This document shows, in pieces, positions 1-64,000 of a stretch of DNA of 64,000 nt. The stretch lies in NCBI RefSeq assembly GCF_002305875.1, contig NZ_CP022098.1, positions 5,952,001-6,016,000 of the forward strand, given 5' to 3'. Below the pieces are notes generated by a model. That model did not search any database, had not been told where the DNA came from, and saw nothing but the letters and a program-made list of their open reading frames with translations. Both the position numbers and the translations under genes were made by a program. Numbering within the stretch: the stretch's first letter is position 1; every line of letters begins with the position of its first letter. The DNA is from Cystobacter fuscus (GTDB lineage: Bacteria; Myxococcota; Myxococcia; Myxococcales; Myxococcaceae).

Positions 1-2
1 CG

Positions 3-926
3 GTCGAGGCCTGCGGCATCTGTCACACCGACGCGCTGACGGTCGAAGGTGGCTTTCCGGGACTCGAGTACCCCCGGGTGCCAGGGCACGAGGTGGTGGG
101 CCACATCGCCGCGGTGGGCGAGCGGGTCGCCGCGCGTTGGAAGGTGGGCCAGCGCGTGGGCGTGGGCTTTCTGTCCGGGCGCTGTGGGGAGTGTGAGTCC
201 TGCCGCCGGGGCGACTTCGTCAATTGCGCCAGCCAGCCGCTCACCGGCATTCATTTCGATGGCGGTTATGCCGAGGCGATGATCGCCGATCAGCATGGCC
301 TGGTCGCGATTCCCGAGGAGTTCAGCGCGGTCGACGCGGCGCCGCTGCTCTGCGCCGGCGTCACGACCTTCAATGCGTTGCGCAAGTCGCCGGCACGGCA
401 GGGCGATCTGGTGGTCATCCAGGGGATTGGCGGACTCGGGCATCTCGGAATCCAGTTCGCCCGCCACATGGGCTATCGCACCGTGGCGATCGCGCGCGGC
501 GCGGGCAAGAAGGCGATGGCGCTGGAGCTGGGCGCCCACCACTACATCGACAGCGCGGCGGAGGATCCGGCGAAGGCGCTCCAGGCGCTCGGCGGCGCGA
601 GCGTCATCGTCGCCACCGCCTCCAGTCCGGCGAGCATGGGGCCCCTGCTGGGAGGGTTGAAGAGCCAGGGGAGGCTGGTGATCGTCGGCGCGGGCGCGGA
701 GCCGTTGCAGGTCCCCGTCACCGAGCTGCTGTTCGGCGAGCGTTCCATCTCGGGCAGTAACACGGGTTCCCCGGTCGAGGCCGAGGACATGCTGAACTTC
801 AGCCTGCTGCGGGACATCCGCGCCCGGATCGAGACCCTGCCGCTGGCGCGGGCGGCGGAAGGCTACGCCAAGATGATGCGCAACGAAGCGCGCTTCCGCA
901 TGGTGCTGACCACCGGCGTCAAGTGA
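3..926 (+). CDS. zinc-dependent alcohol dehydrogenase, 5'-truncated by window edge
   Basis: Medium-chain zinc alcohol dehydrogenase that oxidises an alcohol with NAD(P)+ in the cytoplasm. The frame is already open at base 3, so the start lies outside the window. Visible are the catalytic-zinc cysteine in CGICHTD, the GHE motif, the structural-zinc cysteines in CGECESCRRGDFVNC, and the Rossmann glycine motif GIGGLGHLGIQFA. About 307 residues are present, and the family is usually 330-350, so roughly 25-40 N-terminal residues are missing. The substrate cannot be told from sequence. It stands alone, followed by a degenerate stretch. Confidence 0.9.
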   Translation, partial: VEACGICHTDALTVEGGFPGLEYPRVPGHEVVGHIAAVGERVAARWKVGQRVGVGFLSGRCGECESCRRGDFVNCASQPLTGIHFDGGYAEAMIADQHGLVAIPEEFSAVDAAPLLCAGVTTFNALRKSPARQGDLVVIQGIGGLGHLGIQFARHMGYRTVAIARGAGKKAMALELGAHHYIDSAAEDPAKALQALGGASVIVATASSPASMGPLLGGLKSQGRLVIVGAGAEPLQVPVTELLFGERSISGSNTGSPVEAEDMLNFSLLRDIRARIETLPLARAAEGYAKMMRNEARFRMVLTTGVK

Positions 927-1091
927 AGACAAACAAGGTCCGCGACGGCGAATCGCCGACGCATGAACCGTGGCAACCCGAAGGAGTCGACATCATGAGC
1001 CAGAATGGATTGCAGGTAACCGTTCACCGGGTTGAGGCGTCCGGACGAGATGGTGGCGCGCCTGTAGGATGCTCGACGTTGTTGATGCTAG

Positions 1092-1256
1092 CCAAACCAA
1101 GACACGCTCCTGTCATGGACCGTGGAGCGACTCTCGGGAGAGCGCCGCTATGTGGACCCCATCACCGTGATTGGTGAGACCTCGACCGATTCACTCCAGC
1201 AATACTGGCCCCAGGTGGTCGACTTCCTGCTGGAGCGCGCCCGACAGGCGGCCTGA
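1092..1256 (+). pseudogene. possible C-terminal gene remnant
   Basis: The 923-1327 interval has no intact gene. One frame, open from 1092 to a stop at 1254-1256, reads like a natural protein C-terminus (LSWTVERLSGERRYVDPI then a helical tail ending FLLERARQAA). It has no start codon, and the neighbouring frame upstream ends just before it, so this may be a truncated or frameshifted remnant. The family is not recognised. Chance coding-like sequence in high-GC DNA remains possible. Confidence 0.25.
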
Positions 1257-1327
1257 GTCAGCCAGAGCTATTCATCCCCGCCGCGTCCGGATCCCCCGCG
1301 CGAAGCCCGGGAGGGTCCCTCCTCAGT

Positions 1328-2788
1328 TCAGGGCAGCTTGCCCTTGCCCGCGAAGGCTTGCATCCACACGTGCTCATTCCGGGCCCGGGGCTCGCAGGAC
1401 TCCTCCTGCAACGGGGCCAGGGGCCAGCGGTAAAAGGCAGCCTGCTTCAATGCCTCCTCCCACTTTCCCAATTCCACCCACAAGTCGATGCTTTCCTCCC
1501 GTGTCGCGCTGTGCCCCGTCAACTCGGAGCCGAACATCTGGAGCCGCAATCCCATCTCCAATTCCAGACGTGAGCGCTGTTCGCGCAGGCACGCCCCCAC
1601 TTCCCACAGCAGTCGTCCCATCCACCGCTGCTCATCCTCGATCAGACGGGCCCTGCTGGCCCTGGCCCGCCGCAGGAGCCACGAGCCGAGGGACACTCCC
1701 TGGGCCAGGGAAGCCATCCCCCAGGCATGGTGGCCGGGCGCGTACATCATGTCGATACGCCCCAGCATCTCCCGGAAGAACTGCTCACTCGAGGGCTGCT
1801 TCCACTCGGGCAGCGCGACGAGCTTTTCGAGCGCCTCCAAGTCGCGCCGCTCGAAGGGAGCCTCGGGCGAACTGCCGGCCAGGAAGGAGAGCAGAGCGAG
1901 CTGGAGGGTCCGCGGGGAAGGCCCGGCGAGTTGCCCGAGCCGCTCCTCCACCGCGGACAGCAGGAACAGACGCAGCGGCGCTTGTTCTTCGAGGGAAAGG
2001 AGTTGCTCACGTAGCGCCATGAGGAGCGGCTCGGACTGGCTGGCGCGAACCTGCTCGAGCAGCCACTGTTGCTCCTCCTCCGCCAACACTGAGTACAGCA
2101 CCATCAACGGCAAGCGCCAGGTCTCGTCGCTCGGCGACCGGGTGAACCCGTCCGAGATCACGTGATTCCACTCCAGCGGTTCGGGGAGCAGGGTGCTCTT
2201 GCTGAAATCGGGCCGTCCGAGCGCCTGCCAGGCGTCGAAGAAGGCATGGCGCCAGTCGGGAGCACGGGGCCGGCGCTCGGCGAGCTCCAGCAGCAAGCGT
2301 GCCTCTGGGGTGTCCCGAACCGAGGGGTGTGAGAGAACCTCCGGCACCAGGTCCAGCCGATCTGTGTGCATGTACCAGCACGCGGACAACACCCGGGCCG
2401 GTGCGTAGGTGGGAGCGAGCTCGATGGCCTTGGCCAGCCTGAGGCTCGCTTTCGGGCTGCCCGCGAAGCAGGGCCAGGTGGCCTGCTGGGTTATCAGCAC
2501 GGCGAAGGCTTCATCGCCCATTCTCCCCTCGGCCGGTGCCCCCCTCGCCAGCCCTGCTTCCGCCTCATATCCGTCGACGGGCCCCTCTTCCTCATCCTCG
2601 ACGCGCCTCTCGCGTTCGCCGAGCCACTTGAAGGCGGCCCATCCACCTCCCGCCGCGGCGGGCACCAGGCCGAGCAGGGTCCAGCGCAACACCCGGCGGC
2701 GCGACCAACGATGCGTCCGCCCTCCGGCCTCCTCCGGCGGCTGCTCGCCACCCGGGGTTGCCAATCCGTCCTTGGTGGATGTGCTCAT
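1328..2788 (-). CDS. hypothetical membrane-anchored protein with twin-arginine-like N-terminus
   Basis: A 486-residue protein of unknown function. The ATG at 2788 was chosen because the following residues run through a basic RWSRRRVLRW stretch into a single hydrophobic segment (about residues 30-50), consistent with an N-terminal membrane anchor or Tat-type signal. The rest is soluble, helix-rich and has a TPR-like look (SLRLAKAIELAPTYAPAR), with Trp-rich surroundings. It is divergent from the toxin gene starting at 2822, with only 33 bp between the starts, so the two share a promoter region. No catalytic motif was recognised. Confidence 0.7.
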   Translation of the reverse strand: MSTSTKDGLATPGGEQPPEEAGGRTHRWSRRRVLRWTLLGLVPAAAGGGWAAFKWLGERERRVEDEEEGPVDGYEAEAGLARGAPAEGRMGDEAFAVLITQQATWPCFAGSPKASLRLAKAIELAPTYAPARVLSACWYMHTDRLDLVPEVLSHPSVRDTPEARLLLELAERRPRAPDWRHAFFDAWQALGRPDFSKSTLLPEPLEWNHVISDGFTRSPSDETWRLPLMVLYSVLAEEEQQWLLEQVRASQSEPLLMALREQLLSLEEQAPLRLFLLSAVEERLGQLAGPSPRTLQLALLSFLAGSSPEAPFERRDLEALEKLVALPEWKQPSSEQFFREMLGRIDMMYAPGHHAWGMASLAQGVSLGSWLLRRARASRARLIEDEQRWMGRLLWEVGACLREQRSRLELEMGLRLQMFGSELTGHSATREESIDLWVELGKWEEALKQAAFYRWPLAPLQEESCEPRARNEHVWMQAFAGKGKLP

Positions 2789-2821
2789 GGTGTCCCGGCT
2801 CCCGATGCTAGCGTGAGCACC

Positions 2822-3688
2822 ATGCTCCCCACCATGAAGAACGGGCCCCTGCTGCTCCTGGCCGTGCTCCAGGCGGGATGTCTGGCGGAGTCGGAGCCCG
2901 ACGAAGTGGCGGTGAAGTGCGGTCCACGAGACCTGACGCCTGAATGCTGCCTCAAGCAGAACCCCGGCCAGTGGGAGCGCTGCACCGGCTCCACCGAGAT
3001 GGCGGCGGCAGCGAAGCGCGCCCCCTCCCTGGGGATGAAGGCGGTGGCCGCCGGCACGGCGGCGACCGTTGCGGTGATGATACCCCAGATCGGCTCGGCC
3101 GAGCGCCGGGGCGCGGAGTTGGCTGCGGACCTGCGCTCGAAGATCGAGAAGGCCATCGCGCAGTGCACCCGCAAGGCGGACCAGAAGATCAACGACTACC
3201 ATTTCAAGGGCAAGAGCCCGAGCGCGGAGCTTTGCAATCAGGTCAAGGTTGGCGACCGGACGACGTGGGCGGCGTACCTGGGGCTCTTCAAGCACGAGCA
3301 GGCCTGGCCGTGCCTGCGCGAGGCGCTGAACAAGTTGATATCGCCGGCTCGTTACCGGCTCCGTCCCCGCTTCCAGTTCAACAGAAAGAGCGGGAAATGG
3401 GTGTTCATGGAGGAGGACTGGGTGAGCCAGATCGTGACGGAGCAGGGCTGGAAGGGTCTGGCGGGCACCATCGAGCCGGACATCATCATCCTGGATGAGA
3501 AGGGCATCATCGTTCGCGTGTACGATCTCAAGTTTCCCTGCCCGGAGACCAGCCCGGCTAATTGGACAAGGTATACTGAAGGTGATTGGCGCTACGATAC
3601 ACAGGGTGAGGTCTATTATAGAATTCTCAATGTAACCCCTCAGCTCGTCTCCCCACGGTGGGGAGTGGAACAGATCGAGCTCGAGTAG
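2822..3688 (+). CDS. lipoprotein toxin with PD-(D/E)XK-like C-terminal nuclease domain (Sit-like)
   Basis: A 288-residue secreted or lipidated polymorphic toxin. The N-terminus is a signal peptide ending LLLAVLQAGC, giving a candidate lipid-anchored cysteine, although Gln at -3 is not the usual lipobox residue. A second ATG lies at 2834. A Cys-rich stretch (residues 35-60) and an Ala-rich hydrophobic segment follow. The C-terminal domain carries EPDIII and, about ten residues on, VYDLKFPC, matching the PD...(D/E)xK pattern of restriction-like nucleases. The paralogous tail at 47.1-47.3 kb has VYEFKFPC. The DUF3396 gene follows 11 bp after the stop. Lipoprotein toxin plus immunity order is that of myxobacterial Sit systems. 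The nuclease assignment is by motif only. Confidence 0.7.
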   Translation: MLPTMKNGPLLLLAVLQAGCLAESEPDEVAVKCGPRDLTPECCLKQNPGQWERCTGSTEMAAAAKRAPSLGMKAVAAGTAATVAVMIPQIGSAERRGAELAADLRSKIEKAIAQCTRKADQKINDYHFKGKSPSAELCNQVKVGDRTTWAAYLGLFKHEQAWPCLREALNKLISPARYRLRPRFQFNRKSGKWVFMEEDWVSQIVTEQGWKGLAGTIEPDIIILDEKGIIVRVYDLKFPCPETSPANWTRYTEGDWRYDTQGEVYYRILNVTPQLVSPRWGVEQIELE

Positions 3689-3699
3689 GAGGCGTCCCC

Positions 3700-4602
3700 A
3701 TGCGATACCCGAGATTGCGGCACCACACCAAGGGCGGCCGGTTGGTCGCGAGCGATGCCTTGCTCATGAGCTTCTACATGCGGCACCCCAACGAGCGAAT
3801 CGCTCCCGCCGTCTTGCGAGCTCTACAAATCATTCGCGAACAGATACACCCCTACCAACTCGCCTGGTATGACGCAGGCGAGGGACAACTCGATCCACTC
3901 GACGACTCCGCATGGGAAAGGCTCCGCATGCGAGCATTGAAGCCAGAACCAGACCCGTCGGCATATCTGGTACTGGATGGCGAATCCATGAGAGTGGATG
4001 AGCTCCGCGTGCACTACGTGGGGTTTGATGTCTGCCCACCTCCCTTGTCAGCGCATAAGAACGAAGCAAGCGTCCTGTATGTGCGACTCCCCACGGAGTT
4101 CCTGGAGGAACGAGGCGCGGACCGGGTCCGTGCCTTGGCCCTCGATCTGGCCGCGGAACTCCCCTTCAACTCGGGGTATGTGGACTTCGTCCTCTGTTCG
4201 GACGGCTTTCGTTCTGGCGAGGCCCTCAAACTCATCCGGCCGCGCTACCCGGGAGTGCACCTCGCCGTGAGCAGGGCGAGACTTCGCATGAACACCTGGG
4301 TGGACGGGGTGCACTGGATGAACTTCCTCGGGGAGCCCGTGCTCGGGAAGATCGGCGGCATGCCCGGTCTGCGCGCGCACCTGGCACTCCCGGGTATCTC
4401 CCTCCAGGAGATGAGCGGAGACCGGGTGCTCATCACCCTGGGAGAGCAACCGGAGGTCGGAGACGTGGAGGCGGGCCAGACGCTCCCCCTGCACCGCGCG
4501 CTCGCCCGGCTCCTCCAACCCCACCTGTATCACAGTGACCTGGATGACCTCTACCCGACCACCGAGGAACTACTCCGCTGGGAGCGCCGCTTCCTGGACT
4601 GA
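3700..4602 (+). CDS. DUF3396 family immunity protein
   Basis: A 300-residue cytoplasmic protein of the DUF3396 family, whose members are annotated as immunity proteins of type VI or polymorphic toxins. The family hallmark DGVHWMNFLGEPVL is at about residues 200-213, preceded by a conserved LALDLAAELPFNSGYVD block. The start at 3700 follows the toxin stop by 11 bp and has AGGAGG overlapping the toxin stop codon as ribosome-binding site, so it is translationally linked to the toxin. A paralogue sharing DGVHW(M/L)NFLG and the C-terminal WxRRFLD is at 47342-48394. It probably neutralises the adjacent nuclease-like toxin. Confidence 0.85.
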   Translation: MRYPRLRHHTKGGRLVASDALLMSFYMRHPNERIAPAVLRALQIIREQIHPYQLAWYDAGEGQLDPLDDSAWERLRMRALKPEPDPSAYLVLDGESMRVDELRVHYVGFDVCPPPLSAHKNEASVLYVRLPTEFLEERGADRVRALALDLAAELPFNSGYVDFVLCSDGFRSGEALKLIRPRYPGVHLAVSRARLRMNTWVDGVHWMNFLGEPVLGKIGGMPGLRAHLALPGISLQEMSGDRVLITLGEQPEVGDVEAGQTLPLHRALARLLQPHLYHSDLDDLYPTTEELLRWERRFLD

Positions 4603-4864
4603 TCCTGGGCGTTCACCAGCGGGGAGCGGATAGCGCCCCCCGGAAGATTGCGCGTTCCGGTTTCTCGGCCGGGCAGGCCGCTGGACTTCACTTCGGCTGG
4701 CGTCGGGCTCACGCCCATCCTCAGCACGCAAGTCGCATCGGTGTTCCGCGCATCTCAGGAGGGCGGTTCGACGAGGTCTGAACGCCCAGGGGCATCTGAC
4801 GCTTGGGGCCAGGCCCGGACCTGAGCGATGGTGGACGGGACGACCGACCGGTTCCGAGCCCTCC

Positions 4865-7552
4865 ATGAGCGTCCCGCCCATCCCGTCTCCCCCCGCGGCC
4901 ACCCACCACGAGACCTTTGGCTCGCTCCCGGTGTTTCCCTCCGGTGGCCCCGCGGATCGTCTGCCCCGGGCCCGGGAGTACCTGCGCGAGGCTTCCTCCC
5001 GCGTCGAGGCCTTCCATCGCGGCGGCGCCGCCGGCCTGTCCACCAGCCGCCTTCTCGCCGCCACCACCGACGCGCTCGTCCAGGGCCTCTTCTCCGAGCT
5101 GTCCGCCGAGCTCAATGCCCCTCCGGGCCTCGCCCTCGTGTCCCTCGGCTCCTACGGCCGCCGCGAGCTGTCCCCCCACTCGGACCTGGATCTGCTCCTC
5201 CTGCGCCCCCCGGGTGTCCCCGAGGCCGCCGCCGCGCCGCTCGCTCGCGCCTTCCCCACGCTCCTGTGGGACTTGAAGCGCGCCGTCGGCTGGAGCGCCC
5301 GCTCGCCCGACGAATGCATCCGCGCCGCCGACGGCGACCAGACCATCCGCACCGCGATGCTCGACGCGCGCTTCCTCACCGGCGACGCCGCCACCTTCGC
5401 GCTCTTCACCCAGAACGTCCTGCCCCGGCTGCTCACCCACCGCGCTGACGCCTACATCCAGGAGAAGGCCCAGGAGCTGCGCGCCCGCCGCGAGAAGTTC
5501 GGCGACTCCGTCTTCCTGCTCGAGCCCAACCTCAAGCAGGGGGAGGGGGGCCTGCGCGATCTGGAGACGGCCCTGTGGATCGCCCGGGTGCGCTTCCACA
5601 CGCGCGGCCTCACCGGTCTGCTTCAGCAGTCCATCCTCCCGGGCCCGGAGGTGGCGCGCCTCAAGGCCGCGCGCGACTTCCTGCTTCGCATCCGCCACCA
5701 CCTGCACTTCCTGCGCGGACGCAAGGAAGACCGGCTCACGTTCGACTTGCAGGAGGAGGTGGCGCGCTTCCTCGGCTACCAGCAGGGGCCCGTGCTGCCC
5801 GTGGAATCCTTCATGCGCGATGACTACCTCGCCGCCAGCGCCATCCGCCAGGCCGCCGACGCGCTCATCGCCCGCTGCGAGGAGCTGAGCGCCGCGCGCC
5901 GCGTCTCCTTGCTCCCGGGGCGCCGGCTGGGTCCCTTCCGCGTCTTCCACGGCAAGCTCACCGTGTCCGACCCCGCGCTGTTCACCCGCGAGCCCGCCTC
6001 GATGCTCGACTTCGTGCGCACCGCCGAGGAGCACGGCCTGACGCTCTACTCGTGGGCCCGGGGGCAGGCGGTGCAGGCCCTGCCCGCGCTGGAGGCCGCC
6101 CGCGCCACGCCCGCCGTCACCGCCGCCTTCAAGGCCCTCTTCGCCCGGCCCGGCACCCGGGGCGAGCTCCTCTTCGAGCTGCATGACATGGGGCTGCTCG
6201 GCGCGGTGGTGCCCGAGTTCGGCCGCGTCACCGCCCACCACCAGCACGACCTGTACCATGTGTACACCGTCGACGTGCACACGCTCTTCGCCGTGCGCCG
6301 CCTCTACACCCTGCGCGCTGGAGACCTGGTGGCGCAGGAGCCCGAGCTGTCGCGCGAGATGCGCGAGCTGTCGGACCCGCTCCCGCTCTACCTGGGCATG
6401 CTCCTGCACGACGCGGGCAAGGGCATGGGGGGAGACCACTCGGAGAAGGGCCGCCTGTTGATGGTGGCGCTCGGCGAGCGGCTGGGCCTCACCGCGCGCC
6501 AGCGCGAGGTGGCCGAGTTCCTCGTGAAGGAGCACCTGGCGATGAGCCACACCGCGCAGCGCCGCGACCTGAGCGATCCGGCGCTCATCGCCGACTTCGC
6601 CCAGCGGGTGGGGGACGTGGAGAAGCTCACCTGTCTCTACCTGCTCACCTGGGCGGACATCAGCTCGGTGGGGCCGCGCATGTGGACGGCGTGGAAGGGG
6701 CAACTGCTGCGCGAGCTGTATGACAAGACGCGCGCGCACCTGGTGGGCCGGAGCGCGCCCACCGGTGGTCCGCTCGTGCGCGAGCGCTTCCTCGCGCGCT
6801 GGGCCCGCGTGCTCGGCGAGGCGCGGGCACTCGAGCTGGAAGGCAGCCTCCCCGAGCGCTACTTCCTCGGGACGGATCCCTCGCGCGCCACACTCCATGG
6901 CCGGCTGCTCGCCCGGGCCGCGCGCCAGCCCCTGGCCGCCGCCCTGCGCCACCACCCGGACGCGGGCTCCAGCGAGCTCACCCTCGCGGCCCGGGACAGA
7001 CCGGGTCTGCTCGCGTTGCTCGCCGGCGTGCTGTCCGCCCACCGCATCGACATCCTCTCCGCGCGCATCGTCTCCACCTCGGACGGGCTGGCGCTGGACG
7101 TGTTCGACGTGCGGCCTCCCCAGGGACAGCGCCTGGAGCGCTCGCGCTGGCGTCAGGCCCGGGCGGACCTCCTGCGGATCCTCACGGGCGCGGCCCCCAT
7201 CGAGGAGGTGCTGCGCCGGCGCCGCGCGGGCGCGCTGCCGCAGCGGCACCTGCCCCCCGTGGCGCCCCGGGTGACGGTGGACAACCGCGCCTCGCGGGAC
7301 TTCACCGTGGTGGATGTGCTGGCGCGCGATCGCGTGGGCCTGCTGCACGCCATCGCCTCGGCCCTCACGCGCTCGGGAGCGAGCATCGCCCTGGCCAAGG
7401 TGTCCACCGAGGCCCACCGCGCCATGGACTCGTTCTACGTCACGCGCGAGGGCGCCCGGGTGGAAGGCGCGGGAGGGGAGGCGGCCCTCGTGGACGCCAT
7501 CACCGCCGCCCTGGAGGCCCTGGAGCACGAGGGCTCCGCCCCGCGGCACTGA
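4865..7552 (+). CDS. glnD: bifunctional PII uridylyltransferase/uridylyl-removing enzyme
   Basis: An 895-residue cytoplasmic nitrogen sensor that uridylylates or deuridylylates PII in response to glutamine. Domains in order: nucleotidyltransferase (about 60-230) with GSYGRRELSPHSDLDLL carrying the GS...DxD catalytic motif; GlnD-specific helical region with GEGGLRDLE; HD phosphohydrolase domain (about 440-600) with LLHDAGKGMGGDHSEKG; and two C-terminal ACT domains (starting near 710 and 815, DRPGLLALLAGVL and DRVGLLHAIASAL). Length matches the family. It is monocistronic, with about 260 bp upstream and 400 bp downstream free of genes. Confidence 0.96.
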   Translation: MSVPPIPSPPAATHHETFGSLPVFPSGGPADRLPRAREYLREASSRVEAFHRGGAAGLSTSRLLAATTDALVQGLFSELSAELNAPPGLALVSLGSYGRRELSPHSDLDLLLLRPPGVPEAAAAPLARAFPTLLWDLKRAVGWSARSPDECIRAADGDQTIRTAMLDARFLTGDAATFALFTQNVLPRLLTHRADAYIQEKAQELRARREKFGDSVFLLEPNLKQGEGGLRDLETALWIARVRFHTRGLTGLLQQSILPGPEVARLKAARDFLLRIRHHLHFLRGRKEDRLTFDLQEEVARFLGYQQGPVLPVESFMRDDYLAASAIRQAADALIARCEELSAARRVSLLPGRRLGPFRVFHGKLTVSDPALFTREPASMLDFVRTAEEHGLTLYSWARGQAVQALPALEAARATPAVTAAFKALFARPGTRGELLFELHDMGLLGAVVPEFGRVTAHHQHDLYHVYTVDVHTLFAVRRLYTLRAGDLVAQEPELSREMRELSDPLPLYLGMLLHDAGKGMGGDHSEKGRLLMVALGERLGLTARQREVAEFLVKEHLAMSHTAQRRDLSDPALIADFAQRVGDVEKLTCLYLLTWADISSVGPRMWTAWKGQLLRELYDKTRAHLVGRSAPTGGPLVRERFLARWARVLGEARALELEGSLPERYFLGTDPSRATLHGRLLARAARQPLAAALRHHPDAGSSELTLAARDRPGLLALLAGVLSAHRIDILSARIVSTSDGLALDVFDVRPPQGQRLERSRWRQARADLLRILTGAAPIEEVLRRRRAGALPQRHLPPVAPRVTVDNRASRDFTVVDVLARDRVGLLHAIASALTRSGASIALAKVSTEAHRAMDSFYVTREGARVEGAGGEAALVDAITAALEALEHEGSAPRH

Positions 7553-7952
7553 ACGTCCCCGGACGGCTCCTGGTGCCCGTGGCGGACGGGAAGGCGAGCC
7601 CTCTCCAGGCCGCCCGCCCGAGGATCCGGATTCCAAGCCAGAGCTCGCCGGGGCCGTTACCCCTCACGTGATCGCCCACCCGCAGGGTGCCGGGGTGGGA
7701 GATCTATCGGGAATCCACAACGCGGGCTGGTGTGTTCTCAACATTGAAGCGTCCAGGCGGACAGGCCGTAGTCTGGCGTGCATGGAGGGCTTTTGAGCAT
7801 AAGTAACTGAAATCATTGGGGTTTCAGATGCATCCCACCAGTTGTGAACGGCTGGCGGAGTACAGAGCTTGCTTGCATCGGGGCGCCTCCGTCCCAAGTT
7901 TTCAAGCAAGGGGCACCCTCGTGGGGACGGGGCAACGCAGGAGGAGAAGGAC
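7553..7952. other. 400-bp intergenic region, no gene seen
   Basis: No convincing reading frame on either strand. The part from about 7660 to 7870 is lower in G+C than its surroundings and probably carries the promoter of the KGG gene. A 6-bp inverted repeat, CTGAAA-N9-TTTCAG, lies at 7808-7828. Confidence 0.5.
7808..7828. promoter_or_regulatory. inverted repeat, possible operator upstream of KGG gene
   Basis: CTGAAA and TTTCAG flank a 9-bp AT/GC-mixed spacer, about 125 bp upstream of the KGG start. No poly-T follows, so a protein-binding site is more likely than a terminator. This is a weak call on symmetry alone. Confidence 0.25.
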
Positions 7953-8420
7953 ATGCAACAGGACAAGGACAACAAGGGCAGCATGACGGTGGCTGAGGCG
8001 GGGCGTAAGGGCGGAGAGACCGTGCGCAACGAGCGAGGTCGCGAGTTCTACGAGACCATCGGCCGCAAGGGCGGCGCGACGGTGAAGGCCGAGCGCGGCC
8101 GTTCGTTCTACGAGGAGATCGGCCGCAAGGGCGGCGAGACGGTGAAGGCCGAGCGTGGCGCCAAGTTCTACGAGGAGATTGGCAAGAAGGGCGGAGACCG
8201 GGTGAAGGCCACGCGGGGACCGAACTTCTACGAGGAGATCGGCCGCAAGGGTGGGCAGAAGGTGAAGAAGCTCATCGAGGAGGGCAAGCGCGCGGCGCGA
8301 GCGCTGCAGGAGGCCCAGGCGGGCGCGGCGGCGGCTCCGGCGGCTCCAGCGGCTCCAGCGGCCGAGGAGGAGCGTGCGCCGGTGGCGGCCGACGAAGCCA
8401 CCCCGGAGCGCACGGAGTAG
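7953..8420 (+). CDS. KGG-repeat stress protein
   Basis: A 155-residue basic protein built of five successive imperfect repeats of about 19-20 residues, each containing GRKGGxxVKAERGxxFYEEI (residues 14-110). This is the KGG motif (Pfam KGG, found in bacterial stress proteins such as Bacillus GsiB and E. coli YciG). The C-terminus is an Ala/Pro/Glu linker (APAAPAAPAAEEE). The start is supported by GGAGGAGAAGG 6-16 bp upstream. Function in myxobacteria is not established. The charge pattern would suit nucleic-acid binding or a disordered hydrophilin-like protein. Confidence 0.85.
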   Translation: MQQDKDNKGSMTVAEAGRKGGETVRNERGREFYETIGRKGGATVKAERGRSFYEEIGRKGGETVKAERGAKFYEEIGKKGGDRVKATRGPNFYEEIGRKGGQKVKKLIEEGKRAARALQEAQAGAAAAPAAPAAPAAEEERAPVAADEATPERTE

Positions 8421-8459
8421 CGTGACGGGAGGGGCACGGACCGGATAGACACCGGAGCC

Positions 8460-8798
8460 GTGTACCTCTTGCTCGCTTTTCTCGACCATGTGGACCAGCC
8501 TGAACGAGCCATCCGGCGGTTCCGGGACTTTGGGATTCCCGAGCCGCTGGTCGTCCGGGCCCGGAGCGCCGCGGCCACGTTGTCGGCCGAGGTTCCCGTC
8601 TTCGCTGGCCTGCGCGGACTCGCGCTCGGGGCGGACGAGGACAAGCTGATCCTCGTGAGTGTGCTGCAGTCCCTGCCCACCGAGGAGGTGGAGCGGCTGG
8701 TGCAGCGCGTGCAATTGGAGATGGACGCGGATGATCCGCCCATGGGCCGGCTGGTGGCCCTGCCGGTGATCGGAGCGCCCCTGCATCGACGGGAGTGA
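8460..8798 (+). CDS. small conserved hypothetical protein, possible PII-like fold
   Basis: A 112-residue soluble protein with a GTG start. It alternates short hydrophobic strands and amphipathic helices (YLLLAFLDHVDQPERAIRRF; DKLILVSVLQSLPTEEVERL), which resembles a ferredoxin-like or PII-like fold, but no family motif was recognised. It ends 16 bp before an antiporter gene and is co-directional, so it is probably the first gene of the antiporter operon. PII-like proteins next to transporters often regulate them; applying this here is inference. Confidence 0.65.
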   Translation: MYLLLAFLDHVDQPERAIRRFRDFGIPEPLVVRARSAAATLSAEVPVFAGLRGLALGADEDKLILVSVLQSLPTEEVERLVQRVQLEMDADDPPMGRLVALPVIGAPLHRRE

Positions 8799-8814
8799 CG
8801 GCGCGCGCCCGGCG

Positions 8815-10037
8815 GTGTTAAGCACCCGGGTCGTGCAGGCCCTGCTCGTTCTTCTCGCCATCTCGGCGTTGTCGCTGCTGGCCTCCCACCGCCGGGTGCT
8901 GGAACCGAGCCATTCGCCGGTCCTGGTGCAGCTCGCCGCCAGTGGCCTGCTCTTCCTCGCCCTGGGCGCGGTGTTGGGGCCGGATCTGTTGGGATTGCTG
9001 TCCTGGAGCGACTTGAACTCGCTGCAGCCGCTGCTGTCCCTGGGGCTGGGGGTGGCGGGGATGAGCGTGGGGTTGGATCTGGAGCCGCGGCTGTTGAGGC
9101 TGCTGCCGCGCGAGGTGTACGTGGCGGCGCTGGCGCACTCCGGGACGGCCTTCCTGTGGGTGGCGCTGCCCCTGGCCGGGCCGCTGCTGTTCACGCTGGG
9201 GCTGCCGCCGGGCAAGGCGGTGGGGGCGGCGGCGTTGCTGGGCGCGGCGGCGAGCCTGTCCTCGGGACACTTCGCGGTGCTGGGCTACCGCAGTGGACGC
9301 ATGGAGCGGCGCACGGGGCTGTCCGTGGCGCTGCTCACCATGTTGGACGATCTGGTGGGCCTGGGGGTGCTCATGGTGGCGCTCACCTTCGGCGCGGCGG
9401 CGCATCCCGGGGAGGGGTTGGGGCTGGTGGCGCTCGCGCTGCTCTTGGGGGTGGCGTGTGGTGGGCTGATCGCCATCCTCATGCAGGGGCTCAACGATCA
9501 GGGCGAGCTGATGGCGGTGCTGCTCGGCGGGGTGGCGCTCGTGTCCGGCGCGTCGGCCTACCTGCGCGTCTCCACGCTGCTGACGGGGGTGGCGTGTGGG
9601 GCCACGTTGGCGCTGGTGGGCGGCCGGGCGGTGTGGGGGCGGCGCGCGTGCTCGGCCGCTTCGAGCGGCCCGCGTACCTGCTGCTCATCTTCCTGGTGGG
9701 GGCGCACGTGCAGCCGCGGGACGTGCTCGCGTGGGCGCTGGTGCCGGCGTACCTGGGGTTGCGCTTCCTCGGCAAGGTGATGGGGGGCGCGCTCGCGCAG
9801 CGCTTCGCCGGCCAGACCCTGGCGCTGCCGCCGCGGCTGGGCTACGCGCTCATCGCCCAGGGCGGGCTCGCGTTGTGCCTGGTGGTGGAGTACCTGGTGC
9901 TGGTGCCCGGCCCCCTGTCGCAGCGGGTCTTCGACGTGGTGGTGGCGGGGGCGCTCATCAACGAGGTGCTCGGCCACTGGGCCTTCAGCCAGGTGCTCTC
10001 CCCCATCACCTCGAGGATGAGGGGAGGGGTGCGATGA
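8815..10037 (+). CDS. cation:proton antiporter (CPA2-like), frameshifted near 9637
   Basis: Inner-membrane antiporter exchanging a monovalent cation for protons. The frame starting GTG at 8815 encodes successive hydrophobic segments and the LLTMLDDLVGLGVLM segment with paired Asp residues typical of the family. It loses sense after LALVGGRAVWG, while the next frame continues sensibly from VLGRFERPAYLLLIFLVG to the stop at 10037. One missing base at the GTGGGGGCGG run (about 9634-9640) restores a 407-residue protein of normal family size. Either a sequencing error or a real frameshift mutation. It overlaps the next antiporter gene as ATGA. Confidence 0.75.
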
Positions 10038-11332
10038 AGCCCGCGCTGATGCGCCTGCTGTTGTTGCTGGTGCTGCTCGCGGCGATCTCCCGGGCCCAGC
10101 TGTGGCGGGTGGACACGGGCACGTCGGTGGCGCTGGCCGCCGGGGCGCTGCTGCTGTGTGGCCTGTTCGCGGGCAAGGTGGCCAAGGGCGTGGGGCTGCC
10201 CCGGCTCACGGGCTACCTGCTGGTGGGCGTGGCGGTGGGGCCGTACGCGCTGGGCTTCATTCCCGGCGCGGGGGTGAAGGGGTTGGAGCTGGTCAAGGGG
10301 CTCGCGGTGAGCCTCATCGCGCTGGTGGCGGGCACGGAGCTGGAGTGGGGGCTCATCCGCCGGGTGGGCATCAAGGTGGTGACCCTGTGCTGCCTGGTGT
10401 GTGGCATCACCTTCCTGGTCATCTTCGGCGCGCTCCTCGCGCTCCGGCCGTGGCTGCCCTTCCTCGCGTCCATGACGCTGGCGCAGGCGCTGGCCGTCAG
10501 CGCGCTCATCTCCATGGTGGTGGTGTCCTTCTCGCCCACCGTCACCATCGCCATCGTGCAGGAGACGGCCGCGCGCGGCTCCTTCACCGAGTTCCTCATG
10601 GCGCTCGTCATCATCGGCGACCTGGTCGTCATGGTGGGCTTCGCCGTGGCGGCGGGCCTGGCGCGGGCGAGCTTCGGCGGCGGGCTGGACGTGGGCGGGC
10701 TGGTGACGGGGGTGGGGTGGGAGTTGTTCGGCTCCATGGTGGTGGGCGCCGTGCTGGCGCTGTGCCTGCTGCTGTACATGCGGCAGGTCAAGCGCGAGCT
10801 GCCCCTGTTCCTGGTGGGGCTGTGCTTCGCCTCGGCGGAGGCCGGCGCGCGCATGCACCTGTCTCCGCTCATGGTGTCGCTGTCGGCCGGAGCGCTCATC
10901 GTCAACCTGGATCCGCGCGAGGGCGAGCGCATCCACCACGCCATCCAACGCGCGGGCCTGCCCATCTTCGCGCTCTTCTTCGCCGCGGCCGGCGCGGGGC
11001 TCCAGCTGAGCACGCTCTTCATGGTGGGGCCGGCGGCGATGCTGCTCGTGGTGTTGCGCGCCGTGGCCATCTATGGCTCGTGCCGGCACTTCGCTCCGGC
11101 GGAGGATCCCCGGCTGCGGCAGAACCTGTGGATGGGACTCATCTCCCAGGCGGGCGTCACCTTCGGTCTCGCGGCGCTCGTCTCGCGCACCTTCCCCACC
11201 TTCGGCCCCCAGGTGGAGGTGCTCATCGTGGCGATGATCACCGCGCACGAACTCATCGGCCCCGTCCTCACCCGGCGGGCCATCCAGCGCAGCGGCGAGT
11301 CCCACGCGGATGAGTCGCCGGGCGCGGCCTAG
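10034..11332 (+). CDS. cation:proton antiporter (CPA2/KefB-like membrane domain)
   Basis: A 432-residue integral membrane protein with about 12 hydrophobic segments. Diagnostic parts are GLPRLTGYLLVGVAVGPYALG (TM2-3), ALIALVAGTELEW, VVVSFSPTVTIAIVQE and the core segment MALVIIGDLVVMVGF. It lacks the RCK/TrkA-N domain of full KefB/KefC. The ATG at 10034 overlaps the stop of the preceding antiporter, so the two are translationally coupled and may act as a pair or heterodimer. The yciO-like gene follows after 14 bp. The cation transported is unknown. Confidence 0.85.
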   Translation: MKPALMRLLLLLVLLAAISRAQLWRVDTGTSVALAAGALLLCGLFAGKVAKGVGLPRLTGYLLVGVAVGPYALGFIPGAGVKGLELVKGLAVSLIALVAGTELEWGLIRRVGIKVVTLCCLVCGITFLVIFGALLALRPWLPFLASMTLAQALAVSALISMVVVSFSPTVTIAIVQETAARGSFTEFLMALVIIGDLVVMVGFAVAAGLARASFGGGLDVGGLVTGVGWELFGSMVVGAVLALCLLLYMRQVKRELPLFLVGLCFASAEAGARMHLSPLMVSLSAGALIVNLDPREGERIHHAIQRAGLPIFALFFAAAGAGLQLSTLFMVGPAAMLLVVLRAVAIYGSCRHFAPAEDPRLRQNLWMGLISQAGVTFGLAALVSRTFPTFGPQVEVLIVAMITAHELIGPVLTRRAIQRSGESHADESPGAA

Positions 11333-11346
11333 CGGAGAGACACCCC

Positions 11347-11961
11347 ATGGCGCCAGTCGCACCCATCCTCGAGGTCAACGCGGAGCACCCCCAGCCCCGG
11401 CACGTGCAACGCGCCGTGGACATCCTCTCCGGCGGCGGCGTCATCGCCTACCCCACGGACACCTACTACGGCCTCGGGTGCGATCTCGGCTCGAAGAAGG
11501 GGATTGAACGGCTGTACAAGCTCAAGGGGCGCGACCGGAAGAAGCCCCTGTCCATCCTGTGTCCGGATCTCTCGGACGTGGCGAAGTACGCGCACGTGAG
11601 CAACTTCGCCTACCGGACCATGAAGGGGCTGACGCCCGGCGCCTTCACCTTCATCCTCGAGGCCACGCGGCTGATGCCCGAGGTGATGATGTCCAAGCAG
11701 AAGCAGGTGGGCATCCGGGTGCCGGACTCGGAGCTGGCGCGTGCGCTGGCCGCCGGGCTGGGCCGTCCCCTCGTCACCACCTCGGCCACGGACCTCGAGG
11801 GCGAGCCGCTCACCGACGCGCGGAGCATCAAGGACGCGCTCGGCCACGGGTTGGATCTCATCCTCGACGCGGGGGTGACGCTGCTGGAGGCCAGCACGGT
11901 GGTGTCGCTCATCGGCGATCAGATCGAGGTGTTGCGCCAGGGCAAGGGCCAGCTGGACTGA
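11347..11961 (+). CDS. yciO: YciO/TsaC/Sua5 family protein (threonylcarbamoyl-AMP synthase fold)
   Basis: A 204-residue cytoplasmic protein of the YrdC-like fold. Recognisable blocks: GGVIAYPTDTYYGLGCDL near the N-terminus, KPLSILCPDLSDVAKYA, TPGAFTFILEAT, and VGIRVPDS. Length, the opening HPQPRHVQRAVDIL and the block order fit the YciO branch better than TsaC, so its role in tRNA t6A synthesis is uncertain. It lies between the antiporters and the xerD-like gene with gaps of 14 and 10 bp, indicating one transcription unit. Confidence 0.88.
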   Translation: MAPVAPILEVNAEHPQPRHVQRAVDILSGGGVIAYPTDTYYGLGCDLGSKKGIERLYKLKGRDRKKPLSILCPDLSDVAKYAHVSNFAYRTMKGLTPGAFTFILEATRLMPEVMMSKQKQVGIRVPDSELARALAAGLGRPLVTTSATDLEGEPLTDARSIKDALGHGLDLILDAGVTLLEASTVVSLIGDQIEVLRQGKGQLD

Positions 11962-11971
11962 GGGGCGCGGC

Positions 11972-12928
<957 letters not shown>

Positions 12929-12938
12929 CCCCGCCGGG

Positions 12939-14045
12939 TCAGGGCACGGGCACGCGATCGCCGAGCTTCTCGCGGCGGATGAGCAGCAGCTCGCGCAGGA
13001 TGATCTGCGAGGTCGCCATCAGCGGCACCGCCATCACCGCGCCGATGATGCCGGCGAGCTCCCCGAAGAAGACCACGGCGAACAGGGTGAGCAGCGGGTT
13101 GACGTGCACCGTGCGCCGGAAGACGAGGGGCGCGAGCACGTTGCCCTCCGTCACCCCGTAGAGGACGAAGTAGACGAAGACGAGCAGTGCCTTCCAGACA
13201 CCCGCCGTGGCGAGCGTCAGCAGGGTGACGAAGCCGCCCGCGACGATGGGCCCCGCGTAGGGCACGAGGCTGGAGAAGCCACTCGCGATGCCCAGGGGCA
13301 GGAAGAAGGGCATGCCGAGCAGGGCCAGGCACGTGGAGGTCAGCAGGGCGTTGATGCTGCAGATGAGGGTGAGGCCGCTCAGGTAGCCGCCCGTCGCGCT
13401 GTACACCTTCTCCAGGACGCGCTCGTAACGGGGCCGGCGCTCGGGCAGCGCCTGCGAGAGGATCCGCTGGACGAGCCCCGGGCCGAAGACGAGCATGAAC
13501 ACCATCAGGAAGATGACGGTGATGGTCGCGCCCACCAGGCTGAAGGCCCCGGTGACGGCGGTGAGAATGGGCGGCAGCGCGCCCGAGGCCAGCCCGGCGG
13601 GGCCCTGTTCCTTGGGTTGGAGCTGAGCCACGACGTTGAAGCGCTGATCCACCAGCTTGAACAACCGCGAGGAGCGCACCTTCTCGATGAGCTCCGGTGC
13701 CTCGTTGGCCAACGCCTCGCCCTGGGTGATGGCGGCCGGAATGACGATCAGCGCGAGCGTCGTCAGGACGACCAGCACCGCGGCGAGCACCACGGCGATG
13801 GCGGACCTCCGTTTGAACCTCGCGCGTTGCACGAGCAGGCTCACGAGGTGATCCAACGCCATGGCGAACAGGGCGGCGAGTCCCGTGAGGATGAGCGCCG
13901 CCTCCGTCTTGACGATGAGCACCGCGAACACGGCCACCGCGAGCACCGCGAAGCAGACGGTGAAGGCGGTCTTGAGGGTGACTTGAGACGGTTGTCCGAT
14001 CGACGACTCGATGTCCGCGTCCGCCACGTGTACCAACCCCCTCAC
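12939..14045 (-). CDS. AI-2E/PerM family transporter
   Basis: A 368-residue inner-membrane protein with about eight hydrophobic segments arranged as three N-terminal, a long periplasmic amphipathic loop (residues 100-170) and a C-terminal cluster. The region PFFLPLGIASGFSSLVPYAGP and GIIGAVMAVPLMA are typical of the family. Characterised members export autoinducer-2 or act as Na+/H+ antiporters, and the substrate here is unknown. It is convergent with xerD, with stops only 10 bp apart. Confidence 0.9.
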   Translation of the reverse strand: MRGLVHVADADIESSIGQPSQVTLKTAFTVCFAVLAVAVFAVLIVKTEAALILTGLAALFAMALDHLVSLLVQRARFKRRSAIAVVLAAVLVVLTTLALIVIPAAITQGEALANEAPELIEKVRSSRLFKLVDQRFNVVAQLQPKEQGPAGLASGALPPILTAVTGAFSLVGATITVIFLMVFMLVFGPGLVQRILSQALPERRPRYERVLEKVYSATGGYLSGLTLICSINALLTSTCLALLGMPFFLPLGIASGFSSLVPYAGPIVAGGFVTLLTLATAGVWKALLVFVYFVLYGVTEGNVLAPLVFRRTVHVNPLLTLFAVVFFGELAGIIGAVMAVPLMATSQIILRELLLIRREKLGDRVPVP

Positions 14046-14179
14046 CCCGACACATCCCCAGTGCCCAGGGTGTGTCCGGACTCGGGCGGCGGCAACATCC
14101 GCTCGGCCGCCTGACCGCTCCCCGAGCGTCTGCCCGCGTCACGTGGATGCAGCCCCCGCTCGCACTTGCCTTCAGGCCA

Positions 14180-14265
14180 CCTTGGGGAAAGTCCACCTCG
14201 GTGCCGGCGACCACGTTGAGGTAGTTGGTGAGCACGTTCTGCGCGACCGCGGTGATGACCTCGAC
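14180..14265 (-). pseudogene. carboxymuconolactone decarboxylase family remnant (C-terminus)
   Basis: On the minus strand a frame reads VEVITAVAQNVLTNYLNVV followed by AGTEVDFP, which matches the usual C-terminal end of carboxymuconolactone decarboxylase family proteins (an xNVLTNYxNxVAxTEVDFP pattern). Nothing resembling the rest of such a protein lies upstream. The 14046-14463 interval is otherwise without a gene. A truncated remnant at the left edge of the mosaic region. Confidence 0.5.
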
Positions 14266-14463
14266 CCTTCGACGGGGACCCCAGGTGAACCAGGTGGGGA
14301 GGCCGGTTGGGATGAGAGCTATTCCAGGCCAGACCGTACCTCCAAAGGGTGACCGGATCCTCCCTCGAAATGGGGATTTCGAAGAATCCTGGAAACCGGT
14401 AGCTTGAAAGGATTCCCTGTTTGCGAGACCGGCTCCAACCTTCGTTCAATCAAGGCGGCAATC

Positions 14464-15486
14464 ATGTTCCAGAATAAGTATTCAAGACCCTCCCTTCGTG
14501 CCGCGTGCGCGATTCTGTTCCTCGCGAATGCGTGCGCCCCGACGAGTGACTCACCTGAAGGGCAAGACGTTGCAACAGAGACCGCTTCGAGCGCATTGCT
14601 CGCCTCCGGCGTGAGCTTCAAGACGGTGCTCGGCGGCCGCTATGTGGGCGCTCAAAACAACGGCGGCGGCGCGGTCATCGCGACGGCGACGAGCGCCCAG
14701 GATTGGGAGAAGTTCTCGATCGAGGACATCAACGGCGGGGCCCTCGAGAGTGGGGACAAGATCTTCATCATCGCGGGCACCGGGCAGTATTTCCAGGCCG
14801 CCAACGGCGGTGGCTCCACGCTGAACGCCGCCAGCGCGAATCGCCAGGACTGGGAGACGTTCCGCATTGTCAAGAAGAGCGGGACCGGTGCGATCGCCAA
14901 CGGCGACGTCGTCGGCCTGCAGACGGTCACGACTGGCCATTGGGTGTCGGCGGAGAACGGCGGTGGCAGCACGGTGTTCGCGTATGGCGCCGCGCTCGGC
15001 TCGTGGGAGCAGTTGACGATCTCTGGCTTGTCCGGAGGCACGACGCCGCCTCCTTCCGGTACGGGCTGTGACGCTCCCGGCCTCGTCTGGAAGACCGCCA
15101 GCAAGACCAACTACACGTCGTACCCGGATCCGGGCAGCGAGGAGTGCACCAAGTACAACGGCTGCACGTGGGCAGGGCAGTTCGCGGCGTGTTCGGGGAA
15201 GAAGTCGGAGGCGTGGGTGGCGGCACACAACATCGTCGCGGTGTTCCCCAACATGAACGCGCTCAAGCTCCACGACCTCTGCTTGAAGTCCGGCACGAAG
15301 ACCATCGTGGTCACCGTGCTCGACACGTGCGCCGACTCGGACTGCAGTGGTTGCTGCACCCAGAACAAGGGGAACGCCGACGCGCTGATCGACCTCGAGA
15401 GCTATACCAACGCGCGCTGGGGCGTCCCCGACGGCAGGATCCAATGGGCGGACCTCGGTCCGACCAAGGGTAGTGGCTGCAACTGA
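14464..15486 (+). CDS. secreted fascin-like beta-trefoil protein with DPBB-like C-terminal domain
   Basis: A 340-residue exported protein. The start at 14464 gives a signal sequence ending ILFLANAC, a possible lipoprotein site, and has AAGGCGG upstream. Residues about 45-190 form a fascin-like/beta-trefoil domain with three repeats of the type GGRYVGAQNNGGG / GQYFQAANGGGS / GHWVSAENGGGS. After a TTPPPSG linker, the C-terminal 130 residues contain paired cysteines and VLDTCADSDCSGCC...DLE, resembling the double-psi beta-barrel of barwin/expansin/RlpA proteins. A carbohydrate or cell-surface binding role is likely. No partner gene is nearby. Confidence 0.8.
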   Translation: MFQNKYSRPSLRAACAILFLANACAPTSDSPEGQDVATETASSALLASGVSFKTVLGGRYVGAQNNGGGAVIATATSAQDWEKFSIEDINGGALESGDKIFIIAGTGQYFQAANGGGSTLNAASANRQDWETFRIVKKSGTGAIANGDVVGLQTVTTGHWVSAENGGGSTVFAYGAALGSWEQLTISGLSGGTTPPPSGTGCDAPGLVWKTASKTNYTSYPDPGSEECTKYNGCTWAGQFAACSGKKSEAWVAAHNIVAVFPNMNALKLHDLCLKSGTKTIVVTVLDTCADSDCSGCCTQNKGNADALIDLESYTNARWGVPDGRIQWADLGPTKGSGCN

Positions 15487-15670
15487 TTCCCACTCGTGGG
15501 TCGCCGAGCAGCCAGCCCTGGTGCTCGCTCGGCGAGCTTCAGTGCGCACTCAACGGTCGGCAGGTACCGCATTCCACTAGCCGCCGGTGCGCCTTCAGGC
15601 GGTCGAGCGTAACGGCACGAGCCGAGCGCACGAGTTCGCCGAGTTCCGAATGGCCCTCGCTGCCGACCGA

Positions 15671-15850
15671 ATCGGCATAGCCGGTGGGCCTGAAAAGGCG
15701 CGGTACCTGAAGGATGACCTCGGTCTCGACGACGCTGTCGACTACAAGGCGCCTGACTTCGCCGAGCAACTTGCCCGCGCATTGCCCGATGGCCTCGGTA
15801 GGCTTTTCGACAACGTCGGTGGGTACATGTTTGAAGCGTTGATGCCCTTT
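15671..15850 (+). pseudogene. truncated duplicate of the CurA-like oxidoreductase gene
   Basis: About 180 bp nearly identical (two mismatches noticed) to 18666-18845 inside the intact oxidoreductase gene, in the same orientation and without indels. It encodes IGIAGGPEKARYLKDDLGLD through YMFEALMPFF, then joins abruptly to the toxin fragment near 15848. No start codon or N-terminal part is present. The high identity implies recent duplication. Confidence 0.85.
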
Positions 15851-16587
15851 TTTCCCAGCGGCCCCGGGCCGGAAACCGCTGAGCTTCCAGCAGGTGAGGG
15901 GGGCGGAGGGACTCGCACAGGCGGGCCGTGCCAGGACGTGGGTTGAAGTTCCCCCCCGAGTGGGCCCGTTGCTCGTGTTCCTTGTGCTGCTCTACCCCTC
16001 CAACACCGCCGGACCGGAGATCGACCGTCGCCCGGAGTGGTTGGACACGCAAGAGGAGTACGAGGCCCGTCTGCGAGAGCTGGCGGAGGAGTCGCGGCGG
16101 CTTATGGAGGAGCGTGTACCAGAGGATGCCGAGCCTGATTTTGATTCGGCCCCGCTGATGGCCACCAGGGAACCCAAGACTTGGTGGAACACGATAGATC
16201 CAGCGACGGGTAAGTTCTACACCAGTGTGGATGAGTATGACCGTGTTCCCCGTCACGAGGGTCAAATCTGTAAGAACAGTAAGCTTGACGAGTTCGAAGA
16301 GCAAAAGCGCGTACTCTATACGAAAATCCCCATCCTCGATCCGAGGCATCCTAATTCATCGAATGAGAGATGGGAGCCGGAGATCCCTTGCTCCAATATC
16401 CGGAATCGTCTCAAGGCCATGCAGAAAGTCCTTGATAAACGTGAGGAGATAAAGAAAAAAATGCTTCGGAGGAAAGTCTGATCCTGGCCACGATAAAGCA
16501 ATTGGTGACCTCGAAAAAGGCATCGCGTACCTGAAGCGACTCGAAGGGACGAATTGCGCCCCAGGTCATCCGATGGCGGATAGGTGA
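15843..16587 (+). pseudogene. orphan polymorphic-toxin C-terminal region, frameshifted at a poly-A tract
   Basis: An open frame without its own start begins at the junction with the oxidoreductase fragment. It has a hydrophobic segment (GPLLVFLVLLYPSNTAGPEI), a Glu/Arg-rich helix (EEYEARLRELAEESRRL) and a C-terminal domain with WWNTIDPATGKFYTSVDEYD. The frame stops at 16479-16481, but removing one A from the A7 run at about 16454-16460 lets it continue as CFGGKSDPGHDKAIGDLE to a stop at 16585-16587, 3 bp before the ankyrin gene. That spacing and the Cys/His-containing end support the longer frame as ancestral. The toxin family was not identified; the N-terminal export part is missing. Confidence 0.55.
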
Positions 16588-16590
16588 ATC

Positions 16591-17223
16591 ATGTCCAGGG
16601 AGCTTTTCGCAGCGATCAAGCAGCACGATACAGCACGGGTCAAGGCACTGCTCGAAGGGGGAGCCAATCCAAACGAGCCACGGGCAGAGGGTCGGGGGCT
16701 GCGTCCGCTGCAAGAGGCCATCTTCGCACTTTACGATGGGGGCGAGCTCGACGTGCTCCAGGCGCTCATCGAGCACGGCGCGGACGTCAACGCCTGGGAT
16801 GTCGAGCGGGACCAAACTCCCCTGTTGACGGCCGTCTGCGAGCGAGAGGTGGCGGCCCTCGAGGTGCTCGTGAGGGCGGGGGCCGATCCCAATGTGCGCA
16901 GCGGCGGAGGCGACACGCCGCTGCGGATATGCGCGGATTCGGGCTACTTGGCCATGGCGGCTCTGCTGCTGTACGCGGGGGCCGCCCGGACCATCAACGA
17001 CTGGGGCGGGATTTCCGGGTACACAGCTCTCGGGCTTGCGGCACTTCGACTGGACCTCCCCATGGTCAAGCTGCTGCTTGCCGCAGGCGCTGACACGAGG
17101 GCCCCAGACGAAGACAAGCGGCCCGCTCATTACTGCATGCCACCGCGCGCTGAATCTGATTCCCAGACATGGGACGCCGTGTTCGAACTGCTCGGAGGCG
17201 CGAAGGACCGCATGCCGTTGTAG
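16591..17223 (+). CDS. ankyrin-repeat protein, probable immunity protein
   Basis: A 210-residue soluble protein made almost wholly of ankyrin repeats: LFAAIKQHDTARVKALLEGG, then VLQALIEHGADVNAWD, ALEVLVRAGADPNVRSGG, ALRLDLPMVKLLLAAGAD. It starts 3 bp after the toxin-fragment stop, as expected for a toxin/immunity pair, and ankyrin proteins are known immunity proteins in polymorphic toxin loci. Because the adjacent toxin lacks its N-terminus, this may be an orphan immunity gene kept for protection against siblings. An unrelated scaffolding role cannot be excluded. Confidence 0.75.
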   Translation: MSRELFAAIKQHDTARVKALLEGGANPNEPRAEGRGLRPLQEAIFALYDGGELDVLQALIEHGADVNAWDVERDQTPLLTAVCEREVAALEVLVRAGADPNVRSGGGDTPLRICADSGYLAMAALLLYAGAARTINDWGGISGYTALGLAALRLDLPMVKLLLAAGADTRAPDEDKRPAHYCMPPRAESDSQTWDAVFELLGGAKDRMPL

Positions 17224-17303
17224 AATGAATCTCGTGCGCCTCGGGCTCGCGGCCGTGCCGCTCGACCTGACAACCCCGCCCGTCTGGACGCTCTCAAACG
17301 AGC

Positions 17304-17723
17304 CTACGAACGCTTCCCGGAGAGCGGCGGGCGCACAGCCCCTTGAGGCTCGCACGGCTCCTTCCAGAAGCTCGCAGTGGCCGGGGCGGCGCCATCCGCG
17401 AAGCGCACCGTTATTTTGACCCGCTCGCCGGGCAGAAACCCCCGATTGGGATTGACGGTCACGAAGTCATCGCCTTGTGCAACACCCACAGAGCGAGTGT
17501 CTGGCGGCAATTCCACGGCGCCCGCCGGCAAGAGGGAGTCAAAATCAAACGTTGTCGGCATGTCCGCGCTGATGCACACCTCACGAGCCTGCCGGGTGGG
17601 CTCCGCCAGCAAGTCAAGGCGGGTCGTGGCGATACAAGCGGGGGCGCGGGGTGGCTCGGCGGCTCCTGCGGCGCCGGTGAAGAGGACCAGCGACAGGAGT
17701 GCGCCGGGGGATATGGGGAGCAC
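17304..17723 (-). pseudogene. truncated DUF2381 family protein
   Basis: Encodes 139 residues: a signal peptide (LLSLVLFTGAAGAAEPPRAP) and the N-terminal half of a DUF2381 protein, a myxobacterial family normally near 290-300 residues. The text after RVKITVRFADGAAPATASF turns into unrelated KEPCEPQGAVRPP and stops, so about half of the protein is lost. The intact relative at 62583-63491 is followed by a kinase gene, which is missing here. It may still yield a short exported product. Confidence 0.6.
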
Positions 17724-17853
17724 GGAAATTCAACCTCCAGAATGCAAGCGGGGCCACCTCGGCATCTAGTACGACTTGGTCACATGCCGAGGGCGGCCTC
17801 GATCTTCCAGGAGAAGAATCCCCTCGGAAAAGGCGCGAAGTGACCGAGTAGTA

Positions 17854-17997
17854 CTAGCCGCCGGTGCGGGCGTCCCAGCCCAGCATCGCGACCTGGGCAA
17901 CGGCCTCCACGGCCTCTCGGTCGAACGCACGTGGTCGCCCGCGGGCGCGGGCCGTTGTCGTCTCGTCGGCTTGCGATGCCTGTCCAGATTTCCGCAT
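17854..17997 (-). pseudogene. truncated TetR family regulator (N-terminus only)
   Basis: From an ATG at 17997 the minus strand encodes 47 residues including RARGRPRAFDREAVEAVAQVA, the characteristic entry into a TetR-type DNA-binding domain, and then stops within the HTH at 17854. It is divergent from the CurA-like oxidoreductase gene, the usual position for its repressor. The rest of the repressor has been lost, so the oxidoreductase is probably derepressed. Confidence 0.6.
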
Positions 17998-18048
17998 CGG
18001 TCGCTACATAAACCCATTGACTCCTCTTGGCAACGTCCCTACTATTTC

Positions 18049-18064
18049 TGTGTCGACCGTCACA
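18049..18064. promoter_or_regulatory. imperfect palindrome, possible TetR operator
   Basis: TGTGTCGACCGTCACA is an imperfect 16-bp palindrome (12 of 16 positions symmetric) between the truncated TetR gene and the oxidoreductase start, about 75 bp upstream of the latter. Position and symmetry suit an operator for the lost repressor. Confidence 0.35.
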
Positions 18065-18140
18065 AAAATATTGAACGCCGGGTGAGCTGGTCGGCAAAGC
18101 GCTCCCCCTCGGATAGCTGTAGGCTCTTGAAGGAAATGAC

Positions 18141-19160
18141 ATGGCAAAGACGTCGAACCGCCAGATCGTCATAGCGGCACGCCCGAATGGCAAAGCCAGA
18201 TTGAGTGATTTCAACATCGTCGAGCAGGCGATACCTTCTCCCGGTGACGGCGAAGTGTTGTTTCGCAACCTGCTGATCTCGATGGATCCCTATCAGCGCA
18301 ATCTGATGGGTAATGCTTCCAGCGAGCTGCCTCCGATCGATATTGGCCAACCAATGTCAGGTCCTACCGTCGCAGTCGTTGAACAGAGCAGAAATGCGAA
18401 TTTCGCCGTTGGCGATCATGTCGTCAGCTGGTCGGGTTGGCGGGAATATGGGCTTTCCAACGGCGCTGACCTCCAGAAGATCGATCCTGAGGCGGCGCCG
18501 CTATCAACCGCGCTCGGAGTGCTGGGTCATACTGGCCTGACGGCATGGCTCGGCGTCAGCAAGTTCCTTGATCCAAAGCCCGGCGGCACGTTCGTCGTCA
18601 CTGCCGCAGCAGGATCAGTAGGTTCGGTAGCAGCGCAGCTTGCCAGGCTGCGAGGGCATCGCGTTATCGGCATAGCCGGTGGGCCTGAAAAGGTGCGGTA
18701 CCTGAAGGATGACCTCGGTCTCGACGACGCTGTCGACTACAAGGCGCCTGACTTCGCCGAGCAACTTGCCCGCGCATTGCCCGATGGCCTCGATAGGCTT
18801 TTCGACAACGTCGGTGGGTACATGTTTGAAGCGTTGATGCCCTACTTCAATCATCACGCGCGGATCGTCATCTGTGGCACTATCGCACAATATGACTTCC
18901 CTCATGCGCCTGACGGACCGAACCGCCTTCCGGAGTTGTTGAAGTCGTTCCTCTACAGGTTCATTGAAATCCGCGGCTTTGCACTGCCAGATCACCTTGG
19001 AAGCCATCCGGAATTCCTTGCGGAGGTGGGTCCCTTGGTCTCTCAGGGCAAGATAAAGTATAGCGAGGAGTTCGTGGACGGGTTCGAAAACATTCCGGAC
19101 GCTTTTTTAAGGCTATTTGACGGCCGCAACCGCGGCAAGCTGATCGCCAGAGTTGGCTGA
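18141..19160 (+). CDS. NADP-dependent medium-chain oxidoreductase (CurA/PTGR-like)
   Basis: A 339-residue zinc-independent medium-chain reductase of the leukotriene B4 12-hydroxydehydrogenase/CurA group, which reduces alpha,beta-unsaturated carbonyl compounds with NADPH. Evidence: SMDPYQRNLM near residue 50, LGHTGLTAWLGV, the nucleotide-binding loop TAAAGSVGSVAAQLARLRG with following VIGIAGG, and FDNVGGYMFEALM. Base composition is lower in G+C than its neighbours, suggesting transfer. The segment 18666-18845 is duplicated at 15671-15850. Confidence 0.92.
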   Translation: MAKTSNRQIVIAARPNGKARLSDFNIVEQAIPSPGDGEVLFRNLLISMDPYQRNLMGNASSELPPIDIGQPMSGPTVAVVEQSRNANFAVGDHVVSWSGWREYGLSNGADLQKIDPEAAPLSTALGVLGHTGLTAWLGVSKFLDPKPGGTFVVTAAAGSVGSVAAQLARLRGHRVIGIAGGPEKVRYLKDDLGLDDAVDYKAPDFAEQLARALPDGLDRLFDNVGGYMFEALMPYFNHHARIVICGTIAQYDFPHAPDGPNRLPELLKSFLYRFIEIRGFALPDHLGSHPEFLAEVGPLVSQGKIKYSEEFVDGFENIPDAFLRLFDGRNRGKLIARVG

Positions 19161-19199
19161 GATCACTGGCTCTCGTCGCGGACGCACCGCCACTCGCTT

Positions 19200-19337
19200 C
19201 TAGCGCAGCGCGGCGAGGGCCGCGCCGACCTTGGCCACCGTCACCGACACGGGCGTCGTCACCTCCGGAGCGAAGAGGGCCACGCGGAGCTCCTCGAAGG
19301 CCCACCGCGGCTCCTGCGCCGCCTCCTGGTCACGCAG
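19200..19337 (-). pseudogene. hrpA 3' fragment
   Basis: About 138 bp closely matching the last part of the intact hrpA gene (33628-33765), including its TAG stop and the codons for ELRVAIFAPEV-like residues. The match ends after CTGGTCACGCA, and the sequence then runs into the dispersed repeat beginning CTCCTGGAGGCACACGCC. Confidence 0.85.
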
Positions 19338-19338
19338 A

Positions 19339-19403
19339 CTCCTGGAGGCACACGCCGGCCGCCGCGTTCCCCTCCTCCTGGAAGGACGTAGCAGGGGAAC
19401 GCG
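19339..19403. repeat. partial copy of dispersed non-coding repeat
   Basis: CTCCTGGAGGCACACGCCGG and, further on, CTGGAAGG...GTAGCAGGGGA recur in the same order at 41511-41570. Here the repeat abuts the hrpA 3' fragment; there it lies 50 bp from the hrpA 5' fragment. This copy also contains an inverted pair, GGCCGCCGCGTTCCCCT and AGGGGAACGCGGCGGCC, able to form a long hairpin. Confidence 0.6.
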
Positions 19404-19427
19404 GCGGCCGAACAAAGCGGGTTCCAG

Positions 19428-19508
19428 AGCCCGGTGAGTTTCCGCCAGAGCTTCAAGCGCGCGCTGCATGTCAGTCCGAGCGAGTGGCGCAAGACGTTCG
19501 GGAGTTGA
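19428..19508 (+). pseudogene. AraC family regulator C-terminal remnant
   Basis: A frame ending TGA at 19506-19508 reads VSFRQSFKRALHVSPSEWRK and TFGS, which fits the second HTH and end of AraC/GlxA-type regulators (SxFxRxFKRxxGxSPxxWR). Only 26 codons remain. Upstream is the dispersed repeat. Confidence 0.5.
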
Positions 19509-19642
19509 GGCGGGCGCGCATCGCCGCCCTGGCCCGGCGCATGCCGCGATGCCTCGCCGGAGGAGTGCGAGGCTCCCTCGGATGGGGGGTGCTGCCGGCG
19601 GTGGGACCGTTAGAATTCGGCTTCCACTCAGAGGGCGACATC

Positions 19643-20086
19643 ATGAGCAGCTCGAATCGAAAGACCGCCAGCTTCGGGGTTCCTTGGGAAAAGGCGTATG
19701 GCTACGTGCAGGCCGTACGCTTGAACAACACCATCTACGTCTCCGGCCAGCTTTCGCACACCCCGCAGGGCGAGCTCGTCGCTCCGGCAGCGCTGGGCGC
19801 GGACGGCAAGCCCGCGGACTTCTCGACCATGGAAGCGCAGATGAAGCGCACCTACGAGAATGCCGAGATGCTGCTGGCCGAACTGGGCGCGACCATGGCG
19901 GACGTGGTGGAAGAAACGTTGTTCGTGCTCGACGTTCCGTCTGCCTTCGCAGCCAGTTCGAAGGTGCGGCCGCTGGTCTACAAGCAGGCGGTGCCGCAGG
20001 TTGCCAGCAATCTGATCGGCGTGTCTGCCTTGGCCTTCCCCGAGCAGCTGATTGAGATTGCATTCAGGGCGGAAGTTCAGGGCTGA
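19643..20086 (+). CDS. RidA family protein
   Basis: A 147-residue protein of the RidA/YjgF/Rid superfamily, small trimeric deaminases acting on reactive enamine/imine intermediates. Visible: NNTIYVSGQLSHTPQGELV (conserved substrate-site strand), a helix MKRTYENAEMLLAELGATMA, and the C-terminal VSALAFPEQLIEIAFRAEV. The Arg typical of active archetypal RidA (in the xNPRAxR region) is not evident, so it may belong to a divergent Rid subgroup. It stands alone, followed by a terminator-like hairpin. Confidence 0.88.
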   Translation: MSSSNRKTASFGVPWEKAYGYVQAVRLNNTIYVSGQLSHTPQGELVAPAALGADGKPADFSTMEAQMKRTYENAEMLLAELGATMADVVEETLFVLDVPSAFAASSKVRPLVYKQAVPQVASNLIGVSALAFPEQLIEIAFRAEVQG

Positions 20087-20133
20087 GCCCGGCCGCGCGC
20101 TCGCATCGGCGAGCCGTTGCCGGCTACGCCGAA

Positions 20134-20187
20134 GCGCCCAGCGACGCCTGTGCCAGGCGTGAGGTTCAAGCCCCCTGGGCGTTTTTT
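20134..20187 (+). terminator. Rho-independent terminator-like structure after ridA-type gene
   Basis: CGCCCA (20135-20140) pairs with TGGGCG (20176-20181), enclosing an inner hairpin CGCCTG-TGC-CAGGCG (20145-20159). A run of six T follows at 20182-20187, 48 bp after the stop of the Rid gene. Confidence 0.6.
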
Positions 20188-20212
20188 CCTACCGTACGAC
20201 GTCAACCATCCG

Positions 20213-20404
20213 GGCCGCATGGGCACACGGCGGCCCGGAGGGCCCCCCAGGGGGAGGCAGCAGGGGAGTGGGCGTCTTTGGCCGCGTGACGGCTCGAGGC
20301 TCAACGCCACGAGTGCTGGGGTGGCCCCCGCGCTGCGGCCAGCGGCAGCAGGCCGCGTGGGCAGTGACAGGTGCTCCAGAAGGGCGCGCACGGCGTTGGG
20401 AGCC
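20213..20404. repeat. dispersed repeat, copy related to 21669-21850
   Basis: About 185 bp strongly similar to 21669-21850 in direct orientation; shared blocks include GGGGAGTGGGCGTCTTTGGC, GTGACGGCTCGAGGCTCAA and GCGCACGGCGTTGGG. No reading frame looks genuine. The 20188-20485 interval holds nothing else. Confidence 0.7.
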
Positions 20405-20485
20405 CGGAGGGCCAGCCGACTTGCATGAGCGCACGCCAGCGCCCAGTGCCGGCGGCGTAACCGCTCACCAGAAGGAACTGCAATA

Positions 20486-20731
20486 TTAACTCTCCTCCCA
20501 AAAGGACCGCGGAGTCAAAAAGACCCCTTGTCTCGCCAAAATCCGGTCGGTCTCCAGTAAGGCTTGTAGTTGCTGGTATAGCATCGGCTCGTCAGGGAAT
20601 TTCTCCAAGGCCTCGCGTTCGAGCGCAGGATCTTTGGAAAGGGCATCCAATTTTTCGGCATCTCGGGCCGCTGCAACGCGGACATCATTAACTTTATCAA
20701 ACAACCACAACACGCTTTCTGTGGTTTTCAT
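20486..20731 (-). CDS. small acidic helical protein paired with secreted protein
   Basis: An 81-residue hydrophilic, helix-rich protein (VRVAAARDAEKLDALSKDPA) with no signal peptide. Its ATG overlaps the stop of the upstream secreted-protein gene as ATGA, so the two are coupled. Family unknown. The order, exported protein followed by a small overlapping cytoplasmic partner, is that of effector/immunity pairs, but this remains inference. Base composition is lower in G+C than core genes. Confidence 0.6.
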   Translation of the reverse strand: MKTTESVLWLFDKVNDVRVAAARDAEKLDALSKDPALEREALEKFPDEPMLYQQLQALLETDRILARQGVFLTPRSFWEES

Positions 20732-21387
20732 TTCTCCCCTTTGAATTGCTTATCCAGTGCGAAAGCTATGTCGCTATAAAGCAGCTCAATTTGCGGCAAA
20801 CTCCGAAATGGCTCGCACAGCCCAAACTGCCAGTAAAACACGGCGTCAACCTCAGCGCGTCGCGCCGGAATTGGGTCAACACCTCCAAGCCTGGGAGTGT
20901 GCATGGCTTGGCGAATAAACTCAATCAACTCCAAATTCGCACAGTGAAGAAGGAGGCGCGCAGTGACGCACTCCCGGGGCGTACGAGGAAGGTTGTGTCG
21001 AGTCTCCTCTTGGCCCGAGGACTTGGAGGCGCGCAAGACTCGCTGACGACAGCTCAGCAGTTCAGGAGCGCCAGGACTCGGCCGAGCAGCCAGTAGCTCG
21101 TCAATGTCTGGCGGGGACGCCGGCACAGGCTTCTTGACCGCTTTCGGCTCATCCGCGGCCCAGAGTCCAAGCTCCCTTGTCGGAGGAAGTACTCGCGTAT
21201 TCGGCGAGCGGTCGATGGGCGCGCTCTGCTCGCCCGGCTGTCCCACCATGGGTGCCCCCGCTCCCTCGGGGACGTACCGGGGAACAGGCACTGGCATGGA
21301 CGGAGCTGGAGCTGGAGGTGGAGCCACTGCCTGGGCATGAACCACCGTGGCGACCAGCACGCCGAGCCCCATTACACGAGAGGTCAT
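20728..21387 (-). CDS. secreted protein of unknown function, candidate effector
   Basis: About 219 residues. The start at 21387 was chosen for GGAG 12-15 bp upstream and for the signal peptide MTSRVMGLGVLVATVVHAQA that follows. A Pro-rich linker (VAPPPAPAPSMPVPVPRYVP, residues 20-40) leads to a C-terminal domain with four Cys and WQFGLCEPFRSLPQIELLYS. The last 27 residues have a diverged duplicate encoded at 21492-21575, directly upstream. No known domain was recognised. Confidence 0.65.
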   Translation of the reverse strand: MTSRVMGLGVLVATVVHAQAVAPPPAPAPSMPVPVPRYVPEGAGAPMVGQPGEQSAPIDRSPNTRVLPPTRELGLWAADEPKAVKKPVPASPPDIDELLAARPSPGAPELLSCRQRVLRASKSSGQEETRHNLPRTPRECVTARLLLHCANLELIEFIRQAMHTPRLGGVDPIPARRAEVDAVFYWQFGLCEPFRSLPQIELLYSDIAFALDKQFKGEK

Positions 21388-21491
21388 TTCGCAGACTCCT
21401 ACTCGAAACGTCATGCCCCGTGCTTCTACCCTCGTTTCCATCGTCCAGGCAAGGCCCCCCGGGCGCCTACAGTGCTTTCCCGCCGCAGACT

Positions 21492-21575
21492 TCATTTTGA
21501 GTTCCTGGATTGCCTCTCAAGCACTGCGATTATATCGCTAACGACAAGCTCAATATCTGGCAGGCTCCGGAAGCG
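21492..21575 (-). pseudogene. duplicated C-terminal fragment of the secreted protein
   Basis: The minus strand encodes RFRSLPDIELVVSDIIAVLE and a short tail ending in a stop at 21492, aligning with PFRSLPQIELLYSDIAFALD at the end of the neighbouring secreted protein. An ATG overlaps its stop (ATGA), mirroring the arrangement at 20728-20731, but the gene that followed has decayed. It looks like the remnant of an earlier cassette of the same kind. Confidence 0.6.
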
Positions 21576-21582
21576 TATAGGC

Positions 21583-21852
21583 GGAATGGGGGCGATATGG
21601 AGGGAGAGGGCTGGAGCCGAGGGTGCGATGAGAGCTGTGCGCTGTGCCGGTGGAGACGCGGTGCAGCCCCATGGGGCATACGGCGGCCCAAAGGGCCGCC
21701 CAGGGGAGGCAACAGGGGAGTGGGCGTCTTTGGCAGCGTGACGGCTCGAGGCTCAACCCCAGGAGTGCTGGGGTGGTCCCTGCGCTGCGGCCAGCGGCAT
21801 CAAGCCGCGTGGGCAGTGACAAGTGCTCCAGAATGGCGCGCACGGCGTTGGG
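21583..21852. repeat. dispersed repeat, long copy
   Basis: Non-coding repeat of about 270 bp. The first 60 bp (GAATGGGGGCGATATGGAGG onward) resemble 41400-41460 and, reversed, 33543-33622. The last 180 bp match 20213-20404. It lies immediately upstream of the duplicated C-terminal fragment. Confidence 0.65.
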
Positions 21853-22078
21853 TGCCGTCAGTACGCCAACACCCGGCGCCTGCCTCTACACCAGGCACAG
21901 GTGAAGACATCCAACGCTTTGCGTCCTGCGCAGCAGCTTCGCGAGAGTCTACTCTCGGCATCCGCTCCTTCTTCGGCTCCTTCCCGCGCGCCGCCTCAGG
22001 CGCCATTCGCGGCGCCACAAGGCGCGCTGCAGCAGCGCCAGCGGCACGATCCACACCATGCAGGCCTGCCGCCGACCC

Positions 22079-22696
22079 CTACGCGACCGGCTGCCTCAGG
22101 ATCGTGCGCAGCTTCGCCGGCTCGACCTTGCGGAAGTCGCTGAGGTAGATCTCGTGGTGCTTGCCGGTCATCGCGAGCCCCTCACCCGGGATGAACTCGT
22201 GATGCATCTTCTCGAGCACCGGCGCCTCATCGTCGAACGCGCCGACGTGCAACGTCTGTACGCATCGCCCCTCGTCGAGTGTTTCGAGACGCACCTTGTC
22301 GAGGCTCGCCGGCCGATCTCCGGCGGCGACCTTGGCGACAGCGGCGTCGAACATCTCGGGCGTGATCCAGTCCGGCACCATGATCATCGCGGTCCAGTCC
22401 CACTTGGACTTGTCGCGCGAGGATGTGAACGACGCCATGTCGTCTGACCACCACAGCGCTTCGAGCGGCATCACAACGTAGTCGCGCCCGAGCTGCTGCT
22501 TGCTCGCGAATTTGAGTTTGTACGCGACCGGGTATAGCGCGGAGAGCGCGTCGGTGTACTGCTGTGCGGTGTTCGGGTCTCCGTGACCGTCCACCATGAG
22601 GTACTGCGTCGGTGGAACGTCGACGATCCGGTAGACACCGCGCTTCGCCTGATAGGAATCGAGCGTCTTCTTGAAATCGATCTTCTGCTCGGACAT
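22079..22696 (-). CDS. GyrI-like small-molecule-binding domain protein
   Basis: A 205-residue protein of the GyrI-like/SRPBCC-type ligand-binding group: VDVPPTQYLMVDGHGDPNTA near the N-terminus, ALYPVAYKLKFASKQQLGRD, PLEALWWSDD, and the C-terminal KHHEIYLSDFRKVEPAKLRT. It is stand-alone without an HTH, as in many GyrI-like proteins thought to bind hydrophobic cations or small molecules. It is divergent from nothing obvious; 21853-22078 upstream on the plus strand shows no gene. Confidence 0.85.
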   Translation of the reverse strand: MSEQKIDFKKTLDSYQAKRGVYRIVDVPPTQYLMVDGHGDPNTAQQYTDALSALYPVAYKLKFASKQQLGRDYVVMPLEALWWSDDMASFTSSRDKSKWDWTAMIMVPDWITPEMFDAAVAKVAAGDRPASLDKVRLETLDEGRCVQTLHVGAFDDEAPVLEKMHHEFIPGEGLAMTGKHHEIYLSDFRKVEPAKLRTILRQPVA

Positions 22697-22832
22697 GTCG
22701 GAGCCGCGCGATGCCGACCGCTTGCTCGATGAGGCCGACGAGGTGGAGATCAATCGCTTCATCGCCGGCCTCGAGTAGACGCCGGCCCCAGGCAGGGAAC
22801 GAGGGGTGTGCACCTCATGGGCAGAGCGCCCA

Positions 22833-23582
22833 CTACCTGGGCAGCCCTGAGTAGTCAGCCGGGCCCGCGAGCTGACCGCCGTCGACGGCGAGCTCCGCAC
22901 CGGTGACGAAACTGGAGTCGTCGGAAGCGAAGAAGAGCACGGCGCGCGCGATGTCCTCGGGCTCACCGACCCGGCCGAGGGCGATGCCGCTGGTGTCGAA
23001 CACGACGTCGGCGGTCATGGGCGTCCTGGTCTGCCCGGGGTGCACCGCGTTGACGCGGATCCCGTATGGGCCGAGTTCCAGCGCCGCGGTCTTCGTGAGT
23101 CCGCGGACGCCCCATTTGGCGACGACGTAGCCGGACATCCGCGGGATGCCCTGGAAGCCGCCCACCGAGCCGATGTTGACGATCGAACCCCGCTTGAGCT
23201 TCCGCATTCCCGGTGCGACGGCCTGAACACCGTTGAACACACCGATGAGGTTGACGTCCAGCATCCGCTGCATCCGTGCGAGATCCCAGTCCTTCAGTTC
23301 GCCAGGGTCGGCGATCCCGGCGTTGTTGACGAGGATGTCGACCGTACCGAAGCGCCGTTCGGCGCCGTCGACCACAGCTGACCAGGACTCCGGCGACCTG
23401 ACGTCGAGAGTGGCGGCGGTCACCTTCGGGCCGAGTTCGCCGGCGAGCTCCTCGGCGCTCGCGATGTCGACATCGGCCGCGATCACGTTGGCGCCCTCCG
23501 CGGCGAGGAGGCGCACCGTGGCCGCGCCCATCCCCTTGCCTCCGCCCGTGACGATGGCCGTGCGCCCTTCTACCTTTCCCAT
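22833..23582 (-). CDS. SDR family oxidoreductase
   Basis: A 249-residue classical short-chain dehydrogenase. NAD(P)-binding TGGGKGMGAATVR, NNAG at about residue 88, catalytic Ser in IVNIGSVGG and the Tyr-x3-Lys motif YVVAKWG, and PG after the catalytic loop (VHPGQTRTPM). Asp at the end of beta-2 (AADVD) favours NAD+. Related enzymes act on alcohols or steroids. It is divergent from the MarR gene, with a clear palindromic operator 18 bp upstream of its start. Confidence 0.93.
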   Translation of the reverse strand: MGKVEGRTAIVTGGGKGMGAATVRLLAAEGANVIAADVDIASAEELAGELGPKVTAATLDVRSPESWSAVVDGAERRFGTVDILVNNAGIADPGELKDWDLARMQRMLDVNLIGVFNGVQAVAPGMRKLKRGSIVNIGSVGGFQGIPRMSGYVVAKWGVRGLTKTAALELGPYGIRVNAVHPGQTRTPMTADVVFDTSGIALGRVGEPEDIARAVLFFASDDSSFVTGAELAVDGGQLAGPADYSGLPR

Positions 23583-23599
23583 GGTGTTTCCTTTCTGAT

Positions 23600-23615
23600 A
23601 GGTGATACATCACCT
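23600..23615. promoter_or_regulatory. MarR-type operator upstream of SDR gene
   Basis: AGGTGATACATCACCT is a palindrome with 7-bp arms and a 2-bp centre, located 18 bp from the SDR start and between the divergent SDR and MarR genes. The same site occurs twice more at 24350-24387, supporting it as the binding site of the intervening MarR regulator. Repression of the SDR gene is inferred. Confidence 0.75.
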
Positions 23616-23786
23616 TCCTGTTTATATGCTCAATCACCCAGATTCGCTTGTCAAAAGCGCACGGCGTGGTTCGCGCAGCTCGCGAGGCATCGGCGGCCCG
23701 TCGCCATCGATGGGGCCCGCGTATCGTGAATCTCGAGGCGCTCATGCGCGTGGGCGCGACAACAACAACAGTGGAGGGCAACCTGA

Positions 23787-24263
23787 ATGAAGGAGCTTGA
23801 CGAACGTGAGCGACGCGCATGGTCGGGGCTGCTCAGGATGCAGGACGACCTGCGCCGTCACATCAGCCGACAGCTCATGGAGGACAGCGGGCTCTCCTGG
23901 GCCGATTTCGCGGTCTTGTTCGGGCTCTTCCAACAACCCGACGGCCGGCTCCGGGTGTTCGAACTGCGCGATCTGCTGCGCTGGGAGAAAACGCGGCTCA
24001 TACATCAGGTGTCGCGAATGGCCACCCGCGGCCTCATCGAGCGGCAGGCCTGCCAAGACGATAGCCGCGGGAGCGTGGTCGCTCTCACCGAGGCGGGGCG
24101 CGAGATCATCCAGGCCGCGGCCCCACGCCACCTTCAGGACATCCGGGAGGTGTTCTTCGACGTGCTCACCCCACGGCAACTGGACGTCTTGGCCGATGTG
24201 GCGGAGGCGGTTCTCGACAACATCGACGAGAAGGACGGGCGGGAGTCCGACCTCGAGCAATGA
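23787..24263 (+). CDS. MarR family transcriptional regulator
   Basis: A 158-residue winged-helix regulator: LSWADFAVLFGLFQQPDGRLRVFELRD (helices 2-3), WEKTRLIHQVSRMATRGLIE recognition helix and RQACQDDSRGSVVALTEAGR wing. AGTGGAGGGCAACCTG precedes the ATG. It is divergent from the SDR gene, with an operator between them and an operator pair just downstream (24347-24391). It probably represses the SDR gene and whatever once followed 24391. The ligand is unknown. Confidence 0.92.
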   Translation: MKELDERERRAWSGLLRMQDDLRRHISRQLMEDSGLSWADFAVLFGLFQQPDGRLRVFELRDLLRWEKTRLIHQVSRMATRGLIERQACQDDSRGSVVALTEAGREIIQAAAPRHLQDIREVFFDVLTPRQLDVLADVAEAVLDNIDEKDGRESDLEQ

Positions 24264-24346
24264 CGTCGACGCGCCCCGTCGAGGTGGCGCGCTCACCCTC
24301 TTCCCTGGACTCCGCCCGCATGCTGTCCGAGCGGTCGCGCGTCGCT

Positions 24347-24391
24347 GAGAGGTGATGTATCATCCTGGGCGGGGTGATACATCACCTCTCA
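24347..24391. promoter_or_regulatory. inverted pair of MarR-type operators
   Basis: Two operator half-elements, AGGTGATGTATCATCCT (24350-24366) and GGGTGATACATCACCT (24372-24387), form a larger inverted repeat with GAGAGGTGATGTATCA at one end and TGATACATCACCTCTC at the other. AGGAAGGACAGGAG follows at 24399 like a ribosome-binding site, but no gene of that orientation exists. The regulated gene appears to have been replaced. Confidence 0.7.
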
Positions 24392-24456
24392 GAGCATAGG
24401 AAGGACAGGAGCCCTATTGGGGGTAGAGGGCGGGAGCAGAGGGGGGAGTAGCTCCC

Positions 24457-24480
24457 GGCGTCCCTCTTTCGAGGGACGCC
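24457..24480. terminator. perfect stem-loop downstream of paoC
   Basis: GGCGTCCCTC-TTTC-GAGGGACGCC, a 10-bp perfect stem with a 4-base loop, 50 bp beyond the stop of the minus-strand operon. No T-run follows on either side, so it may be a processing or stability element rather than an intrinsic terminator. Confidence 0.45.
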
Positions 24481-24528
24481 GCGCGCTCGCGCAAAGCCGC
24501 CCGCCAGCGGGAGGCGCGCCTGGGGGGC

Positions 24529-26673
24529 CTACAGCAGGTCCTCGATCCGGATCGGCATCTTGCGCACGCGCTTGCCGGTCGCGTGGTAGATGGCGTTGGC
24601 GATCGCACCGGACGCACCGGCCATCGCCACCTCGCCCAGCCCCTTGGCGCCAATCGTATTGGTCAGCGGGTCGGGCTTGTCGATGAAGGTGACGTCGATG
24701 TCGCCCACGTCGGCGTTCACCGGCACGACGTAGTCGGCGAGGTCACAGTTCAGCCAGCCGCCAAAGCGCGGGTCGACCTCGGTCTCCTCGCGCAGCGTCG
24801 CGCCAATCGCCCAGACGACGCCGCCCAGCACCTGGCTCGTCGCGGTCCTCGGGCTCACGACCCGCCCGCAGTCGACGACGCTGACGACCCGCGGCACACG
24901 CACCCGCCGCGTGCGCGGCTCGACGTGGACCTCGACGAAGTGGGCGATGTAGCTGAACGACGTGAACGACGGATAGTGGGGTCCCCACACCCCGAAGCCG
25001 CCATGCCTGAGCGCGTCCAGCACGCTGGGATCCTGTCCGGGCCCGACTTGCGACGCCTCGATCTCCAGGTACGGGCGACGCACCTTGAGGAGCCGCTGGT
25101 GCAGGTTGCCGGAGAGCTCGCGACCCGCGAACAGTGCGTCCGCCGCCTCGCGCATCTTCGCCGCGGCGGTGGCGGCGGCGGAGACGACGCTCGTCGTGCC
25201 CGACGAGCCGGAGGTGGGGTGCTGCGGCGCGGCACTGGTGTCGCCAATCAAGATCTCCAGCCGGTTGGGATCCAGATCGAGCTCGCGCAGCAGCACCGAG
25301 GCGATCGCGGTGCGCATCCCCTGACCCATCTCGTGGCCGGAGGCGGCGTAGCGCGTCCTGCCGTCGGCGTAGACGCGCAAGGTCACCAGCGAAGGCGTCG
25401 TCATGGACGGATAGGCGCCGCAGCCGATTCCCCAGCCGACCTGTGTTCCGTCGGGCAACGCCATCGACCCCGGCGCCGCGGTCCGCCGCTCCCAGCCGAA
25501 GCGTTGCGCCCCCTCGCGGATGCAGTCGTTCAGGAACCGCGACGACAGCGGCTTGCCATGGAGCGGGTCGATCGTCGTGTCATGCCGCAGACGGAACGCG
25601 ACCGGATCCTCGCCGAGCTTGTAGGCGAGTTCGTCGACCGCGCTCTCGAACGCGAATTGGGAGGGCTGAGGGAACGGCGTGCGCATGTAGCCCGGAGTCT
25701 GCGTGTCGATGCGGATGTTGCTGGCGGTGCCGAGATAGTCGGCGATGCCGTACATCTGCACCGTCGCCTCGTGGTACCGCGGAGGGAAGTTGCCCGAGCG
25801 CGACTGCTGGTGGTCGGCGTCGTACTGGACCGCGACCATCTTGCCCGCGTCCGCGCCAAGCTTGACGTGATGGCGGCTCCTCGGCCGGAAGCCCGCGTTG
25901 TGGAAGATCTGCGCGCGCGGCATGACCAGCTTCACCGGGCGTCCGAGCAGCATCGCGGCGTGCGCGACGAGCGTGGTCTGGAGCTGAAACGCGCCCTTCT
26001 GCCCGAAGCTGCCGCCGACCGAGGGGCTCTTCACCTCGATCAGTGAGCGGTCCAGCCGAAGCATGAGCGCGAGCCCTGTCGTCATCGGGCCCGAGATCTG
26101 TGTCCCTTCCCACACGGTGAGCTTGCCATCCGACCAGTGCGCGGTGGTGGAGAGCATCTCGATCGGGTTGTGGTGCTGCGCCGGGCTCACGTAGGTGTCG
26201 GCGTGCGATGTCGAGGCGGTCTCCATGGCGAGTCGGGCGTTGCCGGCCTCCACACCCGCGAACGGCTCGTGCACCGCGCCGGTGCTGTCGATCAGCGCGC
26301 TGAAGGTCTGGTCGGCATAGGTCGCGCGCACCGCCTCGGCGCCCTCGATCGCGGCCTCCAGCGTCTTGGCGACGACCAGCGCCACGGGCTGGCCCCGATA
26401 GGCGATCTCGCGGATGAGGGTTGGCGGCAGGGGCAGCCCTCCCGAAGGGGGCGGGGGGGGGAAGTCGTCGGCGGTCAGGATGCGTACCACGCCGGGCACG
26501 CGCGCCGCCGCCTCGAGCGACAGCGAGGTGAGCTGGCCCTTGGCGATCCGCGCTGGCACGGTCATCGCGTAGAGCAGGCCCGGCAGGGGCACATCGGCGG
26601 CATAGGCGGTACGGCCCATGACCTTTTCGCGCGCGTCGACGCGGGCGCGGTCAGGGAAGGGGTCGGTGGTCAT
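24529..26673 (-). CDS. paoC: aldehyde oxidoreductase molybdenum-binding subunit (PaoC-like)
   Basis: A 714-residue molybdopterin-binding subunit of a xanthine dehydrogenase-family enzyme, probably periplasmic with its partners. Visible: the N-terminal aldehyde-oxidase a/b hammerhead (GRTAYAADVPLPGLLYAMTV), EGTQISG, SVGGSFGQKG (molybdenum-site loop), GHEMGQGMRT and the catalytic Glu region GAKGLGEVAMAG near the C-terminus. Length matches E. coli PaoC (732). The start at 26673 overlaps the paoB-like stop (TGATG). It oxidises aldehydes to acids using water; electrons pass to the FAD and Fe-S subunits. Confidence 0.88.
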   Translation of the reverse strand: MTTDPFPDRARVDAREKVMGRTAYAADVPLPGLLYAMTVPARIAKGQLTSLSLEAAARVPGVVRILTADDFPPPPPSGGLPLPPTLIREIAYRGQPVALVVAKTLEAAIEGAEAVRATYADQTFSALIDSTGAVHEPFAGVEAGNARLAMETASTSHADTYVSPAQHHNPIEMLSTTAHWSDGKLTVWEGTQISGPMTTGLALMLRLDRSLIEVKSPSVGGSFGQKGAFQLQTTLVAHAAMLLGRPVKLVMPRAQIFHNAGFRPRSRHHVKLGADAGKMVAVQYDADHQQSRSGNFPPRYHEATVQMYGIADYLGTASNIRIDTQTPGYMRTPFPQPSQFAFESAVDELAYKLGEDPVAFRLRHDTTIDPLHGKPLSSRFLNDCIREGAQRFGWERRTAAPGSMALPDGTQVGWGIGCGAYPSMTTPSLVTLRVYADGRTRYAASGHEMGQGMRTAIASVLLRELDLDPNRLEILIGDTSAAPQHPTSGSSGTTSVVSAAATAAAKMREAADALFAGRELSGNLHQRLLKVRRPYLEIEASQVGPGQDPSVLDALRHGGFGVWGPHYPSFTSFSYIAHFVEVHVEPRTRRVRVPRVVSVVDCGRVVSPRTATSQVLGGVVWAIGATLREETEVDPRFGGWLNCDLADYVVPVNADVGDIDVTFIDKPDPLTNTIGAKGLGEVAMAGASGAIANAIYHATGKRVRKMPIRIEDLL

Positions 26674-27689
26674 CAGGCATTCCTCCCAGCGGCGATCAGC
26701 AGCGCGTCGGCGACGGTGCGCGCGCCGAGTTCGATCTTGAAGCGGTTGTCGTGGCCCGGCGTCGCGCCGGAGAGCGCCGCGCGGCCCGCGGCGAGCGCGG
26801 TCTCGGGGGTGAGTGGCTGGCCGACGAGCGACTGCTCGGCGGCGGTGGCGCGCCAGGGTCTGGTCGCCACCCCGCCCAGGGCGATCCGCGCGCGGCCCAC
26901 CCGGTCGCCATCCATCTCGAGCGCGACCGCGGCGGAGGCGAGCGCGAAGGCGTAGCTCTCGCGGTCGCGGATCTTGTGATAGGTCGACGCGCGTCCAGCG
27001 CGGGTCTTGGGCACGACGATCGCGATGATCATCTCGCCCGGCTGGAGCGTGAACTCCAGATGAGGGGTCGTGCCGGGCAGGCGGTAGAGGTCGGCCACTG
27101 GCAGCGTGCGCGAGCCGGTCGGACCGAGCAACTCGAGGGAGGCGTCCATCGCCACCAGCGCCACGGGCCAGTCGCCCGGGCTCACCGCGGTGCACGCGTC
27201 GCTGGTGCCGAGCACCGCCTGGCCGCGGTCGATCCCACCGATCGCCGCGCAGCCGGAGCCAGGCTCGCGCTTGTTGCAGGGGAAGGTGCCGACCGCGGAC
27301 GGGTTGCCGGTGCCGTTGCGGAAATACAGGCAGCGCGTGCGTTGGAGGAGGTTGCCCCCCACCGTCGCCATGTTGCGCAGTTGCTGCGAGGCGGCCTTCC
27401 ACAGCGATTCGGCGAGCAGGGGATAGTCGCTCTGCAGCGTGCGATCGGCCGCCACCGCGCTCATCGGCGCCAGCGCCTCGAACCGAAGCTGGTCGCCGCT
27501 GGTGTCGATCCGGTCGAGCCCGCGGATCGAGGTCACATCGATCAGGTGGCGCGGCCGGTCGATGTCGAGCTTCATCATGTCGTACAGCGACGTGCCACCC
27601 GCGATGTAGCGCGCGTCCGCGCCAGCGCGGCTGTGCGCGGCCACCGCCTCGGCGGCCGACGTCGGCCGGGTATAGGTGAACGGTTGCAT
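26673..27689 (-). CDS. paoB: aldehyde oxidoreductase FAD-binding subunit (PaoB-like)
   Basis: A 338-residue FAD-binding subunit. Flavin motifs ARYIAGGTSLYDMMK and the block ATVGGNLLQRTRCLYFRN are typical. The cysteines in RTRCLYFRN and FPCNKREPGSGC correspond to the extra [4Fe-4S] site known from PaoB-type subunits and absent from ordinary xanthine dehydrogenases. The CO-dehydrogenase flavoprotein C-terminal domain follows. Overlaps or abuts both neighbours in a three-gene operon. Confidence 0.88.
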   Translation of the reverse strand: MQPFTYTRPTSAAEAVAAHSRAGADARYIAGGTSLYDMMKLDIDRPRHLIDVTSIRGLDRIDTSGDQLRFEALAPMSAVAADRTLQSDYPLLAESLWKAASQQLRNMATVGGNLLQRTRCLYFRNGTGNPSAVGTFPCNKREPGSGCAAIGGIDRGQAVLGTSDACTAVSPGDWPVALVAMDASLELLGPTGSRTLPVADLYRLPGTTPHLEFTLQPGEMIIAIVVPKTRAGRASTYHKIRDRESYAFALASAAVALEMDGDRVGRARIALGGVATRPWRATAAEQSLVGQPLTPETALAAGRAALSGATPGHDNRFKIELGARTVADALLIAAGRNA

Positions 27690-28309
27690 CAGCCCCTCCC
27701 CATCTTGGACGCGGCGTCCTCGATCGCCGCGACGATGCCGACGTAGGCGCCGCAGCGGCAGATGTTGCCGCTCATGTACTCGCGGATGCGCTCGCGCGAC
27801 GTGGCGTTGCCCTCGCGCACGCAGGCGACCGCGGCCATGATCTGGCCCGGGGTGCAATAGCCGCACTGCAACGCGTCGTGGTCGATGAACGCCTGCTGCA
27901 TCGGGTGCAACTGCTCGCCGTTGGCCAGCCCCTCGATCGTCGTCACCTCGCGACCCTCGACCTTGGCCGCGAGCGTCAGGCACGACGCGACGCGACGACC
28001 GTCGACGTGGACGGTGCAGGCGCCGCACTGGCCGTGGTCGCAGCCCTTCTTGGCGCCGGTCAGCCCCATCCGCTCGCGCACCAGGTCGAGCAGCGATGTG
28101 CGCGTGTCGATCGCGACCTCCACCGCATGGCCGTTCACCGTCGTTCGCAGGTCGAGCGGGTTGCCAACCTCCGGAGGCGGAGGCACGGGGGCCTGCGGCG
28201 ACAGAGGTTGCTCGCAAGCCAGCGACAGCGTCAGCAGCGTCGCGCCGGCGCCCAGCGCGGTCCGCCGCGTGACTGTCAGGGGAGCCGTCGTGTTCTCATC
28301 GTCAGCCAT
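27689..28309 (-). CDS. paoA: aldehyde oxidoreductase [2Fe-2S] subunit with Tat signal (PaoA-like)
   Basis: A 206-residue iron-sulfur subunit. The N-terminus has TRRTALGAGATLLTLSLAC, a twin-arginine signal (with a possible lipobox Cys), which would carry the complex to the periplasm. The plant-type [2Fe-2S] cluster uses the cysteines in GCDHGQCGACTVHVDG and ASC; the second cluster those in QCGYCTPGQ and NICRCGAY. It is the first gene of the paoABC-like operon, with a truncated divergent LysR gene upstream. Confidence 0.9.
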   Translation of the reverse strand: MADDENTTAPLTVTRRTALGAGATLLTLSLACEQPLSPQAPVPPPPEVGNPLDLRTTVNGHAVEVAIDTRTSLLDLVRERMGLTGAKKGCDHGQCGACTVHVDGRRVASCLTLAAKVEGREVTTIEGLANGEQLHPMQQAFIDHDALQCGYCTPGQIMAAVACVREGNATSRERIREYMSGNICRCGAYVGIVAAIEDAASKMGRG

Positions 28310-28452
28310 GGCTGCCTTCTCTCCATTTCGTGTCGAGCACGCATGCGTTTCCCGTGAAGTGTTTCATTTGGTTCCGTTTCGGGAAGGTAACGATTCGCGC
28401 GGGTCCCTGTGAATCACGGGATTCCCGACACACTGTCTGGTAGATGGAGACA

Positions 28453-28490
28453 ATGAGCCGTGACCTCGACGCCCTCAAGGTCTTCCTGGC
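28453..28490 (+). pseudogene. LysR family regulator N-terminal remnant
   Basis: MSRDLDALKVFLA, the usual opening of a LysR-type regulator, starts at 28453, divergent from the paoABC-like operon. The frame is broken after about 13 codons where the transposase-like sequence begins, so the regulator has been lost. This explains the conserved 140-bp divergent promoter region 28310-28452. Confidence 0.5.
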
Positions 28491-28660
28491 ATGCCCAAGA
28501 AGGCACGCGTGTCCGCGCACCTGAAGCGTGCCCCGGGTTTTCTCGCGGAGGCCGGGGAAATCACGGCGCTCTTTCATTCCCTGTGGACGTTTGTCGATGT
28601 GCCATGGCAGAAGCCCACCAACAACTTTGAAGCGAGTTTGATGATGTCACCGGGAGCGCG
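28491..28660 (+). mobile_element. transposase fragment
   Basis: The plus strand encodes ITALFHSLWTFVDVPWQKPT followed by NNFEASL. The LWTFxxVxxxxPTNNxxE pattern is the conserved C-terminal catalytic-region end of IS66-like/ISNCY transposases. Only about 50 codons remain, with no terminal inverted repeats seen. It interrupts the LysR remnant and lies 100 bp from the deleted hrpA copy. Confidence 0.5.
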
Positions 28661-28756
28661 GGCCGTACTACCCGCCTACCGGCCGGCGGTGGGCAGTCGG
28701 GCGGCAGCACTTCGAGGACGCCGATGCGCTCGTCTCGGCCGCGCAGCCGCTCGCTT

Positions 28757-29719
28757 CTAGCGCAGCGCCGCGAGGGCCGCGTCGACCTTCGCCACCGTCA
28801 CCGACACGGGCGTCGTCACCTCCGGAGCGAAGATGGCCACACGGAGCTCCTCGAAGACCCACCGCAGCTCCCGCGCCGCCTCCTGGTTACGCACGGTGGC
28901 GCACCTGGCGAGGAAGGTCTCCCACAGGGGGTGAAGGGCGCGGCCTTGCCTGCGTCCTTGCCGGGGTTGGCCACCGCACGCGACAGCCGTGCCTGGGCCG
29001 CGCGGAGGTAGCGCGGGTAGTTCAGCAGGCGCGCGAAGGGAATCCACTCGATGAGGTTCGCGGGGAACAGGTGCCCGAGCTGCGAGCGGATGTCCCGCAC
29101 GGCCGCCGCGCCGCTCGGCCCCTTGGATGCGGCCTTGAGTGCGGCGAGCGTCGCGGCGAGCTCCGAGGAGGTGACAGCGACGGCGTTCGCCCAGTCCCGG
29201 GTCGCACGCTCGATGAGCGGTGAGCCCTCACCGACCAGCGCCTCGAAGGCCGCCTTCGTGCGGGGCAGCGGCGCACCCGGTGCGAGCTTGAACGCCTCGT
29301 CGACGCTGCGTGCGAGGACGAGCGCCCGGAAGGCGTCGGCCTGGCCCCGCGCGGGCGGCGCGCCGTCCAGGGACGGGAAGGGCGGCGGCATGCGCGCGGC
29401 GCTGACGGCCACGTGTCCGCGCGCCGAATCTGGTAGCCGACGTCCGTGCCCAGCTCCGTGCCGAGCTCGCGTGCCACGCGCGCCGCCACGCTCGTCGCGG
29501 CGATACGCCGGGGCTGGGTGACGCCAATCTGGCGCGGGCGGCCGCGCCCCATGGAGAGCAGGACTTTCGGCAGCTGCGTCGTCTTCCCCGAGCCGGTGGC
29601 CCCCGCGACGATGACGACCTGATGGGCGGCGAGGGCCGAGGTGATGTCCTCCACCCGGCTCGAGATGGGGAGCTCGGGGGGGAAGTGCAGGAGGGGCAAG
29701 TCGCCGGGGATGGGGACGG
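28757..29719 (-). pseudogene. hrpA copy with large internal deletion
   Basis: Both ends of hrpA are present: the 3' part (28757-29410) matches 33628-34297 and the 5' part (29411-29719) matches 37028 onward, including [16 protein letters not shown]. About 2.7 kb of the middle (DEAH, motif VI and most of the C-terminal domain) is missing, joined at GTCCGCGCGC/CGAATCTGG. The frame shifts at the join, and again near 28921-28935 where a G-run is one base shorter than in the intact gene. Non-functional. Confidence 0.88.
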
Positions 29720-29843
29720 GTCTTGGCGACACTGAGTCCAGCTGGGTTTCGGGCAACTCCCCAGCCCCCCGGTACGCCAGGCCTGCCAATAACAGACAAC
29801 GACGGGAGCCGGGGCTTGCCGGCGCCGGCGGCCCTGATCCACC

Positions 29844-32609
29844 GTGCCGGCCATGTCAAACATATCAAACATGTCAAACGGTTGGAGTCACCTCGAAGCT
29901 CGTCGTTTCACCCCGCCGAGGCTCCTGCTCAGGGTGGTAGCGGCCAGCTTCTTCCTGGCGCTCTCCGTGGCCGGAGTGGCGGATGCGGGAGGACTGGCGC
30001 GGGCCGCCCCTTCCCCCAGCGCCGCACGCCACCAGGAGCACCCCGACCTCCCACCGGCGCTGCGCGAGGCCGTCGAGAAGTCTCTTTATCGGATTCGGGA
30101 TTATCAGTCCTCCAACCCGGCCCAGGGCTTTGGCGCCAGCTTCAGCGAAGATGGCTTGCACCTGGCGGCGCGCGGGCCCTCGGCCGGCTCCTGGCAGTGG
30201 CGCATGAGCCTGCGCGGCTACGGCTACGGAGAGCAGATGCAGCCGGTGGCGGCGGCCGAGCGGCTCGTCCGTGACAACCGCATCGAGTACCAGCGCGGGC
30301 CGCTGACGGAGTGGTACGTCAACGAGCGCCAGGGCCTCGAGCAGGGCTTCACCCTGGCGGCGCCGCCGGCGGGGCGTGAGTCGGGCGAAGCGCTGGTGCT
30401 GCGCCTGGGCGTGAGTGGGGCCTTGCGGGCCGTACTCGAGGACGACGGCGAGCAGGTGGCCTTCTTGGGCGCGGACGGCGAGCGGGTGTTGAGCTACAGC
30501 AAGCTCGCCGCCTTCGACGCCAGGGGCCGCCGGTTGCCCGCCCGGATGCGCCTGGCGCGGGACGAAGTGCGGCTGGAGGTGGATGACCGCGGCGCGTCCT
30601 ACCCGGTGACCATTGACCCGCTCATCGTCACCGAGCAGGCGAAGCTCACCGCCAGCGACGCGGCGGCCTTTGACAACTTCGGCTGGTCGGTGGCGCTCAG
30701 CGGCGACACCGCCGTCGTCGGCGCTCCTGACGACGACACGGGGGCCGGCTCGGCCTACGTCTTCGTGCGCAGCGGCACCGCCTGGAGCCAGCAGGCGAAG
30801 CTCACCGCCAGCGACGCGGCGGCCCTTGACAGCTTCGGCACCTCGGTGGCGCTCAGCGGCGACACCGCCGTCGTCGGCGCATATGGTGACGACACGGCGG
30901 CGGGCGAGGATGCCGGCTCGGCCTACGTCTTCGTGCGCAGCGGCACGACCTGGAGCCAGCAGGCGAAGCTCACCGCCAGCGACGCGGTGGCCTTTGACAG
31001 ATTCGGCTCCTCGGTGGCGCTCAGCGGCGACACCGCCGTCGTCGGCGCTCGTGGCGACGACACGGCGGCGGGCTCGGAGACCGGCTCGGCCTACGTCTTC
31101 GTGCGCAGCGGTACGGCCTGGAGCCAGCAGGCGAAGCTCACCGCCAGCGACGCGGCGGCCGGTGACCTCTTCGGCTGGTCGGTGGCGCTCAGCGGCGACA
31201 CCGCCGTCGTCGGCGCTCCTGACGACGACACGGGGGCCGGCTCGGCCTACGTCTTCGTGCGCAGCGGCACCGCCTGGAGCGAGCAGGCGAAGCTCACCGC
31301 CAGCGACGCGGCGGCCCTTGACAGCTTCGGCACCTCGGTGGCGCTCAGCGGCGACACCGCCGTCGTCGGCGCTCCTAACGACGACACGGCGGCGGGCTCG
31401 GAGACCGGCTCGGCCTACGTCTTCGTGCGCAGCGGCACGGCCTGGAGCCAGCAGGCGCACCTCACCGCCAGCGACGCGGCGGCCGGTGACTTCTTCGGCT
31501 GGTCGGTGGCGATCAGCGGCGACATCGCCGTCGTCGGCGCATATGCTGACGACACGGCGGCGGGCCAGCAGGCCGGCTCGGCCTACGTCTTCGTGCGCAG
31601 CGGCACGGCCTGGAGCCAGCAGGCGAAGCTCACCGCCAGCGACGCGGCGGCCTTTGACAGCTTCGGCGTCTCGGTGGCGATCAGCGGCGGCACCGTGGTC
31701 GTCGGCGCTCTTGGCGACGCCGGCTCGGCCTACGTCTATGTGCTGCCGCTGGACGCCGATCTGAAACTCAGCAAGCAGGCCAGCCCTGCTTCGGTGGTGG
31801 TCACCGGACAAAACATCACCTATACGCTGACACTCACCAACCAGGGGCCGGCCACCGCCACCAACGTCGTCGTCACCGACTTCCTGCCCGCCTCGACCCA
31901 CTTCGTCTCGTGCGCCGCGAACCAGGGTGGAGTCTGTGGTGGAGCCGGCAACAACCGCAGCATCCACTTCGCCTCGCTGGCTCCTTCCACCACGGCCACC
32001 ATCACCCTCGTGGCGGCCGTCAACTGCAACGTGGCCGACGGCACGCCCATCATCAACTCGGCCAGCGTCACTTCCGACACGCCAGATGCCAATCCCACCA
32101 ACAACTCGGCGACGGTGCAGAGGAGCGCCTCCAATCCAGCTCCCGTGGTGAGCTCCTGGGTCATCGCTCCCCTTCTCTGGCCCCCGAACAACAATCTGGT
32201 CAATGTCGGATTCATGGGCAACGTGATCGACAATTGTCCTGGGGTCACTCTCCAGGCGTTTGTGTTCGGCGACGAGGATGACCAGGCACCCACCAGCCCC
32301 GGCGTCATCTTTTCGCCGGACGCCAAGGATATTGCTCCGGGCACGCTGCGCTTGCGCGCCGAGCGCGTGGACAGTGGCAACGGGCGGGTCTATCTGATTG
32401 TCCTCAAGGCCACTGACTCGGGAGGCAGGGTGGGATTCAGTGTCCAGACCGTGGTCGTGCCCAAGAGCATGAGCATGGCGAACATCATCTCGGTCAACAA
32501 CCAGGCGGCAGCGGCGAGGGCCTTTGCGCTGGCCAACAATGGCAACCCGCCACCCGGCTATTTCCCCATCGGCGAGCCTGGCGCTCCAGTGATTGGCTCG
32601 AAACAATAA
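29844..32609 (+). CDS. FG-GAP repeat and DUF11 domain surface protein
   Basis: Up to 921 residues; the start may also be one of the ATGs at 29856 or 29871. A signal peptide ([20 protein letters not shown]) precedes an N-terminal domain (55-255) seen ahead of FG-GAP repeats in deltaproteobacterial proteins. Seven FG-GAP/integrin-like blades of about 50-56 residues follow ([20 protein letters not shown]), forming a likely beta-propeller. A DUF11 domain comes next ([20 protein letters not shown]), then a C-terminal beta domain. An exported or cell-surface adhesion role is likely. It sits between two hrpA copies. Confidence 0.85.
30637..31740 (+). repeat. seven tandem DNA repeats encoding FG-GAP blades
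   Basis: Period 153-168 bp, strongly conserved at the nucleotide level (for example CTCAGCGGCGACACCGCCGT recurs in most units). The near-identity suggests recent expansion or gene conversion, and makes copy number prone to change. Confidence 0.85.
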
Positions 32610-32618
32610 GAGATAACT

Positions 32619-33528
32619 TTAGTTCCAACCCGGTCCGCTGGTCGTAATCGTCGTTTTCCAGGGACCGCTCGGCACGTCGCTGGCGTCGACGAATTTCCAT
32701 GATGAGACGGCTGAGCCGCCCATGCCGAGGTAGGTCGAGACGGCTGGTGAGACGTCCAGGCCGGCTTGGCTGTACTTCGGTGCGGCCGAGCCGAAGACAT
32801 AGGCTGAGTCATTCTCGTTGAACGGGCCGACGTCTTCCCACTGCGCGTAAACAGTGCGGCCATTGGCGGTAATTTGGATCCAGCGGTTCTTGAGGATCGA
32901 TTGGCCGTCGGCCAGCTTGCCGTTCGACCAGTAGACCATGCCCAGGTCTTTCTTGGGGCCGTTGTTGCCGTAGTCGCTAAAGGGCAGGGCGAAGTAGAAA
33001 GCGTTCTCGAGCGGCGTGAAGGCGCAGGGGTTGTAGCCGCAGCGGTTGTCGGGGTCGTCGAAACCGCCGAAGTGGCTCTGCCAGTCATTCTGCCAGGCAC
33101 TGGCGACGTTCGGGGTGTAGCCGTTGTCGGGGCTGGCTAGCTCGCCGGCCCAGAAGACGGTGGTGCGGATGCCAGTGTGCAGCGGGTAGCCGCCGGGGGG
33201 CTGGTGCCGGGGCGGGAGCTGGCGCCGGCGTGGCGTGGGGCAGGGTCTGGCGGCTGGCGAGTGAAGTGCTGTTGGCGGCTGTAGCGCTGGAGGTGGCGGT
33301 GCTGTTCTGGCTGCCACAGGCCGCTCCTGTCTGTGTACCCGCGGTGCTGTTCGAGCCTTGGCTGCTTGGGGCGTTTCCGGCTTGCTTGCTGTCTTTGGAA
33401 GAGGTGTTGGCCGCCGCGCCGGGCTTGTTGCCACTCTGCGCTGAACCGGCGGTGAGTGCCAGGAGCAGGGCGGTAGCAACGGACAGAAACAGGGGCTGGA
33501 TGTTGCCGCTCTCTGCGTGCACTGGCAT
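32619..33528 (-). CDS. secreted protein with DPBB-like domain, frameshifted near 33200
   Basis: An exported protein of about 302 residues if one base is removed from the C6 run (plus-strand GGGGGG, about 33197-33203). The upstream frame from 33528 gives a signal peptide (LFLSVATALLLALTAGSAQS), a Ser/Thr/Asn-rich stretch and a PAPAPAPAP linker. The downstream frame gives GIRTTVFWAGELASPDNGY, CGYNPCAFTP and a C-terminal WEDVGPFNENDS...GLDVSPAVSTYLGMGG, resembling a double-psi beta-barrel. Sequencing error or real mutation cannot be told apart. A cell-wall or polysaccharide-related function is plausible. Confidence 0.65.
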
Positions 33529-33542
33529 GGCTCACTTCCCTT

Positions 33543-33622
33543 GGGCTCCCGTCAGCTGCCTTCCCACGCCTCTCTGCCCCAACCCCCTGCCCTCAACCGT
33601 TCCCCTATTTCTCTTATGCGTT
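33543..33622. repeat. CT-rich dispersed repeat abutting the hrpA stop
   Basis: GGCTCCCGTC...CCTCTCTGCCCC...CCTGCCCTCAACCG...TTCTCTTATGCG. The same pattern recurs at 37485-37560 and, reversed, at 38961-39037 and 41392-41472. Here it ends 5 bp from the hrpA stop codon. Confidence 0.6.
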
Positions 33623-33627
33623 CGCTC

Positions 33628-36600
33628 CTAGCGCAGCGCCGCGAGGGCCGCGTCGACCTTCGCCACCGTCACCGACACGGGCGTCGTCACCTCCGGAGCG
33701 AAGATGGCCACGCGGAGCTCCTCGAAGACCCAACGCAGTTCCCGCGCCGCCTCCTGGTCACGCACGGTGGCGCGCCTGGCGAGGAAGGTCTCCCACAGGG
33801 GGGTGAAGGGCGCGGCCTTGCCCGCGTCCTTGCCGGGGTTCGCCACCGCACGCGACAGCCGTGCCTGGGCCGCGCGGAGGTAGCGCGGGTAGTCCAGCAG
33901 GCGCACGAAGGGAATCCACTCGATGAGGTTCGCGGGGAACAGGTGCCCGAGTTGCGAGCGGATGTCCCGCACGGCCGCCGCGCCGCTCGGCCCCTTTGAT
34001 GCGGCCTTGAGTGCGGCGAGCGTCGCGGCGAGCTCCGAGGCGGTGGCCTTGACGGCCTCCGCCCAGTCCCGGGCCGCACCTTCGATGCGCGGTGAGCCCT
34101 CACGGACCAGCGCCTCGAAGGCCGCCTTCGTGCGGGGCAGCGGCGCACCCGGTGCGAGCTTGAACGCATCGTCGACGCTGCGTGCGAGGACGAGCGCCCG
34201 GAAGGCGTCGGCCTGGCCCCGCGCGGGCGGCGCGCCGTCCAGGGACGGGAAGGGCGGCGGCATGCGCGCGGCGCTGACGGCCACGTGTCCGCGCGCGGCG
34301 AGCATCAGGAGCCGGCGGACCCCCGTGCGCGTGGCCGCGTCGGCGGCGGAGGAGGTCTCCAGCAGCACCAGGTCCACGGCGGCGCCCCGGTCGACGAGCG
34401 CGGGGTAGCTGCGGATCTCAAGTCCGCCGACCCGCCGGGTGACCATGGGGGGCAGCTCGCCAAAGGTCCAGGCCGTCAGCCCCTTGCGCTCCCAGTCCGA
34501 AGTCGGTGCCGCGCTGCGCAGCGCCGCCCGTGCATGTCCCCCATACTGCTCGAGCAGCGCGTCGGCGTCGCGGCTGCGCGCGAGCTCTCTTCCCCGTTCG
34601 TCGAGCACCCGGAGCGTGATGCGCAGGTACGGCGCCACGGCATCCGCCCGGAGGGACTCCTCGGGCACGTCCACCCCACACAGCCGGGACACCGCACGCG
34701 CGAGCGCTGGAATCATCGGCCCGCGGAAGGGCACCAGTTCCTTCTCGAGACGGTCGATCAGGTCTGGCACCGGCCCCAGCTGCTTGCGCTGGGCGCGGGG
34801 GAGCTGCTCGAGCAGGGCGGTGAGCTTCTCCCGCTGCCACCCGGGGATGGTCCAGTCGAGCTCACCCGGGACCCACTGGGCGAGCAGCAGCAGCGGCACA
34901 CTCAGGGTGATGCCGTCGTCCTCGGCCGCGGGGTCGAAGGTGTACGTCACCGGTACGGACGTGCCGTGCAGGGTGATGGCGTCCGGGTAGTACGCCGGGG
35001 ACAGGCCCGGGTCGTGCGAGAGGGCATCCTCCATCGAGAGGACGAGCACGTCGGGGTCGGCCGCCTCGGCCTTGCGGCGCCAGGCCTCGAAGCTCGCCCC
35101 GTCCGTCACGTCCTCCGGGACGCACTGGTCGAAGAACGTCAGCAGCGCCTCTTCGTCGAGCAGCTCGCTGCGCCGGGCCTTGTCCCGCAGGCGCGCCACG
35201 CGCTCGAGCACCTGGCGGTTCTTCTCCTGGAACGCCCCCCGGGTGCGGTACTCGCCGCGCACCAGGGCATGCTCGAGGAACATCAGCCGTGCCCGGGCGG
35301 GGTCCATGCTGGCCAGGGACACGGGGCGCTCCTTGAAGACTTGAAGCCCGAAGAGGGTCGCGTTCTCCTTCACGACGGCGCGCGCGGACTTCTCCGACCA
35401 GTGCGGTTCGGAGTAGCTGCGCTTGAGCAGGTGGGGGGCCGCCGCCGCGAGCCACTCCGGGTCGAGCTTCGCCACGGTGCGCGCGAACAGCTGGGACGTC
35501 TCCACGAGCTCGAACGCCATCACCCAGGCGGGGGGCTTTTTCGCGAGCGCCGACGAGGGGTGAACCATGAAGCGCGTCTGCTTCGCGCCCGTATAGTGGC
35601 GCTGCTCCGGATTCCACTGGCCGATGCGGGACAGGAGCCCGGTGAGGAGCGCCTGGTGCAGGACGTCCCCGCGCGCCGGGGCGCCCCGGCCCTTGCGCGG
35701 CAGGCGCAGCTCGCGGACGGTCTCCTCGAGCTGGCGCTGGACGTCCCGCCACTCGCGCACCCGCAGGAAGGACAGGAAGTTGTCCCGGCACACGCGCCGC
35801 AGATGGGACGTCCCCCGGCCCTCGGCCTCGCGCACGAACGCCCACAGCTTGAGGAGCCCCGTGAAGTCCGAGTGCTCGTCACGGAAGCGCCGGTGCAACT
35901 CGTCCGCCTTCTGCGCGAGCTCCCGTGGCCGCTCGCGCGGGTCCTGCAGGTTGAGCGCCGCGGCGACGATGAGCACCTCGTCCAGGCACCCGTACTCGGC
36001 GCCGGCGAGAATCATCCGCGCGATGCGCGGGTCCACTGGGAAGCGCGCGAGCTGGTACCCGAGCGGCGTCAAGGTGCGCTCCTTGCCCTCGATGGCCCCG
36101 AGTTCCTCGAGCACCCGCCAGCCCTCGGCGATGGCCCTCGGCTGGGGCGGGTCGAGGAAGGGGAAGTCCTCGACGTCACCGAGGCCGAGGGACTTCATCC
36201 GCAGGATGACCCCCGCGAGCCCGGTGCGCTTGATTTCCGGGTCGGTGAAGGCGGGCCGCGTGGTGAAGCTCACCTCGTCGTAGAGGCGCACGCAGATCCC
36301 CTCGCGCACGCGTCCGCAGCGCCCTTTGCGCTGGTCGGCGCTGGCCTGGGAGACCGGCTCGATGTGCAGGCGCGTGGTGCCCGAGCGTGGGTCGTAGCGC
36401 GACAGGCGCGCCACCCCCGTGTCCACGACGTACACGATGCCCGGGATGGTGACCGACGTCTCCGCGACGTTGGTGGCGAGGATGACCCGGCGCTCGGGGA
36501 GGGTGGCGAAGACGCGCGACTGCTCGGCGGCCGACAGGCGCGCATACAGGGGCTGCACCACCGTGCCGCGGAGCTCGCGCGCGTTCAGGGCATTCTCGGC

Positions 36601-37338
36601 CTCGCGGATTTCCCGCTCCCCGGGGAGGAACACGAGGACGTCCCCGTCCGGGTCGAGCGAGAGCACGTCCGCCACCGCATCGGCGACGGAGTCGGCGAGC
36701 TCGGCGTCCTCGGGGGGCGGCTCGTAGAGCACGTCCACCGGAAAGGTACGGCCCTCCACCTGGATGACCGGAGCCCCCCCGAAGAACTGCGAGAAGCGCT
36801 CGGTCTCGATGGTGGCCGAGCTCACCACCACCTTGAGATCGGGGCGCCTGGGGAGGATGCGCTTGAGCCACCCCAGCAGGAAGTCGATGGTGAGGCTGCG
36901 CTCGTGGGCCTCGTCGAGCACGATGGTGTCGTAGCGGCTCAGGAGCGGGTCGCTGTGAATCTGCGCGAGCAGGACCCCGTCGGTCATGAACTTCACGGCC
37001 GTCTGCCGGGACGAGCGGTCCTCGAAGCGAATCTGGTAGCCGACGTCCGTGCCCAGCTCCGTGCCGAGCTCGCGTGCCACGCGCGCCGCCACGCTCGTCG
37101 CGGCGATACGCCGGGGCTGGGTGACGCCAATCTGGCGCGGGCGGCCGCGCCCCATGGCGAGCAGGACTTTCGGCAGCTGCGTCGTCTTCCCCGAGCCGGT
37201 GGCCCCCGCGACGATGACGACCTGATGGGCGGTGATGGCCGCGGTGATGTCCTCCACCCGGCTCGAGATGGGGAGCTCGGGGGGGAAGTGCAGGGTGGGC
37301 AAGCCGCCAAGGGTGGGGACGGGTGAGTCGCCGGACAT
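33628..37338 (-). CDS. hrpA: ATP-dependent RNA helicase HrpA
   Basis: A 1236-residue DEAH-box RNA helicase. Motifs: Walker [27 protein letters not shown] (VLDEAHERSLTIDFLLGW), SSATIETERF, and motif VI QRKGRCGRVREG. The HA2/OB-fold region and the long HrpA-specific DUF3418-type C-terminal domain follow, giving the family's usual size near 1250-1300. The start at 37338 (MSGDSPVPT) was preferred; an upstream in-frame ATG exists at 37395. HrpA unwinds RNA and rescues stalled ribosomes. Three partial copies of this gene lie at 19.2, 28.8-29.7 and 41.7-42.0 kb. Confidence 0.95.
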   Translation of the reverse strand: MSGDSPVPTLGGLPTLHFPPELPISSRVEDITAAITAHQVVIVAGATGSGKTTQLPKVLLAMGRGRPRQIGVTQPRRIAATSVAARVARELGTELGTDVGYQIRFEDRSSRQTAVKFMTDGVLLAQIHSDPLLSRYDTIVLDEAHERSLTIDFLLGWLKRILPRRPDLKVVVSSATIETERFSQFFGGAPVIQVEGRTFPVDVLYEPPPEDAELADSVADAVADVLSLDPDGDVLVFLPGEREIREAENALNARELRGTVVQPLYARLSAAEQSRVFATLPERRVILATNVAETSVTIPGIVYVVDTGVARLSRYDPRSGTTRLHIEPVSQASADQRKGRCGRVREGICVRLYDEVSFTTRPAFTDPEIKRTGLAGVILRMKSLGLGDVEDFPFLDPPQPRAIAEGWRVLEELGAIEGKERTLTPLGYQLARFPVDPRIARMILAGAEYGCLDEVLIVAAALNLQDPRERPRELAQKADELHRRFRDEHSDFTGLLKLWAFVREAEGRGTSHLRRVCRDNFLSFLRVREWRDVQRQLEETVRELRLPRKGRGAPARGDVLHQALLTGLLSRIGQWNPEQRHYTGAKQTRFMVHPSSALAKKPPAWVMAFELVETSQLFARTVAKLDPEWLAAAAPHLLKRSYSEPHWSEKSARAVVKENATLFGLQVFKERPVSLASMDPARARLMFLEHALVRGEYRTRGAFQEKNRQVLERVARLRDKARRSELLDEEALLTFFDQCVPEDVTDGASFEAWRRKAEAADPDVLVLSMEDALSHDPGLSPAYYPDAITLHGTSVPVTYTFDPAAEDDGITLSVPLLLLAQWVPGELDWTIPGWQREKLTALLEQLPRAQRKQLGPVPDLIDRLEKELVPFRGPMIPALARAVSRLCGVDVPEESLRADAVAPYLRITLRVLDERGRELARSRDADALLEQYGGHARAALRSAAPTSDWERKGLTAWTFGELPPMVTRRVGGLEIRSYPALVDRGAAVDLVLLETSSAADAATRTGVRRLLMLAARGHVAVSAARMPPPFPSLDGAPPARGQADAFRALVLARSVDDAFKLAPGAPLPRTKAAFEALVREGSPRIEGAARDWAEAVKATASELAATLAALKAASKGPSGAAAVRDIRSQLGHLFPANLIEWIPFVRLLDYPRYLRAAQARLSRAVANPGKDAGKAAPFTPLWETFLARRATVRDQEAARELRWVFEELRVAIFAPEVTTPVSVTVAKVDAALAALR

Positions 37339-37484
37339 GGCTGCATGGCCTATCACTGAAGCGCACGCTCCGCCCCTGACGAATCGTGTGGGCACCTGCG
37401 CGCCCGGCGTTCAGGAGGACGTTCGACTTTGTACCCCAAGGGGACTGCGCGGCCTCGCCACCGGCTTGGCGCACCACTCGGCCG

Positions 37485-37560
37485 GCCCCCGTCCGCGGCC
37501 CTCCTCGACCTCTCTGCACCAGCCCACTCCCTCCACAGGCCTCCCATCCTTCTTAGACGC
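37485..37560. repeat. CT-rich dispersed repeat abutting the stop of the LRR gene
   Basis: CCCCGTCCGCGGCCCTCCTC...CCTCTCTGC...CCCACTCCCTCCACAGG...CCCATCCTTCTTAGACG, the same layout as 33543-33622. It directly adjoins the stop codon of the minus-strand leucine-rich-repeat gene. The stretch 37339-37484 upstream of hrpA shows no gene. Confidence 0.6.
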
Positions 37561-38880
37561 TCAGTACCCCACGTGCAGGCGGCCGGGAGGTAGCGCCGCC
37601 TCCAATCGCTTCACCTCCGCCTCGGGGATGCGGTCCAGCCCCAGTTTGAACTGCTTCAGCCGGGCGAGCGGCGCGAGGCCCCCCGGCAGCGCGGACAGTT
37701 CTCCCTGGAAGAACCCGGCATGCGTCAGCTTCGGCAGCCGCCCGAGCCCGTCCACCAGCACCTGAACCCGCCCCGGCGTCATCTTGTAGAAGCGCCACCA
37801 CCAGAGCTTCTTCAGCCGAGGCAGTCGGGTCAGCACCTCGGGGAAACCCTCCAGCGCCATGGCGTCGAGGTACAGCTCCTCCAGGGACTCCAGCTCTCCG
37901 AACGCGTCCGGGAGCCGGGAGAGGTTGTTGCAGTACCGCAGGCTCAGCTTCTTGAGCGTGGGGAGCCGGCAGAGCTCCACGGGCAGCGTCTTCAGCGGCA
38001 GGCTCTCCAGGCTGAGGCTCTTCAGCGCTTGAAGCTCGCCGATGCGCGGGGAGATTTCCGCGATGTCGTTCGTGTCCAGCGTGAGGCTCTCCAGCCCGGT
38101 GAGGGAGAAGACCTCCTCGGGGATGGCCTTCAGCTTCTTCTGCGCGAGCCCGAGCCGCGTGGCCTTCTCGCCCCGCGCCGCCTTCTCCTTCACGGCGGCG
38201 ATGGCCTTCTCCACGGGGTCGAGCCGGGCGTCCGCCAGCACGGGCTTCCCCGCGCGCAGCTTCGCGAGCAACCCCTTCCGGTCCAGCGTCGAGTCGATGA
38301 CGCCGTCCTCGTCTTCGTCCTCCACGGTGAAGGCGCCCGGTAGGAGCGCCTCGTGCGGCTCCAGCGTCTTTCGAGGCCGTCCCGTCGCGGTGAGCTTGCT
38401 GCCCACGAGCACGTCCACGTCGAGCGCACCATAGACGTGGACGTGGTGGTGCTCCTCGACGAGGGTGCGTGCCGTCAGCCCGCCGCCGACACAGAAGACG
38501 TCGTCCCCAAGCGAGTCGCCGAAGAGGAGTCCCCGAATCCGGGCGTTGCCCGCGATGAAGATGGCGGAGAACGTGGCGACGTTCTCCACCTCCAGGTCTC
38601 CCAGCACCACCAGGAGGGTGTGGTCGGCCGCATGGCCGTCCGAGAGCAACCCCTTCACCCGGACGCTGCCGGAGACGACGAGCGGCCGGGGACCGACGAC
38701 GAGCGAGTCGGCCTCTACACCTCCCTCGTGGAAGAGGACGCCCTGCTCGGTGATGCCCTTCCACCACGAGGCCAGCTTCTCCCGCCACTCGGGCGTCGCC
38801 ACCGCCTCCACGCGCGGCCACACCTCGCGCGCGGAAGTTTCACGTCCCCAGACCCGCACTGCGTCCTGCTTCGCCGACAT
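37561..38880 (-). CDS. bactofilin-like N-domain plus leucine-rich-repeat protein
   Basis: A 439-residue cytoplasmic protein. Residues about 45-170 show short beta-strand repeats with conserved Gly (LVVSGSVRVKGLL, LLVVLGDLEVENVATFSAI, IFIAGNARIRGLL), like bactofilin/polymer-forming beta-helix rungs. A spacer with EDEDEDG follows, then about seven leucine-rich repeats (RLGLAQKKLKAIPEEVFSLT through LPVELCRLPTLKKLSL). No signal peptide. Protein-protein recognition is likely; the partner is unknown. Confidence 0.78.
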   Translation of the reverse strand: MSAKQDAVRVWGRETSAREVWPRVEAVATPEWREKLASWWKGITEQGVLFHEGGVEADSLVVGPRPLVVSGSVRVKGLLSDGHAADHTLLVVLGDLEVENVATFSAIFIAGNARIRGLLFGDSLGDDVFCVGGGLTARTLVEEHHHVHVYGALDVDVLVGSKLTATGRPRKTLEPHEALLPGAFTVEDEDEDGVIDSTLDRKGLLAKLRAGKPVLADARLDPVEKAIAAVKEKAARGEKATRLGLAQKKLKAIPEEVFSLTGLESLTLDTNDIAEISPRIGELQALKSLSLESLPLKTLPVELCRLPTLKKLSLRYCNNLSRLPDAFGELESLEELYLDAMALEGFPEVLTRLPRLKKLWWWRFYKMTPGRVQVLVDGLGRLPKLTHAGFFQGELSALPGGLAPLARLKQFKLGLDRIPEAEVKRLEAALPPGRLHVGY

Positions 38881-38960
38881 GTCCCTGGAGCTCCCTTCCG
38901 GAAGCCATCAGGCCATGGAGTCGCCGCGAGGGCCAGTCAGCGGACGCGGACGACGTGGCG

Positions 38961-39037
38961 CATGAGAGGAATGGGAGCACTGTCGAGGGCAGAGGGTGGG
39001 CGCAGAGAGGCAGAGGAAGGCCGCAGACGGGAGCCCA
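38961..39037. repeat. CT-rich dispersed repeat, reverse orientation
   Basis: Reverse complement of the 33543-33622 type: CATGAGAGGAATGGGAGC...CAGAGGGTGGG...CAGAGAGGCAGAGGAAGG...CGCAGACGGGAGCC. It lies between the LRR gene and the end of the Imm11 gene; this 197-bp gap holds no gene. Confidence 0.6.
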
Positions 39038-39077
39038 CGAGCTCGTACAAATCGTCTGACACCTTCTCTGGGGCCAT

Positions 39078-39680
39078 TCACGCGCGCTGGTCATTCTTTC
39101 CTCCACTGGGGTCCGTCACACGCTCGAACGACACTCCAAGGTTCCCTACCCCTTCGAGTGCGTTCTTGATGTCCTCTGAAACGACGAACGCGATCTTGAA
39201 CTTCTTCAGCCGAAAGACATGCGCGCCCTCGGTCTTCGAGGGGTCGATTCGCAGGCCGTAGATCCAGCGGTACTCCCCTTCATAGTCAGGGGAGGGGTCG
39301 TCCTCGTCATAGTGGTGAACCTCCCGGCACCGTGCCTCGTCTATGGCATCAATCACCTTGGTCGCATTGACAACGATGTACTGTTCGGGCTCCCCGGCGA
39401 TAATCATCGGGATCAACTGCACATCACTAGATGCAAAGGCCCTGAAGACGTTTGCGACCGCCTCATTGACGATGGGGGCTTGCTCTATCCCAGAAAGTAC
39501 GAACGCGCGCCTCTCGCCTTGGTGCGCAACCTCGGCCTTCATAGGCCCGAGGTCTGGAAGAATGCGACCGTCTGCGAACATCCAAGGCTCGTCGAAGGTG
39601 CCCCCGGTCGCTGGTCCTGGCGTTTTAACCACCCATTGAGGCACGTTAGCTATTCCTACCCAATAGAAGTGACGCCCCAT
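39078..39680 (-). CDS. Imm11 (DUF1629-like) immunity protein
   Basis: A 200-residue cytoplasmic protein of the Imm11 family. Characteristic parts: MGRHFYWVG opening with WMFADGRIL, a central AVANVFRAFASSDVQLIPM strand-helix and the C-terminal YGLRIDPSK...KIAFVVSEDIKNALE. It starts 10 bp after the stop of the AHH-type lipoprotein toxin and is therefore its predicted immunity protein. A paralogous domain is fused to SUFU at 45813-47084. Confidence 0.85.
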   Translation of the reverse strand: MGRHFYWVGIANVPQWVVKTPGPATGGTFDEPWMFADGRILPDLGPMKAEVAHQGERRAFVLSGIEQAPIVNEAVANVFRAFASSDVQLIPMIIAGEPEQYIVVNATKVIDAIDEARCREVHHYDEDDPSPDYEGEYRWIYGLRIDPSKTEGAHVFRLKKFKIAFVVSEDIKNALEGVGNLGVSFERVTDPSGGKNDQRA

Positions 39681-39690
39681 GCTGCCTCTC

Positions 39691-40980
39691 CTACTTCACA
39701 ATTAGACTGCGCAACTCGGATCCCTGCGTCAGAAGCTCATTGGCAATCTTGGCTAGTTCAGTCGTCAAACTGGACCGACACGTCTCCGTGGACCGACAGC
39801 GAGACACCGCTCGCTCCAGACGAAGCACCACCCTCTCGTGGTATTGCTCTGGATGTGGTCCTTCGTGCCCATCGAGCCGCACTTTGTTTGCAACATCTTC
39901 GAGGCTCATCCCTGCCTTCTTGAATACGTCCTCGCATCTCGGTGTCCAAGGACCACCGGTCACATCGGAAATGGGGTTCTTGTTCGTGCAGATGTGGTGA
40001 ACAGGGCCCACGGCGTCGCCCGGATACCGCCCCTCTCCGTACATCGCAAGAGCCGCAGCCGCCCCCGGAGCCAGCGCCACGTTGAGCACGCCAGCGGCAG
40101 GCAACGAGATTGAGCCCACCCCACCATTCAACGCCGCCGTGAGCTGAAAGCCGCCCTCGGCCTGCGCGCGGATGGCGGCCTGGGAGAAGCCGGGGAGCTT
40201 GGGGCCTTGGGCCGCCATCGCGCTCTTTCCGCCAAGGGCCGCAGTGACGAGCAGCACCAGGACGCGCGTGCCGTTCGTTCCCAACACGCGCCCGAACCGG
40301 TGCCCGATGTCCTGCAACTCGACGATGCTCGTCGCCTTCTCTGAGTCTTCCCACAGCCGAACGAACCCTCGGCCCATCTCCCAGACCGGAATCACACCGA
40401 GGTAGGCCACCATGGCCGCCGTCAACGCGACCGCGATAACCTTGGTGACGGGTTCGGGCAGGGTCATCGTGAGCAGCACGGTCAGCGCGGCCGAGGTCAA
40501 CATCGCTTTGAGCGCTACCGGGTTCAGCATCTTGCCGACCTCCACCTCGACGCTCTCCCAGACGGTATCAAGCGCGAAGGACAAGGCCATGAGCGTCCGG
40601 TCCTTCCGCCCGAACGGCAACCCCGTTCCACCTACCAGGGTCAGGCAGTCGTCCGCGTCGGGGCAGATGCGCGCGTACAACGACTCAGGCGAAGTCCCCG
40701 AGCCCGAATCAGCGAGGCCCTTCGAGGACGCGAGGAGAGTCCTGGACCGCACCCACCCGCGCTGGTCCGCCTCGTCCAACTCGCGGAACGCCACGTCCAG
40801 CCGCATGTCGAGGACGAGCTGCGCGAGGGCCGCCTTGAACTCGTCCTCAGTCACCTCGACAGGCTCGACATCGACCGACTCGTAGGTGACTCGCTGACCG
40901 TTCTCAACGTCGATATGGACGACGCGGGTGGTCGCACACCCCGCCGCCAGCAGTAGACCCACTAATCCGACTAGTCTCAT
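39691..40980 (-). CDS. Sit-like lipoprotein toxin with C-terminal AHH-type nuclease motif
   Basis: A 429-residue lipoprotein: signal peptide MRLVGLVGLLLAAGC with a good lipobox. Residues 15-160 form a Sit-type N-domain, followed by two adjacent hydrophobic segments (ALTVLLTMTLPEPVTKVIAV and following), seen in both AHH toxins here. The C-terminal domain has VHHICTNKN, GGPWTPRCEDVFKKAGMS and HEGPHPEQYH, the spaced His pattern of AHH/HNH-superfamily nucleases. In Myxococcus xanthus, SitA lipoproteins of this plan are delivered to siblings by TraA/TraB outer-membrane exchange. Family assignment is by pattern, delivery is inferred. Confidence 0.78.
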   Translation of the reverse strand: MRLVGLVGLLLAAGCATTRVVHIDVENGQRVTYESVDVEPVEVTEDEFKAALAQLVLDMRLDVAFRELDEADQRGWVRSRTLLASSKGLADSGSGTSPESLYARICPDADDCLTLVGGTGLPFGRKDRTLMALSFALDTVWESVEVEVGKMLNPVALKAMLTSAALTVLLTMTLPEPVTKVIAVALTAAMVAYLGVIPVWEMGRGFVRLWEDSEKATSIVELQDIGHRFGRVLGTNGTRVLVLLVTAALGGKSAMAAQGPKLPGFSQAAIRAQAEGGFQLTAALNGGVGSISLPAAGVLNVALAPGAAAALAMYGEGRYPGDAVGPVHHICTNKNPISDVTGGPWTPRCEDVFKKAGMSLEDVANKVRLDGHEGPHPEQYHERVVLRLERAVSRCRSTETCRSSLTTELAKIANELLTQGSELRSLIVK

Positions 40981-41260
40981 AGAGTCCCCCCAGATGCGAA
41001 ATCCAAGTAAAAATGGATTTAACATCGTGACCCCGGAGTCTGACAGCTTCAAGGGGGCCTTGAGTTTCTAGTCTACTGCACTGCACCTGCCTTCTCGGTC
41101 TTCCTTCTATAGGAGAGCCGCGAGGCGCTGCTGGACGACGGCCGTCGTCGCAGGACTGTGCGCCTCGTCCTCTAGGCGACCTCCCCAGGGAGTGGATGCC
41201 CTCTACCCCTCCTGGGAAGTTGGCCGGACTATGTGACCTGGCCTACCCATCCGGTCTTTC

Positions 41261-41400
41261 CTGCTTCTTGTCCTGGTGGCCTCGTCGGGCGCGCAGGCCG
41301 GGGACAAGTACGCCGAGCCGTTGGTGCGCCCCATCATGCGGTCCGAACACAGAAGAACGACGCCCTCACCGAAGAGAACGAGCGCTACCGCAAGCGCTAG
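41261..41400 (+). pseudogene. possible remnant of a small exported protein
   Basis: One frame reads LLLVLVASSGAQAGDKYAEP like a signal peptide and mature start, and, after a shift of one base near 41350, [16 protein letters not shown] ending in a stop at 41398. Together they would resemble a short exported coiled-coil protein with a frameshift. The rest of 40981-41391 holds no gene, though it must include the promoter of the AHH toxin at its left end. Confidence 0.25.
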
Positions 41401-41650
41401 GAGGGATGGGGGCCGTGTAGAGGGAGAGGGAAGGAGGCGAGGGGCCGAGGAGGGCCGCGGACGGGAGCCCCCGGGCTGTGAGCCAGGGCGGTGCGCAGAG
41501 CGAACAGCCTCCTGGAGGCACACGCCGGCCCAAGCGGCCCCTGCTGCTGGAAGGGAGGTAGCAGGGGAGTGGGCTTGTGGGGCAGCGCGACGGCATGGGG
41601 CTCAACACCACGCCACCGCCCTCGTCGCTTGAGCAGTGAGGCGCGCCAAG
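41392..41650. repeat. dispersed non-coding repeat, long copy
   Basis: Combines the reversed CT-rich part (41392-41472, ending GCCGCGGACGGGAGCCC) with the second part (CTCCTGGAGGCACACGCCGG at 41511, GTAGCAGGGGAGTGGGC at 41555 and the CGACGGC...GGCTCAACACCA block). The order parallels 21583-21852. It ends about 50 bp from the hrpA 5' fragment. Confidence 0.65.
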
Positions 41651-41698
41651 CCCCCGGAAAAAATGTGCGCGCCTCCGAGGCCGATGCACGACACCAGC

Positions 41699-41996
41699 GT
41701 GCCCAGCTCCGTGCCGAGCTCGCGTGCCACGCGCGCCGCCACGCTCGTCGCGGCGATACGCCGGGGCTGGGTTGACGCCAATCTGGCGCGGGCGGCCGCG
41801 CCCCATGGCGAGCAGGACTTTCGGCAGCTGCGTCGTCTTCCCCGAGCCGGTGGCCCCCGCGACGATGACGACCTGATGGGCGGTGATGGCCGCGGTGATG
41901 TCCTCCACCCGGCTCGAGATGGGGAGCTCGGGGGGGAAGTGCAGGGTGGGCAGGCCGCCGGGGGTGGGGACGGGTGATTCGCCGGACATGGCAGCA
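41699..41996 (-). pseudogene. hrpA 5' fragment
   Basis: About 300 bp matching the first part of intact hrpA (37045-37341), encoding [18 protein letters not shown] to the Walker A motif and on to about residue 98. An extra T at GGGCTGGGTTGACG (41764-41777 region) breaks the frame. The match stops at CGTGCCCAGCTCCGTGCC. Upstream similarity ends near 42008, beside a tRNA 3' fragment. Confidence 0.88.
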
Positions 41997-42028
41997 TGGC
42001 CTGGCATTGATTCTGGCCCCGATTGAAG

Positions 42029-42066
42029 TGTCCCCGACGGGATTCGAACCCGTGTTCCTCCATTGG
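42029..42066 (-). tRNA. tRNA 3'-end fragment
   Basis: On the minus strand, ACGGGTTCGAATCCCGT is a perfect T-arm with T-loop (plus-strand 42037-42053), followed by CGGGGAC (acceptor 3' strand, 42030-42036) and A as discriminator. No matching 5' acceptor GTCCCCG or D- and anticodon arms exist upstream, where a lipoprotein gene lies, so this is not a working tRNA. Such 3' ends are often left as attachment-site duplicates of integrated elements. Confidence 0.5.
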
Positions 42067-42090
42067 GAGGTCAGCGCGGGGGCCCGCCGC

Positions 42091-42519
42091 TCAGTCGAAG
42101 GCGACGCACGAGGGCGAGTCGATGCGCAGCACGGACTCCTGGTGGAAGCGCTGCTTGTACTCCTCGCGGATGGCGTTGATGTCCGCCGAGCGCGCGGCGC
42201 TGCCATCGTGGAGCAGCACGAGGATCTTGCTGTTCTCGTGGACGAGGTTGCCGTTGTCCATGAGGTACTGGCCATCGGCGTCGTACACGGTCAGCCCGTC
42301 CTTGAAGCGGGGGGTGACCACGGTGTCGACGAAGGCGTTGAACTCGGCGTCGGTGACGGGCACGTCGTTTGCCCGATCCATGCCGAAGAACAGCTCCGTG
42401 CGGTACTGCTCCGAGCCCACGAGGCAGGCGCTCTCGGGGATGCCACCACAAGCGGAGAGGCTCAGGCCCAGGGCGAGCACGAGGACAGGGGACAGGCGCG
42501 AGACGGCGGCGAGGGACAT
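42091..42519 (-). CDS. DUF3574 domain lipoprotein
   Basis: A 142-residue exported protein. Signal peptide ending LGLSLSACGG (lipobox LSAC). The remainder fits DUF3574: YRTELFFGMDRAND, FVDTVVTPRFKDGLTVYDADGQY, SKILVLLHDG and YKQRFHQESVLRI. Function unknown. It is divergent from the amidase gene, with 80 bp between the starts. Confidence 0.88.
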   Translation of the reverse strand: MSLAAVSRLSPVLVLALGLSLSACGGIPESACLVGSEQYRTELFFGMDRANDVPVTDAEFNAFVDTVVTPRFKDGLTVYDADGQYLMDNGNLVHENSKILVLLHDGSAARSADINAIREEYKQRFHQESVLRIDSPSCVAFD

Positions 42520-42599
42520 GCTTCGGACTCCTGAGGAGGGGAGGAATGCGCTTTATTCCAGGGCCGGGGGTGGCGTCACCCGCCCAGGAAGGGTTTCCC

Positions 42600-44414
42600 A
42601 TGTCGGATTCATCACGCAGGTGGTTCTTGACCCGGAGTGTGCTGGGCGTGGCGGGAGCGGTGGTGGCGGGCCGGGCGGAGGCGGCGCCTCCCGACGCGGG
42701 AACGGGCGCCCCGGCTCCGGCGGGCTCTCCGCCCGCGTTCGGCACCGCCCCGTCCGTGGGACCGGAGGTGAACGCGGCCACCTTCGAGGAGGCCAGCAAG
42801 TTGATGCGCGTCACCCTGACGCCGGCCGAGCGCGCGCAGGCGGCGGGCAACTGGCGCGAGATGATGGCGCCGTTGCTCGAGCGGCGCACGGGGCCTCGCC
42901 GGGTGGAACTGGAGCCGTCGCTGGCCCCCGCGACGCGGTGGGATCCGTCGCTGCCGGGGGTGAAGACCGTGCCCTCGCGCAACCGCTTCGTCCGGAGCAA
43001 GGCCCCGGGGGCGCCGCTGCCCCAGAAGGACGAGGACATCGCCTTCGCGCCCGTGTCCCAGCTCTCGCGGTGGGTGGAGTCGCGCGCGCTGACGTCCGAG
43101 CGGCTCACCAACATCTACCTGGAGCGCTTGCGGCGCTTCGATCCGAAGCTCCAGTGCGTCATCACGCTCACGCCGGAGCTGGCGCTCGAGCAGGCGCGGC
43201 GCGCGGACAAGGAGATCGCCGCGGGCCGGTATCGCGGTCCCCTGCACGGCATTCCCTGGGGGGCGAAGGATCTCGTCGACACGGCGGGCATCGCGACGAC
43301 CTACGGCGCCGAGCCCTTCCGCGATCGGATTCCCACCACCGACGCGACCGTGGTGGACAGGCTGCACCGGGCGGGGGCGGTGCTCGTGGCGAAACTGAGC
43401 CTGGGGGCGTTGGCGCTCAATGACATCTGGTTCGGGGGCGAGACGAAGAACCCCTGGGTGTTGGAGGAGGGCTCGTCGGGCAGCAGCGCGGGCCCCGGGT
43501 CGGCGACGGCGGCGGCGTGCGTGGGCTTCTCGCTGGGGAGCGAGACGGGAGGCAGCATCGTCGCGCCGTCGATGCGCTGCGGGGTGGCGGGGCTGCGGCC
43601 CACGTATGGGCGCGTGCCGCGCACCGGGGCGATGACGTTGAGCTGGACACTCGACAAGCTGGGGCCAATGGCGCGGGGGGTGGAGGACACGCTGCTGGTG
43701 CTCTCGGCGCTCTCCGGCCCCGACGCGGGGGATGGGGCGAGCGTGCCCTCGCGGCTGGACTTCGATGCCACCGCGGGGGTGAAGGGCTTGCGCGTGGGGT
43801 ATCTCCCCGCGTGGATGGAGCAGAGCCCGGCGACGGACGTGGATCGGGCGGCGCTCGAGACGCTCAAGACGCTGGGGCTGACGCCCGTGGAGGTGAAGCT
43901 GCCCGACTGGCCGTATTCCTCGCTCAACGTCATCCTCTTCGCCGAGGCGGCGGCGGCGTTCGAGGAACTCACGTTGGAGCACGGCGTGGACGCGCTGGCC
44001 ATGCAGGTGCCCGACGCGTGGCCGAACCTCTTCCGGCAGTCGCGCTTCCTGTCGGCGGTGGACTTCGTGCAGGCGGACCGGCTGCGGCACAAGGTGGCGC
44101 GGGAGATGGCGCGCATCATGGGGGAGGTGGATCTGCTGCTCGTGCCCTCGTTGCGCGAGGAGATGCTCACCGTGTCGAACTTCACGGGCCATCCCTCGCT
44201 GACGTTGCGCACGGGCTTCGTCGAGGTGGAGCGGGCGCGGAGCGACTGGGCGCCCAATCCCTTACGGCCACTGCCCACGTTCTCGCCCAAGCGCCGCGTG
44301 CCGCATGGGGTCACGTTGATTGGACGGCTCTTCGACGAGGGGACGTTGGGGCGGGTGGGGATCGCGCTGGAGCGGGCCTCGGGCGTCGCGGGCGAGCGGC
44401 CTCCGGGGTTCTGA
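42600..44414 (+). CDS. amidase signature family enzyme, exported by Tat
   Basis: A 604-residue hydrolase. The N-terminus SSRRWFLTRSVLGVAGAVVA is a twin-arginine signal. After a Pro/Ala linker and about 140 residues without a known domain, the amidase signature catalytic core follows: Lys in GIPWGAKDLVDTAG, and Ser residues in EEGSSGSSAGPGSATAAACV with SLGSETGGSI. The order K...S-S is the Ser-cisSer-Lys triad. It hydrolyses an amide bond; substrate unknown. AGGAAGGG lies 5-12 bp upstream of the start. Confidence 0.92.
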   Translation: MSDSSRRWFLTRSVLGVAGAVVAGRAEAAPPDAGTGAPAPAGSPPAFGTAPSVGPEVNAATFEEASKLMRVTLTPAERAQAAGNWREMMAPLLERRTGPRRVELEPSLAPATRWDPSLPGVKTVPSRNRFVRSKAPGAPLPQKDEDIAFAPVSQLSRWVESRALTSERLTNIYLERLRRFDPKLQCVITLTPELALEQARRADKEIAAGRYRGPLHGIPWGAKDLVDTAGIATTYGAEPFRDRIPTTDATVVDRLHRAGAVLVAKLSLGALALNDIWFGGETKNPWVLEEGSSGSSAGPGSATAAACVGFSLGSETGGSIVAPSMRCGVAGLRPTYGRVPRTGAMTLSWTLDKLGPMARGVEDTLLVLSALSGPDAGDGASVPSRLDFDATAGVKGLRVGYLPAWMEQSPATDVDRAALETLKTLGLTPVEVKLPDWPYSSLNVILFAEAAAAFEELTLEHGVDALAMQVPDAWPNLFRQSRFLSAVDFVQADRLRHKVAREMARIMGEVDLLLVPSLREEMLTVSNFTGHPSLTLRTGFVEVERARSDWAPNPLRPLPTFSPKRRVPHGVTLIGRLFDEGTLGRVGIALERASGVAGERPPGF

Positions 44415-44466
44415 GTCCGGTCTCGTGCGGTGCCAGGCAGTGGTTCATTGACTGAGGAGGTGCGCT

Positions 44467-45816
44467 GTGTTCACACGTCTTGAGGGTTCGTGTCCGGCGG
44501 ACGCGCAGCGGCGTCCCTGGTTGGGGGTTTGGGTCCTCCTCGTCCTTTTCCTCCATGCCGCCTGTGCCGCGCCGATGGCTGGAGTGAGGGCCGAGGCAGT
44601 GGCGAGGAGTGAGGCCGCGGACGAGTGGGTGCACCTCACGTTGCCCACCCGGTTCGGGGCCGTGCAGGTGAGCGACTTCGAACTCAACGAAGCCATGTCC
44701 ACCCTGGTGCTGAACATGCCGCTGCGGGTGGCGGGCTCCCATTTTCCGCTCTACCTCCACCGGAAGCTGGCGCTGGCCTCGGTCACGGGAGAGGCATGGC
44801 GCACACCTCTGGCAAAGTCCTACGGGCGCTTCTGCGAGCGGCAATGCACTCCGGGAGACTGCCTGGAGTTGTTCAAGGACGGGCCAGGGCTGGACGGTGA
44901 GGACAAGCGCGACATCGCCCTGGCGCTCTCCGTGAATACAGCGCTGGAGGCGCGGGACGCGGAACTGCGCTCCATGTTCTCCACGACGCAGCTGTGGACG
45001 ACGCTGAGCCTCACCCTCACTGGCTACATGGCGCTGGTCGCGGCACCCGAGCCCGTTTCCAAGGGCGTGGCCGCCGCACTGACCGTTTTGCTGTGGGGGT
45101 ACCTGGGCTGGGAGTTGTTCGACCTGCTACGGGCCTACTTCCAGTTATGGGAAGAGGCGGCCGAGGCCAGCACCTTCGCGGAGCTGCACGAGGCGGGGAA
45201 GCGCTTCGGCAAGGTCATTGGACCCAACAGCATGCGCATCCTCCTCTTGTTGGGCACGGCGGCGGTAGGGGAGACGGCGGCGCTCGTGTCCAAGGCGCCG
45301 AAGCTGCCGGGTTTCGCGAAGGCCGAGGGTTCGCTCAAGTCCCAGGCCGGCATCCGTGACGTGCTCACGGCGGTTCAGGAAGCGGACAGAGTGAAGGTCG
45401 CCGTGTCGGAGGGCACGTTCAGTGTCGTCCTGCCCGCGAATGTCTTGAGCATGGCCGCACGGCTCCCTCCCGCATCCTCCGACCCACCGAAGAAGAAGCC
45501 GCAAGTGCACCACATCGCCACGGTCGAGAACGAGGTGTCCACCTTGCGCGGAGGGCCTTGGACACAACGGTTCAAGAGTTTCTTCGACAAGGCGGGCATG
45601 TCGATGGAGGACCCGGCCAACAAGGTCCAACTCCCCAGTCATAGGGGGCCACATCCCGAAGCGTACCATCAAGCCGTCTTCGACAAGTTGGAGCAGGCGT
45701 CAAAAACCTGCGTCACTCAACAGGAATGCGCGAGTGCATTGAGGAAAGCGCTGAGGGAGCTGGCCGCGGAGATCGCCAAGACTGGAAGTCGACTCAACAG
45801 GCTGCTGACCGAATGA
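44467..45816 (+). CDS. second Sit-like lipoprotein toxin with AHH-type nuclease motif
   Basis: A 449-residue protein, GTG start preceded by GAGGAG. Hydrophobic signal WLGVWVLLVLFLHAACAAP, with a possible lipid Cys in a non-canonical HAAC box. The N-domain, the paired hydrophobic segments (LVAAPEPVSKGVAAALTVLL) and PKLPGF correspond block by block to the toxin at 39691-40980. The C-terminal domain has VHHIATVEN, GGPWTQRFKSFFDKAGMS and HRGPHPEAYH. Its stop overlaps the start of the immunity gene (ATGA). Confidence 0.78.
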   Translation: MFTRLEGSCPADAQRRPWLGVWVLLVLFLHAACAAPMAGVRAEAVARSEAADEWVHLTLPTRFGAVQVSDFELNEAMSTLVLNMPLRVAGSHFPLYLHRKLALASVTGEAWRTPLAKSYGRFCERQCTPGDCLELFKDGPGLDGEDKRDIALALSVNTALEARDAELRSMFSTTQLWTTLSLTLTGYMALVAAPEPVSKGVAAALTVLLWGYLGWELFDLLRAYFQLWEEAAEASTFAELHEAGKRFGKVIGPNSMRILLLLGTAAVGETAALVSKAPKLPGFAKAEGSLKSQAGIRDVLTAVQEADRVKVAVSEGTFSVVLPANVLSMAARLPPASSDPPKKKPQVHHIATVENEVSTLRGGPWTQRFKSFFDKAGMSMEDPANKVQLPSHRGPHPEAYHQAVFDKLEQASKTCVTQQECASALRKALRELAAEIAKTGSRLNRLLTE

Positions 45817-47084
45817 AAACCTCGTTTGGGAATACCAACATGGCAGGACAATATTTCAGGCTTCTGGACGATGTTCATATCCCTGGTCGGTGGGAACTGG
45901 ATGACCCCGTGAATCAACAGGGCCAGACGATCGGAACCTGGATGTTCAGGCGGGGCATGCCCGTCCATCTCGAAGGACGGATTCGGGTTCCTCTTTATGT
46001 CCCTGGCATGGCGCTGGACTTCTCCATGCTGGCGGGGGCGTCCATTCCAGTGGTTCATGCCCGAGTGGCAGATGTCTTTGCCAGATTGGCTCCTGGTGAC
46101 GTGCAACTCATTCCGGTGCAGGTGGACGGCCAAGCCGATCCCTATTTCCTCCTCAACATCACGCGAGTCGTGAAGTGTATTGACGACGAGGCCTCCGATG
46201 AGGTGCGCTACTGGAAGCCGGAGCATGGGCAACCTGAAAACGAGGGAGAGTACCGCTCTGTCATCGGACTGCGCATCGATCCTACCAAGGTGGGCGAGGC
46301 TCAAGTGCTTCTCACCTGGGGTTGGATAGCCATCATCGTGTCCGAGGCCATCAAGAATGCCCTCATAGACATGGGGGCCACGGGGCCTAAGTTCGCAGAG
46401 GTCACCGGTCCAAGCAGTCTTGGTGCGGATGAGCGCGCGAGGAACCAGAAATCCCGCGAGCTTCTCGAGTCGGCGGAAACCTCCCGAGAGGCCACCTGGC
46501 GCACCCTGGGCTCGCTGGATGAGGAAGTCATCATGCCTATCGCCATGAGTGACTCGTGGCCGGGGCAGCGGCAGCTCTGGTGCGTCATCCGTCGCGAGGC
46601 AGGACGCACCTTGCTCGTGACTCATGGCCTCTCGGATCCGTTCATCGAGCGCCTGGAGCCCTCCGTGGGCTTTGGCCTGGAACTCGCCCTGGAGGTGGAT
46701 GCGGCCGTGAAGGACATCTCGAAGGGCTGGCCTCTGCTGTTACTGGATCGTGTGGCGAATGAAGTCGCCCATCACGAGCATGTGCGCGAGGGGGTGAAGG
46801 AGGGCCTCTTCTCCATGGAGGTATCTGGAAAGGGAATGCCCAAGTCATTCATCAACAAGCAGGGGAGGGTGGCCGTGTTGCTGGGCGTGGAGTCGCGCAC
46901 GCTGCCGAAGCGATTCTCCACGCCGTACGGAGAGGTGAGTCTCGTCACCGTCAAGGCGCTGCTGCCCGCGGAACTGGCGTACGTGTTGGAGCATGGCGCG
47001 GAGGGTCAGGCCGAACTGGCGCGGCGCTTCGCTGAGAGCGACGAGGAGCACCTGTCTCGCGCCCGAAGACGCTCAGCGGTATAA
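45813..47084 (+). CDS. fused Imm11-SUFU dual-domain immunity protein
   Basis: A 423-residue cytoplasmic protein. The ATG at 45813 overlaps the toxin stop; 45840 is an alternative start. Residues about 10-200 are an Imm11 domain (GQYFRLLDDVHIPGRWELDD; AIIVSEAIKNALIDMG). Residues about 235-415 resemble a SUFU (suppressor of fused) domain: TLLVTHGLSDPF, VGFGLELALEVD, WPLLLLDRVANEV and RFSTPYGEVSLVTVKALLPA. Both families are known immunity types in polymorphic toxin systems. The homologous locus at 39 kb has Imm11 alone, so SUFU is an extra module, possibly against another toxin. Confidence 0.8.
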   Translation: MKTSFGNTNMAGQYFRLLDDVHIPGRWELDDPVNQQGQTIGTWMFRRGMPVHLEGRIRVPLYVPGMALDFSMLAGASIPVVHARVADVFARLAPGDVQLIPVQVDGQADPYFLLNITRVVKCIDDEASDEVRYWKPEHGQPENEGEYRSVIGLRIDPTKVGEAQVLLTWGWIAIIVSEAIKNALIDMGATGPKFAEVTGPSSLGADERARNQKSRELLESAETSREATWRTLGSLDEEVIMPIAMSDSWPGQRQLWCVIRREAGRTLLVTHGLSDPFIERLEPSVGFGLELALEVDAAVKDISKGWPLLLLDRVANEVAHHEHVREGVKEGLFSMEVSGKGMPKSFINKQGRVAVLLGVESRTLPKRFSTPYGEVSLVTVKALLPAELAYVLEHGAEGQAELARRFAESDEEHLSRARRRSAV

Positions 47085-47111
47085 CCCCGAAGTATCCTGA
47101 ACATCGCATGA

Positions 47112-47345
47112 GGAGGTGCCTGCTGTTCTCTCTTCAACCTGGCTCACGCTTCCATAGAGGCGAGCCGTACCGACATACAATGCGTCTACGAATTCAAGTT
47201 TCCCTGTCACGAAAGCCGCAGGCTCAGTCCCAACACCTCTTCTGGTGTGAAAGAGCAGTTGAAGGGATACCAGCGCCTGACAAAAAGATGTCCTGTGGCG
47301 CTCATTACGCCCGGCGGACTCTGGCAATGGGGCATTGATTTATGA
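47112..47345 (+). pseudogene. orphan PD-(D/E)XK toxin C-terminal tail
   Basis: A frame open from 47112 without a start codon encodes DIQCVYEFKFPCHESRRL and, further on, QLKGYQRLTKRCPVALITPG, ending TGA at 47343-47345. VYEFKFPC matches VYDLKFPC of the complete toxin at 2822-3688, giving the second half of a PD-(D/E)XK site. The N-terminal two thirds of a toxin are missing. Its stop overlaps the ATG of the DUF3396 gene, exactly as a toxin would. A displaced toxin tip or a cassette for recombination into a full toxin gene. Confidence 0.65.
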
Positions 47346-48394
47346 CAGGCCAGTACCCCCGACTTCGCCTTCGTGGCATTCCCCCGGGCCCATGGATGCT
47401 CCATGAGGAAGCGCCTCCGCGCCAGCGGCGGCAACTGCTAGCACGTGAAGTCGTGCGCATCGTCTTCTACATGCCACACGATCATCCTGAACTCTCTCTC
47501 GGGGTGAGCCACGCCATCGACAGCTACATTCACGGGGTTGGTCAGGGTCCCCAAAGCATCAATTACGTCTACTTCTCGCATGACGAGGGCATGCGCCTAG
47601 AAGAGGAGCAGTGGAGTTGGGTTCGACGTCTCCTGGAGACGACGAAGCGCCGCTCATTCCCTGCTGATTACGAACCCTGGGAGCGGAGAGAAATCCAGAA
47701 GCGGGGCTATGAGCGAAGGCTTCGCTTCACCGGGGGAGAGGACAGCCAGAATGGCTACCAGCTCGAGTACCGGGCACGCATCCCCTGGCGGCCCGCTCCA
47801 GAGCGAACGATGGCGAGCGTGCTCACGGCTACACTTCCCATCGAGTTCCTCGAAGAGCATGGCCCTGGTCGCGTGCGCCAGCTGGCCCTCGATATGGCCT
47901 CCATGCTGTCATTCGCTTCTGGCCACGTAGGATTGGCCCTTGAGCTCGACTGGTGCCTTCGACCCGCGGACAATGCCTTTCGCGCTCAGGTCCTGCGCTA
48001 TCCAGGCATCGATCTGCGAGCGGCATGGCGCCACGAGCGGTGGATGGGCCATCACGTGGATGGAGTTCACTGGCTCAACTTCCTCGGACCTCCCACGCTC
48101 ACTCAACTCGGAGGCGCAATCGCCTTGAAATCCCGGCTGGACTCCGCCGAGACAACGCTGGTGGAGCTAGACGAGCAGCGCGTCTTGGTCTCCCTCGGAG
48201 AGAGGCCGGAGGCGGGGGACCTGGCCACCGGGACGAGCCTTCCCGCCTACCGCGAACTCGCTCGGGTGCTGGAGCCCTGGCTCGAGCCGCTGTTCCTCGA
48301 TCAGTGCTGGGATTCCGAGAGGGATCCCCGGTACACGAAGCTCGTCCTCACCGAGGAGGAGGCTCGGCGCTGGTGGCGCCGTTTCCTTGACTGA
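47342..48394 (+). CDS. DUF3396 family immunity protein
   Basis: A 350-residue DUF3396 protein with DGVHWLNFLGPPTLTQLGG at about residue 238 and QLALDMASMLSFASGHVGLA upstream, paralogous to 3700-4602. It is translationally coupled (ATGA) to the orphan toxin tail. It probably protects against the nuclease to which that tail belonged, made by relatives. It carries a longer N-terminal segment than its paralogue and a C-terminal WWRRFLD. Confidence 0.85.
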   Translation: MTGQYPRLRLRGIPPGPWMLHEEAPPRQRRQLLAREVVRIVFYMPHDHPELSLGVSHAIDSYIHGVGQGPQSINYVYFSHDEGMRLEEEQWSWVRRLLETTKRRSFPADYEPWERREIQKRGYERRLRFTGGEDSQNGYQLEYRARIPWRPAPERTMASVLTATLPIEFLEEHGPGRVRQLALDMASMLSFASGHVGLALELDWCLRPADNAFRAQVLRYPGIDLRAAWRHERWMGHHVDGVHWLNFLGPPTLTQLGGAIALKSRLDSAETTLVELDEQRVLVSLGERPEAGDLATGTSLPAYRELARVLEPWLEPLFLDQCWDSERDPRYTKLVLTEEEARRWWRRFLD

Positions 48395-48399
48395 GACGC

Positions 48400-49578
48400 T
48401 CAGCCCACCACGACGATCGGAACCCCATACGGATCCGTCTTCGTGCGTCCGCGGGCCGCTGTGTCCTCCTGCTCGGGCCGCAGCCGCACGACGTCCGCGG
48501 CCATGAGCCGCCGCAGCGCCCGGTACGCCGCCAGCTCGCCCATGGCCGTGTTGCGCAGCACCTCGCGCACGCTCCGGCTGCCCCGCAGCTTCGAATACAG
48601 ATACAAATCGTCCGCCGTCAGCGAGGGCGGAGTAGGGCGGGGCAGGGGCTCGAAGAGCAGCCGCCCATCCAGCGCCAGCACCTCGTCCGCCAGCGCCACC
48701 ATCAGCCGCACCTCCGCTTCCCGGTACAGCGCGTGCGCCTCGGGAATCGGCGCCCGCTCCAGTGCCTGGGCCGCTACCGCCACCGCCTCCTCGTACTGGC
48801 CCGCCTCCACCCGCCGGCGCGCCTGCTCCAGCAGCGCCGCCAGCGCCGCGGCCTCGTCCTGTCTCGGCTCCTGCGTCTGGCGCGGCAACAGCGCGCCCCG
48901 CCGGTACAGCCGCAGCACCCAGCGCGCTCCGTGCACCGGCCCCTCGGGGCTCGCCGCCAGCAGCGCCCCCAGCGTCACGCCCTGCTCGGCCATGCGCAGC
49001 AGGTGCTCCTCCGCCGTCGACGCCGCCTCCAGCGCGAACTCCCGGCACACCCCGAACGTCGTCCCCGGTCCCGCGAAGAGCGTCCAGAACACCTTCCACT
49101 CGCGCTGCCGCGTCATCGCGTCCCGGTGCAGCTCCCTCAGCGCCATCCGCGGCAGCTCCACCACCCGGCCCGGCGCCGGCAGCCCCGGCACGAACTCCAC
49201 CTCCCCGGACTGCCACCCGTAGGAGTCGAACAGCGCCTCGCGCGCCTTGTGCTCCATCGCCTCGAGCAACCGCGCGCGCTCCACCAGCCCCCGCTCCACC
49301 ACGAAGGTGCCAAAGGGCACGCGCGCCGTCTCCGCCGCCTCGAAGGCCTGGGCCGCCCGCGACGCGTCCAGGATGCGCATGCGCGCCAGCACCTGTCCCA
49401 GGTGCTCCCGAGGCTCCGTCGAGCTCTCGCCCACCAGGTGCCCGTCCCGGATGAAGAACTGTCGCCGCACCGCCCCCCGCTCCACCTTCAGCGTCCCCTC
49501 GAGCCCCGAGGCGTCGACGAACGCGGGCATCAACAGCGACAGCCCATAGCTGGCCAGGTTGCCCTTGAAGCGCTCCAT
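48400..49578 (-). CDS. DUF4388 domain protein
   Basis: A 392-residue cytoplasmic protein. The start at 49578 gives MERFKGNLASYGLSLLMPAF followed by GLEGTLKVERGAVRRQFFIRDGHLV, the DUF4388 (PATAN-like) domain common in myxobacterial signalling proteins. A second region (EHLGQVLARMRILD, FGTFVVERGLVERARLLEAM) resembles type II secretion/pilus ATPase N-terminal repeats, then TPR-like helices (AALLEQARRRVEAGQYEEA). A scaffold or adaptor role is likely. Confidence 0.8.
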   Translation of the reverse strand: MERFKGNLASYGLSLLMPAFVDASGLEGTLKVERGAVRRQFFIRDGHLVGESSTEPREHLGQVLARMRILDASRAAQAFEAAETARVPFGTFVVERGLVERARLLEAMEHKAREALFDSYGWQSGEVEFVPGLPAPGRVVELPRMALRELHRDAMTRQREWKVFWTLFAGPGTTFGVCREFALEAASTAEEHLLRMAEQGVTLGALLAASPEGPVHGARWVLRLYRRGALLPRQTQEPRQDEAAALAALLEQARRRVEAGQYEEAVAVAAQALERAPIPEAHALYREAEVRLMVALADEVLALDGRLLFEPLPRPTPPSLTADDLYLYSKLRGSRSVREVLRNTAMGELAAYRALRRLMAADVVRLRPEQEDTAARGRTKTDPYGVPIVVVG

Positions 49579-49818
49579 GCCGTGGACTTCCTTCTTCGCG
49601 AGAGACGAGAGTGTCAGGGTAGCGGAACCCGGCGTTCTCCTCAACCCGTTGATTTCACACACCTTTTGATGTCAACACGAGGACGGACCCTCCTCCCCCC
49701 CGCCTGGGTAGGGAGCAGGCTGGGGGGGTGGGTTGCCCGTACCCGCAGGAAAGTTGCAGGGGGGCCAAGGGTGTGCGAACCAGGGCTGTCACCCCTTTCG
49801 ATTATAGGCGTGGGAGTC

Positions 49819-50832
49819 ATGCGGATTCTTTCGGGCGTGCAGTCCTCGGGTCGGTTGCACATCGGCAACTACTACGGCGCCATCCGGCAGTTCGTGCAAT
49901 TGCAGGAGCAGGGCGAGGCCTACTTCTTCATCGCCAACTACCACTCGCTCACCACGCTCCGGGATCCCCGCCAGGCGGAGACCTACACGCGCGAGGCCGC
50001 CATGGCCTACCTGTCGCTCGGGTTGGATCCGAAGAAGGCGGTGCTCTTCCGCCAGAGCGACGTGCGCGAGGTGTTGGAGCTGTACTGGCTGCTGGGCACC
50101 GTGGTGCCCGTGGCCAACCTGGAACGTGCCACCAGTTACAAGGACAAGCTGGCCAAGGGCATCAGCGCCGACTTCGGCCTGTTCGCCTACCCGGTGCTCA
50201 TGGCCGCCGACATCCTGCTCTACAGCCCGGACTTCGTGCCGGTGGGCAAGGATCAGATCCAGCACATCGAGTTCGCGCGCGACTGGGCGGTGAAGTTCAA
50301 CCTCACCTACGTGCCGGGCTACGATCCGCAGGACCCGGACGGCAAGGAGAAGGGGCACGCCCCCGGCCTGCTCAAGCTGCCCGCGGCGCGTGTGCAGGAG
50401 GACACCGCCACGGTGCCGGGCGTGGACGGACAGAAGATGTCCAAGTCCTACGGCAACACCATTGATCTCTTCGGCGACGAGAAGGAGCTCAAGAAGCGCA
50501 TCATGGGCATCAAGACGGACTCCACCCCCGTGGAGGCCCCCAAGCCCACCGAGGACGCCCCCCTCTACGATCTGCTCAAGCTGATGCTGCCCGCGGACCG
50601 CTTCGCCGAGGCGGATGCCTCCTGGCGCGCGGGCGGCAAGGGGTATGGCGACTACAAGAAGCTGCTCCTCGCGGCCTTCCTCGACACGTTCGGGCCGGCC
50701 CGCCAGCGCTACACGGAGCTGCAGAACGATCCGGCCGAACTCGAGCGCATCCTCCAGGATGGCGCCGAACGGGCCCGCGCCGAAGCCACCCGGTTGTTGC
50801 AGCGGGTGCGTCGCGCCGTGGGTATTCCCTGA
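49819..50832 (+). CDS. trpS: tryptophan--tRNA ligase
   Basis: A 337-residue class I aminoacyl-tRNA synthetase that charges tRNA-Trp. Motifs: GVQSSGRLHIGNYYGA (HIGH signature), DILLYSPDFVPVGKDQIQHI and KMSKS in VDGQKMSKSYGNTI. Length is normal. Start at 49819 with GGGAG 5-9 bp upstream. scpA follows after 18 bp, making trpS-scpA-scpB-rluB a probable operon. Confidence 0.96.
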   Translation: MRILSGVQSSGRLHIGNYYGAIRQFVQLQEQGEAYFFIANYHSLTTLRDPRQAETYTREAAMAYLSLGLDPKKAVLFRQSDVREVLELYWLLGTVVPVANLERATSYKDKLAKGISADFGLFAYPVLMAADILLYSPDFVPVGKDQIQHIEFARDWAVKFNLTYVPGYDPQDPDGKEKGHAPGLLKLPAARVQEDTATVPGVDGQKMSKSYGNTIDLFGDEKELKKRIMGIKTDSTPVEAPKPTEDAPLYDLLKLMLPADRFAEADASWRAGGKGYGDYKKLLLAAFLDTFGPARQRYTELQNDPAELERILQDGAERARAEATRLLQRVRRAVGIP

Positions 50833-50850
50833 TCCCGTGAAGGACCTCGG

Positions 50851-51720
50851 GTGAGCACAGGCGGCGGTCCCAGCGATCCTCCCTCCGAGGAGCTGCTCGA
50901 CGCGGACGTCCCCCGTACGCCGGGTGACGCCTTCCGCATCGCCTTGCCCAATTTCGAGGGTCCGCTCGACCTGTTGCTCCACCTCATCAAGGAGCACCGG
51001 CTCGACATCTTCGACATCCCGCTCGCGCTCATCACCGAGAAGTACCTCGAGTACCTGGAGCGCATGCGGGAGATCAACCTGGACATCGCCGGGGAGTTCC
51101 TGGTGATGGCCGCCACGCTCGCCCACCTCAAGAGCCGCATGCTGCTGCCGCGCCAGGACGTGGCCGAGCAGGCGGTGGACGCGGTGGCCGAGCTGCAGCA
51201 GGAGGAGGCGGGCGACCCGCGCGAGGAGCTGGTGCGCCGGCTGCTGGAGTACCAGAAGTACAAGGATGCCGCCGAGCAGCTCGCCCGCCAGGACATCCTC
51301 GATCGGGACATCTTCCCGCGCCGCGTGCCCGTGGAGGCCGTGCCCATCCCCGAAGAGGAGGTGGGCCTGCAGGAGTTCAGCGTCCTCAAGCTCATCGAGG
51401 CGTTGGACCGGGTGATGGAGCGGCTGGCGCCCAAGCTCCAGCACGAGGTGGTGCGCGAGAAGGTGAGCCTGTCGGACGCCATGCGTCGCATCGCGGAGAA
51501 GCTCGCGGGGCAGGAATCCTGCACGTTCGACAGCCTGTTCGAGGAGCAGCGCACGCGCCAGGCCGTGGTCATCACCTTCCTGGCCATCCTGGAGATGGTG
51601 AAGCGGCGGTTGCTCAAGGTGAGCCAGGAGGAGCCGCTCGCGGCCATCCTCCTGCGGCCCAACGGGGACGCACTGAAGAACCTGCTCCCCACGGAGATGG
51701 ACGAGAGTGACTACCGGTAA
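50851..51720 (+). CDS. scpA: segregation and condensation protein A
   Basis: A 289-residue kleisin subunit of the SMC-ScpAB condensin. GTG start. The N-terminal helical domain has NFEGPLDLLLHLIKEHRLDI and AGEFLVMAATLAHLKSRMLL, and the C-terminal winged-helix has VVITFLAILEMVKRRLLKV. Overlaps scpB by 14 bp, so the two are co-translated. Confidence 0.95.
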   Translation: MSTGGGPSDPPSEELLDADVPRTPGDAFRIALPNFEGPLDLLLHLIKEHRLDIFDIPLALITEKYLEYLERMREINLDIAGEFLVMAATLAHLKSRMLLPRQDVAEQAVDAVAELQQEEAGDPREELVRRLLEYQKYKDAAEQLARQDILDRDIFPRRVPVEAVPIPEEEVGLQEFSVLKLIEALDRVMERLAPKLQHEVVREKVSLSDAMRRIAEKLAGQESCTFDSLFEEQRTRQAVVITFLAILEMVKRRLLKVSQEEPLAAILLRPNGDALKNLLPTEMDESDYR

Positions 51721-52687
51721 CGAGGGCCCCGGGGACGCCGGGGGCAAGCCAGCACGTGGCTCGGGAGGGCCGAGCCCCTTCACCGAGGAGGAGATCGCCG
51801 CCGTCACCGGCCCCGGCGACGTGGACGACCTGGAGGACGCCGACGTCGCCACCATCGAGGCCGACGAGGCGCCCGACCTCCAGTCCTCCTTCGAGAAGCT
51901 GCTGGTCAAGAGCCGCGGCCTGTCCTCCGAGCGCATCCGCACCGTGGTGGAGAGCGTGCTCTTCGTGGCGGACAAGCCCCTGGATCTCAACCAGCTCTAC
52001 GAGGCCACGGGCATCGACCGGGAGAAGATCCAGGAGGCGCTCAACCAGCTCTCCGGCATCCACCGCGACGGCATCAGCGGCATCGTGCTCTACGAGGTGG
52101 CCGGCGGCTGGCAGTTCCGCACGGATCCCCACTCGGCCGAGTACGTGCGGCGCTACCTGCGCGTCAAACCCCAGCGCCTCACGCGCGCCGCCGTGGAGAC
52201 GCTCGCCATCATCGCCTACCGCCAGCCCGTCACCCGCCCGGAGGTGGAGGACATCCGCGGCGTGGACTGCGGCGCGGTCATCAAGGCCCTGCTCGATCGC
52301 AAGCTGATCAAGATCCTCGGCAAGAAGGAGGAGGTGGGCCGGCCCATGCTCTATGGGACGACGCGCGAGTTCCTCGAATTCTTCGCCCTCAAGGACCTGT
52401 CCGCCCTGCCCACGCTGCGTGAATTCCACGAGCTGACGCAGGAGCACCAGGAGATTGTGGAAAAGGAGCGCCCGGCGGCCCCCCCGGCCAGTGGTACGGT
52501 GGAGGCGCTGGCGGATCCAGAGTTCCAGAAACGGATGGAGAAGAGCGTGGCGGCTTCCGAGGCCGCGCTCGAGGAGTTGGAGGAGGCCATGAATGCCGCG
52601 GACAAGACGCAGCAGGCCGCCACCAGCCTCTTGAACCCGACCCCACCGCCGCCCACCGAGGGCGGCTCGGGGTCCGAGCCCGGTTGA
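51707..52687 (+). CDS. scpB: segregation and condensation protein B
   Basis: A 326-residue ScpB. GTG start inside the end of scpA. Tandem winged-helix domains: RIRTVVESVLFVADKPLDLN and, second, RLTRAAVETLAIIAYRQPVT with EDIRGVDCGAVIKALLDR and MLYGTTREFLEFFALKDL. An extended acidic N-terminus (about 60 residues) and a disordered C-terminal tail are added to the usual 190-residue core. Works with ScpA and SMC in chromosome condensation. Confidence 0.95.
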   Translation: MTTGNEGPGDAGGKPARGSGGPSPFTEEEIAAVTGPGDVDDLEDADVATIEADEAPDLQSSFEKLLVKSRGLSSERIRTVVESVLFVADKPLDLNQLYEATGIDREKIQEALNQLSGIHRDGISGIVLYEVAGGWQFRTDPHSAEYVRRYLRVKPQRLTRAAVETLAIIAYRQPVTRPEVEDIRGVDCGAVIKALLDRKLIKILGKKEEVGRPMLYGTTREFLEFFALKDLSALPTLREFHELTQEHQEIVEKERPAAPPASGTVEALADPEFQKRMEKSVAASEAALEELEEAMNAADKTQQAATSLLNPTPPPPTEGGSGSEPG

Positions 52688-52708
52688 CGGGCGGAAGGTG
52701 TAGGACAA

Positions 52709-54748
52709 ATGGCGGCAGAACGTTTGCAGAAGTACCTCGCGCGCGCGGGAGTGGCCTCGCGTCGGCACGCCGAGGAGCTCATCACCAGCGGGCGCGTGAC
52801 GGTGAACAACGAGAAGGTCACCGAGCTGGGCTCCAAGGTGTCCCCGGGAGACCTGGTGATGGTGGACGGCTCGCTCGTCACGCCGCCCGAGGAGAGCTCG
52901 TACTTCCTGCTCTACAAGCCGGTGGGCGTCGTGACGACGCTGTCGGATCCCCAGGGCCGCCCCACGGTGGCCAGCTATATCGAGCAGACGGGCAAGCGGC
53001 TCTTCCCCGTGGGCCGGTTGGACTACGACGCGGAAGGGGCGCTGCTCGTCACGGACGATGGGGCGCTCGCGCACAAGCTCACGCACCCGAGCTTCCAGGT
53101 GCCGCGCACCTACCTGGCCAAGGTGAAGGGCTCGCCGGACGCGGCCACGCTGGACAAGCTGCGCGGTGGCGTGCGGCTGGAGGACGGCATGGCCACGCCG
53201 CTGTCCGTGGACGTGTTCGAGCGGGCCGAGCGCAACACGTGGCTCAAGCTCGTGGTGGCCGAGGGCCGCCCGCACCTCATCAAGCGCCTGTGCGCCGCGG
53301 TGGGCTGTCCGGTGGTGCGCCTGTACCGCCCCTCCTATGCGGGTGTCTCCGTCGACACGCTGCGCCCCGGCGAACTGCGGCCACTCTCCGAGGCGCAGGT
53401 GCGCCAGCTCCAGGAGGTGGCGGATGGCAAGGCCACGCCCGCGGACAAGGAGCCGAAGCTGCCTCCCCGGCGGCACGGGCGCTCGGCGCCGGGCTTCGAG
53501 GGGGACGTGGACGATGACGACGAGGTGAGCGAGGAGGCGGCGCCGCCGCGGCGCGAGGAGCGCAAGCCGGCGCGGGCCCCCGCGGGTCGTCCCGAGCGCC
53601 GGGAGGCCGGTCCTCGTGGGGGAGGGGGCTCCCGGCCGGCGTTCCGGAGCGCGGCGGGTGGCCGTGCCGAGCGCAACACGTGGACGCCTCGGGAGGATGA
53701 GCAGGAAGAGAGGGGCGAGGAGCGGAGCGAGCGTCCCGCGCGCAAGTCCTTCGGGGCGGGAGCCGGTCGGGGTGAGCGGCCCGAGCGCAGGTCCTTCGGC
53801 GCCGATGCCGAGCGCGGGGAGCGGCCGGCCCGCAAGCCTTTCGGGGCGGGAGCCGGTCGGGGCGAGCGTCCCGAGCGCAGGTCCTTTGGCGCCGATGCCG
53901 AGCGGGGTGAGCGTCCTGCCCGCAAGCCTTTCGGGGCGGGAGCCGGTCGGGGCGAGCGGCCCGAGCGCAGGTCCTTCGGCGCCGATGCCGAGCGGGGTGA
54001 GCGTCCCGCGCGCAAGCCTTTCGGGGCGGGCGCTGGTCGGGGTGAGCGGCCCGAGCGCAGGTCCTTTGGCGCCGATGCCGAGCGCGGCGAGCGTCCGGCC
54101 CGTAAGCCTTTTGGCGCGGGAGCCGGGCGGGGCGAGCGGCCCGAGCGCAGGTCCTTTGGTGCCGATGCCGAGCGCGGCGAGCGTCCGGCCCGTAAGCCTT
54201 TTGGCGCGGGAGCCGGGCGGGGTGAGCGGCCCGAGCGCAGGTCCTTTGGTGCCGATGCCGAGCGCGGGGAGCGTCCTGCCCGTAAGCCCTTTGGGGCGGG
54301 TGCCGGCCGGGGCGAGCGGCCCGAGCGCAGATCCTTCGGGGCGGATGCCGAGCGTGGCGAGCGGCCGGCCCGCAAGCCCTTCGGGGCGGGTGCCGGGCGC
54401 GGTGAGCGGCCGGCCCGCAAGCCCTTCGGGGCGGGTGCCGGGCGCGGTGAGCGACCCGAGCGCAGGTCCTTCGGAGCCGATGCCGAGCGGGGTGAACGTC
54501 CTGCCCGCAAGCCTTTCGGCGCGGGCGCCGGGCGCGGCGAGCGGCCCGAGCGTAGCTCCTTCAGTGCGGATCCGAGCGCCGAGCGCCGGGTTCCCGCCCG
54601 GGCTCCGCGGTCCGGACCGCGCGGCGATATCGGAGAGAGGCCCGCTCGGAAGACCTTCGGAGGAGCGGGCGGCTCGTTCGGCAAGGCTCGCCCGCCGCGC
54701 GAGGGTGCTGGGGCGCCCAGGGGGCGAGGGCCCCGTAAGGGTCGCTGA
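52709..54748 (+). CDS. rluB: 23S rRNA pseudouridine synthase (RluB-like) with long repetitive tail
   Basis: A 679-residue protein. S4 RNA-binding domain (RLQKYLARAGVASRRHAEEL) at the N-terminus, then the RsuA/RluB/RluE/RluF catalytic domain with LLYKPVGVVTT and the catalytic Asp in GRLDYDAEGALLVT. The enzyme core ends near residue 245, the normal family size. The remaining 430 residues are basic and low-complexity, mostly tandem 30-residue repeats of ERPARKPFGAGAGRG + ERPERRSFGADAERG. The Arg/Gly-rich tail could bind RNA or drive condensation. It overlaps nothing; scpB ends 21 bp upstream. Confidence 0.92.
   Translation: MAAERLQKYLARAGVASRRHAEELITSGRVTVNNEKVTELGSKVSPGDLVMVDGSLVTPPEESSYFLLYKPVGVVTTLSDPQGRPTVASYIEQTGKRLFPVGRLDYDAEGALLVTDDGALAHKLTHPSFQVPRTYLAKVKGSPDAATLDKLRGGVRLEDGMATPLSVDVFERAERNTWLKLVVAEGRPHLIKRLCAAVGCPVVRLYRPSYAGVSVDTLRPGELRPLSEAQVRQLQEVADGKATPADKEPKLPPRRHGRSAPGFEGDVDDDDEVSEEAAPPRREERKPARAPAGRPERREAGPRGGGGSRPAFRSAAGGRAERNTWTPREDEQEERGEERSERPARKSFGAGAGRGERPERRSFGADAERGERPARKPFGAGAGRGERPERRSFGADAERGERPARKPFGAGAGRGERPERRSFGADAERGERPARKPFGAGAGRGERPERRSFGADAERGERPARKPFGAGAGRGERPERRSFGADAERGERPARKPFGAGAGRGERPERRSFGADAERGERPARKPFGAGAGRGERPERRSFGADAERGERPARKPFGAGAGRGERPARKPFGAGAGRGERPERRSFGADAERGERPARKPFGAGAGRGERPERSSFSADPSAERRVPARAPRSGPRGDIGERPARKTFGGAGGSFGKARPPREGAGAPRGRGPRKGR
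53730..54566 (+). repeat. 90-bp minisatellite inside rluB
   Basis: Nine to ten units with exact 90-bp spacing (for example GGTCCTT(C/T)GG at 53799, 53879-53888 and every 90 bp after), interrupted once by a 45-bp half-unit at about 54406-54450. Units differ mainly at third codon positions, so the protein repeat is kept under selection while the DNA has diverged slightly. Confidence 0.9.
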
Positions 54749-54789
54749 GTTGGGCGCTCGCGCGCGCCGCTGATATAACCCGCCGCACG

Positions 54790-56907
54790 ATGCGAACCGG
54801 CGCGCGCCCCCTCCTCGTCGTCCTGGCCCTCCTCGTGTCCTCCGGATGCAGTGGCAACAGGGATCAACTCCTGGCGGACCTTCAGAGCCCTCGTCCCGAG
54901 GTGCGAGCGCTCGCCGTGAAGAAGCTGGCCGAGGAGTCGCGCTCCGAGGACCTGGCCCTCTTCACGCGCGCCGCCAAGGACATGGCCGCCATCGTCCGGG
55001 GCGAGGCCGCCGCCGCGCTCGGCAAGAGCCAGGATCCCCGCGTGGTGGATCTGCTCGGCGAGCTGCTCGAGGACTCCGACGTGGATGTCCAGGGCAAGGC
55101 GGCCATGGCGCTCGCGCAGGTGAAGAACGACAAGGCCAAGGCCTACCTCACCCTGCAGTACGGCCGCCGCGGCCGGCAGACCCGGCAGGTCATCGTCCAG
55201 GCGCTTATGCAGGCGAACGTGCCGGGCCCCATGGCCGAGGTCGTCGCCGCCGAATCCAAGGGCATCTGGGAGCGCAACCTGCTCACCCTCTCCGAGGGCT
55301 CGCTGCCCGAGCGCGTGGGGGCCGCCGAGGAGCTGGGCAAGAGTGGTCGCCCCGAGGCCTTCAACCGACTCCTGCCGCTGGTGCGCGACAGCCAGGTCGT
55401 CCTCGCCGCCGCGGCGGTGCGGGGCCTGGGGGACCTGGGCGACAAGCGCGCCGCGCCCGCCATCCTCCCCCTGTTGGACGAGAGCTTCCCCGAGCTGCGC
55501 GAGTCCGCCATCACCGCGCTCGTGCGGCTCCAGGAGCCCCAGGCCATCGTGCGGTTGCAGGCCGTGGCCGGGGAGAAGAGCGCGGTGAGTCCCCTGGCCA
55601 TCGACGGCCTGCTCGAGCTGCCCCGCCAGCCCGAAACGGATGCCGCGCTGTGCGCCGTCGCGCTGGACGCCGTCACCGCCGACGCCATCCGCGTCGCCCG
55701 CGCCATGCGCGATCGCGGAGGCTGTCCGCTCGAGCCCATCGCCGAGCGGCTGTCCCGTCTCCCCACCGCCGCCAGTGGACTCCAGGCGGTGGTGGGCCTT
55801 GGCCCCTCCGCCAAGGAGCTCCTCCCCAAGGTGCTGCCCTTCGTCTCCCAGGCGGATGCCTCGCTGCGCGCGCTCGCCGTGGACGCGGTCGCGGCCATCG
55901 CGGACCCCTCCTCCTCCTCCGTGCTGCAGAAGGCCTTCGAGCAGGAACTCGCCGCCGTCCAGGCCGCGCGTCAGGATTGGATCTCCCAGCCCCTGCCCGA
56001 GAAGTATGGCCAGGGCTTCGACCCCAGCCTGCCGGCCGCCACCGAGGCGGATCGCGACGCGCTGACGAAGGAGAAGCAGTCCGGCCTCATGTCGCGCGTG
56101 AAGGCGCTCAACGCCGCCAAGGCGCGCGAGCTGGGCCGGCCGCTGGTGCAGCCGCGTCCGCCCTCGGAGCTCTTCGACGACGTGGATGCCTCGCGCCTGC
56201 AGCCCCTGGCCGGACTGCTGCGCGCGCTCGGCGCCGTGCGTGCTCCCGGGGCGATGGAGTTGCTCAAGGGCTTCACCCAGGACTCCAGCGTGACGCTGCG
56301 CACCGCCGCCCTGGTGGGCCTCACGCGCCTGGGGCCCGAGGGCGTGGCCGCCGCCCGGGACGGCATGTTCGATCCCGATCGGGAACTCATCAAGGAACTG
56401 GCCCGAGCGCTCGCCGAGCAGGGCGAGGCCGGTCAGGCCGCCCTGGTGGAGTTGCTGCCCAAGATCAGCAACGAGAAGCTGGTGTTGCTCGACGCGCTCA
56501 CCCACACCGGGGCGCCGCCCTCCGCGGTGGAGGCGTTGAACACCGTGGTGTCCGAGGGCGGTCCCGAGTCGGTGCTGGCCGCCACGATCCTCGGCCGGCT
56601 CAAGGCGAAGCAGTCCGTGCCCGTGCTGGTCAAGGCGCTGGAGGATCCCACGAGCGTCGGCCGCCGGGAGCTGCTCACCACGCTCGGAGAAGTGGGCGAT
56701 GGCTCGGTGGCCGAGGTGGTGGCGCGCGACCTGTACCATGATCTGCCGGAGATCCGCGCCGCGGCCGCCGCCGCGCTGGCGCGCACGGGCACGGGGGAGC
56801 AGGCGGGCGCCCTGGACGCGCTCAAGGGCGACTACTACCGCCGGGTCCGCGAGGCCGCCACGTTCGCCCTGTCGAAGACGGCGACCGCCGCCGAGGGATC
56901 CCGCTGA
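54790..56907 (+). CDS. HEAT-repeat lipoprotein
   Basis: A 705-residue exported protein. Signal peptide with lipobox LLVSSGCSG. The rest consists of HEAT/PBS-lyase-like helical repeats: VRALAVKKLAEES, VRGEAAAALGKSQDPRVVDL, VLAAAAVRGLGDLGDKRAAP, LRESAITALVRLQEP, and similar to the C-terminus. An alpha-solenoid scaffold at the envelope; no enzymatic motif. The TPR/CNB gene begins 1 bp after its stop. Confidence 0.88.
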   Translation: MRTGARPLLVVLALLVSSGCSGNRDQLLADLQSPRPEVRALAVKKLAEESRSEDLALFTRAAKDMAAIVRGEAAAALGKSQDPRVVDLLGELLEDSDVDVQGKAAMALAQVKNDKAKAYLTLQYGRRGRQTRQVIVQALMQANVPGPMAEVVAAESKGIWERNLLTLSEGSLPERVGAAEELGKSGRPEAFNRLLPLVRDSQVVLAAAAVRGLGDLGDKRAAPAILPLLDESFPELRESAITALVRLQEPQAIVRLQAVAGEKSAVSPLAIDGLLELPRQPETDAALCAVALDAVTADAIRVARAMRDRGGCPLEPIAERLSRLPTAASGLQAVVGLGPSAKELLPKVLPFVSQADASLRALAVDAVAAIADPSSSSVLQKAFEQELAAVQAARQDWISQPLPEKYGQGFDPSLPAATEADRDALTKEKQSGLMSRVKALNAAKARELGRPLVQPRPPSELFDDVDASRLQPLAGLLRALGAVRAPGAMELLKGFTQDSSVTLRTAALVGLTRLGPEGVAAARDGMFDPDRELIKELARALAEQGEAGQAALVELLPKISNEKLVLLDALTHTGAPPSAVEALNTVVSEGGPESVLAATILGRLKAKQSVPVLVKALEDPTSVGRRELLTTLGEVGDGSVAEVVARDLYHDLPEIRAAAAAALARTGTGEQAGALDALKGDYYRRVREAATFALSKTATAAEGSR

Positions 56908-56908
56908 T

Positions 56909-58494
56909 ATGGAGGCCCGGCAGCTCAGGGAACAGGCCAACGAGGCGATCGCCAGGGGCCGCTTCGGCAAGGCCGCCGAGCTGCTCGAGGCGTACTGCGC
57001 GCTGGAGCCGCAGGACCACCAGTCACGGTTGCGCCTGGGCGACACCTGGGTGAAGGGCGGAGATTCGCGCCGAGCCATCCTCGCCTACCAGGCCGCCGCC
57101 GAGGGGTTCGCCCGCGAGGGCTTCCTGCCGCGCGCCATCGCCACCAGCAAGCGCATCCTGGAGCTGGATCCCTCCCATCAGAGCGTCCAGCACACGCTCG
57201 CGAGCCTCTACGCGCGCCGGGGCGGGACGGGCCAGCCCCCGCGCGGACACCCGCGCCCGTTCCCCCAGCGCCGCCCGAGCCCCCGCCCCGGACCGCGCTG
57301 TTCATCGAGCTGCCTCCCGAGATCGACGAGGCCTTGGAGGCCTCCCTCCCCGAGCGGCCCCCCCCACCGCCCGCTCAGCCGCCCCCGCCTCCCTCTCCGT
57401 CTCCGCCGGGTTTGCGCCGGCGCACGATGGAAGTGCCGGCGATCCGCATACCCTCCGAAGCGCCGGTCCCTCCCGAGGCACCTGTGCCCCCCGAGGCACC
57501 CGTTCCTCCCGCGTCGCCCCCGAGTGCGTCCTTTCCGGAGCTCGTCATCGAGGCGGACTCGCTGCTGCACGCCGTGGAGCTGGCGGCGGCGCACGCGCCC
57601 GGGCGCGGGGGAGGCGAGGAGCCCGTGTCGGCGCCCCCCGCGGGCGAGCGGGCACTGCCGGAGATCCCCCTGTTCTCGGACCTGCCGCGCGAGGCCTTCA
57701 TCGCGCTCTTCGAGCGCTGCCCGCTGCGCCGCTTCCCCGAGGGCGCGCGCATCATCGAGCAGGGCAGCCGGGGCAATGCCTTCTATGTCATCTGCGCGGG
57801 CCGCGTGCGCATCGTGCGCGAATCCGACGGGACGACCCGCGAGCTGGCCGTGCTGGGCGAGGGGGCCTTCTTCGGCGAGATGGCGCTCCTGTCCGGGGCG
57901 CCGCGCTCGGCGTCGGTGGTGGGCGCCGCCGAGGAGACGCAGGTGTTGGAGATCTCCGCCCCGGTGCTCGGGGAACTCGCGCGCCTCAATCCCCAGGTGG
58001 CGCGGGCGCTGCGGCGCTTCTGCCGGCAGCGGCTCCTGTCGCAGGTGGTGAACACCTCGGCGCTCTTCCAGCCCTTCGGGCGCAAGGACCGGCGCGAGCT
58101 GGTGGAGCGCTTCCGGGCCCGGGAGGTGCGCCGCGGCGAGGTGCTCATCCACGAGGGCCAGATGGTGGATGGCCTCTATGTGGTGCTCTCCGGCGAGGTG
58201 GCCGTGAGCAAGGGGGGCCAGCCCCTGGCCCACCTGCGCGAGGGCGAGCTGTTCGGCGAGATGTCCCTGCTGAACAAGACGCCCGCCACCGCCACGGTGA
58301 CGGCGGTGCGCAACGCCTCGCTGTTGCGGCTGCCCCGCGAGGACTTCGACACCCTCATCCTCACCCACCCGCAGGTGCTCGTCCTGGTGTCCGAGCTGAC
58401 GGAAGCCCGTCAGCGCAGCAACGAGGTCCGCCTCGGCGGCAGCGCCACGGACGCCCGGCACACCCAGTCCTTCGAGGATCTCGTCCTCGTCTGA
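56909..58494 (+). CDS. TPR and double cyclic-nucleotide-binding domain protein, frameshifted near 57220
   Basis: About 528 residues if one missing base between 57210 and 57240 is restored (GCCGGGGCGGGACGGG region). The upstream frame encodes TPR-like repeats (ANEAIARGRFGKAAELLEAY; SRRAILAYQAAAEGFAREGF). The downstream frame continues through a Pro-rich linker (ALFIELPPEIDEALE) into two cyclic-nucleotide-binding domains with the phosphate-binding pattern FFGEMALLSGAPRSASVV and LFGEMSLLNKTPATATV. A sensor or adaptor of cyclic nucleotides without HTH. Coupled to the HEAT gene. Confidence 0.8.
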
Positions 58495-58569
58495 GCGGCT
58501 TCGTCGGGTGCTCGCCACCCGTCGCGCCCACCACTGGGTAGGCGCGGGGATCCAGTGTATGTGTGATGC

Positions 58570-59385
58570 ATGACGCGATGCGCATTCCTCGGACTCCTGG
58601 CATTTCTCCTCGTGGGCTGTTCAGCGCGGAGGCTGTCGGGCTCCGCGCTGGATGAGGTACGGCGGCCCGCGTTCATCTCACGCATCGAGCTGCGCGCGGG
58701 TCCGCACAGCCACGTGTTCCAGGACGACGGCTCCTACCGGGACAAGTTGAAGAAGCTGTCGCCCCAGGACGCGGATCGCCGGCTCGAGGCGAAGCTCGCC
58801 TCGTCGATGACGCGCTTCGAGCTGTCCGAGCGCCTGCGGGTGATGACCTTCCGGCAACTGCCGCGGGAGGCGCCGTGGCTGAACACGGTGGATCCGGCGC
58901 ACGTGGCCACGGTGCTGGAGAGCTTCCTGGTGGAGGAGGTGCCCGCGCTGTCGCCGGACTACGATCTGCTCAAGACGCTGCGCGCGGACACGGTGGTGGA
59001 GTTCGTCATCCAGGACTACGGCATGCGCAGCAAGCGGGGCAAGGCGGGCGCGTACCTGCGGGGCTACGCGCGGATGTTCTGGCTCGAGGGGCGCTCGGAG
59101 CTGTGGCGGCACCCGTTCGATCTGGACGAGGTGGACGGGGGCCTGGAGCACCTGGATCCCTTCAAGGTGGGCAAGACGCCCGCGCTGTTCCGCGAGCGGA
59201 TGACGGACCTGGTGGACGTGCTGTCCTCGCGCTTCGCCGAGGATCTGACGCCGAAGGAGCGCAAGAGCGGGGTGCCGCTGCCGGACGCGGGACCGGAGAC
59301 GGAGGCGCCGAGCCGGGAGCGGCCGGTGCAGGTGAAGCCCCGTCCCCCCGAGCTGCCACCCGGAGAGCTGCCGGATCCGGATTGA
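58570..59385 (+). CDS. hypothetical lipoprotein
   Basis: A 271-residue exported protein: signal MTRCAFLGLLAFLLVGCSA with a good lipobox. The mature part is mixed alpha/beta (LRADTVVEFVIQDYGMRSKR; GYARMFWLEGRSELWRHPFD) and ends in a Pro-rich tail (PPELPPGELPDPD). The family was not recognised. It ends 4 bp from the convergent permease gene. Confidence 0.8.
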   Translation: MTRCAFLGLLAFLLVGCSARRLSGSALDEVRRPAFISRIELRAGPHSHVFQDDGSYRDKLKKLSPQDADRRLEAKLASSMTRFELSERLRVMTFRQLPREAPWLNTVDPAHVATVLESFLVEEVPALSPDYDLLKTLRADTVVEFVIQDYGMRSKRGKAGAYLRGYARMFWLEGRSELWRHPFDLDEVDGGLEHLDPFKVGKTPALFRERMTDLVDVLSSRFAEDLTPKERKSGVPLPDAGPETEAPSRERPVQVKPRPPELPPGELPDPD

Positions 59386-59389
59386 GGCC

Positions 59390-60727
59390 TCAGAACAGCG
59401 CGTGCTCGGCGAGCAGCACCGCGAGCGCGAGCACGAAGCTGACGAGGGTGATGGGCAGGCCCACGCGCAGGTAGCCGAGGAAGCTCAGGGAGACCTTGTC
59501 CCGGGCGGCCTCGAAGACGATGAGGTTGGCGACGCTGCCCACGAGGGTGAGGTTGCCGGCCAGCGTGGAGCCGAGCGCGAGCACGTGCCAGCCGAGCACC
59601 GGCTCCTGGAGGGAGGGAATCCAGGGGCGCGCGAGCATGACGAAGGGCACGTTGCTGAAGAGGTTGCTGGCCACGAGGGTGAGCCCCGCGAAGCCGAGCG
59701 TCTCGCGCAAGGGAGGGCCGGACATGAAGGGGGAGAAGAGGCGGTGGATGTCCTCGGCCCAGCCGGCCTGGTTCACGCCGAAGACGACGACGAAGAGGCT
59801 GGCGAAGAAGAGCAGCAGCACGTAGTCCACGCGCTCGAGCGCCTCGCGGGGGGAGACGCGCCGGGCGAGCGTCATCACCACGGCGGCGCCGGCGAGGGCG
59901 CTCCAGCTCATGGGCAGGCCGGCGAAGAAGGCGGCGACCACGCCGAGCAACGTGACGAGCGTGAGCCCGAGGAGGGGCCGATCCACGGGGACGGGAGGGG
60001 GATGGGTGGAGAAGCGCTCGTGGGAGAGATCGTGGCGGAAGATGTAGAGGAGCCCGGCGATGACGACGGCGGTGGAGACGATGGCGGGCAGGGCCATGTA
60101 GGCGGCGAACTGGGCGTAGGGCAGCTTCGAGGCGCCCTGGATGAGCATGTTCTGGGGGTTGCCGGTGAAGGTGGCGACCGAGCCCGAGTTGGAGGCCATG
60201 CACACGGCGAGCAAGTAGGGGATGGGGGGCAGGCGCGCGTCCTCGACGACGACGAGGACGAGCGGGGTGAGCATGAGACAGACGGTGTCGTTGACGAGGA
60301 AGGCGGAGAGGAAGGCGCTGGTGGCGGCGACGGCCACGAGCAGGAGCCGGGGGGTATGGGCCTTCTGGAGCGCCCAGGCGCCGGCGGCGCGGAAGAAGGA
60401 AGCGCGTGAGAGGTAGTCGGCGAGCAGCATCATCCCGAGCAGGAGGATGAGCGTGTCCATGTCGACGGCGTGAGGGGAGCCCTCGTTGGAGCCGAAGAGC
60501 TGGGAGGGAGCGACGACGCCCGCCACCACCATGAGGACGGCGCCCACGAGGGCGCCGCCAGGGCGGTCCAACCGGGGGAAGGGGAGGCGGACGCCGGCGA
60601 TGAAGACGTAGGTGAACAGGAAGATCGCGAGGGCCAAGGCGCGCGGGACAGTAGCCGACGCTGGACTGGCGAGAAACCTACTTCCAGCCACCCGGGTGTG
60701 GACGAATCGCACCGAGTAGGTTCTCAT
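59390..60727 (-). CDS. SLC13/ArsB-type anion permease
   Basis: A 445-residue inner-membrane transporter of the ion-transporter (ArsB/NhaD/CitT/SLC13) superfamily with 11-12 hydrophobic segments. Two inverted-repeat signatures: FLVNDTVCLMLTPLVL with SVATFTGNPQNMLI, and NLFSNVPFVMLARPW with GSTLAGNLTLVGSVANLIV. The first 25-30 residues are polar, so translation may begin at the downstream GTG before PRALALAIFLF. The substrate is unresolved. Confidence 0.88.
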   Translation of the reverse strand: MRTYSVRFVHTRVAGSRFLASPASATVPRALALAIFLFTYVFIAGVRLPFPRLDRPGGALVGAVLMVVAGVVAPSQLFGSNEGSPHAVDMDTLILLLGMMLLADYLSRASFFRAAGAWALQKAHTPRLLLVAVAATSAFLSAFLVNDTVCLMLTPLVLVVVEDARLPPIPYLLAVCMASNSGSVATFTGNPQNMLIQGASKLPYAQFAAYMALPAIVSTAVVIAGLLYIFRHDLSHERFSTHPPPVPVDRPLLGLTLVTLLGVVAAFFAGLPMSWSALAGAAVVMTLARRVSPREALERVDYVLLLFFASLFVVVFGVNQAGWAEDIHRLFSPFMSGPPLRETLGFAGLTLVASNLFSNVPFVMLARPWIPSLQEPVLGWHVLALGSTLAGNLTLVGSVANLIVFEAARDKVSLSFLGYLRVGLPITLVSFVLALAVLLAEHALF

Positions 60728-60758
60728 CTCGACGAGAGCGCCTCACGCGAGAAGACCC

Positions 60759-62111
60759 ATGATCACGCATTTCGAAGTCTCGAACTTCAAATCCATAAAA
60801 CACCTCGGTCTCGACCTGAGGAAGTTCATGGTCTTCGTTGGGCCCAACGGGGCAGGTAAAACGAACCTGGTTCGCGCCTTGGAGGTATTTGGGGAGGTTC
60901 TACACCGCGGAACCGTCGAACCCATCCAAGAGCACGGATATGACCAGCTCATTCGCCGCGAGAAGCGGCCCGCGCGCTCTGGGCTTTACTTTTCGATTCG
61001 AGCCGAGTTGCCAGCACTCGCAGTCCAAAATGCCCTGTCGATTCTACCCATCATCATGGGAAAGGAGAAGGAGTCCTCTACTTCTGGACCGATTCATATC
61101 GAGGTTGGCGTTGGAGTGACAGGGTCTGATCAGACAGATGAAGTGAGAATCAATCGCGAAGAACTTCGTTTCAGCAGCCCAAAAGGTGCTCTTGATGTAG
61201 CTTTTGACGGGAGCAGGATCGACACAAACGCCGGTGCCGATCCAGTACTCTGGGCTCTGATGTACAGCCAGATCCTCCCCTACGCACGCAACCTGAAGGG
61301 GTCAGATTTCTCGAATCCAGAAAACCTGAAGAAGGTAATAAGCGAAGCATTCACCCCGAATACGCAAGATCAGGTCGAGCCACAGCTCCTACGGCTCATC
61401 AACTGGCAAAGAATGCCAAGTAGACCAATGATGCATATTCGGGATGTCAGCCAGGTCAAGAGACTGAGGCTGGACGCTTCTGCGTTGAGAAGGGACTTGT
61501 CCTTTGAAGATTCCAAGGATTCGACGATTGGCCCGACGGGAGAAGGGCTGGCTTCCGCCGTCGCCAAACTCAGAGGCTCCAAGCCAGAACCAAGTGCTCG
61601 GTTCCGAAAGGTTCTCGAAGAGCTCCAGGAGGTCTACCCTCGAATCGAAGATGTCTTCGCGCGCAGGATCCCATCTGGACATTTGATCCTTCTCTTCAAA
61701 GAACATGGGATTTCCGATGAACTCGGGCAGGGGAGCGTTTCAGACGGAGTGCTTCATGCGCTAGCCCTGCTTGTTGCGCTTCACCAAGAAGCATCAGGAG
61801 AAGCTGGCCTTCTCGTGATCGAGGAGCCAGAAAACGCCATCCATCCATGGCCACTTCGCAAGCTCATCGTCCGGGCACAAGCTTCCTCACGGCAAATCAT
61901 CCTCACGACCCACTCGGAGACGGTCGTGAACGCCGTTGTCGATCCAGAAAACCTTTTCCTGGTGGAAAACGACAACAAAAAAGGAACCACTGTCACTCCA
62001 GCCATCGAGCGGGAATCCGCCCTGAAGGCCATCCTGGAGGAGAGCGGTCAGAAACTGGGTGATGTCTGGCTCGATGGGAGCCTTGGGGGCGTGCCAGGGG
62101 GCGAGTCTTGA
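60759..62111 (+). CDS. AAA family ATPase (RecF/OLD-like), possible defence protein
   Basis: A 450-residue SMC/RecF-like ATPase. N-terminal FKSIKHLGLDLRKFMVFVG with Walker A GPNGAGKTN, ABC-type signature region GQGSVSDGVLHALALLVAL, Walker B LLVIEEPENAIHP and TTHSE switch His. A central helical insertion lies between. Base and codon use is much less G+C-biased than its neighbours, pointing to transfer. A truncated DUF4276-like partner follows. AAA ATPase plus such a partner is a common two-gene phage-defence arrangement; the activity here is inferred. Confidence 0.85.
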   Translation: MITHFEVSNFKSIKHLGLDLRKFMVFVGPNGAGKTNLVRALEVFGEVLHRGTVEPIQEHGYDQLIRREKRPARSGLYFSIRAELPALAVQNALSILPIIMGKEKESSTSGPIHIEVGVGVTGSDQTDEVRINREELRFSSPKGALDVAFDGSRIDTNAGADPVLWALMYSQILPYARNLKGSDFSNPENLKKVISEAFTPNTQDQVEPQLLRLINWQRMPSRPMMHIRDVSQVKRLRLDASALRRDLSFEDSKDSTIGPTGEGLASAVAKLRGSKPEPSARFRKVLEELQEVYPRIEDVFARRIPSGHLILLFKEHGISDELGQGSVSDGVLHALALLVALHQEASGEAGLLVIEEPENAIHPWPLRKLIVRAQASSRQIILTTHSETVVNAVVDPENLFLVENDNKKGTTVTPAIERESALKAILEESGQKLGDVWLDGSLGGVPGGES

Positions 62112-62348
62112 CACGGCATCGCGCCAAAACGCGACGAGCGGGCGTACAACCGCTTCGAGGGGCAGATGGGGGAGCGGCAGCTCAAGGGCGTCGTTGAGTT
62201 GACCAACCTCCTTGGCCGTCCCTACTCGAAGACCAAAGACGGGCCCGACATCTTCACGAAGCTGGATTTCCCAACCGCACGCGCTCATTCCAAGGGCGCG
62301 GCCGGCTCGAAGAGTCTCGATAAGTTCCTGCGGACACTCGGGGTTTGA
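62112..62348 (+). pseudogene. truncated DUF4276-like partner of the AAA ATPase
   Basis: An open frame directly after the ATPase stop and in the same frame encodes ERQLKGVVELTNLLGRPYSK and KSLDKFLRTLGV, like the C-terminal end of DUF4276 (TOPRIM-like) proteins that follow such ATPases. A complete partner is about 190 residues, and only about 78 codons remain, with the first ATG at 62166. It is probably inactive, leaving the ATPase orphaned. Confidence 0.45.
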
Positions 62349-62582
62349 CACATATTTCCTTCAGGGCCGATGCCGCTTGGCCACCCAGTAGAACTGTTGG
62401 CTCGGGAATCCTCCAGGCGTTGAATTCAATGCTCCTGCGCTGACGCTCATGGATGGCGACACTGTCCACCATACGAGACAGGAGCGGGACCACATCCAGG
62501 TGGAAGCAGGGCTCCACGGGGGCGAGCGTGGCACTGCGCTCGTGCAGGGGGCGCGGCACGGTACCGCAAATGGTGGTCCTGC
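62349..62582. other. 234-bp interval without an assigned gene
   Basis: On the minus strand a short frame ending near 62363 reads GGFPSQQFYWVAKRHRP before its stop, which could be the C-terminus of a lost gene, but nothing upstream supports it. The right end should contain the promoter of the DUF2381 gene. Confidence 0.35.
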
Positions 62583-63491
62583 ATGCGACCTCTGCTACGG
62601 TGGACTCAGGAGGTATCCACCCTGGCCCGACTTCTCCCGTTGCTCTCGCTCGCGCTCCTCTTGATGGGAGCCACCGCGGGAGCGCAGCCCCCGTCTCCCG
62701 CCCGCGAGCGTCAGGAGCGCCGCGTCACCCTGCCCAGCAACCCGGACGAGCCGGGCCTGGAGGTGCGCGTGGCCGCTGGCGTCACCACCTACCTGCGCTT
62801 CGACGCCGCCCTGGACAAGGCCGCGGTGGAGGTGGAGAGCCGTACCTTCCGCTTCACCTGGGTGGACGTGGGAGACACCCTCGTGGCCCTGGAGCCCTCG
62901 GTGGACTTGGGGGCCGAGGAGAAGCTGGTGGTGCGGGTGCGCTACCGGGACGGGGCTTCCCCGGCGAAAGCCACGCTCGCGCTGGTGACGCGCCCTGGGG
63001 TGGTGGACAAGGAGGTAGAGGTGGTGCGTCGCCCGCGCACGCTCGAGGCACTGGAGGCGGAACTCGCAGCGCTCAAGGCCCAGGTCAGGACGAGTGGGCC
63101 CGCCGGGCTCGTCTTCTCGGGGCGCCTCGACCTCCAAGGCGTGCAGGCCAGGCGCCTCGAGCGTATCCGCATGAGTACCCAGAGTGGGTTGGAGTACGTG
63201 GCGGGCGAGGGCTACCGCGCCAGCCTCTGGGCGCTCGCCGTCGTCCGCGTGCGCAACCTGCCAGGGCAGCCACCCTGGCTGCCCGGCTCCGCGCTCATTA
63301 CCCGGCTGGACGGTACCCCGGTGAAGGTGCTCTCCGTGGGCATGGACAAGGCGCAACTGGCTCCCGGTGAGGAGGGCCTCGTGGCGGTGGAGACGGAAGC
63401 GCCTTTCTGGAACGCGAAGGACGGCCTCCGCCTGGAGATCGTGGACAAGAGCGGCACCCGGCACCTTTCCATCCCCAACGTGAAGCTGTAG
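62583..63491 (+). CDS. DUF2381 family protein
   Basis: Up to 302 residues. Signal peptide LARLLPLLSLALLLMGATAG; translation could start at 62583 (ATG) or further in, since AGGAGGT lies at 62609-62615 inside the first codons. The mature protein follows the myxobacterial DUF2381 pattern: TYLRFDAALDKAAVEVES, DTLVALEPSVDLG, EKLVVRVRYRDGASPAKATL and the helix LEAELAALKAQV. The family usually precedes a serine/threonine kinase, as here (12-bp gap). Function unknown. Confidence 0.85.
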   Translation: MRPLLRWTQEVSTLARLLPLLSLALLLMGATAGAQPPSPARERQERRVTLPSNPDEPGLEVRVAAGVTTYLRFDAALDKAAVEVESRTFRFTWVDVGDTLVALEPSVDLGAEEKLVVRVRYRDGASPAKATLALVTRPGVVDKEVEVVRRPRTLEALEAELAALKAQVRTSGPAGLVFSGRLDLQGVQARRLERIRMSTQSGLEYVAGEGYRASLWALAVVRVRNLPGQPPWLPGSALITRLDGTPVKVLSVGMDKAQLAPGEEGLVAVETEAPFWNAKDGLRLEIVDKSGTRHLSIPNVKL

Positions 63492-63503
63492 GAGCGACGA
63501 CGC

Positions 63504-64000
63504 ATGACGACGCATGCCCTGCACCCGGACCAACTCAAGCCCGGTGACATGGTGGGGCCCTGGCTCATCACCCATGTGCTGGGCCGCGGCGGCTCCTCTC
63601 GCGTCTTCAAGGTGGAGCGCGACGGCCAGTCCTACTCCATGAAGGTGGCGCTCCGCCCCCTCTCCGACTCCCGGGCACACCTCTTCGAGGACAAGTACCC
63701 GGAAGCGGAGTACGTGGAGGAGAAGAACACCTACCGTCGGCTGGCGCGCGAGGCCGCGGCCCTCTTCACCTACGCCTCCCACCCCAACCTCTTGCGCGTG
63801 TACGGGGTGGACTTCTGGCCCAGCCCCAGCACGGGCTACCCCTTCCTCGTCACCGACTACGTGGACGGGGACACCTGGCACTGGTGGCGCTGGCGCACGC
63901 CCCCTCACGCCACCAAGCTGGTGAGCACCTTCAGTGATGTGGTGCGCACCGTGGGGGCGCTGCACGCGCGCGGCGTCTACCACCGGGACTTGAAGGCGGA
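63504..64000 (+). CDS. serine/threonine protein kinase, cut by window end
   Basis: The first 165 residues of a Hanks-type kinase. Gly-rich loop VLGRGGSSRVFKV, invariant Lys in YSMKVAL, the alpha-C region EKNTYRRLAREAAALF, hinge TDYVDGDTW and the start of the catalytic loop YHRDLKA at the very end. Coupled to the DUF2381 gene, so the two probably act in one signalling pathway. Confidence 0.92.
   Translation, partial: MTTHALHPDQLKPGDMVGPWLITHVLGRGGSSRVFKVERDGQSYSMKVALRPLSDSRAHLFEDKYPEAEYVEEKNTYRRLAREAAALFTYASHPNLLRVYGVDFWPSPSTGYPFLVTDYVDGDTWHWWRWRTPPHATKLVSTFSDVVRTVGALHARGVYHRDLKA

Follow-up and report, generated by a model that had tools for sequence, protein, structure and literature searches.

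The broken copies of hrpA described here look like debris of a gene that changes its chromosomal position and crosses between genera, apparently by way of a gene-capturing rolling-circle insertion sequence, and not like parts of a fixed scaffold. We studied a window of 64,000 bp from Cystobacter fuscus (genome G000; contig NZ_CP022098.1). We conclude that hrpA is probably a horizontally shared, relocating gene in the Myxococcaceae, moved by an IS91/ISCR-type rolling-circle element. The fragments in the window are, on this reading, the remains of superseded or partial copies.

A first-pass annotation, made from the sequence alone, had reported one intact hrpA and three partial copies, all on the minus strand. 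Self-BLAST of the window places all four copies as reported. Copy A (33628..37338, within an ORF spanning 33628-37395) encodes an intact HrpA RNA helicase with a DUF3418 domain. Profile searches gave 1373 bits for the TIGR01967 HrpA equivalog (cut-off 722.75) and, in Pfam, 525.8 bits for PF11898 (DUF3418; cut-off 25). The score against the PRK11131 HrpA model was 1200 bits, below its cut-off of 1400. Homology to other hrpA loci extends from about 33619 to 37419. In copy B (28748..29721), positions 28748-29424 are 96.0% identical to the 3' end of A and positions 29425-29721 are 96.6% identical to its 5' end, nt 15-311. Since these matches adjoin, about 2.7 kb of the middle of A is absent. Copy B is also a mosaic. 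Its 5' part is nearest to genus g3 (98.65% to G003, closer than to its own A) and its 3' part is nearest to g1 (closest G032, 97.5%). Copy C (19194..19336), a 3' end remnant left of the RidA-like gene, is 93.0% identical to the 3' end of A. Copy D (41698..42010) is a 5' remnant; it aligns with A at 97.1%, from 21 bp before the start into the 5' part of the gene. Chance cannot account for the matches of B, C and D, which are 143-678 bp long with 93-97% identity. Assembly error, raised at the outset as a possible source of the copies, is unlikely because the genome is a single contig, each copy has its own substitutions and partial hrpA copies occur in other genomes. These are G002, G004, G005, G006, G007, G033, G073 and G077, a lower bound, with three candidates scored per genome and 20 of the 56 other genomes rechecked at 30 each.

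All four copies lie in an island of about 28 kb (14133..42031), delimited by comparison with relatives. It is bounded by two core genes, an AI-2E-type transporter gene ("perM", at 14132) and an amidase gene, the homology of which starts at 42032, next to copy D at the island's right edge. The same site holds 139 bp in G034, 7.7 kb in G032 and 15.5 kb in G033, so the region is accessory, as the first reading had it. The names perM, xerC and trpS are our labels; Pfam gives AI-2E transporter, phage-integrase family and class I tRNA synthetase. No tRNA gene was found in the window, and no RNA family or tRNA attachment site scored over threshold. Among the cargo calls, RidA, SDR, FG-GAP, LRR, AHH and Imm11 all have Pfam matches, and the PaoABC-type cargo was matched through its molybdenum-cofactor-binding and 2Fe-2S subunits (PaoC- and PaoA-like). 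The DPBB call (32619-33479) fell away, with no Pfam match at E 0.01. SitA5-family toxin genes are found within and beside the island.

Nearly full-length hrpA is present in 57 of 96 family genomes. Comparison of its flanks with relatives, as proposed beforehand, revealed that they are seldom shared and that hrpA itself moves. Flanks of at least 1 kb were common to 20 of 1128 upstream pairs and 16 of 1596 downstream pairs; upstream sequence is missing in 9 of the 57 genomes and limited to 150 bp in G031. The distance from hrpA to scpAB on one contig (Pfam gives ScpA and ScpB) ranges from 0.16 to 5.4 Mb in five other genomes. In the congener G033, hrpA sits between two direct 63-bp copies (96.8% identity) of the end of an IS91/ISCR-type element, and in G032 it occupies the same neighbourhood. 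In G000, the corresponding locus (near 3.2465 Mb) contains a single end copy and lacks hrpA. Both of its flanks are 96-98% identical (a left flank of 377 bp; a right flank of 73 bp plus additional blocks), and the hrpA of G000 is 2.7 Mb away. This empty site could equally mark loss by recombination between end copies. No pair of ends is common to the hrpA loci. Flank homology stops at many different points, which rules out fixed transposon ends around all of them. Nine draft contigs start at hrpA nt 32-48 and were considered as a second 5' boundary. These starts look like assembly breaks, since in G061 and G065 the missing start is on another contig with a 3-20 bp overlap.

In G006, element and gene are duplicated together. 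A block of 2708 bp, present at 10917996-10920697 and 10927993-10930700 (99.74% identity, or about 99.7%), comprises a transposase with both IS91 domains and hrpA nt 1-1429, with the ori-type end away from hrpA. Judged from its sequence, the duplication may be a footprint of rolling-circle transposition of adjacent DNA. The transposase scored 100.6 bits for PF04986 (Y2; cut-off 20.9) and 63.2 bits for PF14319 (IS91 zinc-binding; cut-off 26.3). It is below the NCBIfam cut-offs for NF033538 (IS91; 103.5 against 125 bits) and NF052416 (ISCR clade Ia; 300.2 against 925 bits). Hence, we describe the element as related to IS91/ISCR and give no subfamily. The same oriIS-type 3' end is found at six places in G006, two of them a tandem pair, with mostly different outer flanks. 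IS91 targets GAAC or CAAG beside oriIS. By eye, CAAG is present at only one of the six ends, which does not fit the IS91 target.

Several hrpA breakpoints coincide with IS91/ISCR-type sequence. Such sequence lies within 60 bp of 6 of 16 partial pieces and of 2 of the 3 intact copies examined. At a distance of up to 150 bp from hrpA, 8 of 48 genomes carry it on the upstream side and 3 of 57 on the downstream side. Of 1600 control windows, taken from four genomes belonging to two genera, 3 contained it. The link does not hold everywhere. Another 6 of the 16 partial pieces, both pieces of B included, have no such sequence within 2 kb, and 36 of the 57 genomes have no match within 8 kb on either side at that threshold (8 of these are without upstream sequence). 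A looser search adds, in some of the 36, a fossil junction joining transposase codon 252 to hrpA position -63. The junction is shared by g1, g6 and g19, with a weak counterpart in g3; vertical descent would also make it common to genera. The transposase match close upstream of hrpA in G067 has the opposite direction to ten others.

The window contains recognisable remnants of the element family, identified by sequence comparison; no intact IS91/ISCR-type element was found there. Of the repeats in the window, four are no more than 60 bp from an hrpA end. Upstream of copy A is a remnant with an ori-like end at 37560 (37430..37563, plus, the strand of the lost transposase), and a repeat of the same family is beside the 3' end of A (33520..33620, plus). 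Another such repeat (19335..19398, minus) is 2 bp from the break in C, and a 3'-end remnant (41393..41640, minus) is 57 bp from that in D. Two transposase C-terminal remnants, both on the minus strand, occupy 21567..22005, with an ori-like end at 21573, and 20214..20404. Positions 21716-22005 of the former retain 71% nucleotide identity (E 2e-29); other pieces are shorter.

Divergence of hrpA is compressed across genera. Of 11 inter-genus pairs tested, nine had a dS of 0.05-0.11 in hrpA and 0.37-0.56 in scpA; in the remaining two, hrpA dS was 0.23-0.24. For dS, six g19 species and 17 pairs were hand-picked, and the core comparison is one locus, scpAB. In 1072 of 1160 inter-genus pairs, hrpA divergence was less than half that of scpAB, and in 58 of 67 close pairs hrpA diverged more than scpAB. 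Homologous exchange of hrpA also occurs. The intact gene of G004 is nearest to g1 over nt 1-1060 and to its own genus, g3, thereafter. The recombination between hrpA copies claimed in the first-pass annotation is thus seen in this gene. Near-identity searches detected one 13% match on a plasmid record, with no related full copy on plasmids, and no hrpA match in phages.

It is scarcely credible that hrpA was inherited vertically, with slow synonymous evolution under strong constraint and only its neighbourhood changing. The hrpA tree does mostly follow genus boundaries, with 9 changes where the core has 6. However, median dS along the whole gene is 0.055-0.121 between genera and 0.19-0.35 among six g19 species. 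Hence, hrpA has no low dS ceiling and a low synonymous rate is ruled out. Furthermore, G065 and G075 differ by 5.0% in hrpA and 0.8% in scpAB, and dead transposase sequence upstream of hrpA is nearly identical in different genera. Ordinary accessory turnover, in which repeats in hypervariable DNA rich in IS remnants drive duplications, inversions and deletions with the transposase as a bystander, would account for the four sizes of the island site. It would also fit the 178-bp ADH piece duplicated nearby (self-BLAST) and the occurrence of repeats of this family around other modules, for example RidA-LRR in G033. We consider it improbable, given the compressed divergence between genera, the G006 block that couples transposase and hrpA, and the placement of the four window repeats.

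The first-pass annotation had instead proposed hrpA as a recombination scaffold, with cargo in cassettes bounded by its copies. In such a scheme, incoming DNA would recombine by hrpA homology on one side and join illegitimately on the other, so that new cargo ends up next to a partial hrpA. The nine local partial copies all have the same orientation as the intact gene, and their polarity mostly agrees: 4 of 4 upstream copies are 5' pieces and 4 of 5 downstream copies are 3' pieces, B being mixed. The mosaic hrpA of G004, its 5' fragment (99.78% identical to the intact gene) and the g3-g1 join in copy B also favour this model, but it leaves unexplained the loci megabases apart, the element sequence at breakpoints and the co-duplicated block in G006. 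Nor are the flanking genes conserved cassettes. The RidA-like gene (19484..20086, plus; PF01042) is an old neighbour, adjoining intact hrpA in G032 and hrpA remnants in the window, G004 and G007; the LRR protein (37561..38880, minus; Pfam) is contiguous with RidA in G033. Imm11 relatives are close to hrpA in G033, G036, G038 and G076, AHH/SitA-type relatives in G004, G007 and G077, and an ankyrin gene in G006 and G032. In a comparison of 540 ORFs, called by a simple rule in up to 6 kb on each side of hrpA, no family was present in over 8 of the 57 genomes, and the most frequent one resembles, by eye, a LysR-type regulator. We regard the scaffold as unlikely. The gene is better seen as a passenger, which changes locus, is usually retained as one complete copy and leaves old copies to decay.

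Transposition by an IS91/ISCR-type element brings together the different hrpA loci, the compressed divergence, the recurring partial copies, the co-duplicated transposase-hrpA block and the element-end site that is occupied in one genome and empty in another. Briefly, an element beside hrpA would copy itself and a variable length of neighbouring DNA by one-ended transposition, depositing complete or partial hrpA elsewhere. Where direct copies of the element end flank hrpA, they would also allow its renewed loss. Complete copies would pass between species and recombine with resident copies, and surplus copies would be eroded by insertions and deletions reaching the gene edges. That rolling-circle transposition made the window copies is what we infer, as are the route between cells and the reason a copy is kept. 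For elements of this type, oriIS lies downstream of the transposase and is sufficient for one-ended transposition (PMC13023784), and oriIS, terIS and a presumed rolling circle are also described (PMC13393415).

It appears that ISCR-type capture has given a large, common helicase gene mobility throughout a bacterial family, the gene being usually single and rarely in the same place. This matters for the definition of a core genome and for understanding how single-copy genes relocate, and it raises the question of why cells would exchange ribosome-rescue capacity in this way. The process can be read from the trail of partial copies, which differ in age. In E. coli, the HrpA helicase rescues stalled ribosomes. 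Tentatively, hrpA and the ISCR-like element might be a long-standing Myxococcaceae partnership, the helicase spreading as shared protection against ribosome-stalling antibiotics or toxins of competitors, with no fixed address and one working copy plus corpses per genome; we consider this a possibility, though less likely than not. As a known anti-phage defence protein, HrpA was rejected, PADLOC matches being weak (up to 17.4 bits). Among the papers listed in literature searches, none was, judged by title, about hrpA mobility in myxobacteria.

The Sit polymorphic toxin loci of myxobacteria (PMC5562445) resemble this region in the SitA5-family genes, but toxin/immunity relatives are near hrpA in only some genomes. 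The likeness to ISCR/IS91 elements lies in the Y2 and IS91 zinc domains, over Pfam cut-offs in G006, and in a block that runs from a conserved element 3' end to inside the neighbouring gene. Resistance genes are the main known cargo of ISCR-type capture. The passenger in this case is instead an RNA helicase gene near-universal in myxobacteria, several genera are involved, the elements are mostly decayed and the IS91-type target is inconsistent. As in xenologous gene displacement, a foreign hrpA seems to replace the resident, and close species carry diverged copies. Such displacement keeps the locus, whereas the new hrpA copy is often elsewhere.

The G000 genome (Cystobacter fuscus) is a single contig of 12,349,744 bases, and the window spans C1:5952001-6016000. 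Self-comparison of the window confirmed the observation in the first-pass annotation: one intact hrpA gene (A, 33628-37338) and three partial copies (B, 28748-29721; C, 19194-19336; D, 41698-42010), all on the minus strand. Profile matches identify A as a full HrpA helicase, and the partial copies are 93-97% identical to it. Copy B is missing ~2.7 kb, C retains about the last 140 bp of hrpA, and D retains the first 291 bp plus 21 bp upstream. In similarity to copy C, gene A comes no higher than 41st among 57 (137 bp compared). The named records closest to the G000 gene are from Archangium, Myxococcus, Corallococcus, Pyxidicoccus and Hyalangium. A record titled Comamonas sp. KCTC 72670 (locus L031), perhaps mislabelled, has hrpA on a 969-kb contig, 92% identical to the query protein.

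Island boundaries were set by comparing G000 with three congeners. The interval from a transporter gene (end 14132) to an amidase gene (start 42032) is 139 bp in G034, 7.7 kb in G032, 15.5 kb in G033 and 28 kb in G000. Hence, the site is variable and 14133-42031 forms an island there; copy D touches the right edge of this island. RidA is a long-standing neighbour of hrpA. The two adjoin in G032. RidA also sits beside hrpA remnants, namely copy C in the window and those on contig 23 of G004 and near 142 kb in G007; the intact hrpA genes of G004 and G007 are located away from these remnants. In G033, RidA and an LRR gene are contiguous. Hence, 20116-37516, which holds B and A, separates genes that adjoin there.

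Profile matches place the AHH proteins near hrpA in the window among the SitA5-family polymorphic toxins, paired with Imm11 (39078-41052, minus strand, and 44467-47084, plus strand). Relatives occur near hrpA in some other genomes, not in most. The two oppositely oriented pairs flank copy D and the amidase gene; the Imm11 protein of the second pair includes a SUFU-domain segment, and a TsiV gene comes after it. Other features of the window were also recorded. A 178-bp internal piece of an ADH-like gene (15671-15848) is duplicated 3 kb off at 18666-18843 with 99% identity. A small unknown gene and an ankyrin gene (15894-17227), possibly a toxin-immunity pair, are found again close to hrpA in both G006 and G032. 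The G032 island site also has a 72% copy. The FG-GAP protein gene (30634-31761) contains 168-bp direct repeats. A long 45-bp tandem repeat (53540-54694) lies towards the 3' end of a pseudouridine-synthase gene, and relatives' alignments break up there.

Of 96 Myxococcaceae genomes, 58 encode DUF3418, the HrpA C-terminal domain; they represent 7 of the 26 genera. Nearly full-length hrpA is present in 57 of them, and the remaining one, G027, has the gene in fragments. The G002 gene has a frame change close to its 3' end, and a second copy in G041 may be split across contig ends. Nine of the 57 copies lie on contigs starting at hrpA nt 32-48 (draft loci L010, L014, L015, L016, L018, L021, L025, L037 and L040). 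In two genomes, a second contig overlaps the broken start by a few bases, which points to sequencing dropout at the start of the gene. In G067 (L011, 10001), hrpA homology does not begin until nt 37 although the contig continues upstream, and the start of the gene looks rearranged; transposase-like sequence lies a short way upstream.

We compared up to 8 kb of flank on each side, counting alignments of 1 kb or more as sharing. Upstream flanks were shared in 20 of 1128 pairs (8 inter-genus) and downstream flanks in 16 of 1596 (none inter-genus). Contiguous homology between loci mostly stops at scattered points 30-150 bp upstream and 1-157 bp downstream. Exceptions include related pairs and four g6 genomes with ~0.6 kb in common downstream (g codes denote genera; g1 is the genus of G000). 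In addition, G016, G018 and G028 (g6) have 0.5-0.65 kb upstream in common with G057 or G058 (g19), perhaps an older hrpA address.

In two congeners hrpA lies at another locus. The scpAB core-gene regions of G000 and G032 are just 2.6% different. In G032, hrpA (C1:1466642-1470358) has RidA immediately upstream, and both sides of the region are collinear with G000 3242362-3252002 (97-99%). Between the collinear blocks lie 21 kb in G032 and 1.7 kb in G000, and no hrpA match beyond chance was found in this G000 interval. In G033, hrpA (C27:7461-11170) sits between two direct 63-bp copies (96.8%) of an IS91/ISCR-type transposon end. The matching G000 locus consists of left flank, one 63-bp copy and right flank, without hrpA, and is 2.7 Mb from the G000 gene. 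Since hrpA occupies that neighbourhood in two of three species (G032 and G033), relocation in G000 is the more probable, although its disappearance from this locus and its arrival at the other may have been separate events.

In the window, repeats of one dispersed family (19335-19398, 33520-33620, 37430-37563 and 41393-41640) stand at hrpA ends. Two further members near RidA encode a C-terminal transposase remnant. Searches for the Y2 transposase found 5 places in G000, 10 in G006 and 6 in G007. Two of the G006 places end 668 bp away from an hrpA start, one at a 5' piece and the other at the intact gene. Here, a 2708-bp duplicate (99.74%) comprises most of the transposase jointly with hrpA nt 1-1429; the remainder of the element, including its conserved end, is likewise duplicated (538 bp, 99.6%). 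One element copy is split within the transposase by a 3.3-kb insert (G006 C1:10924673-10927992, L126), bordered by a 7-bp repeat and, by eye, encoding integrase-like and ATPase-like proteins.

Upstream of hrpA, 8 of 48 genomes have transposase-family sequence within 150 bp, and downstream 3 of 57 do, compared with 3 of 1600 control windows (taken from twenty 20-kb stretches of G000, G002, G006 and G007). With the same search threshold, 36 of 57 genomes had no match within 8 kb. All ten matches within 600 bp upstream share one direction, the ori-type end (conserved 3' end) pointing away from hrpA, although several of them derive from one ancestral fossil; a more sensitive search adds one opposite match (G067). 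In nine genomes, the fossil's similarity begins at codon 252 of the transposase and position -63 of hrpA, and three more fit this register (all of these by genus: g1 2, g3 1, g6 4, g19 5). The best match is that of G053 (64 codons, 86%, E 5e-35); those of G028, G032, G029 and G004 are weak alone (E 0.009-0.6). The g3 case depends on G004, where 97 bp of flank match the G033 flank.

Outside G000, partial copies occur at least in G002 (46 bp), G004 (3), G005, G006, G007 (3 places), G033, G073 (2) and G077, the last being the only case among ten g6 and g19 genomes rechecked. Of 16 pieces, six have transposase-family sequence within 60 bp and four within 2 kb; none was found within 2 kb of the other six. 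Nine partial copies are less than ~25 kb from the intact gene, and each has the same orientation as that gene. Four lie upstream and all derive from the 5' end; of the five downstream, four derive from the 3' end and B combines parts of both ends. The 5' pieces of G004 and G006 look recent because they are near-identical to their own intact genes (99.78% and 99.51%).

The divergence of hrpA was less than half that of scpAB in 1072 of 1160 inter-genus pairs (for G032-G056, 2.2% and 20.5%). We calculated dS for 17 chosen pairs, 11 of them inter-genus. Nine of these gave 0.047-0.105 for hrpA and 0.37-0.56 for scpA; the two involving G060 and G001 gave 0.23-0.24 for hrpA. A low ceiling on synonymous change does not explain this, because median hrpA dS among six g19 genomes was 0.19-0.35. 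Corresponding values were 0.10-0.16 for g6 pairs and 0.055-0.121 for g1 against g3, g7 or the remaining g19 genomes. Among close pairs (scpAB divergence < 4.5%), hrpA was more diverged in 58 of 67 (for G065-G075, 5.0% against 0.8%). In the hrpA tree, inner branches are short and terminal branches long; the tree is non-random by genus, with 9 genus changes compared with 6 for scpAB. On these sequence comparisons, we read hrpA as having spread across genera well after the genera split, with partly vertical descent and further exchange thereafter.

The first-pass annotation took the hrpA copies for a homologous-recombination scaffold on which accessory cassettes are swapped. Homologous recombination does occur: the first part of the intact G004 gene (nt 1-1060) is nearest g1 and the remainder is nearest its own genus, and this mosaic shows exchange. 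The scaffold itself gives way to a different interpretation. We think it likely that hrpA is a mobile gene, with homologous recombination secondary, and the filled site in G033 together with the empty site in G000 made us slightly more confident of this.

E. coli HrpA rescues stalled ribosomes, according to review PMC13159725, citing Campbell et al. 2025. Our guess is that myxobacterial hrpA exchange could protect against ribosome-stalling compounds. The G006 transposase has Y2 and IS91 zinc domains above Pfam cut-offs; against NCBIfam, it scores 300 bits for ISCR clade Ia and 103.5 bits for IS91, both below strict cut-offs. PMC13023784 places oriIS downstream of the transposase and states one-ended transfer, and PMC13393415 gives oriIS and terIS with a presumed rolling circle. 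The duplicated G006 block, running from the element's far end to a point inside the adjacent gene, matches the footprint that one-ended transposition should leave.
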